Assembly (NCBI GenBank): GCA_017938205.1
Contig: JAGBCA010000031.1
Span: 1 to 41,069 of the forward strand
Length of the DNA stretch: 41,069 nucleotides
Source: Clostridia bacterium
GTDB taxonomy: Bacteria; Bacillota; Clostridia; Oscillospirales; CAG-272
Direction: 5' to 3'
Positions 1-41,069 of the stretch are shown piece by piece; position 1 is the stretch's first letter, and each line of letters begins with the position of its first letter. Below the pieces are notes generated by a model, which was not told the origin of the DNA, did no database searches, and saw only the letters and a program-made list of their open reading frames with translations. A program made the position numbers and the translations under genes.

Positions 1-19
1 ATTCGCAAAGCTCATGACA

Positions 20-38
20 GCTCCCTCCCGGAGGGAGC
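20..38. terminator. GC-rich hairpin near window edge
   Basis: A perfect 8-bp stem (GCTCCCTC / GAGGGAGC) with a 3-nt loop. The following T run is weak (CTTTCT), so it may be a terminator of a gene outside the window or a simple repeat. Confidence 0.4.
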
Positions 39-103
39 CTTTCTCACAACATCATTTCGTCCTATTCCTACCGCATTCTTTCTCATCGGCATAGCCTACA
101 TAG

Positions 104-130
104 AACCCCGCCACAATGGCGGGGTTTTCA
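104..130. terminator. Hairpin with T run
   Basis: AACCCCGCC pairs perfectly with GGCGGGGTT around a 5-nt loop and is followed by TT on the plus strand. It looks like a rho-independent terminator for a gene to the left of the window, lying back to back with the ABC transporter terminator. Confidence 0.6.
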
Positions 131-136
131 TGATAC

Positions 137-180
137 AAAAAAAGCTTGCCTTAGGTGTTTTCCCTTGGCAAGCCTTTTTT
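137..180 (-). terminator. Terminator of ABC exporter operon
   Basis: An A-rich/T-rich hairpin whose arms contain GCTTGCC and GGCAAGC with one mismatch. It is flanked by A7 and T6 runs, so it can work on either strand. It begins 14 bases past the stop of the minus-strand ABC permease gene. Confidence 0.75.
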
Positions 181-193
181 GTTTTATATGAGG

Positions 194-1459
194 TTATTTT
201 TGCTTGGTGGAGCTTCTCTGATCCACGAATACGGCTTTCATTATCTTCATAAACTTCGGGGGCGTGCCGTAGAGCAGAACGCCAACGCGGTAGATCCTTG
301 CAGACAGAACGCCGATACCGATGACCGAGCCGATCAGAATTGCGATCGAGATCGCGATCTCGTACCATGCGACCGTGCTCATAGCAATGCGCGTGAACAT
401 AGCCATTGGCGAGGTGAACGGCACGTAGGAACAGATCTTCATGGCGAGATTATCGATCGAGCCGCCCGCCATCGAGAACATAACGACCATAAAGCCGATG
501 ATAAAGAGGAAGGTGATCGGCATCACGGAGGTATTGATGTCCTCCAGCTTTGAGGCCGTGGAGCCGATGGCGCCGAAAAGAAAGGCGTAGATCAAAAAGC
601 CCAGGACGAAGAACACGATCATGAAAATAAACAACTCGATCGGAATATCAAAGATCGAAGATATGATCGGATTTTGCAGATGCTCGCGGTTGATATTATA
701 GAAGAGGATCGCAGAGCCGAAGATGAGCACGAGCTGGGCAAAGCCTGCAAGGCAGGAAGCAAGCACCTTGCCGAACATCATGCCCGTTGGCTTCGCGCTG
801 GTGACGAGCACCTCCATGGCACGGGAGCTCTTCTCCGTTGCAACGTTTGTGGCAACCATCTGCCCATAAAGCAGGATCACCATATAGAGCGCAAAGATCA
901 TAATGTAGGTATAGAAGAAGTTATCCATCTGATTTTTTCCGAGGGCTTCCGTCTTACTTTCTACGGTTGCAGAAAGGATGGCAGCGGCCTCTTCTGCAGA
1001 GAGGCCAAGCTTCTGCATCAGATCGATTTGGAGCGCCGTTTGCAAAGCTTTGTTTGCAATTTCGGCATTCATATCATACATAGAGAGATTATCTACATAG
1101 TAGGTATAGGAAGAAAGACTGTCGAAAACAAAGGCACATTCTGCCTCCCTGCTTTCCACCTTGGCCTTAACACCTTCGACGCTTTCGGCCGAGATCTTCA
1201 CATCATAATCCTCAAATGTGGCAGAGAAATACGGTGCGATCGCATCCGCAAGCCCCTCCGTTTCCGAGGCGATCAGCATGATCGGCTTTTCCTCCGTTAC
1301 ACCTTCGTCCGGCACATCAGAGGAGAAGGCGGAGATGATATTCGGAATAAACATGGCAACGGAGATCGCAATCACGAAAAACGCCGTGATACCAACGAAG
1401 ATCTTATTGCGGAGGTAGCCAAGAAATTCGAATTTGAAAATTTTCAGAAACTGCTTCAT
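194..1459 (-). CDS. ABC-2 type exporter permease (NatB-like)
   Basis: Membrane subunit of an ABC exporter, 421 residues. One membrane segment lies near the N-terminus (about 20-44), followed by a large extracytoplasmic domain (about 45-180) and five or so further membrane segments (about 181-200, 232-255, 272-298, 312-330, 365-388). This is the ABC2_membrane_3/NatB layout, where the known role is export of ions, drugs or peptides; the substrate here cannot be told. The motif ATEKSSRAMEVLVTSAKP after the second membrane segment is typical of the family. The start overlaps the stop of the ATPase gene by 4 bases, so the two are translationally coupled and form the two halves of one transporter. 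Confidence 0.88.
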   Translation of the reverse strand: MKQFLKIFKFEFLGYLRNKIFVGITAFFVIAISVAMFIPNIISAFSSDVPDEGVTEEKPIMLIASETEGLADAIAPYFSATFEDYDVKISAESVEGVKAKVESREAECAFVFDSLSSYTYYVDNLSMYDMNAEIANKALQTALQIDLMQKLGLSAEEAAAILSATVESKTEALGKNQMDNFFYTYIMIFALYMVILLYGQMVATNVATEKSSRAMEVLVTSAKPTGMMFGKVLASCLAGFAQLVLIFGSAILFYNINREHLQNPIISSIFDIPIELFIFMIVFFVLGFLIYAFLFGAIGSTASKLEDINTSVMPITFLFIIGFMVVMFSMAGGSIDNLAMKICSYVPFTSPMAMFTRIAMSTVAWYEIAISIAILIGSVIGIGVLSARIYRVGVLLYGTPPKFMKIMKAVFVDQRSSTKQK

Positions 1460-2355
1460 TTTTCTTCTCCCTCCTCGCTTGCGTATTCCACGAATATATC
1501 ATTTAAGGAAGGCTCAAACACCTTCACACTATCCACCTCATATTCCTCCACAAGGCGGCGCATCACGGCCTGCTTCGCTTCCGGGCTTTCAAGACGGATC
1601 AGCAAAGAGCCGTCACGCAGTGCGGTGGCAGCAGAGCCAAAGTCCATGCGAATACGATCGGTCGCAGGACTTGAAACAACGAGCTTATCCCTTGCGTAGC
1701 TATGCTTAATATCCGCAAGATCGCCGTGTAGCACCACGCGGCCTTGGTGGATGATGGCGATGCTATCGCAAAATTCCTCTATGTAGCTCATCTGATGGCT
1801 GGAAAAGAGGACGATCTTCCCTGCCGCGATCTGCTCACGCACCACGTCCTTTAAAAGCATGGCGTTCACGGGGTCGAGGCCGGAAAACGGCTCGTCCAGG
1901 ATCACGATCTTTGGGTCATGCGCAAGGGCAGTCACGAGCTGGATCTTCTGCTGATTGCCCTTGGAGAGCGTATCGAGGCGTTTGTTACGATATTCCGTCA
2001 TACCAAGGCGGGCAAGCCAATGGTCCACGGCGGCGATCGCCGCTTTATGCTCCATTCCCTTCAGCTCCGCAAAATAGACGAGCTGATCGATCACGCGCTT
2101 TTTCGGATAGAGGCCGCGCTCCTCGGGAAGATAACCGATGCCGACCTTTTCGTAATCCACGGGTACACCGTCAAGAAGGACCTCGCCGCTATCCGCGCCG
2201 AACACGTTCATAATGATGCGGATGGAGGTGGTTTTTCCCGCTCCGTTACGCCCGAGAAGGCCAAAGGCCTTGCCGCCCTCGGCGGTGAAGCAAACGTCCG
2301 TCAAAACACGCTTTTCACCAAAGGATTTTTCAATGTTTTTCAGTTCAAGCTTCAT
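1456..2355 (-). CDS. ABC transporter ATP-binding protein (NatA-like)
   Basis: ATPase partner of the permease immediately downstream, 299 residues. Visible motifs: Walker A GRNGAGKT (35-42), Q-loop region LPEERGLY, signature LSKGNQQKIQL, Walker B IVILDEPFSGLDP and the switch histidine in SSHQM. A C-terminal extension of about 80 residues (ending VFEPSLNDIFVEYA) matches the DUF4162-type tail common in NatA-like exporters. It is the first gene of a two-gene unit divergent from an XRE regulator and starts about 110 bases from a consensus promoter. Substrate unknown. Confidence 0.92.
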   Translation of the reverse strand: MKLELKNIEKSFGEKRVLTDVCFTAEGGKAFGLLGRNGAGKTTSIRIIMNVFGADSGEVLLDGVPVDYEKVGIGYLPEERGLYPKKRVIDQLVYFAELKGMEHKAAIAAVDHWLARLGMTEYRNKRLDTLSKGNQQKIQLVTALAHDPKIVILDEPFSGLDPVNAMLLKDVVREQIAAGKIVLFSSHQMSYIEEFCDSIAIIHQGRVVLHGDLADIKHSYARDKLVVSSPATDRIRMDFGSAATALRDGSLLIRLESPEAKQAVMRRLVEEYEVDSVKVFEPSLNDIFVEYASEEGEEK

Positions 2356-2463
2356 AATTTTCCTTTCCTTATTTCTTGAAGATGATCATAATCATTATAG
2401 CAATAGTATAATACGAGCATAAAGATTTTGCAAGAGTTTTTTTGAATTTTGCTCACGACCATT

Positions 2464-2492
2464 ATTATAACCTATTTCAGGTTAAATGTCAA
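2464..2492 (-). promoter_or_regulatory. Consensus promoter for ABC exporter operon
   Basis: Read on the minus strand this is TTGACA (2492-2487), a 17-base spacer and TATAAT (2469-2464). It points at the ABC ATPase gene. The left arm of an inverted repeat lies inside its spacer. Confidence 0.8.
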
Positions 2493-2505
2493 TACCCTGA
2501 AACAG
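2472..2505. promoter_or_regulatory. Inverted-repeat operator candidate for the XRE regulator
   Basis: TTTCAGG (2475-2481) and CCTGAAA (2496-2502) form a perfect inverted repeat with a 14-base spacer; with one mismatch the arms extend to 10 bases. One arm lies in the spacer of the exporter promoter and the other just upstream of its -35. A repressor bound here would cover the exporter promoter and the approach to the XRE gene. Confidence 0.6.
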
Positions 2506-2550
2506 ATTAAATTATAATAAAAGCAGAATTTTTTTTCGAAGGAGATCAAA

Positions 2551-2763
2551 ATGCGATCAAGACTGAGAGATCTTAGACAGGATCACGATATGACGCAAAC
2601 GGCGGTGGCGAAAAAGCTCGGTATGTCACAGACGGGATATTCCAAATACGAAACGGGGGAAAACGATATTCCGACCGAGATTCTGATCAAGCTGGCAAGG
2701 CTTTATAACACGAGCATTGATTACCTGCTCGGAGAGACGGACGAACCGAAAAGGTATCCGTGA
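2551..2763 (+). CDS. Small XRE-family helix-turn-helix regulator
   Basis: A 70-residue DNA-binding protein made almost wholly of one Cro/CI-type helix-turn-helix: TQTAVAKKLGMSQTGYSKYE followed by IPTEILIKLARLYNTSIDYL. The start is supported by AAGGAG about 5 bases upstream of the ATG. It is divergent from the NatAB-like exporter, and an inverted repeat lies in the shared region, so it is probably the local repressor of the exporter and itself. The effector is unknown. A strong hairpin terminator follows at once. Confidence 0.88.
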   Translation: MRSRLRDLRQDHDMTQTAVAKKLGMSQTGYSKYETGENDIPTEILIKLARLYNTSIDYLLGETDEPKRYP

Positions 2764-2771
2764 AAAACAGG

Positions 2772-2810
2772 AAAACAGCCGATACGAAACGAGCGTATCG
2801 GCTGTTTTTT
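2772..2810. terminator. Bidirectional terminator between XRE gene and his operon
   Basis: A 15-base stem (AAAACAGCCGATACG with its complement) and a 7-base loop, with A4 and T6 on the flanks, so it can end transcription from both sides. It is 8 bases past the XRE stop and about 150 bases downstream of hisIE. Confidence 0.85.
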
Positions 2811-2848
2811 AAACTCGAGAAACGCGGATCTATCTTAAATCACCCGCC

Positions 2849-2956
2849 GAAGAGGGGCATAGTTTGTTCAGAAATTCGGGATCTTCGCGGCGATAGGCGT
2901 AGTACCCTACGTCGAGCCGGGAAATCGCGGATTTATGTCAAAATATGCCCCTCTTC
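2849..2956. repeat. 108-bp segment bounded by 13-bp inverted repeats
   Basis: GAAGAGGGGCATA (2849-2861) and TATGCCCCTCTTC (2944-2956) are perfect inverted repeats directly after the hisIE stop. The interior has a smaller hairpin with CGTAG/CTACG arms. On the minus strand a short open frame without a clear start can also be read, so a gene remnant is possible. It could be a small repeat element, a structured 3' RNA or a decayed sequence. Confidence 0.55.
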
Positions 2957-2960
2957 CCCT

Positions 2961-3608
2961 TTAGGTCATTTTTTCTTGCTTCACCTTCTTGTCAATTACG
3001 TGGCGGGAGGCAAGCTCCTTATGGATATCTTCAAGAGAAATGCCCATCTGGATCATAAGAACGAGGGTGTGGTAGGCGAGATCGGCGATCTCGTAGATCG
3101 TTTCCTTTTTATCGTCTGCCTTGGCGGCAATGATCACCTCAGTGCATTCCTCACCAACCTTTTTGAGGATCTTATCGATTCCCTTTTCGAAGAGGTAGGT
3201 GGTATAGGAGCCCTCGGTCTTCTCGCGTTTTCTGCCCTCTATCAAGGATACGAGGCCTTCCAAGGAAAATTCCTTCAGCGCTTCATTTTCGTATACGGTA
3301 TCGTTAAAGCAGGAATCCGCGCCCGTATGGCAGGCGGGGCCGTCCTTTTCCACCATAACGACGAGGGCATCTCCATCGCAATCCGCGGTGATGGAAACCA
3401 CGTGCTGATAGTTGCCGCTGGTTTCGCCCTTCAGCCAAAGCTCGTTTCTCGAGCGGCTATAAAAGCAGGTGAGATTTTTCTCCATCGTGATCTTAAGGCT
3501 CTCGCGGTTCATGTATGCAAGCGTTAAAACCTTCTTCGATACTGCATCCACAACAATGGCGGGGATCAGGCCTTTTTCGTCAAATTTCAGTGCATCAATA
3601 TTCAACAT
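2961..3608 (-). CDS. hisIE: Bifunctional phosphoribosyl-AMP cyclohydrolase / phosphoribosyl-ATP pyrophosphatase
   Basis: Catalyses steps 2 and 3 of histidine synthesis in the cytoplasm: pyrophosphate removal from phosphoribosyl-ATP and ring opening of phosphoribosyl-AMP. 215 residues. The N-terminal HisI part (1 to about 105) carries [16 protein letters not shown] and the metal-binding [21 protein letters not shown]. The C-terminal HisE part has GVGEECTEV-like [15 protein letters not shown] and an E-rich helix [13 protein letters not shown]. The start has AAGGAT 6 bases upstream. It is the last gene of the his operon, separated by 29 bases from hisF. Confidence 0.95.
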
Positions 3609-3637
3609 TTGTAAATCCTTCTTTACATTTTAATGAT

Positions 3638-4396
3638 TTATATGCGCATTGGGATGCCTTCGGCGGCAAGACGCGCTTTGAGCTTTGGTATCTTGACTTC
3701 CCCAAAATGGAAGATCGAGGCGGCAAGCCCCGCATCCACGTTCGGGAGTGTTTTAAAGAGGGTGATAAAGTCCTCCACGCAGCCCGCGCCACCCGAGGCA
3801 ATGACGGGAACGGTGGAAAACTCGCACACGGCGGCCAACATTTCAAGGTCGAAGCCGCGTTTCACGCCGTCCGTATCGATGGAGTTGAGAACGATCTCAC
3901 CCGCACCGAGAGAGATGCCGCGCTTGATCCATTCCAGGGCGTCCATGCCCGTATTTTCTCTGCCGCCCTTGGCGAACACGCGGTACACGCCGTCCACGCG
4001 CTTGGCATCCACGGAAAGCACCACGCACTGATCGCCGTAGAGCTTGGCGGCCTCGTAGATCAGATTGGGGTTGCGGATCGCGCCGGAATTGACGCTGACC
4101 TTATCTGCGCCGCATTTGAGAACGCGGTCAAAGTCTGCAACGGTGTTGATGCCGCCGCCCACCGTCAAGGGAATAAAGATCGTGCTTGCGACCTCGCGCA
4201 GAATATCCGTGAAGAGGGCTCTTCCCTCTGCGGATGCGGTAATATCGTAGAACACAAGCTCGTCTGCACCGCAGGCACTGTAATACTGTCCGAGCGCAAC
4301 GGGACTGTTCACGTCCGCAAGGCCTTCAAAATTCACACCCTTGACCACACGGCCGTTTTTCACGTCCAGGCAAGGAATAATTCGTTTCGTTATCAT
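3638..4396 (-). CDS. hisF: Imidazole glycerol phosphate synthase, cyclase subunit
   Basis: TIM-barrel cyclase that uses ammonia from HisH to convert PRFAR into imidazole glycerol phosphate plus AICAR. 252 residues, the usual length. The N-terminal IPCLDVKNGRVVKG carries catalytic Asp11, and VVLSVDAKRVDG carries the second catalytic Asp (near 130). Phosphate-binding TVGGGI and ASGGAG segments are present. It overlaps the hisA stop by 4 bases, and its partner hisH is two genes upstream. Confidence 0.97.
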   Translation of the reverse strand: MITKRIIPCLDVKNGRVVKGVNFEGLADVNSPVALGQYYSACGADELVFYDITASAEGRALFTDILREVASTIFIPLTVGGGINTVADFDRVLKCGADKVSVNSGAIRNPNLIYEAAKLYGDQCVVLSVDAKRVDGVYRVFAKGGRENTGMDALEWIKRGISLGAGEIVLNSIDTDGVKRGFDLEMLAAVCEFSTVPVIASGGAGCVEDFITLFKTLPNVDAGLAASIFHFGEVKIPKLKARLAAEGIPMRI

Positions 4397-5106
4397 TTTG
4401 CCACCTCGATTGCTTCCTTCAGCGAGATCGCCTTCGTATAATATGCTTTTCCGATGATCGCGCCGTAGAGCTCCATGGCCGCAAGGCGCTTTACGTCCTC
4501 GATCGAGGAAACACCGCCCGAGGCGATGATCTGCATACCAAGCTCCTTACGCATGGCATCGTACAATGCGTGGTTTGCGCCCTGCATTGCGCCATCCTTG
4601 GAAATATCCGTGCTGATCACGGTTTTCACGCCGAGGGCCTCCAGCCTGCGGCAGAACTCAAAGGCTTCAAGAGAGGAGGTTTCCTTCCAGCCCTTGATCG
4701 CCACGTTTCCGTCCTTGATGTCAACGCCTACGGCAATGGCATCGCCGTATTTTTCCACGGCGGCAGAGAGAAACGCGGGATCTGTGACGGCGGCAGTGCC
4801 GAGGATCACGCGGCGCACACCGGCTGCGATGTATTTTTCGATCACGGCAAGGCTGCGGATACCGCCGCCAACCTCGGCCGTGAGGCCGCTTTCCTTCACG
4901 ATGCGGCGCACGGTTTCAAGATTCGGGGTATCTCCGTCTCTTGCGCCCTCGAGATCCACGAGGTGGATCCACTCCGCGCCCTGTGCTTTAAAGTCCAGGG
5001 CAACCGCCACGGGATCATCACTATAGACGGTCATCTGCTCGTAGTCGCCCTTATAGAGGCGCACGGCCTTGCCGCCATACAGATCGATTGCGGGAAATAT
5101 TTTCAT
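4393..5106 (-). CDS. hisA: ProFAR isomerase
   Basis: TIM-barrel isomerase that opens the ribose of ProFAR to give PRFAR. 237 residues. FPAIDLYGGKAVRL with Asp8 and AVGVDIKDGNVAIKGW with the second acidic residue mark the active site; phosphate is held by EVGGGIRS and ASGGVSS. It overlaps hisH upstream and hisF downstream by 4 bases each, so translation is coupled. Nothing marks it as a bifunctional PriA. Confidence 0.96.
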   Translation of the reverse strand: MKIFPAIDLYGGKAVRLYKGDYEQMTVYSDDPVAVALDFKAQGAEWIHLVDLEGARDGDTPNLETVRRIVKESGLTAEVGGGIRSLAVIEKYIAAGVRRVILGTAAVTDPAFLSAAVEKYGDAIAVGVDIKDGNVAIKGWKETSSLEAFEFCRRLEALGVKTVISTDISKDGAMQGANHALYDAMRKELGMQIIASGGVSSIEDVKRLAAMELYGAIIGKAYYTKAISLKEAIEVAK

Positions 5107-5726
5107 TTTTCGCCCTCGCTTTCACAAAAGGCGCGCAGGATCGAAAGGCCTACCTCGCCGCTCTTCTCGGGATGGAACTGACAGCCGTACACGTTGCCCT
5201 TGGCAACCGCGGCGGTCAGGGGGGCGCCGTATTCCGTGGTGGCGATCACGCTGTCCTCGCAATTTGCGCCGTAGAAGGAATGGACGAAATATACGTGATC
5301 CCCTTCCTTCAGGTATTTAAAAATTTCCGAGCGCGGCTCGGTGAAATGCAGAGCGTTCCATCCGATGTGCGGGATCTTCAGATCCTTGCGGATCACGTCC
5401 GAGATCGGGCGAATATCACCTTTAATCAAGCCGAGCCCCTTATGCTCACCGTATTCAAAGCTGCGCTCAAAGAGCAGCTGCATACCGAGGCAGATGCCGA
5501 GGATGGGCTTGCCGCGCTTCGCCTCTGCGATCACGAGGTCACCAAGCCCCGAATCGAAGAGCTTTTTGGCGGCATCCTCAAATGCGCCGACACCGGGGAG
5601 AAGGATCTTCTCGGCCGCGCGGATCTTCTCGGGATCGGAGGTGATGCACGCCTCAAAGCCGATGGCGCGGAAGGAAGAGCTCAGAGAAAAGAGGTTTCCC
5701 ACGCCGTAGTCAACGATCGCTATCAT
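5103..5726 (-). CDS. hisH: Imidazole glycerol phosphate synthase, glutaminase subunit
   Basis: Class I glutamine amidotransferase that feeds ammonia to HisF. 207 residues. The nucleophile is Cys79 in PILGICLGMQLLFE, and the His/Glu pair of the triad is in GCQFHPEKSGEVG near the C-terminus. The oxyanion segment LLPGVGAFEDA is intact. It lies between hisB and hisA with 4-base overlaps. Confidence 0.96.
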   Translation of the reverse strand: MIAIVDYGVGNLFSLSSSFRAIGFEACITSDPEKIRAAEKILLPGVGAFEDAAKKLFDSGLGDLVIAEAKRGKPILGICLGMQLLFERSFEYGEHKGLGLIKGDIRPISDVIRKDLKIPHIGWNALHFTEPRSEIFKYLKEGDHVYFVHSFYGANCEDSVIATTEYGAPLTAAVAKGNVYGCQFHPEKSGEVGLSILRAFCESEGEK

Positions 5727-6313
5727 CCGAGAACCCCCTTCGTTGAAGGAACGGCATCCGCAAAGCGCGCATCGATCGAAACGGCAGCACGCAGGCTTCT
5801 GGCAACGGATTTGAACACACCCTCAAGGATGTGGTGCGTATTCTTCCCCGCCAGCTGACGGACGTGCAGGGTGATCATGGCATTCTGCGCAAAGGCCTGG
5901 AAAAACTCGTCCACAAGCTCCACGTCAAAATCACCGACCTTCTTCGCTCTCATCGAAAGCTCGCTTACATAGTAAGCGCGGCCGCTGATGTCCACGGCGG
6001 AGAGAATGAGCGTTTCGTCCATCGGGAGGATCATACTGCCGTAGCGGCAGATGCCCTTCTTATCGCCAAGCGCCTCGGCAAAGGCCTTTCCGAGCGTGAT
6101 GCCGATGTCCTCCACGGTGTGGTGATAATCCACCTCCACGTCACCCTTACAGGTGAGTGAAAGATCAAAACCGCCGTGCTTTGCAAACAGCGTCAGCATA
6201 TGATCGAGAAAGCCGCATCCGCTTTGGATCTCGGATGCACCGCTTCCATCGAGGGATAAGGAGAGCGCAATATCGGTCTCCTTCGTGGTTCGTTTCAGTT
6301 CTGAGGTTCTCAC
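5723..6313 (-). CDS. hisB: Imidazoleglycerol-phosphate dehydratase
   Basis: Dehydrates imidazole glycerol phosphate to imidazole acetol phosphate using manganese. 196 residues, which is the monofunctional form: the N-terminal histidinol-phosphatase domain of the enterobacterial HisB is absent. Metal-binding motifs GFLDHMLTLFAKHG, VDYHHTVEDIGI and KNTHHILEGVFKS are all present. Overlaps hisC and hisH by 4 bases. Confidence 0.96.
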   Translation of the reverse strand: MRTSELKRTTKETDIALSLSLDGSGASEIQSGCGFLDHMLTLFAKHGGFDLSLTCKGDVEVDYHHTVEDIGITLGKAFAEALGDKKGICRYGSMILPMDETLILSAVDISGRAYYVSELSMRAKKVGDFDVELVDEFFQAFAQNAMITLHVRQLAGKNTHHILEGVFKSVARSLRAAVSIDARFADAVPSTKGVLG

Positions 6314-7374
6314 AGCTTTTCCTCCAATATTTCTTTGATCAGCTTGACGAGCGTTTGCATCTCTGCCATCGAGCCGACCGTAATACGGTTATAGTCCTTG
6401 ATGCGCTCTGCGCCAAAGTGGCGCACGAGCACGCCTTTTTCGCGGAGTGCGGCGTACAATTCCGCGCCACCGATCTTTTCATGACGGGCAAAAAGGAAAT
6501 TCGCCTTCGAATCGGTCATGGTAAACCCGAGGGAGGCAAGCGCCTCCACGGCATAGGCGCGTGCTTCGATGATCTTTTTGCAGTTTTCCTCGAAATACTC
6601 GGGATCGGAAAGTGCGCCAATACCCGCCGCCGCGGTCATGCGGTTGACATTGTAGGGATTTGTGGAATAACGGATGCGGTGCAGATCCGCGATCAGCGCA
6701 GGCGAGCCAACGCCAAAGCCGAGACGCGCACCCGCCATGGAACGGGATTTTGAAAACGTGCCCGTTACGAGAAGGTTATCGTATTTTGAGATCAGCGAAA
6801 CAGCGCTTTCACCGCCGAAATCGATATACGCCTCATCCACGACAACGATACGGGAGGGATCGCTTGCAACGAGCCTTTCGATCTCGGAAAGCGGAAGCAG
6901 AAGTCCCGTGGGGGCATTGGGGTTTGCGATAAAGAGCGTGCCCTTTTCTAAAAGTAGCGCATCCGTTGGCATGGAGAAATCCGAAAGAAGGGGGATCTCC
7001 TTATACGGCAGGGCGTTCACGGCGGCAAACACCTTATAAAAGCCGTAGGTAATGTCGGGAAATACGGCGGGGGTGTTTTCATCGCAATACGCCATAAATG
7101 CGAAGTTCAGCACCTCATCCGATCCGTTGGTCAGGATCACGTTTTCGGTCTTTACACCAAGCGTTTCTGCCATTTTTGCAGACAATTCTTTACATTCCGG
7201 GTCAGAATAGAGCATCAAGCGCTTTGCTTCTTCGGCCGCGAGGGCGATCGCCTTTTCGGACGGAGGAAAGGGAGATTCGTTGGTATTGAGCTTCAGATAT
7301 TTGCGCTCTCTCGGCTGCTCTCCCGGCGTATACGGCTCGAGGGCTTTATATTTATTTACAAGAAACTTACTCAT
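6310..7374 (-). CDS. hisC: Histidinol-phosphate aminotransferase
   Basis: PLP-dependent aminotransferase converting imidazole acetol phosphate to histidinol phosphate. 354 residues. Fold type I landmarks: NTNESPFPPSE near residue 30, NPNAPTG at 151-157, VVDEAYIDF near 178-186, and the PLP lysine Lys209 in GTFSKSRSMAGARLGF. It sits between hisD and hisB with 4-base overlaps, which supports histidine rather than aromatic substrates. Confidence 0.94.
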   Translation of the reverse strand: MSKFLVNKYKALEPYTPGEQPRERKYLKLNTNESPFPPSEKAIALAAEEAKRLMLYSDPECKELSAKMAETLGVKTENVILTNGSDEVLNFAFMAYCDENTPAVFPDITYGFYKVFAAVNALPYKEIPLLSDFSMPTDALLLEKGTLFIANPNAPTGLLLPLSEIERLVASDPSRIVVVDEAYIDFGGESAVSLISKYDNLLVTGTFSKSRSMAGARLGFGVGSPALIADLHRIRYSTNPYNVNRMTAAAGIGALSDPEYFEENCKKIIEARAYAVEALASLGFTMTDSKANFLFARHEKIGGAELYAALREKGVLVRHFGAERIKDYNRITVGSMAEMQTLVKLIKEILEEKL

Positions 7375-8651
7375 TTTTCCTCTTCAAAGCGGCAAACGGC
7401 ACTCTTGGCATGCGCCGTTAAGCCTTCCTTCTTTGCAAAATAGGCCACGTCCTCGGCCACCTTGCCAAGCGCTTCTCTATCGTAATAGATGTACTGGGTG
7501 GTCTTGACGAAATCCTCCACCGAGAGGGGGCTTGAAAATCTCGCCGTTCCGCTCGTGGGAAGGGTGTGGTTTGTGCCTGCGAAATAATCACCGATCGCCT
7601 CGGGGCAATTCCTGCCGAGGAATACAGAGCCTGCGTGCTTGACCTTTTCAAGATACTTAAACGGCTCGTCAAGGCACAGCTCCAGATGCTCGGGGGCAAT
7701 GCCGTTTGCGATCTCGATCGCGGCATCCAGATCCTTCGTGATAATAATTTTTCCGTTCGTATCGATCGAGGTGCGGGCGATCTCCGCTCTTTCAAGCAAG
7801 GGGATCTGCCGCTCAAGCTCCTGTGAAACGGCCTCTGCAAAGGCTTCGCTATCCGTTACGAGAACGGCGCTTGCCATCTTATCGTGCTCGGCCTGCGAGA
7901 GAAGGTCTGCGGCGATGTCCTTCGGCGCGTTCTTTGCATCCGCAACCACCAAGATCTCGCTGGGACCTGCGATCATATCGATCGAAACGGCACCGAACAC
8001 CTGGCGCTTTGCCTCTGCCACAAAGGCATTGCCGGGGCCGACGATCTTATCGGTCTTCGGCACGGTTTCGGTTCCATAGGCAAGGGCGGCAACCGCCTGC
8101 GCACCGCCAACCTTGTAGATCTCCTTCACGCCTGCGACCTTGGCGGCGGCGAGGATGGCGGGATTTACCTTGCCGTCCTTCGAGGGGGGCGTTACCATTA
8201 CAACGCGCGCGCAGCCTGCAACCACGGCAGGGATCGCATCCATCAGAACCGTGGAGGGGTAGGCCGCCGTGCCGCCCGGCACGTAGATACCCGCAACGTC
8301 CACGGGTGTGACTCTCTGGCCGACGATTACGCCGTTTTCGCGCTTCAGCTCAAAGCCCTCGCGCTTTTGGAGCGAATGGAAGGCACGGATATTTTCTGCC
8401 GCCGCCTCCAGAATGCGGATAAACTCCGGCTCCACGCTTGCAACGGCCTCCTCGATCTCCGCCTCGCTGACGCGAAGGTCGGAAAGGATGGCTTTATCAA
8501 ATTTTTCGCTGTAATATTTCAGCGCCGCATCTCCCTCGGCCCTGACCTTTGCGATGATCTCGGCAACCGTGGCGCTGACATCCACCCGCGCCTCCTTCAC
8601 AGAGAAGATCTCTTCTCTTTTGCTGAGATTGTCCTTGATGATCTGTATCAT
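7371..8651 (-). CDS. hisD: Histidinol dehydrogenase
   Basis: Zinc enzyme that oxidises histidinol to histidine in two NAD-dependent steps, the last step of the pathway. 426 residues, normal length. Recognised by PGGTAAYPSTVLM, the DMIAGPSEILVVAD segment, SQAEHDKMASAVLVT, the catalytic Glu-His in IAPEHLEL and the His in AGTNHTLPTSGTARF. Start and stop overlap hisG and hisC by 4 bases. Confidence 0.97.
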   Translation of the reverse strand: MIQIIKDNLSKREEIFSVKEARVDVSATVAEIIAKVRAEGDAALKYYSEKFDKAILSDLRVSEAEIEEAVASVEPEFIRILEAAAENIRAFHSLQKREGFELKRENGVIVGQRVTPVDVAGIYVPGGTAAYPSTVLMDAIPAVVAGCARVVMVTPPSKDGKVNPAILAAAKVAGVKEIYKVGGAQAVAALAYGTETVPKTDKIVGPGNAFVAEAKRQVFGAVSIDMIAGPSEILVVADAKNAPKDIAADLLSQAEHDKMASAVLVTDSEAFAEAVSQELERQIPLLERAEIARTSIDTNGKIIITKDLDAAIEIANGIAPEHLELCLDEPFKYLEKVKHAGSVFLGRNCPEAIGDYFAGTNHTLPTSGTARFSSPLSVEDFVKTTQYIYYDREALGKVAEDVAYFAKKEGLTAHAKSAVCRFEEEK

Positions 8652-9283
8652 ATTTCCTCCACGAGCTTCGCAAGGCTCTTGCGCAGCTGCTCGATCCTTT
8701 CGGTCTTAAACTTAAACCCGGATTTATTGGCGATGAGGCGCGCGCTGATCGGAACGAAGCGCTCCACGACCTCAAGATCGTTTTCCTTCAAGGTGGTTCC
8801 GGTTTCCACAATATCCACGATCACGTCCGAGAGGCCGAGGATCGGCGCGATCTCGATCGATCCGTTCAGGTGGATAATGTCAATATCTCTGCCCTCGGCG
8901 GCGTAATGCGCCTTGGCAATGTTCGTAAACTTGGTCGCAACGGTAAGCGTGCGGTTGCGATCGTCCGAAAAGCCCTTCTTCGCAGCCACACACATACTGC
9001 ATTTACCGAGCTTCAGATCCAAAAGCTCATAGACGTCCGGGGTATATTCCAGGAGAATATCCTTGCCCGCAACGCCGATGTCGGCCGCGCCGCGCTCTAC
9101 GTAGATCGCAACGTCCGAGGGCTTGACCCAGAAATAGCGGACACCCGCTTCTGCGTTTTCAAAGATCAGCTTGCGGCTCTCCTCGAGGATCGAGGGGCAG
9201 CCGAAGCCCGCCTTCTCAAACATGGCGTACACCTTCTCACCGAGGCGTCCCTTCGGCAGAGCAATATTCAACATAGGCTTCAT
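8648..9283 (-). CDS. hisG: ATP phosphoribosyltransferase, short form
   Basis: Catalyses the committed step, ATP plus PRPP to phosphoribosyl-ATP. 211 residues: this is the short HisG that lacks the C-terminal histidine-sensing domain and needs HisZ, encoded just upstream, for activity and feedback control. The N-terminal ALPKGRLGEKVYAMFEKAGF and the PRPP-binding DVIVDIVETGTTLKENDL are clear. Overlaps hisZ and hisD by 4 bases. Confidence 0.96.
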   Translation of the reverse strand: MKPMLNIALPKGRLGEKVYAMFEKAGFGCPSILEESRKLIFENAEAGVRYFWVKPSDVAIYVERGAADIGVAGKDILLEYTPDVYELLDLKLGKCSMCVAAKKGFSDDRNRTLTVATKFTNIAKAHYAAEGRDIDIIHLNGSIEIAPILGLSDVIVDIVETGTTLKENDLEVVERFVPISARLIANKSGFKFKTERIEQLRKSLAKLVEEI

Positions 9284-10224
9284 TTTTCTGCTCCTTTCAC
9301 CTCTTCAAGACGGGACAGCTCGTCAAGATATACGGCAAAGCCGATGCCTTTTTCGTTTTTCTGCATTTTCTTCAGAAGGCCGTCGTATTCGCCGCCCGAG
9401 AGCACGCCCACGGGTATGCCGCGCACAAAGCCCTTAAAGGCAATGCCGTTGTAATAATTCATATCGTTGACCACAGAGAAATCGATGATCAGGCGATCCG
9501 AGAGTCCCTCCTCGGAAAGGCCGCGGACGATCTCTTCAAGCACGGCGATGGCAGCTGAAAGCTCTTCCGTGATCGCAAAGGCGGAAAGCGCAGGCAAAAC
9601 CTCCTTCGGTGCACCGTATACCGTCACGAGGCGGCAAATAAGCGAAGCGTTCTGCTCCGAGAGCCCCTCGCGCTGTGCCACCGCGCGCACGCCGCTTTCA
9701 TTCTTCTCGCCGAGATGCATCAGGATCTCACGCTTCCCCTCCTCGCTGACCGAAAGTGCGGAAAGCACACCCGAAACGATGTCGAGATGCGAGATCTCCA
9801 GCACGTTTTCCTCCGAGATGGCATCAAGGCTTCTTGCCGCAAGAGAAAGCACCTCGATCACCGTATCCGTAGTAACGTCACCGAGGCATTCAAGACCCGC
9901 CTGCATCAGCTCCTTAAAGCTCTTCGTGCCCTTGGAAACGCGGTAAACGTTTTCCTTATAATATACCTTCATCACACCGTCCTGCGGACGGGAGTTTTTG
10001 ATGATAGAAAGGGTTACGTCCGGCTTTAAGGCAAGAAGCTTTCCATCCGTATCCGTAAAGGTGATCACGTTTTCGGAAACGAGGAAGTCCTTGTTCTGCA
10101 CGTAGAGCGCGTACTCCTCAAATTTGCTCATACGGTATTTTTTATATCCCGCATCCTCATAAAGCGCGCAAAGCGAAAATGCCGCACGCTCCTCAGGGGA
10201 CAGGATCGAAAGAATATCCTTCAT
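9280..10224 (-). CDS. hisZ: ATP phosphoribosyltransferase regulatory subunit
   Basis: Class II histidyl-tRNA-synthetase-like protein without aminoacylation activity that assembles with short HisG. 314 residues, shorter than a true HisRS and without an anticodon-binding domain. The core has YKKYRMSKFEEYALYVQ and the motif-2-like LLALKPDVTLSIIKNSR. The C-terminal part has MNYYNGIAFKGFVRG and PVGVLSGGEYDGLL, as in HisZ. It starts 4 bases after the regulator gene, and its place next to a short hisG fixes the role. Confidence 0.93.
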   Translation of the reverse strand: MKDILSILSPEERAAFSLCALYEDAGYKKYRMSKFEEYALYVQNKDFLVSENVITFTDTDGKLLALKPDVTLSIIKNSRPQDGVMKVYYKENVYRVSKGTKSFKELMQAGLECLGDVTTDTVIEVLSLAARSLDAISEENVLEISHLDIVSGVLSALSVSEEGKREILMHLGEKNESGVRAVAQREGLSEQNASLICRLVTVYGAPKEVLPALSAFAITEELSAAIAVLEEIVRGLSEEGLSDRLIIDFSVVNDMNYYNGIAFKGFVRGIPVGVLSGGEYDGLLKKMQKNEKGIGFAVYLDELSRLEEVKGAEK

Positions 10225-10228
10225 CTGT

Positions 10229-10513
10229 TCACTTCTCCTCTTCTCCGAAAATCAGCGCGTATCCGCCTGCGCCGTAGTTGAGGCATTTATTCACGCGGCT
10301 GATGGTTGCGGTGCTTGCGCCCGTCTCCTTCGAGACCTCCTGATAGCTCTTCCCCTCACGCAAAAGGCGCGCAACATCCAAGCGTCCGCTCATATCCTCG
10401 ATCTCCTTGATCGTGCAGACGTCCTCAAAGAATTTCCGACAGTCCTCCACGCTCGAAAGCTTGCAGATGGCCTCGAAAAATCCATCAAATTTTTCCATGT
10501 AATAGGCTGCCAT
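10229..10513 (-). CDS. TrpR/YerC-family regulator heading the his operon (HisR-like)
   Basis: A 94-residue YerC/YecD-type protein of the TrpR superfamily. The helix-turn-helix is seen in VARLLREGKSYQEVSKETGA followed by STATISRVNKCLNYG. Proteins of this family act as histidine-responsive repressors (HisR) in Gram-positive bacteria; as first gene of the operon it probably represses its own promoter. AAGGAGGG precedes the ATG. The predicted leader is only about 22 bases, too short for a T-box or leader peptide, so control at the operator is the likely mechanism. Confidence 0.9.
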   Translation of the reverse strand: MAAYYMEKFDGFFEAICKLSSVEDCRKFFEDVCTIKEIEDMSGRLDVARLLREGKSYQEVSKETGASTATISRVNKCLNYGAGGYALIFGEEEK

Positions 10514-10534
10514 AATGCCCTCCTTGGTTTTGTT

Positions 10535-10558
10535 CTTTAGTAGTTTATCACACTAAAG
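10535..10558. promoter_or_regulatory. Inverted-repeat operator at the his promoter
   Basis: CTTTAGT (10535-10541) and ACTAAAG (10552-10558) form a perfect inverted repeat with a 10-base spacer. It covers the -10 box and the predicted start of the his transcript, as expected for an autorepressing TrpR-family protein. Assignment to the HisR-like protein is an inference from position. Confidence 0.7.
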
Positions 10559-10570
10559 CGTGAAAGTCAA
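10542..10570 (-). promoter_or_regulatory. Promoter of the his operon
   Basis: Minus strand: TTGACT (10570-10565), 17-base spacer, TAAACT (10547-10542). Predicted transcription starts near 10535, about 22 bases before the regulator's ATG. Confidence 0.75.
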
Positions 10571-10702
10571 TAGGATATTCAAATATTTTTTTATTTATTT
10601 TTTCGTATGCATATATATTTATGAAGGTTCGTGTTTTTTAACGCTTTTCACATCCATTTTTTAATGTAACACAAAGTTTGCATTTTACATCTTTTCCCGC
10701 TT

Positions 10703-10740
10703 AAAAACGCCGGAGATGCTTGTTCTCCGGCGTTTTTTTT
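10703..10740 (-). terminator. Terminator of GH130/phosphohexomutase unit
   Basis: An 11-base perfect stem (AACGCCGGAGA and complement) with a 7-base loop, A and T runs on both sides. It lies about 50 bases past the phosphohexomutase stop and upstream of the his promoter, so it insulates the his operon. Confidence 0.85.
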
Positions 10741-10787
10741 GCTTTTATATGGCATTTTTTGCCTTAAAATTTAATGTAAATAAAAGT

Positions 10788-12425
10788 TTATTTCATTTCT
10801 ACCGTGTGTTTTACCCATTCGATCCGATCTGCAAGGTTTTTTTCGGAAATCTCGGCACTTTTTCCTTTGGCGGCAAGATAAAACTTGATCTTCGGCTCGG
10901 TGCCCGAGGGGCGCACGGCGATCCATCCGTCCGAAAAAACAAATTTCAGAACATCCGATTTCGGAAGTGTGCCGATGCCCTTGCTGTAATCGATGCGCTC
11001 CCTTTCGCCTAAAAGCGGCGGCAGTGCGCGAAGATGTGCCATCAAGGTCTCAATACGCGTCTTTCCTTCAATACCTTTGAGGGTGAAGGTCAGAAGCTGC
11101 TCCTTATAATAGCCGTATTTTTCATGGATCGTTTGCAAACGGTCCGCGAGCGTGATGCCCTCCGCCTTGCATTCAGCGGCGAGCTCCACGGCAAGCATTG
11201 CGGCCACAACGGCATCCTTATCCCTGGCATACGTCCCCTTCAAATAACCGTAGCTCTCTTCGAGTCCGAAAAGGAAGGAAGCCCCCGCCTGCTCATATTC
11301 CTTGATCTTATCACCGATATACTTAAAGCCCGTCAAAACGTCCTCGGTCTTTACACCGTAGGCCGTCGCGATCTCTCGCACAAGCTCGGTGGTGACAATG
11401 GTTTTGACGATGCGCGGATCATTCGGCATACCGCGCTCCGCCGTTTTGCGGAGGACAAATTCCGCAAGCAAAGATCCCGTTTCATTTCCGTTCAGAACGG
11501 TAAAGGCACCGTCTTTTTCCCTTACGACAAGCCCAAGACGGTCACTATCGGGATCCGTGCCGAGGATCAGATCCACAGGATGCTCCTTTGCATAAGCGAT
11601 CGCAAGATCAAAGGCCTCGCGATTTTCGGGGTTGGGGCTTTTCACGGTCGGAAAATCGCCGTTCGGCTTTTCCTGCGCCTCGACCACGGTAACGCGCACG
11701 CCAAGCGCAGAGAGCACGCGGCGCACGGGGAGATTGCCCGCGCCATGCAAGGGTGTATACAGAACGTGCAGATCGGCAGGGATCTCGATCCCCGTTGATT
11801 CTTCAAGCACGCGATCCACATACGCGGTATGCACATCGTCACCAACCGTCCGTATCAAGGAAGGATCCGCTGCGCCATGGCTACACTCGGGGAGCGGCAC
11901 AGCGCGGATAAAGGAAAGAATGCGTGCGGCACGCGCGGGGGAGATCTGCGTTCCCTCGCTATCGTAGACCTTGTAGCCGTTGTATTCTTTCGGGTTATGA
12001 CTCGCCGTGATCACGATGCCCGCGGCGCAACCGAGGTGGCGCACCGCAAAGGAGACCTCAGGCGTTGGGCACAGATGATCAAACAGATACGCAACGATGC
12101 CAAATGCGGAAAGCACCTCGGCGGAGGCGCGGGCAAAGCTTGCCGAGCGGTTACGGCTATCATAGCCGATCACAACACCACGATCGGCACTTTGACTGTC
12201 TAAAAGCTCACGCGCAAGCCCCTCGGTCGCCTGCCTGACGGTATGCACGTTCATGCGGTTGCTTCCCACGGCCATCACGCCGCGAAGTCCACCCGTGCCA
12301 AAGGCGAGATCTTCATAAAAGCGATCTTCAATTTCCTTCTCAGAGAGCGATGTAAGCTCCGTTTTTTCCTCATCGCTGAGAACCGAGGACGAGAGCCATT
12401 TTTTGTATTTTTCTTCGTAAATCAT
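10788..12425 (-). CDS. Phospho-sugar mutase (phosphoglucomutase/phosphomannomutase)
   Basis: Interconverts hexose 1- and 6-phosphates. 545 residues, the long alpha-D-phosphohexomutase form found in Firmicutes. The phosphoserine loop TASHNP is at 140-145 (Ser142), the metal loop is GTDPDSDRLG near 300, the sugar-binding GLEESYGYL segment follows, and the C-terminal phosphate-binding RPSGTEPKIKFYL is intact. The GH130 gene ends only 4 bases upstream, so mannose 1-phosphate or glucose 1-phosphate released by the phosphorylase is the likely local substrate. Glucose versus mannose preference cannot be read from the sequence. Confidence 0.93.
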   Translation of the reverse strand: MIYEEKYKKWLSSSVLSDEEKTELTSLSEKEIEDRFYEDLAFGTGGLRGVMAVGSNRMNVHTVRQATEGLARELLDSQSADRGVVIGYDSRNRSASFARASAEVLSAFGIVAYLFDHLCPTPEVSFAVRHLGCAAGIVITASHNPKEYNGYKVYDSEGTQISPARAARILSFIRAVPLPECSHGAADPSLIRTVGDDVHTAYVDRVLEESTGIEIPADLHVLYTPLHGAGNLPVRRVLSALGVRVTVVEAQEKPNGDFPTVKSPNPENREAFDLAIAYAKEHPVDLILGTDPDSDRLGLVVREKDGAFTVLNGNETGSLLAEFVLRKTAERGMPNDPRIVKTIVTTELVREIATAYGVKTEDVLTGFKYIGDKIKEYEQAGASFLFGLEESYGYLKGTYARDKDAVVAAMLAVELAAECKAEGITLADRLQTIHEKYGYYKEQLLTFTLKGIEGKTRIETLMAHLRALPPLLGERERIDYSKGIGTLPKSDVLKFVFSDGWIAVRPSGTEPKIKFYLAAKGKSAEISEKNLADRIEWVKHTVEMK

Positions 12426-12429
12426 AACT

Positions 12430-13620
12430 TTACTTTACATATGGGTAGTTTCTGAGGATCGAAACCGTCTTATTGTAGTCTAGTTCCATCACAGCGGCAA
12501 ACTCATCGGCTGCGCCATAGCTGACAAGAAGCGTATCCTCTCGCTTCACGATTCCCGTGAAGAAAATACAGGGGATCGAGAACTTTCTCGGCTGCTCAAA
12601 ATCCGCTTCATTTACGATCCAGGGAGCAGGATAAAGGTGGCTGATCTCGGGAAGATCGTTTTCGACCTCTTTAAGGATCATAAAGGACTGCGCGTAGCCA
12701 ACGGTCTCATCCTGCCTTGCATGGAAATTGAAGAGCCACTCGCCGTTGCCCATAGCGATGGGTGGCGTGCTTCCACCAACCTTATCCCCCTGCCAGGAAA
12801 GCTCGGGCGCATAAAGAACGCGGCGCTTTGCCTTGTTTTTTGCAAAATCATAGAGGCTCTCTGCGGCAGCGATGACGATGGAGGGGCGACTCTCAGTGAT
12901 GCCCTCGTAAGAATCGGGATGGTGCGGACGATGGATCATAACGTACTGCATTTTTCCTTCGACCTTCATTTTTTTGGGAAAGATAAACACATCGCGATCC
13001 TCACCGTTTTTGGGATCCGTCAGATCCGTGACGAAGGAAAAGGCATTCTCATAATCCTTGACGGCAAGAGCAGAAAGATCCACCTTGTAAAGCACTGTAG
13101 TAGTTACATTGCCTTGGTTGCCGATCGGGCTATCAGGGCGCTTTGCCCATTCGGGCATACACTGCACGGGATCGTCATGCTCCCAATAGGGGCCTGCGGG
13201 GAAGGTGCGCGCAGCAATGATGCAATAGCACTCGCCCTCAATAAAGAGCAGACGCGGATCCTCGATACAGCCGTTGTGGTAGTTCGGCACGCGCTCACCG
13301 CGGCCGTTGATAATCCACATATCCTTCTCCTCGTAAGCAATTTTCGGAGAAAGGGCGGGGCGGGAGAGATCAAACTCGAAGCTTTTTCCGCCGTCATCCG
13401 ACCAGGCATAAGCAAAATAGATAGGAAAAGGTAGGGGACAGCCCTCGAGCTGCTTTTCGGGACAAGGGCCGCTGACACGGACGAGCATATGCAGCCTTCC
13501 TGTTTTCGGATCCTCGATCAGTCCCGGATTTAATACCATCTCGGAGGCGAAGGGGCAATCCTTGACAGGCTCCAGTATACAGGTTCTGCGAAGAACGATA
13601 TCGTGGCTTTCATGTAGCAT
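12430..13620 (-). CDS. GH130-family glycoside phosphorylase-like protein
   Basis: 396 residues with the five-bladed propeller signature of GH130: CIEDPRLLF (the Asp is the family's general acid), RDVFIFPKKM, MIHRPHHPDS, GGSTPPI and SYGAADEF. GH130 enzymes cleave beta-mannosides with phosphate to give mannose 1-phosphate; some members are hydrolases. The ATG at 13620 is preferred over an in-frame TTG 6 bases earlier because GAGGTG lies 7 bases before the ATG. The next gene is a phosphohexomutase, which would turn a sugar 1-phosphate into the glycolytic 6-phosphate. The exact acceptor (glucose, GlcNAc or mannan) is unknown. Confidence 0.85.
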   Translation of the reverse strand: MLHESHDIVLRRTCILEPVKDCPFASEMVLNPGLIEDPKTGRLHMLVRVSGPCPEKQLEGCPLPFPIYFAYAWSDDGGKSFEFDLSRPALSPKIAYEEKDMWIINGRGERVPNYHNGCIEDPRLLFIEGECYCIIAARTFPAGPYWEHDDPVQCMPEWAKRPDSPIGNQGNVTTTVLYKVDLSALAVKDYENAFSFVTDLTDPKNGEDRDVFIFPKKMKVEGKMQYVMIHRPHHPDSYEGITESRPSIVIAAAESLYDFAKNKAKRRVLYAPELSWQGDKVGGSTPPIAMGNGEWLFNFHARQDETVGYAQSFMILKEVENDLPEISHLYPAPWIVNEADFEQPRKFSIPCIFFTGIVKREDTLLVSYGAADEFAAVMELDYNKTVSILRNYPYVK

Positions 13621-13643
13621 AAACAAGCACCTCTATCTTTTTA

Positions 13644-13672
13644 TTGACATTTATATTATATTATGATATAGT
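13644..13672 (+). promoter_or_regulatory. Promoter of AraC regulator gene
   Basis: TTGACA (13644-13649), 17-base spacer, TATAGT (13667-13672), pointing at the AraC gene that starts at 13733. It overlaps the divergent GH130 promoter. Confidence 0.7.
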
Positions 13673-13683
13673 GATAATAACAA
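13655..13683 (-). promoter_or_regulatory. Promoter of GH130 unit
   Basis: Minus strand: TTGTTA (13683-13678), 17-base spacer, TATAAT (13660-13655). It interlocks with the AraC promoter on the other strand, so the two would compete for polymerase. Confidence 0.65.
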
Positions 13684-13700
13684 TAAATTATATCACTTTA
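13667..13700. promoter_or_regulatory. Inverted-repeat operator candidate in AraC/GH130 intergenic region
   Basis: AGTGATA (13670-13676) and TATCACT (13691-13697) form a perfect inverted repeat; with one mismatch the arms reach 10 bases. One arm overlaps the -10 of the AraC promoter and the spacer of the GH130 promoter. Binding by the AraC protein is an inference. Confidence 0.5.
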
Positions 13701-13732
13701 TATTTGCACTATCTTATCGTTTTGAGGTAACT

Positions 13733-14515
13733 ATGGATTTCAGAGTATACGGTACGGCGCATAGCCACAAGAAGGGCGAATTTGCACCAAGGCTACGGTT
13801 TGACGTTTATTTTATAGGCTACTTTCATACGGACTATATCTACGAAGAGAATGGCGAGATGAAGGCGGGGCACGCAGGTGATCTGATGATCGTTCCTCCG
13901 GGACAGATCGTGTATCACGGAGCGCCTCCGGAGGCAGAGAGCGGCTTCGTTAACGATTGGATGCACGTGGGCGGAGAGGATCTTACCGCGCTTTTTGAAA
14001 AATTTCCGCTCCCCTTTCTCACGCCGATCCGTGCAGATTCCCGCTATCTTGCAATTGCGATCGAGCGCATCCACCGTGAGCGATCCTATCGTCCCGAGGG
14101 CTACAAGGAAAAATGTGATCTTATTCTTACGGATATGATTATCGACATATACCGCGCACACAAGGCAGGACTTGGTACACGCGTAAAGACGCAGCTTGAA
14201 AACATTCGCGGCGAGATCATGCGTACCTATATGCGCGGCTGGACGCTGGAGGAAATGGCACGGTTTGCAGGGTATTCGCCGAGCCGCTTCTCTGCCGTAT
14301 ACAAGCAGACCTTCGGCAAAGCACCGATCAGCGAGCTGATCGAGACACGCATTGAGAATGCAAAGCTTCTGCTCTGCTATAGCAGCATGCATATCAGCGA
14401 GGTGGCCGACACGGTTGGCTTTTCTTCGCTCTATTATTTCTCCAGGCATTTTAAAAAGCTCTGCGGCATCTCCCCCAGTGAATACCGAGAAAAGCAGAGT
14501 CCGCAGAGCCTTTGA
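13733..14515 (+). CDS. AraC-family regulator of the GH130 unit
   Basis: 260 residues. The N-terminal half is a cupin-like sensing domain (DLMIVPPGQIVYHGAPP); the C-terminal 95 residues hold two helix-turn-helices: TLEEMARFAGYSPSRFSAVY and HISEVADTVGFSSLYYFSRH, ending in the family's GISPSEYRE. GAGGT precedes the start by 4 bases. It is divergent from the GH130 and phosphohexomutase genes, so it probably activates them in response to a sugar. Confidence 0.92.
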   Translation: MDFRVYGTAHSHKKGEFAPRLRFDVYFIGYFHTDYIYEENGEMKAGHAGDLMIVPPGQIVYHGAPPEAESGFVNDWMHVGGEDLTALFEKFPLPFLTPIRADSRYLAIAIERIHRERSYRPEGYKEKCDLILTDMIIDIYRAHKAGLGTRVKTQLENIRGEIMRTYMRGWTLEEMARFAGYSPSRFSAVYKQTFGKAPISELIETRIENAKLLLCYSSMHISEVADTVGFSSLYYFSRHFKKLCGISPSEYREKQSPQSL

Positions 14516-14584
14516 ATGTTCCATAATGGTAAAAAACAAACAAAATCGCTGAAAATTCAATTTATTTCTTGACTTTTTCCGTGC

Positions 14585-15511
14585 TTATACGCGCTTTACC
14601 GTGATTTTTCCTTCCAGCGTGACAACGTCCTCGGGAAGCGGTGGTGCCGTTCCCTCAAGAAGGCAGGCGGCACTTCCGTACGCTACGGCACGCAGAAGGC
14701 ATTTCTCTTTTTCAAAGCCTTCCGCCACGGCAGAGAGGAAGCCTGCGATCGTGCTGTCCCCCGCGCCGATGGTGGAAAGCACCTCGACCTTTGGGGCAGT
14801 GGCGTGATATACGCCCTCCTTCGCGGCAAGGATTGCGCCCTCACTGCCGAGGCTTAAAAGAACGTTTTCGATCCCCTTTTCCTGCAAGGATCTTGCCGCG
14901 TGCGCAGCATCCTCTATACCATCAATCGAAACGCCGAGCGCGCGCTCAGCCTCTTCCCTATTCGGCTTGATGAGCATGGGCTTTAAATCGATCAGCGCGG
15001 GAAGCGATACAGAGCGCGAGTCGATCACAAGAGAGGCGCCCGCATCCTTTATTGCCTTCAGGAAGGAAACGAGCGTTTCTTCGGAAAGCCCTGCAGGCGC
15101 GCTGCCTGCAAAAACACAAACACTTCCCTCTCCGATCGCGCCGATGGCACTTCGTAGCTCAGAAAGCACAGAGGGCGTGCAGGCAAAACCCGGAAAGCTG
15201 ATGCGTGTTTCGGGCTTCTCTTTTTCGTGCAGGGTGATGTTTTCGCGAATGCGCCCCTCTGCGGTAACGGCGGCAAGAGAAAGCCCCTCCGCCTTCAGCA
15301 TTTTTAAAAACTCCTCGCCGTTTTCGCTTCCGATGATGCAGGCGGCGGTATTTTTTACCCCGTTTTTCGTCAGCGCGCGTGATACGTTGATGCCCTTGCC
15401 TCCCGCATCTCTGGCCGTGATCTCAAACACGTTTTCGCGATAAGGGAAAAAGCGTTCGGCATAGCAATGCAGATCAAAGGCGGGGTTCAGCGTCAAGGTT
15501 ATAATGTTCAT
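14585..15511 (-). CDS. 1-phosphofructokinase/tagatose-6-phosphate kinase-like PfkB kinase
   Basis: 308 residues of the FruK/LacC branch of the PfkB superfamily, which phosphorylates fructose 1-phosphate or tagatose 6-phosphate. It begins ITLTLNPAFDLH, has the first PfkB signature GGKGINVSRALTKNG and the catalytic TIGAGDSTIAGFLSA near 250, where the Asp is the base. No PTS or aldolase gene is adjacent, so the substrate is not fixed by context. It lies 55 bases downstream of the cysteine synthase-like gene with a hairpin between, and converges with the AraC gene. Confidence 0.88.
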   Translation of the reverse strand: MNIITLTLNPAFDLHCYAERFFPYRENVFEITARDAGGKGINVSRALTKNGVKNTAACIIGSENGEEFLKMLKAEGLSLAAVTAEGRIRENITLHEKEKPETRISFPGFACTPSVLSELRSAIGAIGEGSVCVFAGSAPAGLSEETLVSFLKAIKDAGASLVIDSRSVSLPALIDLKPMLIKPNREEAERALGVSIDGIEDAAHAARSLQEKGIENVLLSLGSEGAILAAKEGVYHATAPKVEVLSTIGAGDSTIAGFLSAVAEGFEKEKCLLRAVAYGSAACLLEGTAPPLPEDVVTLEGKITVKRV

Positions 15512-15535
15512 ACCCTATTCTCCATATAAATGAAA

Positions 15536-15560
15536 GCGAGGCGCTGATTTTGCGCCTCGC
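15536..15560. terminator. Hairpin between cysK-like gene and PfkB kinase
   Basis: A perfect 9-base stem (GCGAGGCGC / GCGCCTCGC) with a 7-base loop just past the cysK-like stop. The T run on the minus strand is poor, so it may be a partial terminator or mRNA stabiliser rather than a full stop. Confidence 0.55.
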
Positions 15561-15566
15561 ATATTT

Positions 15567-16496
15567 TTAATCATCAAAGAGAGGCGTGGAAAAATATCTC
15601 TCTGCTGTGTCGGGAAGCACCGTTACCACGGTCTTTCCCTTTCCGAGCTTCTTTGCAAGCTTGATCGCGGCGGCCACGTTCGTGCCGCTGCTGATACCGC
15701 AGAGGATGCCCTCCTTGCGTGCCAGCTCACGCGCGGTGGTGAGCGCCTCGTCGTCCGTTACGATGCAAACGTCCGTGATGATATCGCGATTGAGGATCGC
15801 GGGGATGATACCGTCTCCGATACCCATCTGCACGTGCGTTCCGATCAGACCGCCCGAAAGGATCGCGGCGTTCTCGGGCTCTACGGCCCAGATGGTGATA
15901 TCGGGGTTTGCGCCCTTCAAAACCTCACCGATACCGGTGAGCGTTCCGCCCGTACCGATACCGGAGCAAAAGCCGTCGATCGGACCGCCCACCTGCGAAA
16001 GGATCTCCTGCGCGGTGGCGTTCCTCTGGATTTCGGGGTTAGCGGGATTTTCAAACTGCTGAGGCACGAACACACGGGGGTCCTCTGCCTTCATCTTCAT
16101 GGCAAGCTCCAGGCACTGCTCGATGCAAAGACCGATGTTGCCCGCATCGTGCACGAGAATCACCTCTGCGCCGTAGTGGCGTACGAGCTTTCTGCGCTCC
16201 TCGCTCACCGAATCCGGCATAATGATCTTCACCTGATAGCCGCGCACGGCACCAACCAAGGAAAGACCGATGCCCTGGTTTCCGCTCGTCGGCTCAACGA
16301 TGATGCTTTCCTTATGAAGAAGTCCGCGCTTCTCCGCATCCAAGATCATATTGTAGGCGGTGCGCGTTTTGATCGATCCGCCAACGTTCAGCCCCTCAAA
16401 CTTCACGAGGATCTGCGCGTCCTCCTCGGACACCAGATGGTGCAGCCTGATCATCGGGGTGTTTCCCATTGCGTCAAGAATTGAATTGTAAATCAT
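15567..16496 (-). CDS. cysK: Cysteine synthase-like PLP enzyme
   Basis: 309 residues of the beta-family PLP enzymes that make cysteine from O-acetylserine and sulfide. The PLP lysine is in GGSIKTRTA near residue 43, the substrate loop is PTSGNQG (most CysK have TSGNTG), the phosphate of PLP is held by GIGTGGTLTG, and GISSGTNVAA lies near the C-terminus (usually GISSGAA). The altered loops mean another sulfur or amino substrate is possible, so the symbol is a best guess. A separate promoter is visible upstream. Confidence 0.8.
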   Translation of the reverse strand: MIYNSILDAMGNTPMIRLHHLVSEEDAQILVKFEGLNVGGSIKTRTAYNMILDAEKRGLLHKESIIVEPTSGNQGIGLSLVGAVRGYQVKIIMPDSVSEERRKLVRHYGAEVILVHDAGNIGLCIEQCLELAMKMKAEDPRVFVPQQFENPANPEIQRNATAQEILSQVGGPIDGFCSGIGTGGTLTGIGEVLKGANPDITIWAVEPENAAILSGGLIGTHVQMGIGDGIIPAILNRDIITDVCIVTDDEALTTARELARKEGILCGISSGTNVAAAIKLAKKLGKGKTVVTVLPDTAERYFSTPLFDD

Positions 16497-16555
16497 TCGG
16501 GTTGCCTTTCCTTGCCCTTTTTTGGGCGACTTCGTCCTTAAAAATCGTTCTTTTT

Positions 16556-16584
16556 ATTATATCATAATTCAAGCAACTTTGCAA
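16556..16584 (-). promoter_or_regulatory. Promoter of cysteine synthase-like gene
   Basis: Minus strand: TTGCAA (16584-16579), 17-base spacer, TATAAT (16561-16556). The leader of about 55 bases includes a small GCCC/GGGC hairpin. Confidence 0.65.
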
Positions 16585-16673
16585 GGGGTATTATTATTTT
16601 TCTGTTTTTTATCTATTTGAAACACAAAAAAGCCGTACCGCCCCAAAAGAAAAAGGAAACTTTGCCGCGACGG

Positions 16674-16702
16674 TTGACTTTTTCTCCAAACTGTGGTAAA
16701 AT
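16674..16702 (+). promoter_or_regulatory. Promoter of tRNA-Arg transcript
   Basis: TTGACT (16674-16679), 17-base spacer, TAAAAT (16697-16702). Transcription would start near 16709, just before the broken tRNA-like copy, and would have to read through it to reach the intact tRNA. Confidence 0.75.
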
Positions 16703-16715
16703 ATGTATTGTTATA

Positions 16716-16737
16716 AATACGCCTGCATAGTTAAATG
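16716..16737 (+). repeat. 22-bp direct repeat, left copy
   Basis: Identical to 16886-16907. It comprises five bases before the tRNA plus the acceptor 5' strand and the start of the D arm. The two copies are 170 bases apart. Confidence 0.85.
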
Positions 16738-16885
16738 CGAACAAGCGGAAACAATTAAGTATTGTTTTCGCGCCGTGAGACGCCCCAAAGCAACGAGCCG
16801 GCGAAGGGCTTTTAGCCCGACAATCGGCGACTATGCGACGGGTGCGGAATATAATAACCCCCTCCTAAAGGAGTTAACACAACTG
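16721..16885 (+). pseudogene. Broken tRNA-Arg(CCU)-like copy with 108-base insertion
   Basis: The first 17 bases equal the 5' end of the intact tRNA-Arg downstream. They are followed by a 108-base GC-rich stretch (16738-16845) containing a GGGCT-TTT-AGCCC hairpin, and then by 16846-16871, which resembles the D-arm/anticodon-arm part of the tRNA (ATATAATAA and CCCTCCTAA blocks) with small indels. The anticodon stem no longer pairs and no T arm or acceptor 3' strand follows, so it cannot fold as a tRNA. It is either a decayed tandem duplicate or the scar of an element inserted in the tRNA gene. Confidence 0.7.
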
Positions 16886-16907
16886 AATACGCCTGCATAG
16901 TTAAATG
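16886..16907 (+). repeat. 22-bp direct repeat, right copy
   Basis: Second copy of 16716-16737; it overlaps the first 17 bases of the intact tRNA-Arg. Confidence 0.85.
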
Positions 16908-16965
16908 GATATAATAAACCCCTCCTAAGGGTTAGTTATGGGTTCGATTCCCGTTGCGGGTGCCA
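16891..16965 (+). tRNA. tRNA-Arg (anticodon CCU)
   Basis: 75 bases including an encoded CCA. Acceptor GCCTGCA pairs with TGCGGGT (two G-T wobbles); D stem GTTA/TAAT; anticodon stem AACCC/GGGTT is perfect around the loop CTCCTAA; T arm ATGGG-TTCGATT-CCCGT. It reads AGG codons. A terminator follows directly. Confidence 0.93.
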
Positions 16966-16997
16966 AGCGCGCTTTTTGGCGCGCTTTTTCTTTTTTT
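16966..16997 (+). terminator. Terminator of tRNA-Arg
   Basis: AGCGCGC (16966-16972) pairs perfectly with GCGCGCT (16979-16985) around a 6-base loop and is followed by a T-rich tail. Confidence 0.88.
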
Positions 16998-17063
16998 GTA
17001 CGTTTTTTAACAAGGCCTTTACATTTGTACCAAAATGTGAAAACAGAGAAACTAAAATAAATC

Positions 17064-17104
17064 AAAAAGGCGGCTACCGATTTTGTCGGTAGCCGCCTTT
17101 TTTT
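17064..17104 (-). terminator. Terminator of the 14-gene sugar operon
   Basis: A perfect 15-base stem (AAAGGCGGCTACCGA and complement) with a 5-base loop, A and T runs on both flanks. It lies just past the EtfBA stop. Its core CGGCTACCG/CGGTAGCCG recurs in the terminator at 34487. Confidence 0.92.
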
Positions 17105-17112
17105 ATTAAAAA

Positions 17113-18498
17113 TCAGAAGATCTCCTCAAAATCGGCTACGATGCCGAAGTCAGCGTACTCAAATATCGGGGCAGACTTATCGGGATTGATGGCAATGACC
17201 GTGCCCGAACGCTGCATACCGACAACGTGATGCACGGCGCCCGAAATGCCAACGGCAATATACAAAGGCGGACTTACGGTGCTTCCCGTCAGACCGACCT
17301 GCATATCGTAGCGTGCGTAGCCGTTGTCCACCAGACGTCTGCTGGCGCAGAGGCGTGCGCCGAGAGAATCGGCAAAGGCTTTGACACGATCCAAAGAGTC
17401 CTTCACGCCGTAGCCTGCGGCCACGATCACGTCATTTTCGGTATCGGATTCGGTGCGCACGGTGGCCATGGCGGGCCTTGTGAGGCTTTTGATCTTGGCG
17501 ATCACACTGCCCGAGAGGGCGGGACGGTACATCATCAGCGTTCCGTTTTCACAGCCGAGGGCGGTACAGTCCGCACACAAACCAAGCGAAAGCTTGGCGG
17601 CAACCAGTGCGGCAAGACGCTTGGAAAGCGGATCGCTCCCCCAAAGGACCGCAGACGGCGCAAGCCTTTGTATCTCGGCGGCAACCGTTTCGGCATCCGT
17701 CAAGGGGATCACCGTTATATCATCGCTGACCGATGCGGCAAATGCACGCGGTGCTTCGCCAACGATGCAAACACTGGCAAGCCGCTCCTTGCTTTCAGAA
17801 GGCGCATCGGCCTTTTTAGCCGTTTTCTTAAGAGCTTCCAAGGTCACAGCAGAAAGCTCATTTGGCGAAATGAATTGGCAGTTTCTTTTTCCGGACTTGT
17901 TTTCAAAGCTCTGCACCACCCTTGTGGGAGAGCCTGCAAGGCCGCATCGGCTTACGTCCGCACCGACGTCTGCTGCGCCGAGGATCTCTACCTCGCAGGA
18001 CTTTGAGCGCAGGCGCGGAAGGCGCAGAACGTGGATCCGCTCCACGCAAAGAAGCGCAGGAAGCGCGCAGGTGACAGTCCCCTCGGTTCTCGTAAGGCAG
18101 CTTATACCGTGATCGCTCACGCTCTCGATCCCCATTACGTTCGTGGCGAGAGAGAGGCCTGCCATCTCCGAAAGCATAGCACCCGTTTGCCCCGTATCTC
18201 CGATCAGTGTTTGCCTGCCGCAAAGAACGAGGTCGGGCGAAAGGTGCTTCAGCGCACAGGAGAGCGCATAGGCGGTTGCCAGCGTATCTGCGCCCGCAAA
18301 GGCCTTATCACTTAAAAGCACGGCGCGGGATGCGCCCAGGCGCGAGAGCCTTTCAAGAAAGTCCTTTGAGGAGGGAGCGGCCATAGATAGAAGCGTTACT
18401 TCTGCATTTTCAATGCGCAGGGCGGCCTCATAGGCAGAGGCATCGAACGGACTGATTTCACCATCCAAACCCTGGCGAATGCAAACAATTATTTTCAT
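17113..18498 (-). CDS. Fused electron-transfer flavoprotein EtfB-EtfA
   Basis: 461 residues that join two proteins normally encoded apart. Residues 1 to about 190 are EtfB-like: MKIIVCIRQ, SDKAFAGADTLATAYAL, CGRQTLIGDTGQTG at 93-106. Residues about 240-461 are EtfA-like, with the FAD-binding domain RRLVDNGYARYDMQVGLTGS, SPPLYIAVGISGAVHHVVGM and APIFEYADFGIVAD. A hydrophilic linker of about 50 residues joins them. The total is shorter than EtfB plus EtfA, so the EtfA Rossmann part is trimmed. Etf proteins carry electrons to or from FAD dehydrogenases; the FAD oxidase and Fe-S protein at the head of the same operon are the likely partners. It overlaps nagA by 4 bases and is the last gene. Confidence 0.87.
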   Translation of the reverse strand: MKIIVCIRQGLDGEISPFDASAYEAALRIENAEVTLLSMAAPSSKDFLERLSRLGASRAVLLSDKAFAGADTLATAYALSCALKHLSPDLVLCGRQTLIGDTGQTGAMLSEMAGLSLATNVMGIESVSDHGISCLTRTEGTVTCALPALLCVERIHVLRLPRLRSKSCEVEILGAADVGADVSRCGLAGSPTRVVQSFENKSGKRNCQFISPNELSAVTLEALKKTAKKADAPSESKERLASVCIVGEAPRAFAASVSDDITVIPLTDAETVAAEIQRLAPSAVLWGSDPLSKRLAALVAAKLSLGLCADCTALGCENGTLMMYRPALSGSVIAKIKSLTRPAMATVRTESDTENDVIVAAGYGVKDSLDRVKAFADSLGARLCASRRLVDNGYARYDMQVGLTGSTVSPPLYIAVGISGAVHHVVGMQRSGTVIAINPDKSAPIFEYADFGIVADFEEIF

Positions 18499-19685
18499 AA
18501 TGCACCCTCATATAGCTCTCCGCCGAGAATTACCTGCTGCACGGAAAGCTCGCTGTCCAAGAGGACCAGATCCGCATCCTTCGATATTTCGATGCTTCCC
18601 TTCTGCTTATCCACACCCATACGCTTTGCGGGGGTGAGGGAGAGCATCACGGAGGCGGTCGGCAGATCCACGCCGTATTTTAAGGTGAGCACACGCAGGC
18701 AGCGATCCATCGTGGCAATACTGCCCGCGAAGGAAAGACGGTCGGGCATTTTTGCAACGCCGTCCTCCACGATCACGTCCTGGCCTGCTTTAAGGCTTCC
18801 GAGCTTGCCTTTTTTCTCCGATGTGCCGGAGAGGCGCGTTCCGTCCGTAATGATACAAACATTTTCCGCGCCCTTGATCTTCAAGGCAAGAAATACGTCC
18901 TCGCGCGGAATATGGCAGCCGTCACCGATCAATTCAACCGTGACGGCATCGTCAAGATAGGTGGCCTCCACAACGCCGGCATATACGGTTTGCTCACGCT
19001 TTCTGTGCATACTGCAGGCATTATAGAAATGCGTGACGTGCGAAAAGCCTGCGCCATAGCCCTTGGCACATTCCTCCGCAGTTGCATCGGTATGTCCAAC
19101 GGCGGTCATAACACCGCGCTCCTTTAAAAATGCGGCAAATTCGCAGGCTCCGGGAAGCTCGGGTGCGGCATCCCAGCGCAGGATCGCACCGTTGCCTACG
19201 GCAAGCAGGCGCTCTGCCTCTTCGAGGTCGGGCAGGCGCAAAACTGCCGTTGGCTGCGCGCCGCTGCTGCTTCTTCCCGCACCTGCAAAATACGGCCCCT
19301 CCAGATGCACGCCGGGCGTGCAAACGGAGAGCGGGCTTTCTTTGCAAAAGGAATGATAGGCGCGGATAAAGTCGGCAAGATCCTCCTCCGTGGCGCTCAT
19401 GGCCGTGGGGTACAGAAGCGTGGTTCCGTGGGCAAGATGGGTGCGGGTTGCTTGCGCGAACGCCTCGGGGGTGGCATCCATAAAATCAGCACCGCCGCCA
19501 CCGTGGACGTGAATATCCACGAAGCCTGCCATCAGGTAGCCTCCCTTGGCATCCAGCTCACGGTCTGCCGATCCCTCGTATCCGATCGCTTGGATCTTTC
19601 CGTCCGAGAGAAGCACGCCGAGCGGCTCGCTCACGCCCGTGGGCAGAACGGCACGCGCGTTTTTGATCAGCAACGTATTTCTCAT
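18495..19685 (-). CDS. nagA: N-acetylglucosamine-6-phosphate deacetylase
   Basis: Amidohydrolase that removes acetate from GlcNAc 6-phosphate, giving glucosamine 6-phosphate. 396 residues. DIHVHGGGGADFMD, HLEGPYF, VGHTDAT, VTHFYNACS and GDGCHIP are in the right order. The catalytic Asp is probably in IITDGTRLSG, where most NagA have TDAM, and THFYNACS replaces THLFNAM, so a variant acetylated sugar is possible. Coupled by 4-base overlaps to the NagB-like gene upstream and to etfBA downstream. Confidence 0.92.
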   Translation of the reverse strand: MRNTLLIKNARAVLPTGVSEPLGVLLSDGKIQAIGYEGSADRELDAKGGYLMAGFVDIHVHGGGGADFMDATPEAFAQATRTHLAHGTTLLYPTAMSATEEDLADFIRAYHSFCKESPLSVCTPGVHLEGPYFAGAGRSSSGAQPTAVLRLPDLEEAERLLAVGNGAILRWDAAPELPGACEFAAFLKERGVMTAVGHTDATAEECAKGYGAGFSHVTHFYNACSMHRKREQTVYAGVVEATYLDDAVTVELIGDGCHIPREDVFLALKIKGAENVCIITDGTRLSGTSEKKGKLGSLKAGQDVIVEDGVAKMPDRLSFAGSIATMDRCLRVLTLKYGVDLPTASVMLSLTPAKRMGVDKQKGSIEISKDADLVLLDSELSVQQVILGGELYEGAL

Positions 19686-20533
19686 TTGTTATATACGCGG
19701 ATCTCGGGAATGGGGCAAGCCGTTGCTACGGATGCCGCATAGATCAGCGCATCGGGGTGGTTTTGGAAAAGAGAACAAGGAACCGATGCGGTGATCTCTC
19801 CGTGAAGGATCTTTCTGAGCGCGGCCGCATTCCAATCTCTGGGCATACACATACGAACCTTCCTTGCCAGCATCATTTCCTTCATGCCCACGGTGATGCA
19901 ATTTTCGGGAATTGCCTCGATATTCGCACCGCAGTTCATAAATGCGTTGATCGTTCTCGTTTCTCTCGTGATCTTGAGCACTCTGGTGGGGCGGTTCGCA
20001 AACTCCTCGGGGGTTACGGTCTCACCCGGCTCCGGCGGCTCGTTAAAGGCATAGTGGCCGTTGATGCCAACGCCGCCAAATACCATATCGAGCTTTCCGT
20101 ACTTCTCGATGATCTGCATGATCCTTCCCTCGTTGCCCGGCTCGGGGAAAATGCGGTTTTCGGGGAGCACGTTCAGCTCCTCGTCCACCTTCGAATAGAA
20201 GGTTCTGTCCATTCCGCCGCGGAAGGAAAGGGGATGGTTGTAATCGATGTACGTACCGTCCTCATTGAGGTATTCGTCCATATTCATAAACACGCAGTTG
20301 CGCAAAGAGATGCGATACTTGTTTACAAGCTCGGCAATGCGCGCGTACGGGCCGAGAGGTCCGTAGGGCACGACCATCACCGTAGGCTCGCCCTTGCGGT
20401 TGTTTTCCGCGATCACCTCAAGCACCTCGATGGCGACCTTCCAATACATATCGACCTCGTGCTCACAAACGTTCAGCTTGATATTGCTCCCCTTACCGAG
20501 CTCGGAGGGGGGAATCAGATTCATGTCCTTCAT
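19682..20533 (-). CDS. NagB-like glucosamine-6-phosphate deaminase homologue (copy 1)
   Basis: 283 residues of the NagB/6-phosphogluconolactonase superfamily. FMNMDEYL, FGGVGINGHYAFNEPPEP and ITVGMKEMM match the deaminase active site and product loop. The usual phosphate-binding LPTGSTP-like loop is replaced by VPYGPLGPY, so it may act on a different or differently placed phosphate, or on an unphosphorylated sugar. Overlaps the FGGY kinase and nagA genes by 4 bases. A second, divergent homologue is two genes upstream. Confidence 0.85.
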   Translation of the reverse strand: MKDMNLIPPSELGKGSNIKLNVCEHEVDMYWKVAIEVLEVIAENNRKGEPTVMVVPYGPLGPYARIAELVNKYRISLRNCVFMNMDEYLNEDGTYIDYNHPLSFRGGMDRTFYSKVDEELNVLPENRIFPEPGNEGRIMQIIEKYGKLDMVFGGVGINGHYAFNEPPEPGETVTPEEFANRPTRVLKITRETRTINAFMNCGANIEAIPENCITVGMKEMMLARKVRMCMPRDWNAAALRKILHGEITASVPCSLFQNHPDALIYAASVATACPIPEIRVYNK

Positions 20534-22011
20534 TTTAATTCTCCTTTATTTTGATATATCGGTGCAAGTGCATCGTGAATGGCTTTGTATTTTTCAAAGA
20601 TTTTTGCGTAAATTTCCGTTTTTTTCGGATCGGGATATACCGTGCTCTTGCGCTTAACGCACTTTTCGACGGCATCCTTCGGTGACGTAAAAATTCCAAC
20701 GGCAACACCTGCGAGCATGGCAGAGCCAAGCGAGGAATCACTGTTTTCCGTGATATTCAGGCAGATCCCGAGCGCATCCGCCGTGATCTGCGCCCAAAGG
20801 GCGCTCTTTGCGCCGCCGCCGATCAGCGTGGCACTCGTGCCGTGCGGAATGTTCAGACCGTCAAGATAGCGCTTGTTATCCAGAAGCGAGAGCGCAACGC
20901 CCTCCAGCACTGCTCTTGTGAAATGCCCCTTCGTATGTGTGGAGCGGATCCCCGTGAAGCTGCCGGCCAGGCAGGGATCGGCATAAGGTGTCAGCTCTCC
21001 GTTGATATACGGATGGAAGATCAGCCCGTCTGCGCCCACGGGAGCAGCGGCGGCCGCCTCGTCGAGCGCGGTGTAATCACCGCCGAAGGTGTCACGGTAG
21101 AAGCGGAAGGCAGAGGCCGCCGCCTTGGTGGCTGTGCCGGGATACCAAAGCCCCTTTACGACGTGAGAATAATTGACGAGGTGGCGGTCCGGCTTCGGGG
21201 CATCGGTGATTACGCAGATGCGCCCCGCCGTGGCGAGCTTCACCGTCATATCCCCCTTTTCCACCGCCCCCGAGGCAAAGATCTCGAGTGCCGTATCGGT
21301 CGTTCCGCAGATCACGGGCGTACCTGCGGCAAGCCCCGTTGCGGCGGCGGCCGCCTCGGTCACCTCTCCCACAACGTCCGTGGGATCAAATAGCGGAGGA
21401 AGCATATCCACCGTGATGCCACAGAGGCCGCAAAGCGCCGCATCCCACTGCATCGTACGGCAATCAAAGAGCATACTTCCCTCTGCCTCGATGCGATCGG
21501 TTCCGTATCGGCCGGTCAGGAAATAGCGGATATAGTCCTTTTCAAAAAAGATATATCGGATCCTTGCAAATATCTGCGGCTCGTTGTTTTTCAAAAAGAG
21601 CAGCTGCGGCAAGGTCCATATCGTATCGGGCTTATGGAAGGTTTTCTTAAAAATTTCATCGCCGCACGTTTTTCTGAGGGCTTCCGCCTCCAGACGGCTG
21701 CGGCTATCTGTCCAATGGATCGCGGGGCGAAGCGGACGGAAATTTTCATCGCATACAAGCGAGGTATGCGTGGCACTGTCCACCGCTACGGCCGCAATAT
21801 CCAAGGGAGAAATATCTGATTTTTCCAGAACGGCCTTGGTGTTTTCGCACAAGGCGGCGATCCAATCCTCCGCGGATTGCTCACAGGCACCGTTCGATGG
21901 GTGGAGCGTTGGATATTCCACCGTATGCGTGGCAAGGATCTTCCCCTCTGCATTCAGTAGCGTTGCCTTGGAGGCACCGCCGCCAAAATCAACTCCCAAT
22001 AAATACTTCAT
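20530..22011 (-). CDS. FGGY-family carbohydrate kinase (xylulokinase-like)
   Basis: 493 residues. The N-terminal nucleotide loop is LGVDFGGGASKATLLNAEG, the sugar-binding WTDSRSRLEAEAL follows, and the second domain has GTTDTALEIFASGAV with the likely catalytic Asp and LIGGGAKSALWAQITAD. The family phosphorylates ketoses, polyols and some aldoses. In this operon it could phosphorylate the ketose made by one of the isomerases; the substrate is not determined by sequence alone. Confidence 0.9.
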   Translation of the reverse strand: MKYLLGVDFGGGASKATLLNAEGKILATHTVEYPTLHPSNGACEQSAEDWIAALCENTKAVLEKSDISPLDIAAVAVDSATHTSLVCDENFRPLRPAIHWTDSRSRLEAEALRKTCGDEIFKKTFHKPDTIWTLPQLLFLKNNEPQIFARIRYIFFEKDYIRYFLTGRYGTDRIEAEGSMLFDCRTMQWDAALCGLCGITVDMLPPLFDPTDVVGEVTEAAAAATGLAAGTPVICGTTDTALEIFASGAVEKGDMTVKLATAGRICVITDAPKPDRHLVNYSHVVKGLWYPGTATKAAASAFRFYRDTFGGDYTALDEAAAAAPVGADGLIFHPYINGELTPYADPCLAGSFTGIRSTHTKGHFTRAVLEGVALSLLDNKRYLDGLNIPHGTSATLIGGGAKSALWAQITADALGICLNITENSDSSLGSAMLAGVAVGIFTSPKDAVEKCVKRKSTVYPDPKKTEIYAKIFEKYKAIHDALAPIYQNKGELK

Positions 22012-22032
22012 ACTCTACCTTCTGTTTTTTTC

Positions 22033-22839
22033 TTAGAAAAGCCCCTCGGCGATCTCTTCCGCGGCGCAAAATTCCACATCAGGATGCGTGCGAAGGAGGC
22101 TTGCGGGGATCGATGCCGTGACCGTATCGAAAAGAACGTGCTTGACGATTCCATGCTGCCACGGGCGGTTGAGCGCGATATAAACACGCTTCGCGGCAAG
22201 GATCTGCTTCATACCTACGGTGATACACCATTCGGGCATACCGCGAAGGTCGCCGCGCTGATAGCCGTATGCATTGATGGTTTTGGTCTCTCTCGTGATC
22301 GGGAGCACTCTCGTGGGAAGCGCGGCAAACGCCTCTGCGCTCATCGGAGCATCCGCCTCGGGCGGCTCGTTGAACGCAATATGGCCGTTGATGCCAAGGC
22401 CGCCAAGGCAGAGATCCACGCCGCCGAGTGCCTCGATCATGCGGTCATACTCCGCCTCCTCACCGGGCTTCGGAAAATGGCGCTGATCCTCGGGCATCAT
22501 GAGCGCAGGATCCACGAGCGAATAAAACTCGTGCTCCATGCGGTAGTGGAAGCTGATCGGATCGCTGTACGAAACCTCCTCGGTGGGAGAGATGAGATAT
22601 TCATCCATATTGAAGAAATGCACGTCCTTCAGCGACACGCGCAGCTGATTGACAAGCCTTGCAAGGATCGGGTACTGCTGCGTTGGTCCAACGGGAACGA
22701 TCATTACTGTTTTCTTTCCTGCGGCGTTGTTTTTCATGATCTCATCGAGCATGACGAGCGCCATGTCAAAATACACATCCCACTCGGTTTTTGCTGTTTT
22801 AAACTTGATATTGTCAACTTTAGTTTCCATTTTTTTCAT
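22033..22839 (-). CDS. NagB-like glucosamine-6-phosphate deaminase homologue (copy 2)
   Basis: 268 residues, same superfamily as copy 1 but clearly diverged. FFNMDEYLIS, LGGLGINGHIAFNEPPEA and ITVGMKQIL are present, while the phosphate loop reads VPVGPTQQYP instead of the usual TGSTP form. The start is ambiguous between 22839 (4-base overlap with the epimerase gene) and an ATG 9 bases later. Two divergent NagB homologues in one operon suggest two different substrates, anomers or a heteromeric enzyme. Confidence 0.83.
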   Translation of the reverse strand: MKKMETKVDNIKFKTAKTEWDVYFDMALVMLDEIMKNNAAGKKTVMIVPVGPTQQYPILARLVNQLRVSLKDVHFFNMDEYLISPTEEVSYSDPISFHYRMEHEFYSLVDPALMMPEDQRHFPKPGEEAEYDRMIEALGGVDLCLGGLGINGHIAFNEPPEADAPMSAEAFAALPTRVLPITRETKTINAYGYQRGDLRGMPEWCITVGMKQILAAKRVYIALNRPWQHGIVKHVLFDTVTASIPASLLRTHPDVEFCAAEEIAEGLF

Positions 22840-24044
22840 TTCTCCCCTTTCGATTCGATGGGTAAAGCCTTGTTTTCATTCATTGCTTTAAAGATCTGCG
22901 TGAGGATCATAAATGCACGCACGTTATGGAAGGGGCCCTTCCAATCGCTGCCCTTGATATAGTTGATCGGCGTACCGTCGCGGTGCAGATGGCCGAACCA
23001 TTCGGGATGCCCCTCGTCCGGAAAATGCGCCCATACGTAGGTCTTGATCTTATCAAACCAAGCCATGTATGTTTCGTCGCCGCTGTACCAATAGGAGTAG
23101 GCCAGCGCGATCATTGCCTCGCAATGCGGCCAGAAGAGCTTCATATCCCATTCAAGGCTCGTGACAGGCTTGCCCTCCACGTCCACGAAGTAAAAGATAC
23201 CGTCCTTTTCCTTGTCCCAGCCAAGCTCCAAGGACCAAAGAAGCACCTGCATACAGCGCTCCATCAGAGCCTTATCCTTTCTGTGGATAGCCTCCTTCAT
23301 CATAAACCAGGCGGTTTCCATGCTATGACCGGGGTTGATCAGGCGGCCTTCGGGAGAATTGAGCCGTTCGCCATTCGCGCCCACCGTTTCAAAGAGGGCT
23401 TTTTCCTCCTCCTTGATAAACACGCCCGTGATCGTATCCAAGCACTCGGTGATCAGGGCATCGTATTTCGGATCGGCGTTGATCTCTCTGACCGTTTGCG
23501 CCACGTTCATCATGATCATCACGATGCTGTGGCCGCGGTTTTTTCTTGTTTCGGGATTTACCTTCGGCGTGAAAACGCCGGGAGTTTTGTAATAATAGAG
23601 CATTTTATCGAAGAGCGCGATGGCCTTTTCCTTGGCCTCGGTAAGTCCCGTGGCCTTATAATACTCCGCATATCCCATCACGGCAAACGCCTCAGAGAAA
23701 TAATAGCGGCGCTCCACCAGGGGCTTACCGTCGCGCGTTACGCGGAAATACATATGTCCGTTTTCCGCAAAGCAATATTTGTTGATAAAATCGTAGCCGC
23801 ATTTTGCCGCCGCAAGCCACGCGGGATCTTTTCCGAACTCATTGTAGAGTTTTGAGAACATCCAAAGACTTCTTCCCTGCTGCCATACGGATTTATCCTC
23901 AAGAAAAAGCTCTCCGTCCCGCATAAAGCCGCAGAGATAGCCGCCGTATTCGGGATCGGGCGAAAACTTCGTCCAGAACGGAACGAAGTTGGAAAGCAGC
24001 ACGTTCTCAAAATCCTTTGCGTAAGCACCGAAATCTCTTTTCAT
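22836..24044 (-). CDS. AGE-family N-acylglucosamine 2-epimerase-like protein
   Basis: 402 residues of the (alpha/alpha)6-barrel AGE superfamily, which includes GlcNAc/ManNAc epimerase, cellobiose epimerase, mannose isomerase and sulfoquinovose isomerase. WQQGRSLWMFSKLYNEFG, GHMYFRVTRDGKPLVERRYY, HSMETAWFMMKEA and YIKGSDWKGPFHNVRAFM are typical, with the catalytic histidines in the HSMETAW and FHNVRAFM helices. The ATG at 24044 is preferred because GAGGAAG lies 7-8 bases upstream; a GTG at 24068 that overlaps the previous stop lacks a ribosome site. Confidence 0.88.
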   Translation of the reverse strand: MKRDFGAYAKDFENVLLSNFVPFWTKFSPDPEYGGYLCGFMRDGELFLEDKSVWQQGRSLWMFSKLYNEFGKDPAWLAAAKCGYDFINKYCFAENGHMYFRVTRDGKPLVERRYYFSEAFAVMGYAEYYKATGLTEAKEKAIALFDKMLYYYKTPGVFTPKVNPETRKNRGHSIVMIMMNVAQTVREINADPKYDALITECLDTITGVFIKEEEKALFETVGANGERLNSPEGRLINPGHSMETAWFMMKEAIHRKDKALMERCMQVLLWSLELGWDKEKDGIFYFVDVEGKPVTSLEWDMKLFWPHCEAMIALAYSYWYSGDETYMAWFDKIKTYVWAHFPDEGHPEWFGHLHRDGTPINYIKGSDWKGPFHNVRAFMILTQIFKAMNENKALPIESKGEK

Positions 24045-24064
24045 TTTTTCTTCCTCACTGTATT

Positions 24065-25744
24065 TCACTCGTGCTTTTGGCCGAGTCTATCGATCGTTTC
24101 TACTGTGGTAGAGGTTGTTTTTCCGAGCGTTTCAAGTAAAAGCTTGCTGTAAAACAGCTCGTAATTCGCCGTTTCGTAATCCACGCCGCACAGGTCTGCG
24201 ATCATACGCGTGGCTCTGTCCACCAGCTTTTTATTGCTGATATTGAGATGAACCATATAGTTGCCGCGGATCTTGCCGAGCTTTGCCATCGTTAAGGTGG
24301 AAACCGAGTTCAGCATCATTTTCATAGCAAGGTGCTCAAAGAGCTTCATCTGCGTTTGCACCGTCAAAAGCGCCGTATCCCCAAGTGTAAAAACGGATGC
24401 GGCCGAGAAGCGTTTTGCTCTCTCAAAAAATTCTTTCGGTGCTTCCTCTCCGTAGCCAACCCAGGTAGAGAGCGTGTTTTCACCCTCGCGCTCGGGATCC
24501 GGCTCATTGCCGATCTCAAATTCATATAGATCATCCAAGGAGATCGGGGGGATCCTTTGAATATCCGCCTCCTTGATTCCGAGTGCGCGGTACTCTGCCT
24601 CGCCTCTGCTTAAGCATCTCGGCACTCTCTCAAAGCAGGAGCGCCAGGCGCTGACCGTATCGAGAAAGGGATTTTTCACAAAAGCCCAGGAAAGCGGCGC
24701 GTTTTTATTTTTTTGCGGACGGAAGGGCGGCGTTGTGAAGGTTGGCGTTCTCTCGGTCGTATCGGCGAGAACATCCAGAAGATATTCATCCGCAAAATAG
24801 GTCACGTGACCGCCGTTCTCATAGAGTGCGGCCTCCGTATCGATCTGCCGCACCGCTGTTTTCACGTTCTTCTCCGTGCCAAGCATTGCGATGCACTGCG
24901 CAAAGCCGCGAGCGAGCGCGGATTTTTTCTCCTGCACGCGCTCTTTTTGTCCGCGCAAGGCATCTAAAGAAAGCTCTAAGGCTGCGCCGATGATCGCCTG
25001 CTCGATCGTGGAGGATTGCATTCTCGTTGAGCCCGTGAGCGCCATACCGCCGCACTTCATATAGAGGCTTTCGCAGTTTTCGTGCGTAAACACGGCATCC
25101 ACACGCGCAAGCTTGCCGATGATGCTTTCGGGATCCGAGCAGATCACCATCCACACCCTTGCACCGCTTGCAAGCGCTTGCTTGGCCGTGCCGAGGATGG
25201 AGGTGGTTTCTCCTGTGGCGGTGACGCCGATCAGAAGATCGCCGCTTTCTACCCTCATATCCCTTGCCTGCGCGCATCCAAGCTCCGTATAGTCCTCAAA
25301 GGACTCCACCGAGCGGATGATCGCATAATCTCCGCCCGTCATGATCTCGAGCACGCTATTTTCGTACGATCGCATCGCGGGATCCTTCTCGGCGCAAGCC
25401 TTGACCGCTTGGCGGAAGGAGGCTTCCAGCCGCATGGAAAGTCTGCCCGATGCGCCGCATCCGGAGATAAAGACACGCTTTTGGTTTTTCAGCGTTTCAT
25501 AAACCGCCGAAAAGAAGCGGTCAAAGCGCTGTGAAAAAAGCGTTTTTTCAAATAGCGCGACAAGATCCGCATCCACCGAAAGGAGCATACGGACACCCGC
25601 CTCGGTATCCTTAGCGGTAATCTCGCCAAGCCCCTTGGTTTTGGGATTTGACTGCTCGGCCTCCACAAAGCCGAGCCTGTATTGCTTTTCGTTTTCAAGA
25701 AAATCAAGAGAAAGCTCTCTCGCTTTACTTTCTATGTGTTCCAT
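24065..25744 (-). CDS. MurQ/GckR-like SIS-domain protein, long form
   Basis: 559 residues, about twice the size of MurQ. The first SIS domain has ISGCGASGRLSMRLE and GVTATGETTSILGTAKQAL, then MALTGSTRMQSSTIEQAI; the C-terminal part has MLNSVSTLTMAKLGKIRGNY, closely following the MurQ/GckR consensus. MurQ cleaves the lactyl ether of MurNAc 6-phosphate to GlcNAc 6-phosphate and D-lactate; GckR-like proteins are regulatory. The segment after GASGRL ends LEAS-F where MurQ, as I recall, has LDASE, so etherase activity is uncertain. nagA, NagB homologues and a hydroxyacid-type oxidase in the same operon fit a MurNAc-like substrate. Confidence 0.8.
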   Translation of the reverse strand: MEHIESKARELSLDFLENEKQYRLGFVEAEQSNPKTKGLGEITAKDTEAGVRMLLSVDADLVALFEKTLFSQRFDRFFSAVYETLKNQKRVFISGCGASGRLSMRLEASFRQAVKACAEKDPAMRSYENSVLEIMTGGDYAIIRSVESFEDYTELGCAQARDMRVESGDLLIGVTATGETTSILGTAKQALASGARVWMVICSDPESIIGKLARVDAVFTHENCESLYMKCGGMALTGSTRMQSSTIEQAIIGAALELSLDALRGQKERVQEKKSALARGFAQCIAMLGTEKNVKTAVRQIDTEAALYENGGHVTYFADEYLLDVLADTTERTPTFTTPPFRPQKNKNAPLSWAFVKNPFLDTVSAWRSCFERVPRCLSRGEAEYRALGIKEADIQRIPPISLDDLYEFEIGNEPDPEREGENTLSTWVGYGEEAPKEFFERAKRFSAASVFTLGDTALLTVQTQMKLFEHLAMKMMLNSVSTLTMAKLGKIRGNYMVHLNISNKKLVDRATRMIADLCGVDYETANYELFYSKLLLETLGKTTSTTVETIDRLGQKHE

Positions 25745-25762
25745 TTATATTTCCTTTTTCTT

Positions 25763-26791
25763 TCAATGGCTGATGCATAGGACAAGCTCCATGTTTCCTT
25801 CCATATAAAGAGGTCCTGCGCACGCGCTCACGAAGAAATTATCTCCTTTTTTCAGGGGAATTTGCTTTCCGTCCGAAAGAACCGTTCCGTTTCCTTCCGT
25901 GACAACGGCAACCGCATACGAATCCGAAAGATCCGTCTTTGCCCTGCCCGACACGCAAAGACGCGACATAGAAAACTTATCCGTTAAGGAAGCATCCACG
26001 ATCGGAACCATTTGGTTCTCTTTTCGCTCGGGATGGCGAAAATACCGCTTGCGCGTTTCTTCCTCGGAAAGCCCCTCGTAGGAATACACGTCAAACATTT
26101 CTTCAAATCCAAGGCCTGCGTGCAGCTTTTTCTCTGCGAGAACGACACCTGAGGGCGTAACGCGCTCTGGAATGACCATCAGATCGCTCGGCTCCTGCAG
26201 CTCGATCATAAAGGAACCACCGCCGATGGCGTGCGGAACACCACCCGCAACGAACCAAAGATCCCCTGCCTTTACGGGGAATTTATGCAGGCAGGAAAGC
26301 ATCCCCTCCACATCCTGCGACCGAAACAGGGCTTCCCACTTTTCACGCGTGATGCCTTCCTTGAAGCCAAGATACACGTGTGCCTGCGGCTCTGCATCCA
26401 AGATGTACCAGCACTCGGTTTTGCCAAAAGGGGCGCCCATGCGCTCTCTTGCGAACTCCACCGTTGGATGGCACTGGATCACGAGACGCTCGGCAGAATC
26501 AAGAAGCTTAACGAGAAGGGACATTTTGCCTCCGTCTGCATGATAGCATCTCTCGCCAAGCAGTATGGGACCTTTTTCCGAAAGAAGATCGCGAAAGCTT
26601 TTTCCGTCTTCGGTATAGGAAACGCCTTCTCCCTCTCTTGGCAGATCGGGATTAAAGGCCTCGACCGAGGAGGCAAGCCATTCTTCGGGGTATCTGCCGT
26701 CCTCGGCGTTTTCTTTTCCTAAAAAGCGATCGATCCGTTTACCGCCAAAATAGGCACGTCTGACACGGTTTTCCTTGAATTTGACAATCAT
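25763..26791 (-). CDS. Mannose-6-phosphate isomerase-like protein, class I
   Basis: 342 residues, the short Firmicutes-type phosphomannose isomerase. Zinc ligands are visible in VIQCHPTVEFA, FGKTECWYIL and GGVPHAIGGG, and the cupin core continues with FMIELQEPSDLMVIPE. The family interconverts mannose 6-phosphate and fructose 6-phosphate. The gene is embedded among other isomerases, so it may serve a different aldose phosphate here. The IolB-like gene ends 3 bases before its start. Confidence 0.88.
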   Translation of the reverse strand: MIVKFKENRVRRAYFGGKRIDRFLGKENAEDGRYPEEWLASSVEAFNPDLPREGEGVSYTEDGKSFRDLLSEKGPILLGERCYHADGGKMSLLVKLLDSAERLVIQCHPTVEFARERMGAPFGKTECWYILDAEPQAHVYLGFKEGITREKWEALFRSQDVEGMLSCLHKFPVKAGDLWFVAGGVPHAIGGGSFMIELQEPSDLMVIPERVTPSGVVLAEKKLHAGLGFEEMFDVYSYEGLSEEETRKRYFRHPERKENQMVPIVDASLTDKFSMSRLCVSGRAKTDLSDSYAVAVVTEGNGTVLSDGKQIPLKKGDNFFVSACAGPLYMEGNMELVLCISH

Positions 26792-26794
26792 TGT

Positions 26795-27583
26795 TTACTT
26801 TATCCAATCATGCTCCGGGTCGTTGGATCGGTTGAAGCCCTGATAATCTCCTGCCATCAGCCAGAGGAAATAGGTCTTATATCCGGGCGTGGAGACTGTG
26901 GAATGGAAGCCGCGGGGGAACTCCACGAGCTCGTCATTCTTCACGCGATAGCACTCGTCGATCTCTCCGTCCGAGGTATAGAGGCACTGCACGGCAAAGC
27001 CCTGCTCAGGCTCAAAGAGGAAGTAATAGATCTCCTCCGCGATGCACTCCTTCGGCATATTGTCTTCATCGTGCTTATGGGGCGGGAATCCTGCCCAGTT
27101 GCCCTCGGTGGTATAGGCTTCGCCCACCGTGAGGATCTTTGCATTCGAATTACCGTCGATGATAAAGCTCGTTTCTCTCTCGAAGGGAACTCTGCCAAGC
27201 AGCTTCAGAACCACGTGATCCTCACGCAGCACCTGCGGCTCGGTCACCTCTGCGATCGGCGTTGCACAAACGGCGATCTTCAAGTGATCCAGCGCCTCGA
27301 CCGTCAGCTTCATATCTCTCGGCATATAGAAGCTCTCGGCTCTTCTGTTTTCAAAAACGGAGCTTCTGTTGCCGACGTTTTCAAATGTTCCGCCCTCGTA
27401 CTTTACGTTGCAATGACCGTACAGAAGGATGAAGGCGGTTTCCTTATCCTCGGTGTTATACGCCACCGTTTCGCCTGCCGAAAGCTCGATAATACCAAAT
27501 TCCAGCTTCTTCAAGGAGCATTCTCCGATCTTGCAGATCGGCGTGTAGCCCGTTGCTTTTTCATATTTCTTCTTAAAATTCAT
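26795..27583 (-). CDS. IolB-like 5-deoxy-glucuronate isomerase
   Basis: 262 residues of the bicupin IolB family, which converts 5-deoxy-glucuronate to 2-deoxy-5-keto-gluconate in inositol breakdown. The metal site PPHKHDEDNMPKE followed by EEIYYFLFEPEQGFAVQCLY is clear, as are YRVKNDELVEFPRGFHS and PGYKTYFLWLMAGDY near the end. No iolG, iolE or iolD is in the window, so inositol itself is unlikely to be the substrate. Kinase and class II aldolase genes lie upstream in the same operon. Confidence 0.87.
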   Translation of the reverse strand: MNFKKKYEKATGYTPICKIGECSLKKLEFGIIELSAGETVAYNTEDKETAFILLYGHCNVKYEGGTFENVGNRSSVFENRRAESFYMPRDMKLTVEALDHLKIAVCATPIAEVTEPQVLREDHVVLKLLGRVPFERETSFIIDGNSNAKILTVGEAYTTEGNWAGFPPHKHDEDNMPKECIAEEIYYFLFEPEQGFAVQCLYTSDGEIDECYRVKNDELVEFPRGFHSTVSTPGYKTYFLWLMAGDYQGFNRSNDPEHDWIK

Positions 27584-27606
27584 AACGCTCTCCTAAAAAA
27601 TTATTT

Positions 27607-29007
27607 TTAATCCTCAAGCGGATCAAATTCCACACCGTCTACCAAACGGCAGAAATCCTTTAGATACTCCGCATAATTCCCATATATCTCGGAAACGTGA
27701 TGGATATACGGTCCTTCGATGATCTTTCTTTCCAGCTTCGGAAGATCCTTGAACTGCGCCCAAAGATAGGTGCCTGTGGTTTCGGGACCCTCACAGGTAT
27801 GAAACTTACCGCCAAGCAGATAATATTTTCCTTTTTCCGCTTGGAAGCGCGCCAGCGTATATTCGCCGTCGCGCACGCGAAAGGCAGGCTTTGCATCGAT
27901 CAGGTGAGGCTTTTCTCCCTCGGCCGCGCAAGATGTGGGGAATGGGCCGCAATGCCAGAGAAGCTCTGCATTGTCGTTTTCGGGATGGCGCGTGGTAAAC
28001 TCACCCTGCAGAGGCTTTCCTCTGCCGCGCGTTGCCGAAAGCAAGAGCGCATTCGTGATCGACATAAAGAGGTCGCCCTCACAGGTGACGAAGATGCCCT
28101 TCTCTGCCGCAAGGCTCATCGCAAGGCAGGGGAATACGCCGAGCCCGAGACCGATGCCCGACCAGCATTCCGTTCCGATGATATTCGTGCCGTACGTTTT
28201 TGCCATACGCTCAAAGAGAGTCACGGTGGCAAGCAAGCGAAGGAGCTTATCTTCATCCGTTTCACCCACGTCGAAGTTCTTCTTTAACGAAACGAGCTCC
28301 TTTTGGAGCATTTCGCGCTCGTTTTCATAGATCCCCGTCAGCTCGTTCATCGCCTCAAGGAGATTGACGGAGATGACGTCAATGCCAAACCGCTCGCAAA
28401 GCTCAAGCTCGTTATACATAACGGATTTAAAGGGGCGGATACGCGTGCCCACGGAGAGGATCTTCAGCCTTTTGAAGTTATTCACCATGCAGGCAACGCC
28501 GAAGAAGCGGCGCAGCCCCTCGTCAAAGGCGGAAGCGGTAATGTCACAGTTTTCAATATAGGAAAACCTCACGCCGTTTCGCTTCAAGGCCTTACTCATT
28601 GCGAAAAGACCGCACTGTGTGTCGGTGTACCGCTTGCCGTTTTCAAAGCGGCGGTCACGCGGGCCCCAAAGAAGCGTGGGAACGGAAAGTGCACGCGCGA
28701 CCTCGGCCGCCACGCGCTCCTCTCCGAAATTGCAGTTCACGATAAAGAGCGCATTGATCCTTTCGCTCTCAAAATGCTCGATCACACGTGCGCAGTCCTC
28801 GGGGCGGCGCAAAAGCCCCTCCTCGTTGAGAAATTCAATATCTACAAACTCGGTATTCTCATCCTCGTAGTTTTCACGCAGATATTTTAAGGTCATATCC
28901 TTGTTTTCTATCGCGTAGTCGCTTTGGAAAATACCGATCCTTTTCGGCGGCTCCTTGATCATTCGACGAATGGTGAGCACGCCGATCTTTAATTTATAGT
29001 TCAGCAT
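27607..29007 (-). CDS. L-fucose isomerase-like sugar isomerase
   Basis: 466 residues resembling the FucI/AraA superfamily. The N-terminal domain has a flavodoxin-like start (LKIGVLTIRR), ALFIVNCNFGEERVAAEVAR and LLWGPRD; the middle has IGTECWSGIGLGLGVFPC and VTCEGDLFMSITNALLLSAT, where Glu and Asp correspond to metal-binding positions. The C-terminal part ends in a FucI-C-like domain (FPTSC, AKGKYYLLGGKF-like). The family makes ketoses from aldoses; the substrate is not identifiable. Spaced 22-23 bases from both neighbours. Confidence 0.82.
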   Translation of the reverse strand: MLNYKLKIGVLTIRRMIKEPPKRIGIFQSDYAIENKDMTLKYLRENYEDENTEFVDIEFLNEEGLLRRPEDCARVIEHFESERINALFIVNCNFGEERVAAEVARALSVPTLLWGPRDRRFENGKRYTDTQCGLFAMSKALKRNGVRFSYIENCDITASAFDEGLRRFFGVACMVNNFKRLKILSVGTRIRPFKSVMYNELELCERFGIDVISVNLLEAMNELTGIYENEREMLQKELVSLKKNFDVGETDEDKLLRLLATVTLFERMAKTYGTNIIGTECWSGIGLGLGVFPCLAMSLAAEKGIFVTCEGDLFMSITNALLLSATRGRGKPLQGEFTTRHPENDNAELLWHCGPFPTSCAAEGEKPHLIDAKPAFRVRDGEYTLARFQAEKGKYYLLGGKFHTCEGPETTGTYLWAQFKDLPKLERKIIEGPYIHHVSEIYGNYAEYLKDFCRLVDGVEFDPLED

Positions 29008-29029
29008 ATTTCACTCCAAAAAATCAATT

Positions 29030-29947
29030 TCAAAGAAAATAACCGTGTTTTTGTAAATAATTCTTTACAGTTTCAAAGTTCGGAACACTTTCTCTTGCAC
29101 CGATGCCCATGCATTTGATCGCAGAAACGGCACTTGAAAATCGTGCACATACTTCGTAAGAATATCCCTTTGTAAGTCCAAAGGCGAAGGCGCCGTGAAA
29201 GACGTCGCCCGAGCCGTTGGAATCCTTGACCTCGACGGAAAAGACGGGATAACGGAGAATATCCTTGCCGTCATAGATCAGACCGCCGCGGCTTCCCTGC
29301 GTGATCACCACCACACGCGGAGAATACAGCTTAAAAAGCTTCTCGGCCGCCGCCTCGGCACTGCTCTCACCCGTATGACCGAGTGCAAATTCCTCAGAGG
29401 GGATCATAATATCCGTCAGGGCAAGCAGACGTGCAACGCCGGGATACAGACCGCCGCAGTCGTAAAGCACGGTGGTGCCGCTCTCACGCGCGAGCTCTGC
29501 CGCCTCCACGGCGGCATCCATATCGTTGCCGTCCACCATCAGAAGATCCGCTTCCCCGATAGCGCGGCGCGCATCCTCCGAGAGGGAGAGAGGCGGCAGA
29601 TCGCCTCTGTCAAAAACGCAGGTGCGGCTTGCGCTTTCCTCCGAAAGCCAGATCACCGAAGTGAAGGAGCGATGGCCCGAAAGCGTTGTAATAAGCGAGG
29701 TATCCACGCCGTATTTTTCAAAATCCGAAAGAAGAAAGGCACCCGCGGAATCGGTAGAAAGATTGCCGATAAAGGCCGTGCTTGCGCCGAGCCTTGCGGC
29801 GGCAACGAGCCCCGTTGCCGCAGGGCCTCCGCCCGCGGTTTTGCTTGCAAGGGCGCAAATCTTCGTGTCCTCCTTCGGGAAGTGCGGCACCGTCATCAGC
29901 GTGTCGGCAACGCAGGCGCCGATCGCAACTATCTTCCCTGCCATCAC
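29030..29947 (-). CDS. PfkB-family carbohydrate kinase
   Basis: 305 residues of the ribokinase fold. It begins KIVAIGACVADTLMTVPHFP, has the first PfkB signature TAGGGPAATGLVAAARLGAS and ends with the catalytic DSNGSGDVFHGAFAFGLTKG. It overlaps the class II aldolase gene by 4 bases, so the two probably act in sequence: phosphorylation of a keto-sugar (acid) and then cleavage. In inositol breakdown the same pairing is IolC and IolJ. Confidence 0.9.
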   Translation of the reverse strand: MMAGKIVAIGACVADTLMTVPHFPKEDTKICALASKTAGGGPAATGLVAAARLGASTAFIGNLSTDSAGAFLLSDFEKYGVDTSLITTLSGHRSFTSVIWLSEESASRTCVFDRGDLPPLSLSEDARRAIGEADLLMVDGNDMDAAVEAAELARESGTTVLYDCGGLYPGVARLLALTDIMIPSEEFALGHTGESSAEAAAEKLFKLYSPRVVVITQGSRGGLIYDGKDILRYPVFSVEVKDSNGSGDVFHGAFAFGLTKGYSYEVCARFSSAVSAIKCMGIGARESVPNFETVKNYLQKHGYFL

Positions 29948-30783
29948 GCCTTACCGTCCGCTCCGACGAGCTTGATCTTCTCCACGGCAAGCGCCTTTAC
30001 GCTTGCGATGGCACGCTTCATAAAGACGTCTATGCCGATGCTTCTCTTAGGATCGTCCAGCGCCGCCTTCGTTCCGTCCGCAAAGGCACAACAAACGTCC
30101 GTGCCGATGTTCATTTTACGAATTCCCGCCGCGATCGCCGCCTTGACCTCGGCATCCGGAATGCCCGAGCCGCCGTGCAGAACAAGCGGAATGCCGCCCG
30201 TGGTTTCACGGATCGCGCGAATGCGCTCGATATCGATCTTCGGGGGCTTTTTATAGTGGCCGTGCGCGTTGCCGACCAGAACGGCAAGGCAGCAAACGCC
30301 GGTCTTGCGGACGAATTCGCCTGCCTCAAAGGGATCGGTGAACTCCTCCATCTTGTCATCGTTTACGCTTCCGATATGACCGAGCTCGCCCTCAACGCCG
30401 ATGCCGAGGGGGGCACACAATTCAACGATCTCGCGCGTTAAGCGCACGTTGTCCTCAAAGGACTCGGTGGATGCATCGCGCATGATACCGGTCGCGCCCC
30501 AATAAAGGGTGCGGCTGATCTCGGGGATGCCTGCGCCGTGGTCCAGATGGAAGCAAACGGGCACGCTTGCGCGGCGCGCCGCCGCCACAACGGCAGGGGC
30601 GATATAGAATCCTACCTCCTCATTGATCAGACGGGGATAGATCTGGATGATGACGGGGGCTCTCTGCTCCTCTGCCGCATCGATCACGCCCATCACGGTC
30701 TCCGTGTTGTAAACGTTAAACGCAGGGATGCAGTAGCCGCCCTTTTCTGCCATAGCAATGATTTCCTGAAGCTTTACCAACAT
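29944..30783 (-). CDS. Class II (zinc) ketose-bisphosphate aldolase
   Basis: 279 residues of the FbaA/GatY/IolJ family. Zinc ligands and active-site residues are in VCFHLDHGAGIP, GELGHIGSVND, GNAHGHYKKPP and LVLHGGSGIP, and the phosphate loop is KMNIGTD. The family cleaves fructose 1,6-bisphosphate, tagatose bisphosphate or deoxy-keto-gluconate phosphate to a triose phosphate and an aldehyde. GNAHG replaces the commoner GTSHG. Neighbouring kinase and isomerases point to a catabolic rather than housekeeping role. Confidence 0.9.
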   Translation of the reverse strand: MLVKLQEIIAMAEKGGYCIPAFNVYNTETVMGVIDAAEEQRAPVIIQIYPRLINEEVGFYIAPAVVAAARRASVPVCFHLDHGAGIPEISRTLYWGATGIMRDASTESFEDNVRLTREIVELCAPLGIGVEGELGHIGSVNDDKMEEFTDPFEAGEFVRKTGVCCLAVLVGNAHGHYKKPPKIDIERIRAIRETTGGIPLVLHGGSGIPDAEVKAAIAAGIRKMNIGTDVCCAFADGTKAALDDPKRSIGIDVFMKRAIASVKALAVEKIKLVGADGKA

Positions 30784-30786
30784 ATC

Positions 30787-31875
30787 TTATTCCCCCAAGA
30801 TCAAGTCTTCCAGAGAGAGAACCTCGATCTCACTCTGCTCTACGCTCTTCAGCGCTGTGTACTCCGAAACGCATGCAGTCACCACGGCGCACTCACCGAT
30901 GGACTTCACGTTCGAAAGACGACGCGCCGCTACCTTTTTCATAACCTCCGGCATATACTGTGCCATCAGGATATTGCCTGCCCAAACGGTTTCGCCGCGG
31001 TTCAGGTGAAGCTCGTGCAACGTGGCAAATTCCGCGATCACGGCTCTTGCCTCCTCGGTTTCCTCAAGGTCGCGGGCGAGCTGATAGGGATCCTGGTAAA
31101 CGACGGTCTTATCCGCCTTCTTTCCAACAAGCTTGCCATCCTTTACGAGCGCGGCAAGCGCGGCCGTATAGGTCTGCACGGCGGCGGTGGTTTCCACACC
31201 GTATTCCTTATAGGTTCTCTTCATCACCTTGGCATCGGTGGGATCGTAAACGATCACGGTCTTAAAGCCATCCATCACCTTGGCGTTTGCAAGCATCTGC
31301 TGCTTGGTCTCATCCGCCGCGCCGATCAGGAAGTCCAGCTGTGCGCCGGAGGGCAGCTCGTCTGCCAGCACCGTGAACGCAAGGCCTGCCTTTTCCAGCA
31401 CGCGGATCGCCTTCACTGCCTGCTTGCAGGCCATATATCTTGCATCTGCACCGAGGTACAGAAGCGTATCCGTCTTTTCCTTGTGCTCTGCGATCTTTGC
31501 AGAAAGCGTTTCGCAAAGCACGGTCTTTCCGTATGCGTTGCCCTCGTCAAGGCAATGATCCACCATCGCGTTGATATATGCGGGAAGCTTATCCTCAAGA
31601 GCCGCCTGCAGTCTTACCTCCTTGGTGAACATCACAGGATCCCATCCCGTTACGCAATCGTGCACGCAAGCGCCGCAGCCTGCGCACTCGTATATATTGT
31701 CCATGATCTCTTCAAGGCCGATTGCGCCTCTGTTGACAAGAGAGATACCGAGCGCACGGGCGCGGGGGGTGCTTCTCTCGTGTCCCGTTGCGTTGCCGAT
31801 GGGGCAAATATGGTGGCACATCCAGCAGAAACGGCAGGAATCCACGTGTGTTTTACATTTATCCGACATATTCAT
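30787..31875 (-). CDS. Fe-S protein of a GlcF/HdrB-like type with degenerate CCG domain
   Basis: 362 residues. Two [4Fe-4S] ferredoxin motifs near the N-terminus: CRFCWMCHHICP (Cys 14, 17, 20, 24) and CAGCGACVHDC (about 64-74). The rest aligns in layout with the GlcF/LutA/HdrB cysteine-rich region, but the family cysteines are missing: VYQDPYQLARDLE replaces the usual DPCHLGR type and no CCG is seen. It probably passes electrons between the FAD oxidase encoded directly upstream and the fused Etf. 14 bases separate it from the oxidase gene. Confidence 0.82.
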   Translation of the reverse strand: MNMSDKCKTHVDSCRFCWMCHHICPIGNATGHERSTPRARALGISLVNRGAIGLEEIMDNIYECAGCGACVHDCVTGWDPVMFTKEVRLQAALEDKLPAYINAMVDHCLDEGNAYGKTVLCETLSAKIAEHKEKTDTLLYLGADARYMACKQAVKAIRVLEKAGLAFTVLADELPSGAQLDFLIGAADETKQQMLANAKVMDGFKTVIVYDPTDAKVMKRTYKEYGVETTAAVQTYTAALAALVKDGKLVGKKADKTVVYQDPYQLARDLEETEEARAVIAEFATLHELHLNRGETVWAGNILMAQYMPEVMKKVAARRLSNVKSIGECAVVTACVSEYTALKSVEQSEIEVLSLEDLILGE

Positions 31876-31889
31876 AACTTCTTACCTCC

Positions 31890-33326
31890 TTACAGACCGA
31901 GCTTGAAGGGATTCATGATCCCGTTGGGGTCAAGCTGCTTCTTCAGTCCCTCGAATACCTGCATTGCAGGTCCGTACTGCTCCTTCATCAAGCGGCCGAG
32001 CTTGATGCCGACACCGTGATGGTCGTTCACTACGCCGCCGTGCGCAAGCGCCGCTCTGACACCGCAGGTCCAGATCTGCTGATGCAAACGAAGAGCCTCT
32101 ACGGGATCCTGGGGCACGTCCTTACCCTCAACGATAAAGCGGTCATATACCATTGCGCCCCACTCATACCAATGCGAGAAGTGCGCGATAAACTTCGCCT
32201 GCGGGAAGTTGGATTCGATGGCGTTCTTCATTGCCCAATAGATCTCTTCGATCTTATCGTAGGGCGCGATGGTATCCATCGTGCCGAACATCTGCGGAAT
32301 GTCCATCATATGGCCGGGATAGAAGAAGGTGATCTTTTCCTTCCACCACTTCTCACCGTACTCGGAACCGAGATCCTCTGCGCCGTACTTTTTGAAGGTA
32401 TCCAGTAGCAGCTTCTCTTCTACCTCCACAAGCTCCTTGCAGCCCTCGATCGCCACGTTCATAAACGCACCTTTGCGCGCCACGCCGACGATCTTCTTGA
32501 TAAGAGATGCGGTCTCCGCCTCGTCATACAGACGCATAACGGAGGGCTTGAACTTCTGAAGAAGCTCTCGCGATGCCTGGAACGCGCCGTGCATATCCTG
32601 GAAAAGGAAGCCTCTGAAGCGGCGCTCCTCGGGCATATCGTAGATACGCATCTGCGCCTTGGTGATGATGCCGAGCGTTCCCTCCGAGCCGATAAAGATC
32701 TGGTTCAGATCGGGGCCTGCCGCGTGCTTGGGCGCGGGGCTGGTCTCGATAATATCACCGTTGGGAAGAACGACCTCCATCTTCAGCACCATATCGTCGA
32801 TCTTGCCGTACTTCGTGGAGCAAACGCCGATGCCTCTGTGCGCAAGGAAGCCGCCGACGGTGGAGCAGGTCAAGGAAGAAGGATAGTGCATCGTTGCCTT
32901 TCCGACCTCGTTGGCCGCCCATTCGATGTGCTTATAGATCGCACCCGTGCCGCACTCTATGTACATTCCCTCGGTGTTTACCTCGTAGATCTGATTCATA
33001 CGCTTGGTGTCCAGAAGGATACCGCCGCAAACGGGAATGGCGCCGCCCTGCGTGCCGCCACCTGCGCCCCAGGTGGTTACGGGGAGCTTATAATAGTTCG
33101 CGATCTTCACGACCTTGGAAACCTCGGTGGCATCCTTGGGAGAAACGATGAAGTCTGCCTCAGGCATACGCTCTCCTCTGTCCGCCCACATACGGGACAA
33201 CCAATAGTAGTCCACACTATGCGTCACCTTGTCGATCTGTCTGACCGAGCAATTCTCCACGCCAACGGCGTCCTCAAGCTCGGTCAAGATCATCGAAAAC
33301 AAAAATTCGTTCATTTTGATCTGCAT
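31890..33326 (-). CDS. FAD-linked oxidase (GlcD/AGPS-like)
   Basis: 478 residues of the PCMH/VAO FAD-binding family. The FAD domain shows IVSPKDATEVSKVVKIANYY, WGAGGGTQGGA and GTGAIYKHIEWAA, followed by SLTCSTVGGFLAHRGIGVCS and DLNQIFIGSEGTLGIITKA; the C-terminal end DHHGVGIKLGRLMKE and LDPNGIMNPFKLGL is shared by hydroxyacid dehydrogenases and alkyl-DHAP synthase. With the Fe-S protein and Etf of the same operon it resembles Etf-linked lactate/glycolate dehydrogenases. Start at 33326 is supported by GAGGAG 10 bases upstream. First gene of the operon. Confidence 0.88.
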   Translation of the reverse strand: MQIKMNEFLFSMILTELEDAVGVENCSVRQIDKVTHSVDYYWLSRMWADRGERMPEADFIVSPKDATEVSKVVKIANYYKLPVTTWGAGGGTQGGAIPVCGGILLDTKRMNQIYEVNTEGMYIECGTGAIYKHIEWAANEVGKATMHYPSSLTCSTVGGFLAHRGIGVCSTKYGKIDDMVLKMEVVLPNGDIIETSPAPKHAAGPDLNQIFIGSEGTLGIITKAQMRIYDMPEERRFRGFLFQDMHGAFQASRELLQKFKPSVMRLYDEAETASLIKKIVGVARKGAFMNVAIEGCKELVEVEEKLLLDTFKKYGAEDLGSEYGEKWWKEKITFFYPGHMMDIPQMFGTMDTIAPYDKIEEIYWAMKNAIESNFPQAKFIAHFSHWYEWGAMVYDRFIVEGKDVPQDPVEALRLHQQIWTCGVRAALAHGGVVNDHHGVGIKLGRLMKEQYGPAMQVFEGLKKQLDPNGIMNPFKLGL

Positions 33327-33367
33327 GTTGAAAATCTCCTCATTTTTATATATTATCGGATGCTTTC

Positions 33368-33396
33368 ATTATAACATCATCCGCTCCGTCCTGCAA
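33368..33396 (-). promoter_or_regulatory. Promoter of the 14-gene sugar operon
   Basis: Minus strand: TTGCAG (33396-33391), 17-base spacer, TATAAT (33373-33368), about 42 bases before the first ATG. No other strong promoter was seen inside the operon. Confidence 0.65.
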
Positions 33397-33424
33397 CCGC
33401 ATTTCAAAAATTTATTTTAAAATC

Positions 33425-33453
33425 TTGACTTTTTTCAGAAAAAATGATAAAAT
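33425..33453 (+). promoter_or_regulatory. Promoter of RpiR regulator gene
   Basis: TTGACT (33425-33430), 17-base spacer, TAAAAT (33448-33453). It shows that a TTG at 33425 cannot be the translation start of the regulator. Confidence 0.75.
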
Positions 33454-33455
33454 AA

Positions 33456-33470
33456 TGGAAAAAATTTTCA
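33456..33470. promoter_or_regulatory. Possible RpiR operator
   Basis: TGGAAAAAATTTTCA is an imperfect palindrome between the -10 and the ribosome site of the RpiR gene. RpiR/MurR-type sites are often TGAAA...TTTCA palindromes. It is A/T rich, so chance is possible. Confidence 0.35.
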
Positions 33471-33484
33471 TTACGAGGTCAAAG

Positions 33485-34324
33485 ATGGAATCCATCGTAC
33501 ATAAAATCCGTTTTTCCCTGAGCTCCATGGGTCCTGCGGAGAAAAAGATCGCGAATTATCTTCTCCAGCACACGGGCGAGATCATCGATATTTCGATCTC
33601 GGAGCTTGCCAAGCAATGCGGCTGCGGCGATGCCACGATCGTGCGCTTTTCAAGGCGTCTTGGGCTGACGGGATATCAAGAGCTGAAGCTCGGTATCGCG
33701 GCAGAGGTGAACGCATCCTCCAGCATTAGTGCAGAGATCGAAAAGGGCGACAGCTGCTTTGAAATATTTAAAAAGAGGATCGTGGATATATCCAATTCCC
33801 TCTCCAGCACGGAAACGGTGCTGGACGAGGCGGCGCTCGACCGCGCCTCCTCGGTGATCAGCAAGGGGGATCGCATCGTGATCTTCGGGCTTGGCAACTC
33901 AGCCGCGATCGCACAGGATGCGGCGCACAAATTCCTACGCCTCGGACTTTCCGCGCAGGCTTGCTGTGACAACCATATGCAGGCCATCATCGCCTCGCAC
34001 CTGAAGCGCGGCAACGTGGCGATCGGCATTTCGCACTCCGGCGCCTCCAAGGACATCGTGGAGGCGCTGCGGCTGAGCAAGGCCTGCGGTGCGACCACGA
34101 TCTGCGTGACGAACCACGGCGCTTCTCCCTTGGCGGAGACGGCGGAGATCCGTCTTTTCACAAAATCCGAGGAAACGAAGCATTCGATCCTCGCCATGAG
34201 CTCGCGCATTGCGCAGCTCGCGATCCTCGACAGCATCTACACCCACATCGTTCTGAACTCCTCGAAGCCCTCAAAGCAAGCGATCTACAACACGGAATTT
34301 GCTTTGCAGGATAAGAAATACTAA
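33485..34324 (+). CDS. RpiR/MurR-family regulator
   Basis: 279 residues. N-terminal HTH_6: ANYLLQHTGEIIDISISELA then QCGCGDATIVRFSRRLGLTG; C-terminal SIS domain with IVIFGLGNSAAIAQDAAHKF and GISHSGASKDIVEAL, which binds sugar phosphates. The ATG at 33485 is chosen because GAGGT lies 5 bases upstream and the promoter occupies the earlier in-frame sequence. It is divergent from the 14-gene operon and is its probable regulator; MurR of this family responds to MurNAc 6-phosphate. Confidence 0.92.
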   Translation: MESIVHKIRFSLSSMGPAEKKIANYLLQHTGEIIDISISELAKQCGCGDATIVRFSRRLGLTGYQELKLGIAAEVNASSSISAEIEKGDSCFEIFKKRIVDISNSLSSTETVLDEAALDRASSVISKGDRIVIFGLGNSAAIAQDAAHKFLRLGLSAQACCDNHMQAIIASHLKRGNVAIGISHSGASKDIVEALRLSKACGATTICVTNHGASPLAETAEIRLFTKSEETKHSILAMSSRIAQLAILDSIYTHIVLNSSKPSKQAIYNTEFALQDKKY

Positions 34325-34377
34325 AAAAGCAAGCGCTTTTCCCTTTTCATTTTTGGGATATGCGCTTGCTTTTTTTC
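34325..34377 (+). terminator. Terminator of RpiR gene
   Basis: AGCAAGCGC (34328-34336) pairs with GCGCTTGCT (34362-34370), with an inner TCCC/GGGA pairing and a T7 tail. It starts right after the stop codon. Confidence 0.85.
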
Positions 34378-34486
34378 TGTCAGTCCGCGCTGCTTCTTTG
34401 CAGCTGAGAGGGCGAAAATCCGTACCGCTCTCTGAACGCACGGGCGGAACGTACACAAAGAAATAAGTAAAAGCTTTCATATCTAT

Positions 34487-34527
34487 AAAAAACGCGGCTA
34501 CCGCTTTTGCCGGTAGCCGCGTTTTTT
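34487..34527 (-). terminator. Terminator of second AraC gene
   Basis: A perfect 11-base stem CGCGGCTACCG / CGGTAGCCGCG with A6 and T6 flanks. It shares its core with the terminator at 17064. The 100 bases between it and the RpiR terminator hold nothing recognisable. Confidence 0.85.
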
Positions 34528-34557
34528 GTGATTTTATAAACTTAATCTTTCATTTTG

Positions 34558-35313
34558 TTATTTAAAGTCCCTTGATGGAGGGCGACCGGTTCTTTTTTTG
34601 TAGATGGACGAAAAGTATTTTGCATCGTTAAAGCCGGAGAGGGTTGCAACATCCTGAATTGAATAATAGCCGGTTTTGAGAAGTGAGATTGCGTGATCTA
34701 TACGCATATCGTTAAGGTATTCAAGAGGCTTTTTATTAAACGCGGTTTTAAAAAGCCTGCGAAGGTATACCGTGCTTGCGCCTATATGCGCGGCTACCGA
34801 TTCTATTGTAGTCTGTGGACTGTTGAAATTCTCGTGCAGATAGTCAAGTGCAAGTTGAAGCTTTTTGGGCTTTGTTTTAGACGCCTTCTGCTCCTCTTGA
34901 ATTTCAATCTGCTCGAGAATTTTATGAAATATAGAGTACATTCTATGCTTATATCCCGTTGCCTTAGTGCGCCACACTCTTGAGATTTCGTAGAAAAGTC
35001 TTTCGAAAACATCGGGATTTTTCGGCGAGAATATTTCCATTTCCTTAAGACTTGTGCTTTCGAGATAAAAATGTACTACGAGAACATCCTCCGATTTATT
35101 AGCTATTATCGTGTAGTCGTAGTTTGCGGGAATGAAAACTACGTCGTTCTTATTTACGGCATATTCCTTATCTTCGTGGCGGTAAAGAGCGTTTCCGTTT
35201 ACGCGAAACGAAAGGGCATCAAATTTACGCGCTTGGGCATAAGCCGTTCCCTTTTTCCATGAAATAGAAAATGCACTGTCTATTTTTATGCTGTAAGAAT
35301 TAAAATCAATCAT
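34558..35313 (-). CDS. AraC-family regulator of the second sugar cluster
   Basis: 251 residues from the ATG at 35313. N-terminal cupin-like domain (AVNKNDVVFIPANYDYTII) and C-terminal double helix-turn-helix (TIESVAAHIGASTVYLRRLF and SIQDVATLSGFNDAKYFSSI). The reading frame is open further upstream to 35388, but a consensus promoter lies in that part and its -10 is only 6 bases from this ATG, so the mRNA is probably leaderless. It is divergent from the TIM-barrel/SIS/kinase operon and is its likely activator. More AT-rich by eye than the genes before 34 kb. Confidence 0.88.
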   Translation of the reverse strand: MIDFNSYSIKIDSAFSISWKKGTAYAQARKFDALSFRVNGNALYRHEDKEYAVNKNDVVFIPANYDYTIIANKSEDVLVVHFYLESTSLKEMEIFSPKNPDVFERLFYEISRVWRTKATGYKHRMYSIFHKILEQIEIQEEQKASKTKPKKLQLALDYLHENFNSPQTTIESVAAHIGASTVYLRRLFKTAFNKKPLEYLNDMRIDHAISLLKTGYYSIQDVATLSGFNDAKYFSSIYKKRTGRPPSRDFK

Positions 35314-35319
35314 GCCTCG

Positions 35320-35348
35320 ATTATAACAGAAAAAAATTGGCTTGTCAA
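35320..35348 (-). promoter_or_regulatory. Consensus promoter abutting the AraC start codon
   Basis: Minus strand: TTGACA (35348-35343), 17-base spacer, TATAAT (35325-35320), then CGAGGC and the ATG at 35313. Transcription would begin at or within a base or two of the ATG. Confidence 0.8.
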
Positions 35349-35400
35349 GATATAGGCCAATTAGTTTCGAAATTTCTACCCACTCCATCCGTTTTTTAGG

Positions 35401-35430
35401 TTGTGCGATTTTTGTTTTTTATGCTATAAT
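35401..35430 (+). promoter_or_regulatory. Promoter of second sugar cluster
   Basis: TTGTGC (35401-35406), 18-base spacer, extended -10 TGCTATAAT ending at 35430. The -35 is weak, as expected for an activator-dependent promoter. Confidence 0.65.
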
Positions 35431-35435
35431 AGCAT
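35421..35435. promoter_or_regulatory. 15-bp palindrome over the -10 box
   Basis: ATGCTAT-A-ATAGCAT is a perfect palindrome centred on the -10 of the cluster promoter. It is a candidate operator for a repressor in addition to the AraC protein. Confidence 0.5.
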
Positions 35436-35463
35436 AAGAAATCAATTTGTAAGGAGATTTATT

Positions 35464-36495
35464 ATGGGAATCAAACACACGGCTGTAAGCTACTATGGAT
35501 TCAATTACGTAGAACACGCAGAGAAAGATTTTATTGAAATGAAGGAGCACGGATGCGATACTGTTATTCTTGCAATAACAGAGTTCGATATGGACTTCTG
35601 GTTTCCCAATATCAACAATATCGTAAAAACTGCGCACAAGGTCGGACTTCGCTGTATCGCAGATACCTGGGGCATCGGTAAATACTTTGGCGGCGAGCAG
35701 GTTTCTCTCTTCCTTCAAAACAATATTCATCACCGCCAGGTTTCGGCTTATACGGGTGAGGTTCTCAACGCAGCTTGCTTCAACACAAATTCCTTCCGTG
35801 ATTATTTCACCAATATCTGCCTTAAGCTTGCCAGAGAAACCGAGGTGGACGGATTTTTTTGGGATGAGCCGCACTACGCATACCCCAAGTCATACGCTTC
35901 GATAACCGGAGGTGCGGGTGACGACTGGGCTTGCAGATGCCCCGAATGCATGAGGAAGTTTGAGGACTATTACGGTTACGAAATGCCGAAGTTTATGAAC
36001 GACGACGTAAAGCAGTTCCGTTGGCGCGAGGCGCTCAAAACGCTTGCAGACTGCTCCAAGGCTCTCAAGGAAGTAAATCCTAACCTCGAAATTACCTGCT
36101 GCGTTCACGCAACCAAGAATACCTATTACGTTACCGAGCTTCGCGGCTACGATAACTGGGAGATGGTAGCGGCTTGTCCTTATTTTGACGTGTTCTCTAC
36201 CACTATCATTAACTGGTCTCTGCCCGAAAGCTTCTTCAAGGAAATCACCGAAAGAACCGTAAGAATAGCAAAGAAATACGGCAAGCAGTCGGAAAGATGG
36301 CTGATGGGCTACAACGCACAGCCCGAGGACTTTAAGCAGATCGATAAGATTGTTGATCTGTACGAATCAATGGGCGTTGACAGGCTTGCAACCTGGACGT
36401 ATCGCGGAGGCCTTGGCACGAGCGTTGCGGCTCCCGATCCCATAAAGCTCTGGGATGCCATTGGAGAGAATTACAAGAGGGTGCTTAAAAAATGA
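35464..36495 (+). CDS. Glycosidase-like TIM-barrel protein of unknown function
   Basis: 343 residues from the ATG at 35464, which has AAGGAG 7 bases upstream; the frame is open 63 bases further but covers the promoter. I do not recognise the exact family. It reads like a (beta/alpha)8 glycoside hydrolase: DTVILAITEFDMDFW, CIADTWGIGKYFGG, VDGFFWDEPHY (the Glu is a candidate acid/base) and the CRCPECMRKFEDYYG loop that follows such a strand in many GH-A type proteins. No signal peptide, so a cytoplasmic sugar derivative is the likely substrate. Overlaps the SIS gene by 4 bases. Confidence 0.75.
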   Translation: MGIKHTAVSYYGFNYVEHAEKDFIEMKEHGCDTVILAITEFDMDFWFPNINNIVKTAHKVGLRCIADTWGIGKYFGGEQVSLFLQNNIHHRQVSAYTGEVLNAACFNTNSFRDYFTNICLKLARETEVDGFFWDEPHYAYPKSYASITGGAGDDWACRCPECMRKFEDYYGYEMPKFMNDDVKQFRWREALKTLADCSKALKEVNPNLEITCCVHATKNTYYVTELRGYDNWEMVAACPYFDVFSTTIINWSLPESFFKEITERTVRIAKKYGKQSERWLMGYNAQPEDFKQIDKIVDLYESMGVDRLATWTYRGGLGTSVAAPDPIKLWDAIGENYKRVLKK

Positions 36496-37193
36496 GCGAA
36501 TATTTGGGTAAGATTACGAGTGTTCTTGAGAGAATCGAAACCGAGGAGGCAGACAAGCTCTCCGAGGCGGCAAAACTCGTTGCCGATACTATAAAGAAGG
36601 ATGGACTCATCTTCACCTTCGGCTGCGGGCATTCACATCTTCCGGGACTCGACGCATTTTACCGTGCGGGAGGACTTGCAAACGTTTCGCCTATGCTTGA
36701 TACCGACCTTATGCTTCACAACGGCGCGGCCAAATCAAGCAGAATGGAAAAAATGAGCGGTATTGCCGCAGAGGTTTTCAGAAGATATACTCCCTGTGAG
36801 AACGATGTAATTTTCATTTTTTCTGCATCGGGCAAGAATCAGGTGCCCGTAGAAATGGCAGACGAAGCAAAAAAAAGAGGTGTGAAGTGCATTGGCATTT
36901 CCTCTATGGAATATGCAGACCGCGGCGGAAAGCTTCACGAGCACGTGGACATCGCTATAGACTGCAAGGTTCCCTATGGTGACGCTTGTCTGGCGGTAGG
37001 CGAGGCAACGATGGGCGGACTTTCCACCTATACCGCCTGCTTTATACTCAATACCTGCCTTATAAACGGTGCAAAAGCAGCTCTTGCGGAGGGCGTTCGT
37101 CCTCCCGTATATCTCAGCGGAAACGTTGAGGGAGGCCGCGAGCATAATATCGTGCTTGAAAATATGTATATGGGCAAGGTAAAGCACTTATGA
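36492..37193 (+). CDS. SIS-domain sugar-phosphate isomerase-like protein
   Basis: 233 residues, a single SIS domain of the UPF0309 type: LIFTFGCGHSHLPGLDAFYR, VIFIFSASGKNQVPVEMADE and GEATMGGLSTYTACF. Proteins of this type are found in sugar catabolic operons and bind phosphosugars; the reaction is not established. It is coupled by 4-base overlaps to the TIM-barrel gene and the kinase gene. Confidence 0.85.
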   Translation: MSEYLGKITSVLERIETEEADKLSEAAKLVADTIKKDGLIFTFGCGHSHLPGLDAFYRAGGLANVSPMLDTDLMLHNGAAKSSRMEKMSGIAAEVFRRYTPCENDVIFIFSASGKNQVPVEMADEAKKRGVKCIGISSMEYADRGGKLHEHVDIAIDCKVPYGDACLAVGEATMGGLSTYTACFILNTCLINGAKAALAEGVRPPVYLSGNVEGGREHNIVLENMYMGKVKHL

Positions 37194-38038
37194 GCAAGAT
37201 AGCGGTAATAGGCATCGTAGGAAATTCGGTTTTTCTTGAGGTCGATAAATTTCACGAGGGCGGCGAAACAGTAGAAGCAAAATCCGTTCATTTTGAGCTT
37301 GGCGGCAAAGGATTTAACCAGGCGGTTGCGGCCGCACGATACGGTGCAGAGGTTTCCTTTCTTGCCGCTGTGGGAAGCGACAGCTTCGGCGCGGTAAGGA
37401 GCTTTCTCGAAAACGAATCCATCAAGGCGTATCTTTCCAAAAAAGAGCAACAAACCGCATTTGCCTCTATCGTGACGGATAAAATCGGAAGCAATCACGT
37501 AACCGTATATCAAGGCGCTCAGCTTTCAGGAAATGACGTTTCTTCGTTTGAAAACGAAATCAAAGGCGCGGATATTCTTCTTTTGAATAACGAGGTTACG
37601 GAAGAGGTAAATCTTCGAGCTATAGAGATTGCGAAAAGGTACGGAGTGAGGGTTGTGCTCAACCCCGCTCCCGCAAGACAAACATCCCAATACATACTTG
37701 AAAACGTTGATTTGTTCACACCGAACGAGCATGAAACGCTCGGAATTGAAGAAAAGGAAAACGTTGTTATCACAGTCGGAAAGCGCGGTTGTATCATCAA
37801 ATCCGAAAATAATAAAAGCATTCCTGCGGTAAGCGTTGCAAGGGTAGTTGATACCACGGGGGCGGGCGATACCTTCAACGGTGTGCTTGCGGCTTCGCTC
37901 GCAGAGGGGAATACGCTTACCGAAGCGGTAACGGCGGCAAACATTGCATCGTCGATCGGTGTTACCAGAAGATACGCCGTATCGTCGATTCCCACAAAAA
38001 AAGAAATTGAGGAGATCATGAAATGCAAAAGGGATTAA
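37190..38038 (+). CDS. Ribokinase-like PfkB sugar kinase
   Basis: 282 residues. FELGGKGFNQAVAAARYGAE is the first PfkB signature and DTTGAGDTFNGVLAASLAEG the catalytic one with the base Asp. The NPAPARQT segment is typical of ribokinases. Substrate unknown; it would phosphorylate the sugar released or isomerised by its neighbours. The next gene starts 16 bases before its stop. Confidence 0.9.
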   Translation: MSKIAVIGIVGNSVFLEVDKFHEGGETVEAKSVHFELGGKGFNQAVAAARYGAEVSFLAAVGSDSFGAVRSFLENESIKAYLSKKEQQTAFASIVTDKIGSNHVTVYQGAQLSGNDVSSFENEIKGADILLLNNEVTEEVNLRAIEIAKRYGVRVVLNPAPARQTSQYILENVDLFTPNEHETLGIEEKENVVITVGKRGCIIKSENNKSIPAVSVARVVDTTGAGDTFNGVLAASLAEGNTLTEAVTAANIASSIGVTRRYAVSSIPTKKEIEEIMKCKRD

Positions 38039-38718
38039 ATTATTTGCTTGATAAATATTCCGTAGGAACCGAAGCGATTCTTTCCCCCGACGGAAAAACG
38101 GTAAAAATCAACGGGGAGAACGTTCCCGTGCTCGCTTGGGAAAGCGAGAGAAGATTCATAGAGCTTCGCGGTCTTGTCATGACGGGAAGACTCGGAAATA
38201 TGTGCACCTACCGTATAGGTCATACCGCGAAAAAGGGCACTTGCCTTTTTGAGCTTCTCGCAAGAGAAATCGGTATTCTTGAGTTCACTGTAAACTCTAA
38301 AACAACCGAGATTTTTGCAATAGCGGGAAACAACACTATGAACTGCATCGTCGAAACGGAAAACGGATGCGTTTGCACGATTGAGCTTGGAGCAACCCTC
38401 GAGGAGGGAGAGAAGGATATTGACAAGCACGAAATCATCACCGATTCGGGTGTTGCCTGCGACAGAGTGGTTGATACGCAGATGCCGCAGCAATCCATCT
38501 ACGTATACGGCAAAAAGCAGGAGGCATACATGGATACCGATGCTGAGCTTTATGGCTACAAGGAATGTGAAATCAATACAATAAGAGCAACGTTTGCAAA
38601 CGCAAAAAGCCCAGAGATTTGTAAAGAAAAATGTGCAAAATGGGCGCATATAGAGAAGGTATTGGCTGCCGCTAAAGCTTCTCTTGATACACTTGAAAAC
38701 ATTAAGGTGGAGGTGTGA
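38023..38718 (+). CDS. Protein of unknown function, 231 residues, in sugar cluster
   Basis: I do not recognise this gene. It has no signal peptide or membrane segment. The part from about 100 to 200 (NCIVETENGCVCTIELGATL and later beta-rich sequence) has the flavour of a stand-alone C-terminal domain of Gfo/Idh/MocA oxidoreductases, and a full oxidoreductase gene follows. It overlaps the kinase gene by 16 bases and the ribosome site of the next gene lies at its 3' end, so it is part of the operon. It may be a subunit or accessory partner of that oxidoreductase. Confidence 0.75.
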   Translation: MQKGLNYLLDKYSVGTEAILSPDGKTVKINGENVPVLAWESERRFIELRGLVMTGRLGNMCTYRIGHTAKKGTCLFELLAREIGILEFTVNSKTTEIFAIAGNNTMNCIVETENGCVCTIELGATLEEGEKDIDKHEIITDSGVACDRVVDTQMPQQSIYVYGKKQEAYMDTDAELYGYKECEINTIRATFANAKSPEICKEKCAKWAHIEKVLAAAKASLDTLENIKVEV

Positions 38719-38723
38719 GAGTT

Positions 38724-39800
38724 ATGAAAAGACTGAAGATAGCCATGATGAGCATGACGCACGGACATACGAGAAAATATTACGACGTTCTTAAAAACAA
38801 TCCTAAGCTTGAATGGATTGCGGTTTCTACCGCCAACAACGAAGTGAAGGAAATTTTCTTGAAAAGCGTTCAGGGAATCCCATGCTATGACAGCGACGAG
38901 GCTATGATTGACGCGCACCCCGAAATTGAGGCGGTAGTTCTCGCAAGTGAAAACAGCGAGCATCTTCGCCAGGTGCGCCTTTGTGCAGAGCGCGGAATCA
39001 ATGTGCTTTCCATGAAAATTCCCACCTTCGATATGGACGAATACGCAGAGATGGAAAGGCTTATCGAGGAAAGCGGTATTACTTTCCAGATAGAGCTTGA
39101 GCTTCACTATAACCCCGTCGTAATCAGAACCAAGGAGCTTATTGAGCGCGAGGCCATGGGTAAGATGGAGGCCTTCAATGCAACCAACATCACCCTTTCT
39201 CCCGTATGGGCGTTTCCCTGGCAGGGCGTTCCCGAGAAGAGCTACGGCAAGAGAGTGCAGATCAAGCCCGGCCACGATAAATTCCGCGGCGGAGCACTTT
39301 GCGACCACCCCCATATCTTCGACCTTATAAGAGAGGTTACCAAGAGCGAATTCGACATAATCTTCGCTAAGGTTGCGCCCAATATGCGCCACGATATTGA
39401 GGAAGAGGATATGCTTGCCGTTGTCGGAAGAATGAAAAACGGAGTTATCTTCTCGCTTGACCCGAGCTGGTCGAGAGCCGAAAACAAGCTCAAGGTCCCC
39501 GGCCCCGGTTGGGAGGTATTTCCCAAGCGCATGGAGGTGAACCTTGTAATTCACGGTACGGAGGGAAGCGTATTTACCGATTGCTTCGGCCCCAATACCT
39601 ACCACAACGGCTCACCCGAGAATAAGTATACCGTTCAGTACACCTATTTTGACGAGTGGGTAGGACTTATCGATGAATTCGTTGAAAATATAGACAAAAA
39701 GCGCCTTCCCAAAATTAACATTGGCTGGCACAAAAATACTATCAAGGCTATGAACGCGGTGTATGAGAGCATCGCTACGGGAAAAGCTGTAAAGCTTTAA
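38724..39800 (+). CDS. Gfo/Idh/MocA-family oxidoreductase
   Basis: 358 residues from ATG 38724, preferred over a GTG 9 bases earlier because GGAGG lies 10 bases before the ATG. The N-terminal nucleotide-binding half has IEAVVLASENSEHLRQVRLC and NVLSMKIPTFDMDEYAEMER, but the glycine-rich loop is unusual (SMTHGHT instead of GxGxxG) and KIPT replaces the usual EKP. The C-terminal half carries GGALCDHPHIFDLIREVTKS, matching the family's conserved His region. These enzymes oxidise or reduce sugars with NAD(P); some hydrolyse glycosides by an NAD-dependent mechanism. Last gene of the compact cluster. Confidence 0.87.
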   Translation: MKRLKIAMMSMTHGHTRKYYDVLKNNPKLEWIAVSTANNEVKEIFLKSVQGIPCYDSDEAMIDAHPEIEAVVLASENSEHLRQVRLCAERGINVLSMKIPTFDMDEYAEMERLIEESGITFQIELELHYNPVVIRTKELIEREAMGKMEAFNATNITLSPVWAFPWQGVPEKSYGKRVQIKPGHDKFRGGALCDHPHIFDLIREVTKSEFDIIFAKVAPNMRHDIEEEDMLAVVGRMKNGVIFSLDPSWSRAENKLKVPGPGWEVFPKRMEVNLVIHGTEGSVFTDCFGPNTYHNGSPENKYTVQYTYFDEWVGLIDEFVENIDKKRLPKINIGWHKNTIKAMNAVYESIATGKAVKL

Positions 39801-39893
39801 TTTCCCGTCTTTAAAAAGCGAGAGAATCTTCGGCTTCACCATTATCTCACGCTGGTTGCCGGTGTTTTTGCTGTGATTTTGATGCAGCTTTGA
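39801..39893 (+). pseudogene. Possible C-terminal remnant of a membrane protein
   Basis: 30 codons open to a TGA, in frame with the oxidoreductase but after its stop. They begin with a basic stretch (KKRENLRLHH) and end with one hydrophobic segment (YLTLVAGVFAVILMQL). There is no start codon or ribosome site. This could be the tail left when another gene was replaced by the cluster upstream, or chance. Confidence 0.35.
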
Positions 39894-39910
39894 ATTTAAA
39901 GGAGAAAAGT

Positions 39911-41069
39911 ATGAGTATTTATGTTGTTTATCCAAGTTACTCGCATACCGCCTACGAAATCGCCGCAGATGCTTTTATCGATCTTGCGGGGCGTGTTGGC
40001 AATACGGAAGCGAAAAAAATAACAGACGAGGAATATCTCACACGAAAGACAAAGCCCGAGAGAGCCGTTCTGATCGGAAATGACAGCGCAAATTCCGTCC
40101 TGGCGGAGCTTTTGCTTTCGGGCAAGGCCGCACAGCTCGGCCTACGCTACGGCACGGACGGCTACACGATCCGCACGGAGAAGATCGACGGAACGGAATA
40201 TCTGTTCCTTGCGGGCGGCAGGCCGCGCGCGACCATCTACGCGGTGTACCGCTATTTTGAAAAATTCTGCGGCTGCCGTTGGTTTTGGGACGGAGATCGC
40301 ATACCGAGCACCGCGCTTCCCTTCGAGGGGCTTCGCTTAAACGAGGCGCCGCGCTTCGACTATCGCGGCATCCGCTATTTTGCGCACCGCAGTCTGCACC
40401 GCTTTCAAGCCGTGCAATGGGGCCTTGAGGATTGGAAAAACGAGATCGACTGGATCTTAAAAAGCAGACTCAACCTCTTTATGCTCCGCATCGGATCGGA
40501 CGATCTTTTTCAGAAAGCATTTCCCGACATTGTTCCCTACCCCGACCGCGATCTCCCTCTCCCCGAATCAAGAGAGGGATACGACGATCACAATCTCTTC
40601 TGGTCGCTTGAATATCGCGGAGAGCTTCGCAAAAAGATCCTGCAATACGCTTTTGAGCGCGATCTGATGCACCCTGAGGATTGCGGAACGATGACGCATT
40701 GGTATTCGCGTACGCCGATCGCCTTCCTTGAAAAGAAAAAGCCCGCGCTCCTCTCCCAAAGCACCGCCGGCTACAGCGAGCAGACGGGCCTCGTTTTCGA
40801 TATCCGCGAAAAGAAGAATATGGAATATTACGAGCATCTGACCGACACGCACGTGAAGGAATACGGCAGGGGCGAGCTCTTCCATACCATCGGACTTGCC
40901 GAGCGGATGTATTCCGAGGACCGCGAGAAAAATCTGCGGATGAAGCTCTTCGTATACCGTAGAATTGCCGACAATATAAGAACCAAATACCCGAATGCCA
41001 AGCTCCTGCTCGCCAGCTGGGACGTTTGGATCAAATACACGCCCGAGGAGGCAAGGGCTCTGCTTGCGG
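39911..41069 (+). CDS. GH89-like alpha-N-acetylglucosaminidase-type protein (partial)
   Basis: 386 codons are visible; the 3' end lies outside the window. The ATG has AAAGGAG 6 bases upstream. Residues 1 to about 130 look like the alpha/beta N-terminal domain shared by GH89, GH67 and GH20 enzymes (LFLAGGRPRATIYAVYRYFE, GCRWFWDGDRIP). A barrel domain follows: NEIDWILKSRLNLFML, then HTIGLAERMYSED, in which the Glu is a candidate catalytic residue, and LLLASWDVWIKYTPEEA. GH89 removes alpha-linked GlcNAc; other members of this group act on glucuronides, so the call is tentative. No signal peptide is seen. Base use is like the first half of the window. Confidence 0.6.
   Translation, partial: MSIYVVYPSYSHTAYEIAADAFIDLAGRVGNTEAKKITDEEYLTRKTKPERAVLIGNDSANSVLAELLLSGKAAQLGLRYGTDGYTIRTEKIDGTEYLFLAGGRPRATIYAVYRYFEKFCGCRWFWDGDRIPSTALPFEGLRLNEAPRFDYRGIRYFAHRSLHRFQAVQWGLEDWKNEIDWILKSRLNLFMLRIGSDDLFQKAFPDIVPYPDRDLPLPESREGYDDHNLFWSLEYRGELRKKILQYAFERDLMHPEDCGTMTHWYSRTPIAFLEKKKPALLSQSTAGYSEQTGLVFDIREKKNMEYYEHLTDTHVKEYGRGELFHTIGLAERMYSEDREKNLRMKLFVYRRIADNIRTKYPNAKLLLASWDVWIKYTPEEARALLA

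Follow-up and report, generated by a model that had tools for sequence, protein, structure and literature searches.

Organization of the operon

On a contig of a Clostridia bacterium (JAGBCA010000031.1; its whole 41,069-nucleotide stretch is called the window here), 14 consecutive minus-strand open reading frames, g1 to g14, run from 33326 down to 17113 and mix amino-sugar, isomerase-kinase-aldolase and Etf-linked redox genes. Do these genes serve one pathway, and if so, what does the flavin-dependent part of it oxidize? That they form a single co-directional sugar-catabolic operon, as proposed in a preliminary description of this DNA, is supported by the present analysis. Adjacent genes either overlap by 4 nt (six cases) or are separated by short gaps (seven, of 14, 3, 22, 23, 3, 18 and 21 nt), so that the ORF map agrees with the 4-base overlaps and gaps below 25 bases described earlier. 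The single terminator was also recovered as a strong intrinsic hairpin lying directly past the last stop codon, after g14 (17064..17102, minus strand; 17 pairs, 9 of them G-C, with a T-rich tail), and the divergent RpiR/MurR-type regulator as a gene with HTH_6 and SIS domains (33425..34324, plus strand), which has a homologue in 19 of 30 comparison loci. A single promoter is not established: the site upstream of g1 (33444..33471, minus strand) is a weak 9/12 match, two equal minus-strand sites lie inside the operon at 28206 and 23686, and the 18 promoter-like sites in the region are near the chance level (shuffled mean 12.4, sd 3.9).

The 14-gene sugar-breakdown operon is genuine and is not a chance arrangement, because the genes of its core are found next to one another in many Clostridia. 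Families were assigned with Pfam matches at E 0.001 and with the NCBIfam curated cut-offs as reference. The families named at the outset were recovered, except that the Etf is one fused chain, that most of the proteins fall below the curated cut-offs (only IolB and the class II aldolase exceed them) and that the "FucI-like" isomerase is only weakly related to SftI.

Recurrence in other Clostridia

The operon was compared across 30 loci that carry an ortholog of the g1 flavoprotein (FADox) with enough flanking sequence; the loci were picked by FADox, and all counts are conditional on it. A gene was scored as absent when no same-strand tblastn match of at least 33% identity was found within the fetched locus, and tblastn was used for the counts because some wrong-strand gene calls remain (e.g. 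in L170 and L172). An iron-sulfur (FeS) protein and an FGGY kinase were present in 30/30 loci, a class II aldolase and IolB in 29/30 each (30 for IolB with the 32% copy of L118), a PfkB kinase in 28/30 and Etf in 27/30. The preliminary description would be contradicted by genes that are rarely neighbours elsewhere; this is not so for the core, and it is so for most amino-sugar genes (NagA 8, MurQ-like 4 and AGE 2 of 30).

Most complete clusters keep the order FADox-FeS-aldolase-PfkB-IolB-(mutarotase/DUF4867)-FGGY-Etf, from which L019, L173 and L118 deviate, and the clusters are mostly bordered by unrelated genes. In the window itself, g5 stands between PfkB and IolB. An aldose 1-epimerase homologue was found in 6 of the 30 loci (PF01263 checked on L168) and DUF4867 in 11 (PF16161 checked on L137); in the portions of two reports available to us, DUF4867 is proposed to be a mutarotase or ring-opener in ketose metabolism, with no activity detected (PMC11968277, PMC9594981). 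Core genes are missing from L089 (aldolase and PfkB), L117 (Etf), L118 (PfkB and Etf) and L103 (Etf, but the contig stops shortly past FGGY). L118, whose FADox is 56-57% identical, has IolB, FGGY and an aldolase, and it also encodes a TRAP transporter and a protein of the glycerol-dehydrogenase type. Flanking glycosidases and transporters were checked for the identity of the sugar; they differ from locus to locus and name none. Literature searches on the gene set found no description of this combination, in line with the earlier statement that no described pathway with this set was known. An uncharacterized gene set recurs in many Clostridia.

Isomerases, kinases and aldolase

All operon genes below lie on the minus strand. 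The class II aldolase g3 (29944..30783; PF01116, 280 bits) exceeds the TIGR00167 cut-off (243.3 versus 215.6 bits), as does the IolB-type isomerase g6 (26795..27583) that of TIGR04378 (222.3 versus 205 bits). The PfkB sugar kinase g4 (29030..29947; PF00294) is below cut-off for both the ribokinase and the IolC models, in the latter case by far (107.5 versus 300 bits), and the XylB-like FGGY kinase g11 (20530..22011) reaches 368.1 bits against 380.25 for TIGR01312. For the frequent isomerase g5 (27607..29007; 18/30 loci), SftI was the sole NCBIfam model matched (NF048012, 75.6 bits, cut-off 700); no Pfam model was matched at E 0.001 and no PDB sequence at E 1. The optional g7 (25763..26791; 4/30 loci) resembles class I phosphomannose isomerases (TIGR00218, 94.5 bits, cut-off 116.2). 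The host genome holds further NagB, PFK and class II aldolase matches elsewhere; therefore, the operon copies look dedicated.

The flavoprotein and its partners

FADox (g1, 31890..33326; PF01565 and PF02913) is a VAO/PCMH flavoprotein whose best PDB match is alkyl-DHAP synthase (2uuu, E 2.8e-41). The two share an HHGVG segment; FADox, in contrast, is shorter, and its gene shares a sugar operon with those of FeS and Etf partners, an association that suggests a redox role rather than ether-lipid synthesis. Second among the PDB families comes D-lactate dehydrogenase (E 2e-34). In alignment with the dehydrogenase 8jdb, FADox keeps the first His of HxGDGN, but the GDGN segment is replaced and EHG reads HHG; we take the HxGDGN and EHG segments to be the metal site of D-2-hydroxyacid dehydrogenases. 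The score against the curated GlcD model is also below cut-off (188.5 versus 567.9 bits).

The FeS protein g2 (30787..31875; Fer4_8, Fer4_17) is of the 4Fe-4S dicluster type. The Etf gene, g14 (17113..18498), encodes EtfB and EtfA as a single fused chain of 461 aa (PF01012 in two stretches, PF00766), and its nearest PDB chains are headed by CarE, 5ol2 and LctC, all presumably bifurcating Etfs. The Etf-linked lactate dehydrogenase LctBCD (PDB 7qh2) likewise joins an FAD enzyme of the same superfamily to an Etf, one that is among the nearest solved; it differs from the window in that FADox is nearer to alkyl-DHAP synthase, the FeS protein is separate, the Etf is fused and the setting is a sugar operon.

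The amino-sugar genes

The NagA-like deacetylase g13 (18495..19685; 8/30 loci) scores marginally below its curated cut-off (TIGR00221, 215.1 versus 225.65 bits). Its PDB matches are deacetylases (best E 1.3e-41), with which its HLEGP, GHT, TH and TD segments align; these we assume to be the metal and catalytic sites of NagA deacetylases. NagA is accompanied by a NagB homologue in 8/8 loci. The window has two, g10 (NagB1, 22033..22839; 7/30 loci) and g12 (NagB2, 19682..20533; 3/30 loci), with 94.2 and 100.7 bits, respectively, against a TIGR00502 cut-off of 236.9. Both keep the DEY and NGHI-FNEP segments, g10 by alignment with the deaminase 2bkv and g12 by reading of its sequence. We dropped the idea that an Asn in place of Asp inactivates these homologues, since that Asn is also found in the solved deaminase 2bkv. 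The AGE-family 2-epimerase g9 (22836..24068; PF07221, 176 bits; 2/30 loci) is below its NCBIfam cut-off as well (364.4 versus 600 bits). All of these genes are optional, as is g8.

The latter (24065..25744; 4/30 loci) encodes a double-SIS MurQ/GKRP-like protein of 559 aa that falls below three curated MurQ models (134.9 versus 168, 112.1 versus 302 and 109.9 versus 255 bits). The ECPP signature is present in 3/3 MurQ proteins and in 0/24 aligned double-SIS proteins. At the column of its Glu, presumably a residue with a role in MurQ, g8 carries Glu, but its double-SIS kin carry K, R and others. A second Glu region of MurQ is kept in the family (E147, E150 and D151 are invariant in 24 sequences), and g8 matches the GKRP N-terminal SIS model, with distant likeness to GKRP. 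In planctomycetes, members of the family adjoin a NamZ homologue in 7/8 loci, and therefore a muramic-type substrate is possible for the amino-sugar add-on. The comparison brings to light a double-SIS family that is linked to NamZ but lacks the MurQ signature.

NagA-NagB amino-sugar catabolism with MurQ is among the closest known systems and likewise unites a MurQ-related SIS protein with homologues of NagA and NagB in a single operon. The window differs in that its homologues are all below the curated cut-offs, its MurQ-like protein is about double length and lacks ECPP, and the genes are embedded in a FADox-IolB-FGGY-aldolase core.

Proposed pathway

FeS, FGGY, aldolase, IolB, PfkB and Etf are near-constant companions of FADox and the add-on genes are rare; therefore, the flavin-FeS-Etf chain belongs to the isomerase-kinase-aldolase core and not to a lactate-releasing step. 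In our reading, the operon brings known enzyme families together in a new way and would cleave a sugar to give DHAP. With about even confidence, we consider it a mosaic of a recurring sugar-catabolic core with FADox-FeS-EtfBA and an optional amino-sugar module, the two converging on PfkB and the aldolase. The core would comprise the RpiR-type regulator, FADox, FeS, class II aldolase, PfkB, IolB, FGGY, fused EtfBA and often g5, to which relatives add DUF4867 or aldose 1-epimerase. Gene content, order, conservation and families are observed; from them we infer a sequence of reactions and substrates by which one sugar class may be degraded. IolB and/or g5 would convert an aldose to a ketose, FGGY would phosphorylate the ketose, PfkB would add a second phosphate, and aldol cleavage would then give DHAP and a C3 aldehyde or its phosphate. 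FADox, FeS and EtfBA may form one redox complex carrying electrons between NAD/ferredoxin and an alcohol-type intermediate of the sugar, most probably a polyol or a sugar acid that feeds the IolB step. We presume the direction of electron flow, which could also be reversed, with the complex working as a reductase.

In the window genome and a minority of others, the inserted module would consist of NagA with NagB1 and/or NagB2 and sometimes the MurQ-like double-SIS protein, AGE and the phosphomannose-isomerase-like protein. Starting from the phosphate of an N-acetyl amino sugar, deacetylation and deamination by this module would yield a ketose phosphate able to enter the PfkB-aldolase steps, a convergence that we likewise presume. 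It counts against this explanation that a single line with one entry point would not need a second isomerase and a second kinase, and that core genes are missing from L089, L117, L118 and, with its contig end, L103. More tentatively, and with rather less than even confidence, the core may encode an undescribed anaerobic sugar pathway in which an alkyl-DHAP-synthase-like flavoenzyme, FeS and a bifurcating-type EtfBA oxidize (or reduce) a sugar-derived alcohol, extended in some Clostridia by an N-acetyl/muramic-type module that converges on the same aldolase. If the redox step is Etf-bifurcating, it would open a new way for sugar fermentation to conserve energy.

Alternative explanations

The preliminary description had instead assigned FADox-FeS-EtfBA to lactate or another 2-hydroxyacid, freed by the MurQ-like protein from an opened MurNAc-like sugar that would itself pass through NagA and NagB. 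Consistent with this, all four loci with a MurQ-like gene also carry NagA and NagB1, NamZ adjoins the planctomycete relatives, the Etf resembles LctBC, and D-lactate dehydrogenase is the second-best structural family of FADox. However, 26/30 FADox loci have no MurQ-like gene, the changed FADox motifs and its nearness to alkyl-DHAP synthase point elsewhere, ECPP is missing from all 24 aligned double-SIS proteins, and another contig of the host encodes a further MurQ, one that does bear ECPP. Co-occurrence and motifs led us to set aside lactate oxidation as the main task of FADox, and we consider the scheme improbable. For g8 alone, the loss of ECPP with retention of the second Glu region, together with the GKRP model match, would also fit a NagS-like dehydratase or a GKRP-like sugar-phosphate-binding regulator instead of a MurNAc-6P etherase, leaving the add-on to handle plain N-acetyl amino-sugar phosphates. 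NagS, a MurQ relative, dehydrates GlcNAc-6P, and its orthologs are reported only from Streptomycetaceae in the part of that study available to us (PMC12680351); with this restriction, the distant likeness to GKRP and the NamZ neighbours, we regard such a role as possible but doubtful.

For the core, an inositol-like route would have the aldolase, PfkB and IolB take the parts of IolJ, IolC and IolB. Their substrate would be a uronate-like acid that FADox helps to make, and the products would be DHAP and an acid semialdehyde. The IolB score, the adjacency of aldolase, PfkB and IolB in most clusters, the presence in L117 of an AP-endonuclease-type isomerase and of a Gfo/Idh gene that scores weakly to IolG, and the TRAP transporter of L118, which could suit an acid, speak for it. 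The same IolB, PfkB kinase and class II aldolase, with DHAP expected, occur in myo-inositol catabolism as outlined in the accessible part of the Anaerostipes study (IolB, IolC, IolJ; PMC8355322), from which the window differs by its FGGY and FADox-FeS-Etf. IolD had no match at E 0.001 in the window's own genome, an assembly 84% complete, and this weakens the canonical inositol route; moreover, PfkB is far from IolC, and FGGY and mutarotase/DUF4867 find no place, making this route unlikely. Least probable of all is a sulfo-EMP-like sulfosugar pathway, in which g5 would be the sulfoquinovose isomerase, PfkB the sulfofructose kinase, and DUF4867 and the aldolase would stand for SqvB and SqiA, respectively. 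The SftI match, DUF4867 in relatives, an Ldh_2 gene in L137 that scores best to L-sulfolactate dehydrogenase and has a homologue in L088, and a GH31 gene that separates FADox from FeS in L025 would fit it, and an SftI-like isomerase, class II aldolase and DUF4867 also appear in sulfo-EMP2 and sulfo-SFT, as far as the available text of PMC9594981 and PMC11968277 covers them. Yet the scores are far under the cut-offs (75.6 and 97.3 versus 700; 257 versus 500), g5 is missing from 12/30 loci, and FGGY, IolB and the Etf-linked FADox are left unexplained. In the same part of PMC11968277, the largest DUF4867 network cluster (FucI family with FGGY) lies apart from the sulfoglycolysis cluster.

Conservation of the flavoprotein

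FADox has a median identity of 87%, versus 50-61% for six operon mates, a flavoenzyme far more conserved than its likely electron partners. Recent transfer is disfavoured as the reason: at four-fold third positions the median difference is 0.61 in FADox, slightly below the 0.65-0.68 of nine other genes. At 82% identity or above, FADox was found in 26 of 391 sampled genomes of the same class, the window's own genome counted.

Organization and recurrence of the operon

The fourteen ORFs running from 33326 down to 17113 are consecutive on the minus strand of the window, with 4-nt overlaps at six junctions and gaps of 3-23 nt at seven, which bears out the operon proposed in the preliminary description. 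The terminator and divergent regulator placed at its ends were both found: a terminator scan gave a strong minus-strand terminator at 17102-17064, and a Pfam/NCBIfam search gave a plus-strand regulator with HTH_6 and SIS domains at 33425-34324. The claim of a single promoter is weak, as the promoter-like site upstream of the first gene is a 9/12 match, two more of the kind fall within the operon, and 18 such sites occur across the region versus 12.4 (sd 3.9) in shuffles. The gene families named earlier agree in Pfam and NCBIfam, although IolB and the class II aldolase are the only operon proteins to pass a curated NCBIfam cut-off. The Etf is a single fused EtfB-EtfA protein.

The operon is a real combination of known enzyme families, and it recurs. 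A scan of named genomes with g8, the double-SIS MurQ-like gene, yielded 39 loci, with the operon recurring in altered order and content in L019, L023 and L024 and in part in L025. Eight loci were at least 54% identical to g8 (L019-L026, two on short contigs); the VAO/PCMH-type flavoprotein FADox (g1, 31890-33326) lay in four of these and was absent from the remaining 31 of the 39. Queried with FADox, 29 of 391 same-class genomes matched at E 1e-60, 26 of them at 82% or above (own genome included, two as partial matches) and the other three at 54, 34 and 33%. Across the phylum 8 of 398 genomes matched, own genome included, with two others above 36% (72% and 57%); among relatives 10 of 59 did, own genome included and every one in the same genus. 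Two families, picked since they already held matches, gave 8/16 and 9/70. FADox relatives at 33-34% (L108, L109, L121) adjoin FGGY genes and genes that look GlpA- and GlpB-like by eye.

We found no description of this gene set in the open-licence literature, covered mostly by listings. Neighborhoods of FucI-family and FGGY genes have been noted for DUF4867 (PMC11968277), and these overlap with part of the core described below.

A conserved core with an amino-sugar add-on

From 47 loci with FADox above 50%, we counted the 30 whose flanks extend 7.5 kb or more downstream and 1.5 kb or more upstream; 17 had too little flank, and L024 had already been excluded because its contig, equal in length to that of L094, was judged to be the same one. 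Conditional on the FADox bait and on same-strand matches inside the fetched locus, the core genes were FeS (30), FGGY (30), aldolase (29), IolB (29), PfkB (28) and Etf (27), accompanied by the regulator (19), the SftI-like g5 (18), DUF4867 (11), aldose 1-epimerase (6) and Ldh_2 (2). The add-on genes were NagA (8), NagB1 (7), PMI (4), MurQ-like (4), NagB2 (3) and AGE (2). The L118 IolB is uncounted because its 32% copy falls under the 33% threshold. A NagB homologue accompanies NagA in 8/8 loci, and both NagA and NagB1 are present in all four loci having the MurQ-like gene.

FADox-FeS-aldolase-PfkB-IolB-FGGY-Etf is a common gene order but has exceptions: aldolase and PfkB come last in L019 and L173, and g5 stands between PfkB and IolB in the window. 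Among same-strand matches in the fetched loci, aldolase and PfkB were both missing from L089, PfkB and Etf from L118, and Etf from L117. The genes around the core mostly differ from one genome to the next.

IolB identity to the window falls into two classes in core clusters (about 74-92% or 37-42%); g5 and aldolase identities look bimodal too, mixed among clusters as if isozymes were exchanged. An Ldh_2 dehydrogenase is attached to the core in L137 (5196-7510, along with a malic-enzyme-type gene) and L088 (6633-7754).

FADox and the MurQ-like protein

We compared the conservation of seven genes in the 24 clusters that contain them all. Median pairwise identity was 87% for FADox versus 53% for FeS, 61% for aldolase, 59% for PfkB, 52% for IolB, 61% for FGGY and 50% for Etf; FADox is far more conserved than FeS and Etf, with which it probably exchanges electrons. 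At four-fold third positions over all pairs, the median difference was 0.61 for FADox versus 0.65-0.68 in the other genes, nearly as much, and the constraint is therefore mainly on the protein. The solved proteins nearest to FADox are, in order, alkyl-DHAP synthase (E 2.8e-41), D-lactate dehydrogenase (2e-34), glycolate oxidase (1.1e-29) and LctD (8e-29). Compared with D-lactate dehydrogenase, the EHG segment is HHG in FADox and the GDGN segment is replaced; we take both segments to be part of the metal site. The Etf is closest to CarE, 5ol2 and LctC.

The g8 protein falls under all three MurQ cut-offs. We aligned 24 double-SIS proteins, one from the window and the others from 23 of the 39 loci, with three MurQ proteins that carry ECPP, and all 24 lack it; the window protein has a Glu in the column aligned with ECPP that its kin do not keep, and a second Glu region is retained in the family. 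Since NagS, a MurQ relative, can dehydrate GlcNAc-6P (PMC12680351), g8 may be an etherase, a dehydratase or a regulator. The own genome also encodes, on contig C41, an ECPP-bearing MurQ of 275 aa; before it comes a 91-aa fragment that looks, by eye, like the end of a sugar kinase. Leaving room for a muramic-type substrate, a homologue of the L033 NamZ protein lies near the double-SIS gene in 7/8 planctomycete loci (L029, L033, L035, L036, L039, L047 and L053; not L055), an SSF symporter in 6/8 and a beta-lactamase-fold protein in 5/8, these Pfam names having been tested on L033 only. A PfkB-type match (Pfam tested on L034 only) adjoins the gene in 12 other loci (L030, L031, L034, L038, L040, L043, L044, L045, L046, L051, L054 and L057). 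The NagA and NagB segments are retained. The add-on is the one part for which a link to muramic substrates is possible, and the earlier proposal that lactate released from a MurNAc-like sugar is oxidized by the FADox chain is unsupported.

Proposed route

Beyond the observed gene content and conservation, we infer a tentative route that would combine aldose opening, isomerization, phosphorylation, aldol cleavage and a FADox redox step. In relatives, an aldose would be opened by a mutarotase or by DUF4867, for which such a role has been proposed with no activity detected (PMC11968277, PMC9594981). Isomerization by g5 or IolB and phosphorylation by FGGY and PfkB would lead to aldolase cleavage yielding DHAP, and FADox-FeS-EtfBA would oxidize or reduce an alcohol-type intermediate. 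The add-on would convert an N-acetyl amino-sugar phosphate to a ketose phosphate, supplied to this route. Against this route stand the doubled isomerases and kinases, sensible only with two entry points, the genes missing from L089, L117 and L118, and the differing glycosidases beside the core. The NagB, kinase and aldolase copies of the operon look dedicated, because the own genome has further matches to NagB, PFK and class II aldolase.

Neighboring sugar genes

The glycosidases beside the core vary: GH36 (L096, L099), GH31 (L025) and GH116 (L173), with GH39 and a solute-binding protein in L139 and a raffinose-synthase-type gene in L140. In the window, a second sugar-type group at 34558-41068 comprises a divergent AraC-type regulator, SIS_2, PfkB, Gfo/Idh and a further three ORFs that match no Pfam family, the last extending past the window end. 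A GH130-family gene adjoins a phosphoglucomutase-family gene at 10788-13626. Histidine biosynthesis genes (HisRS-like, HisG, HisD, aminotransferase, IGPD) occupy 5723-10513, headed by a Trp-repressor-family gene, and three more ORFs reach down to 3638.
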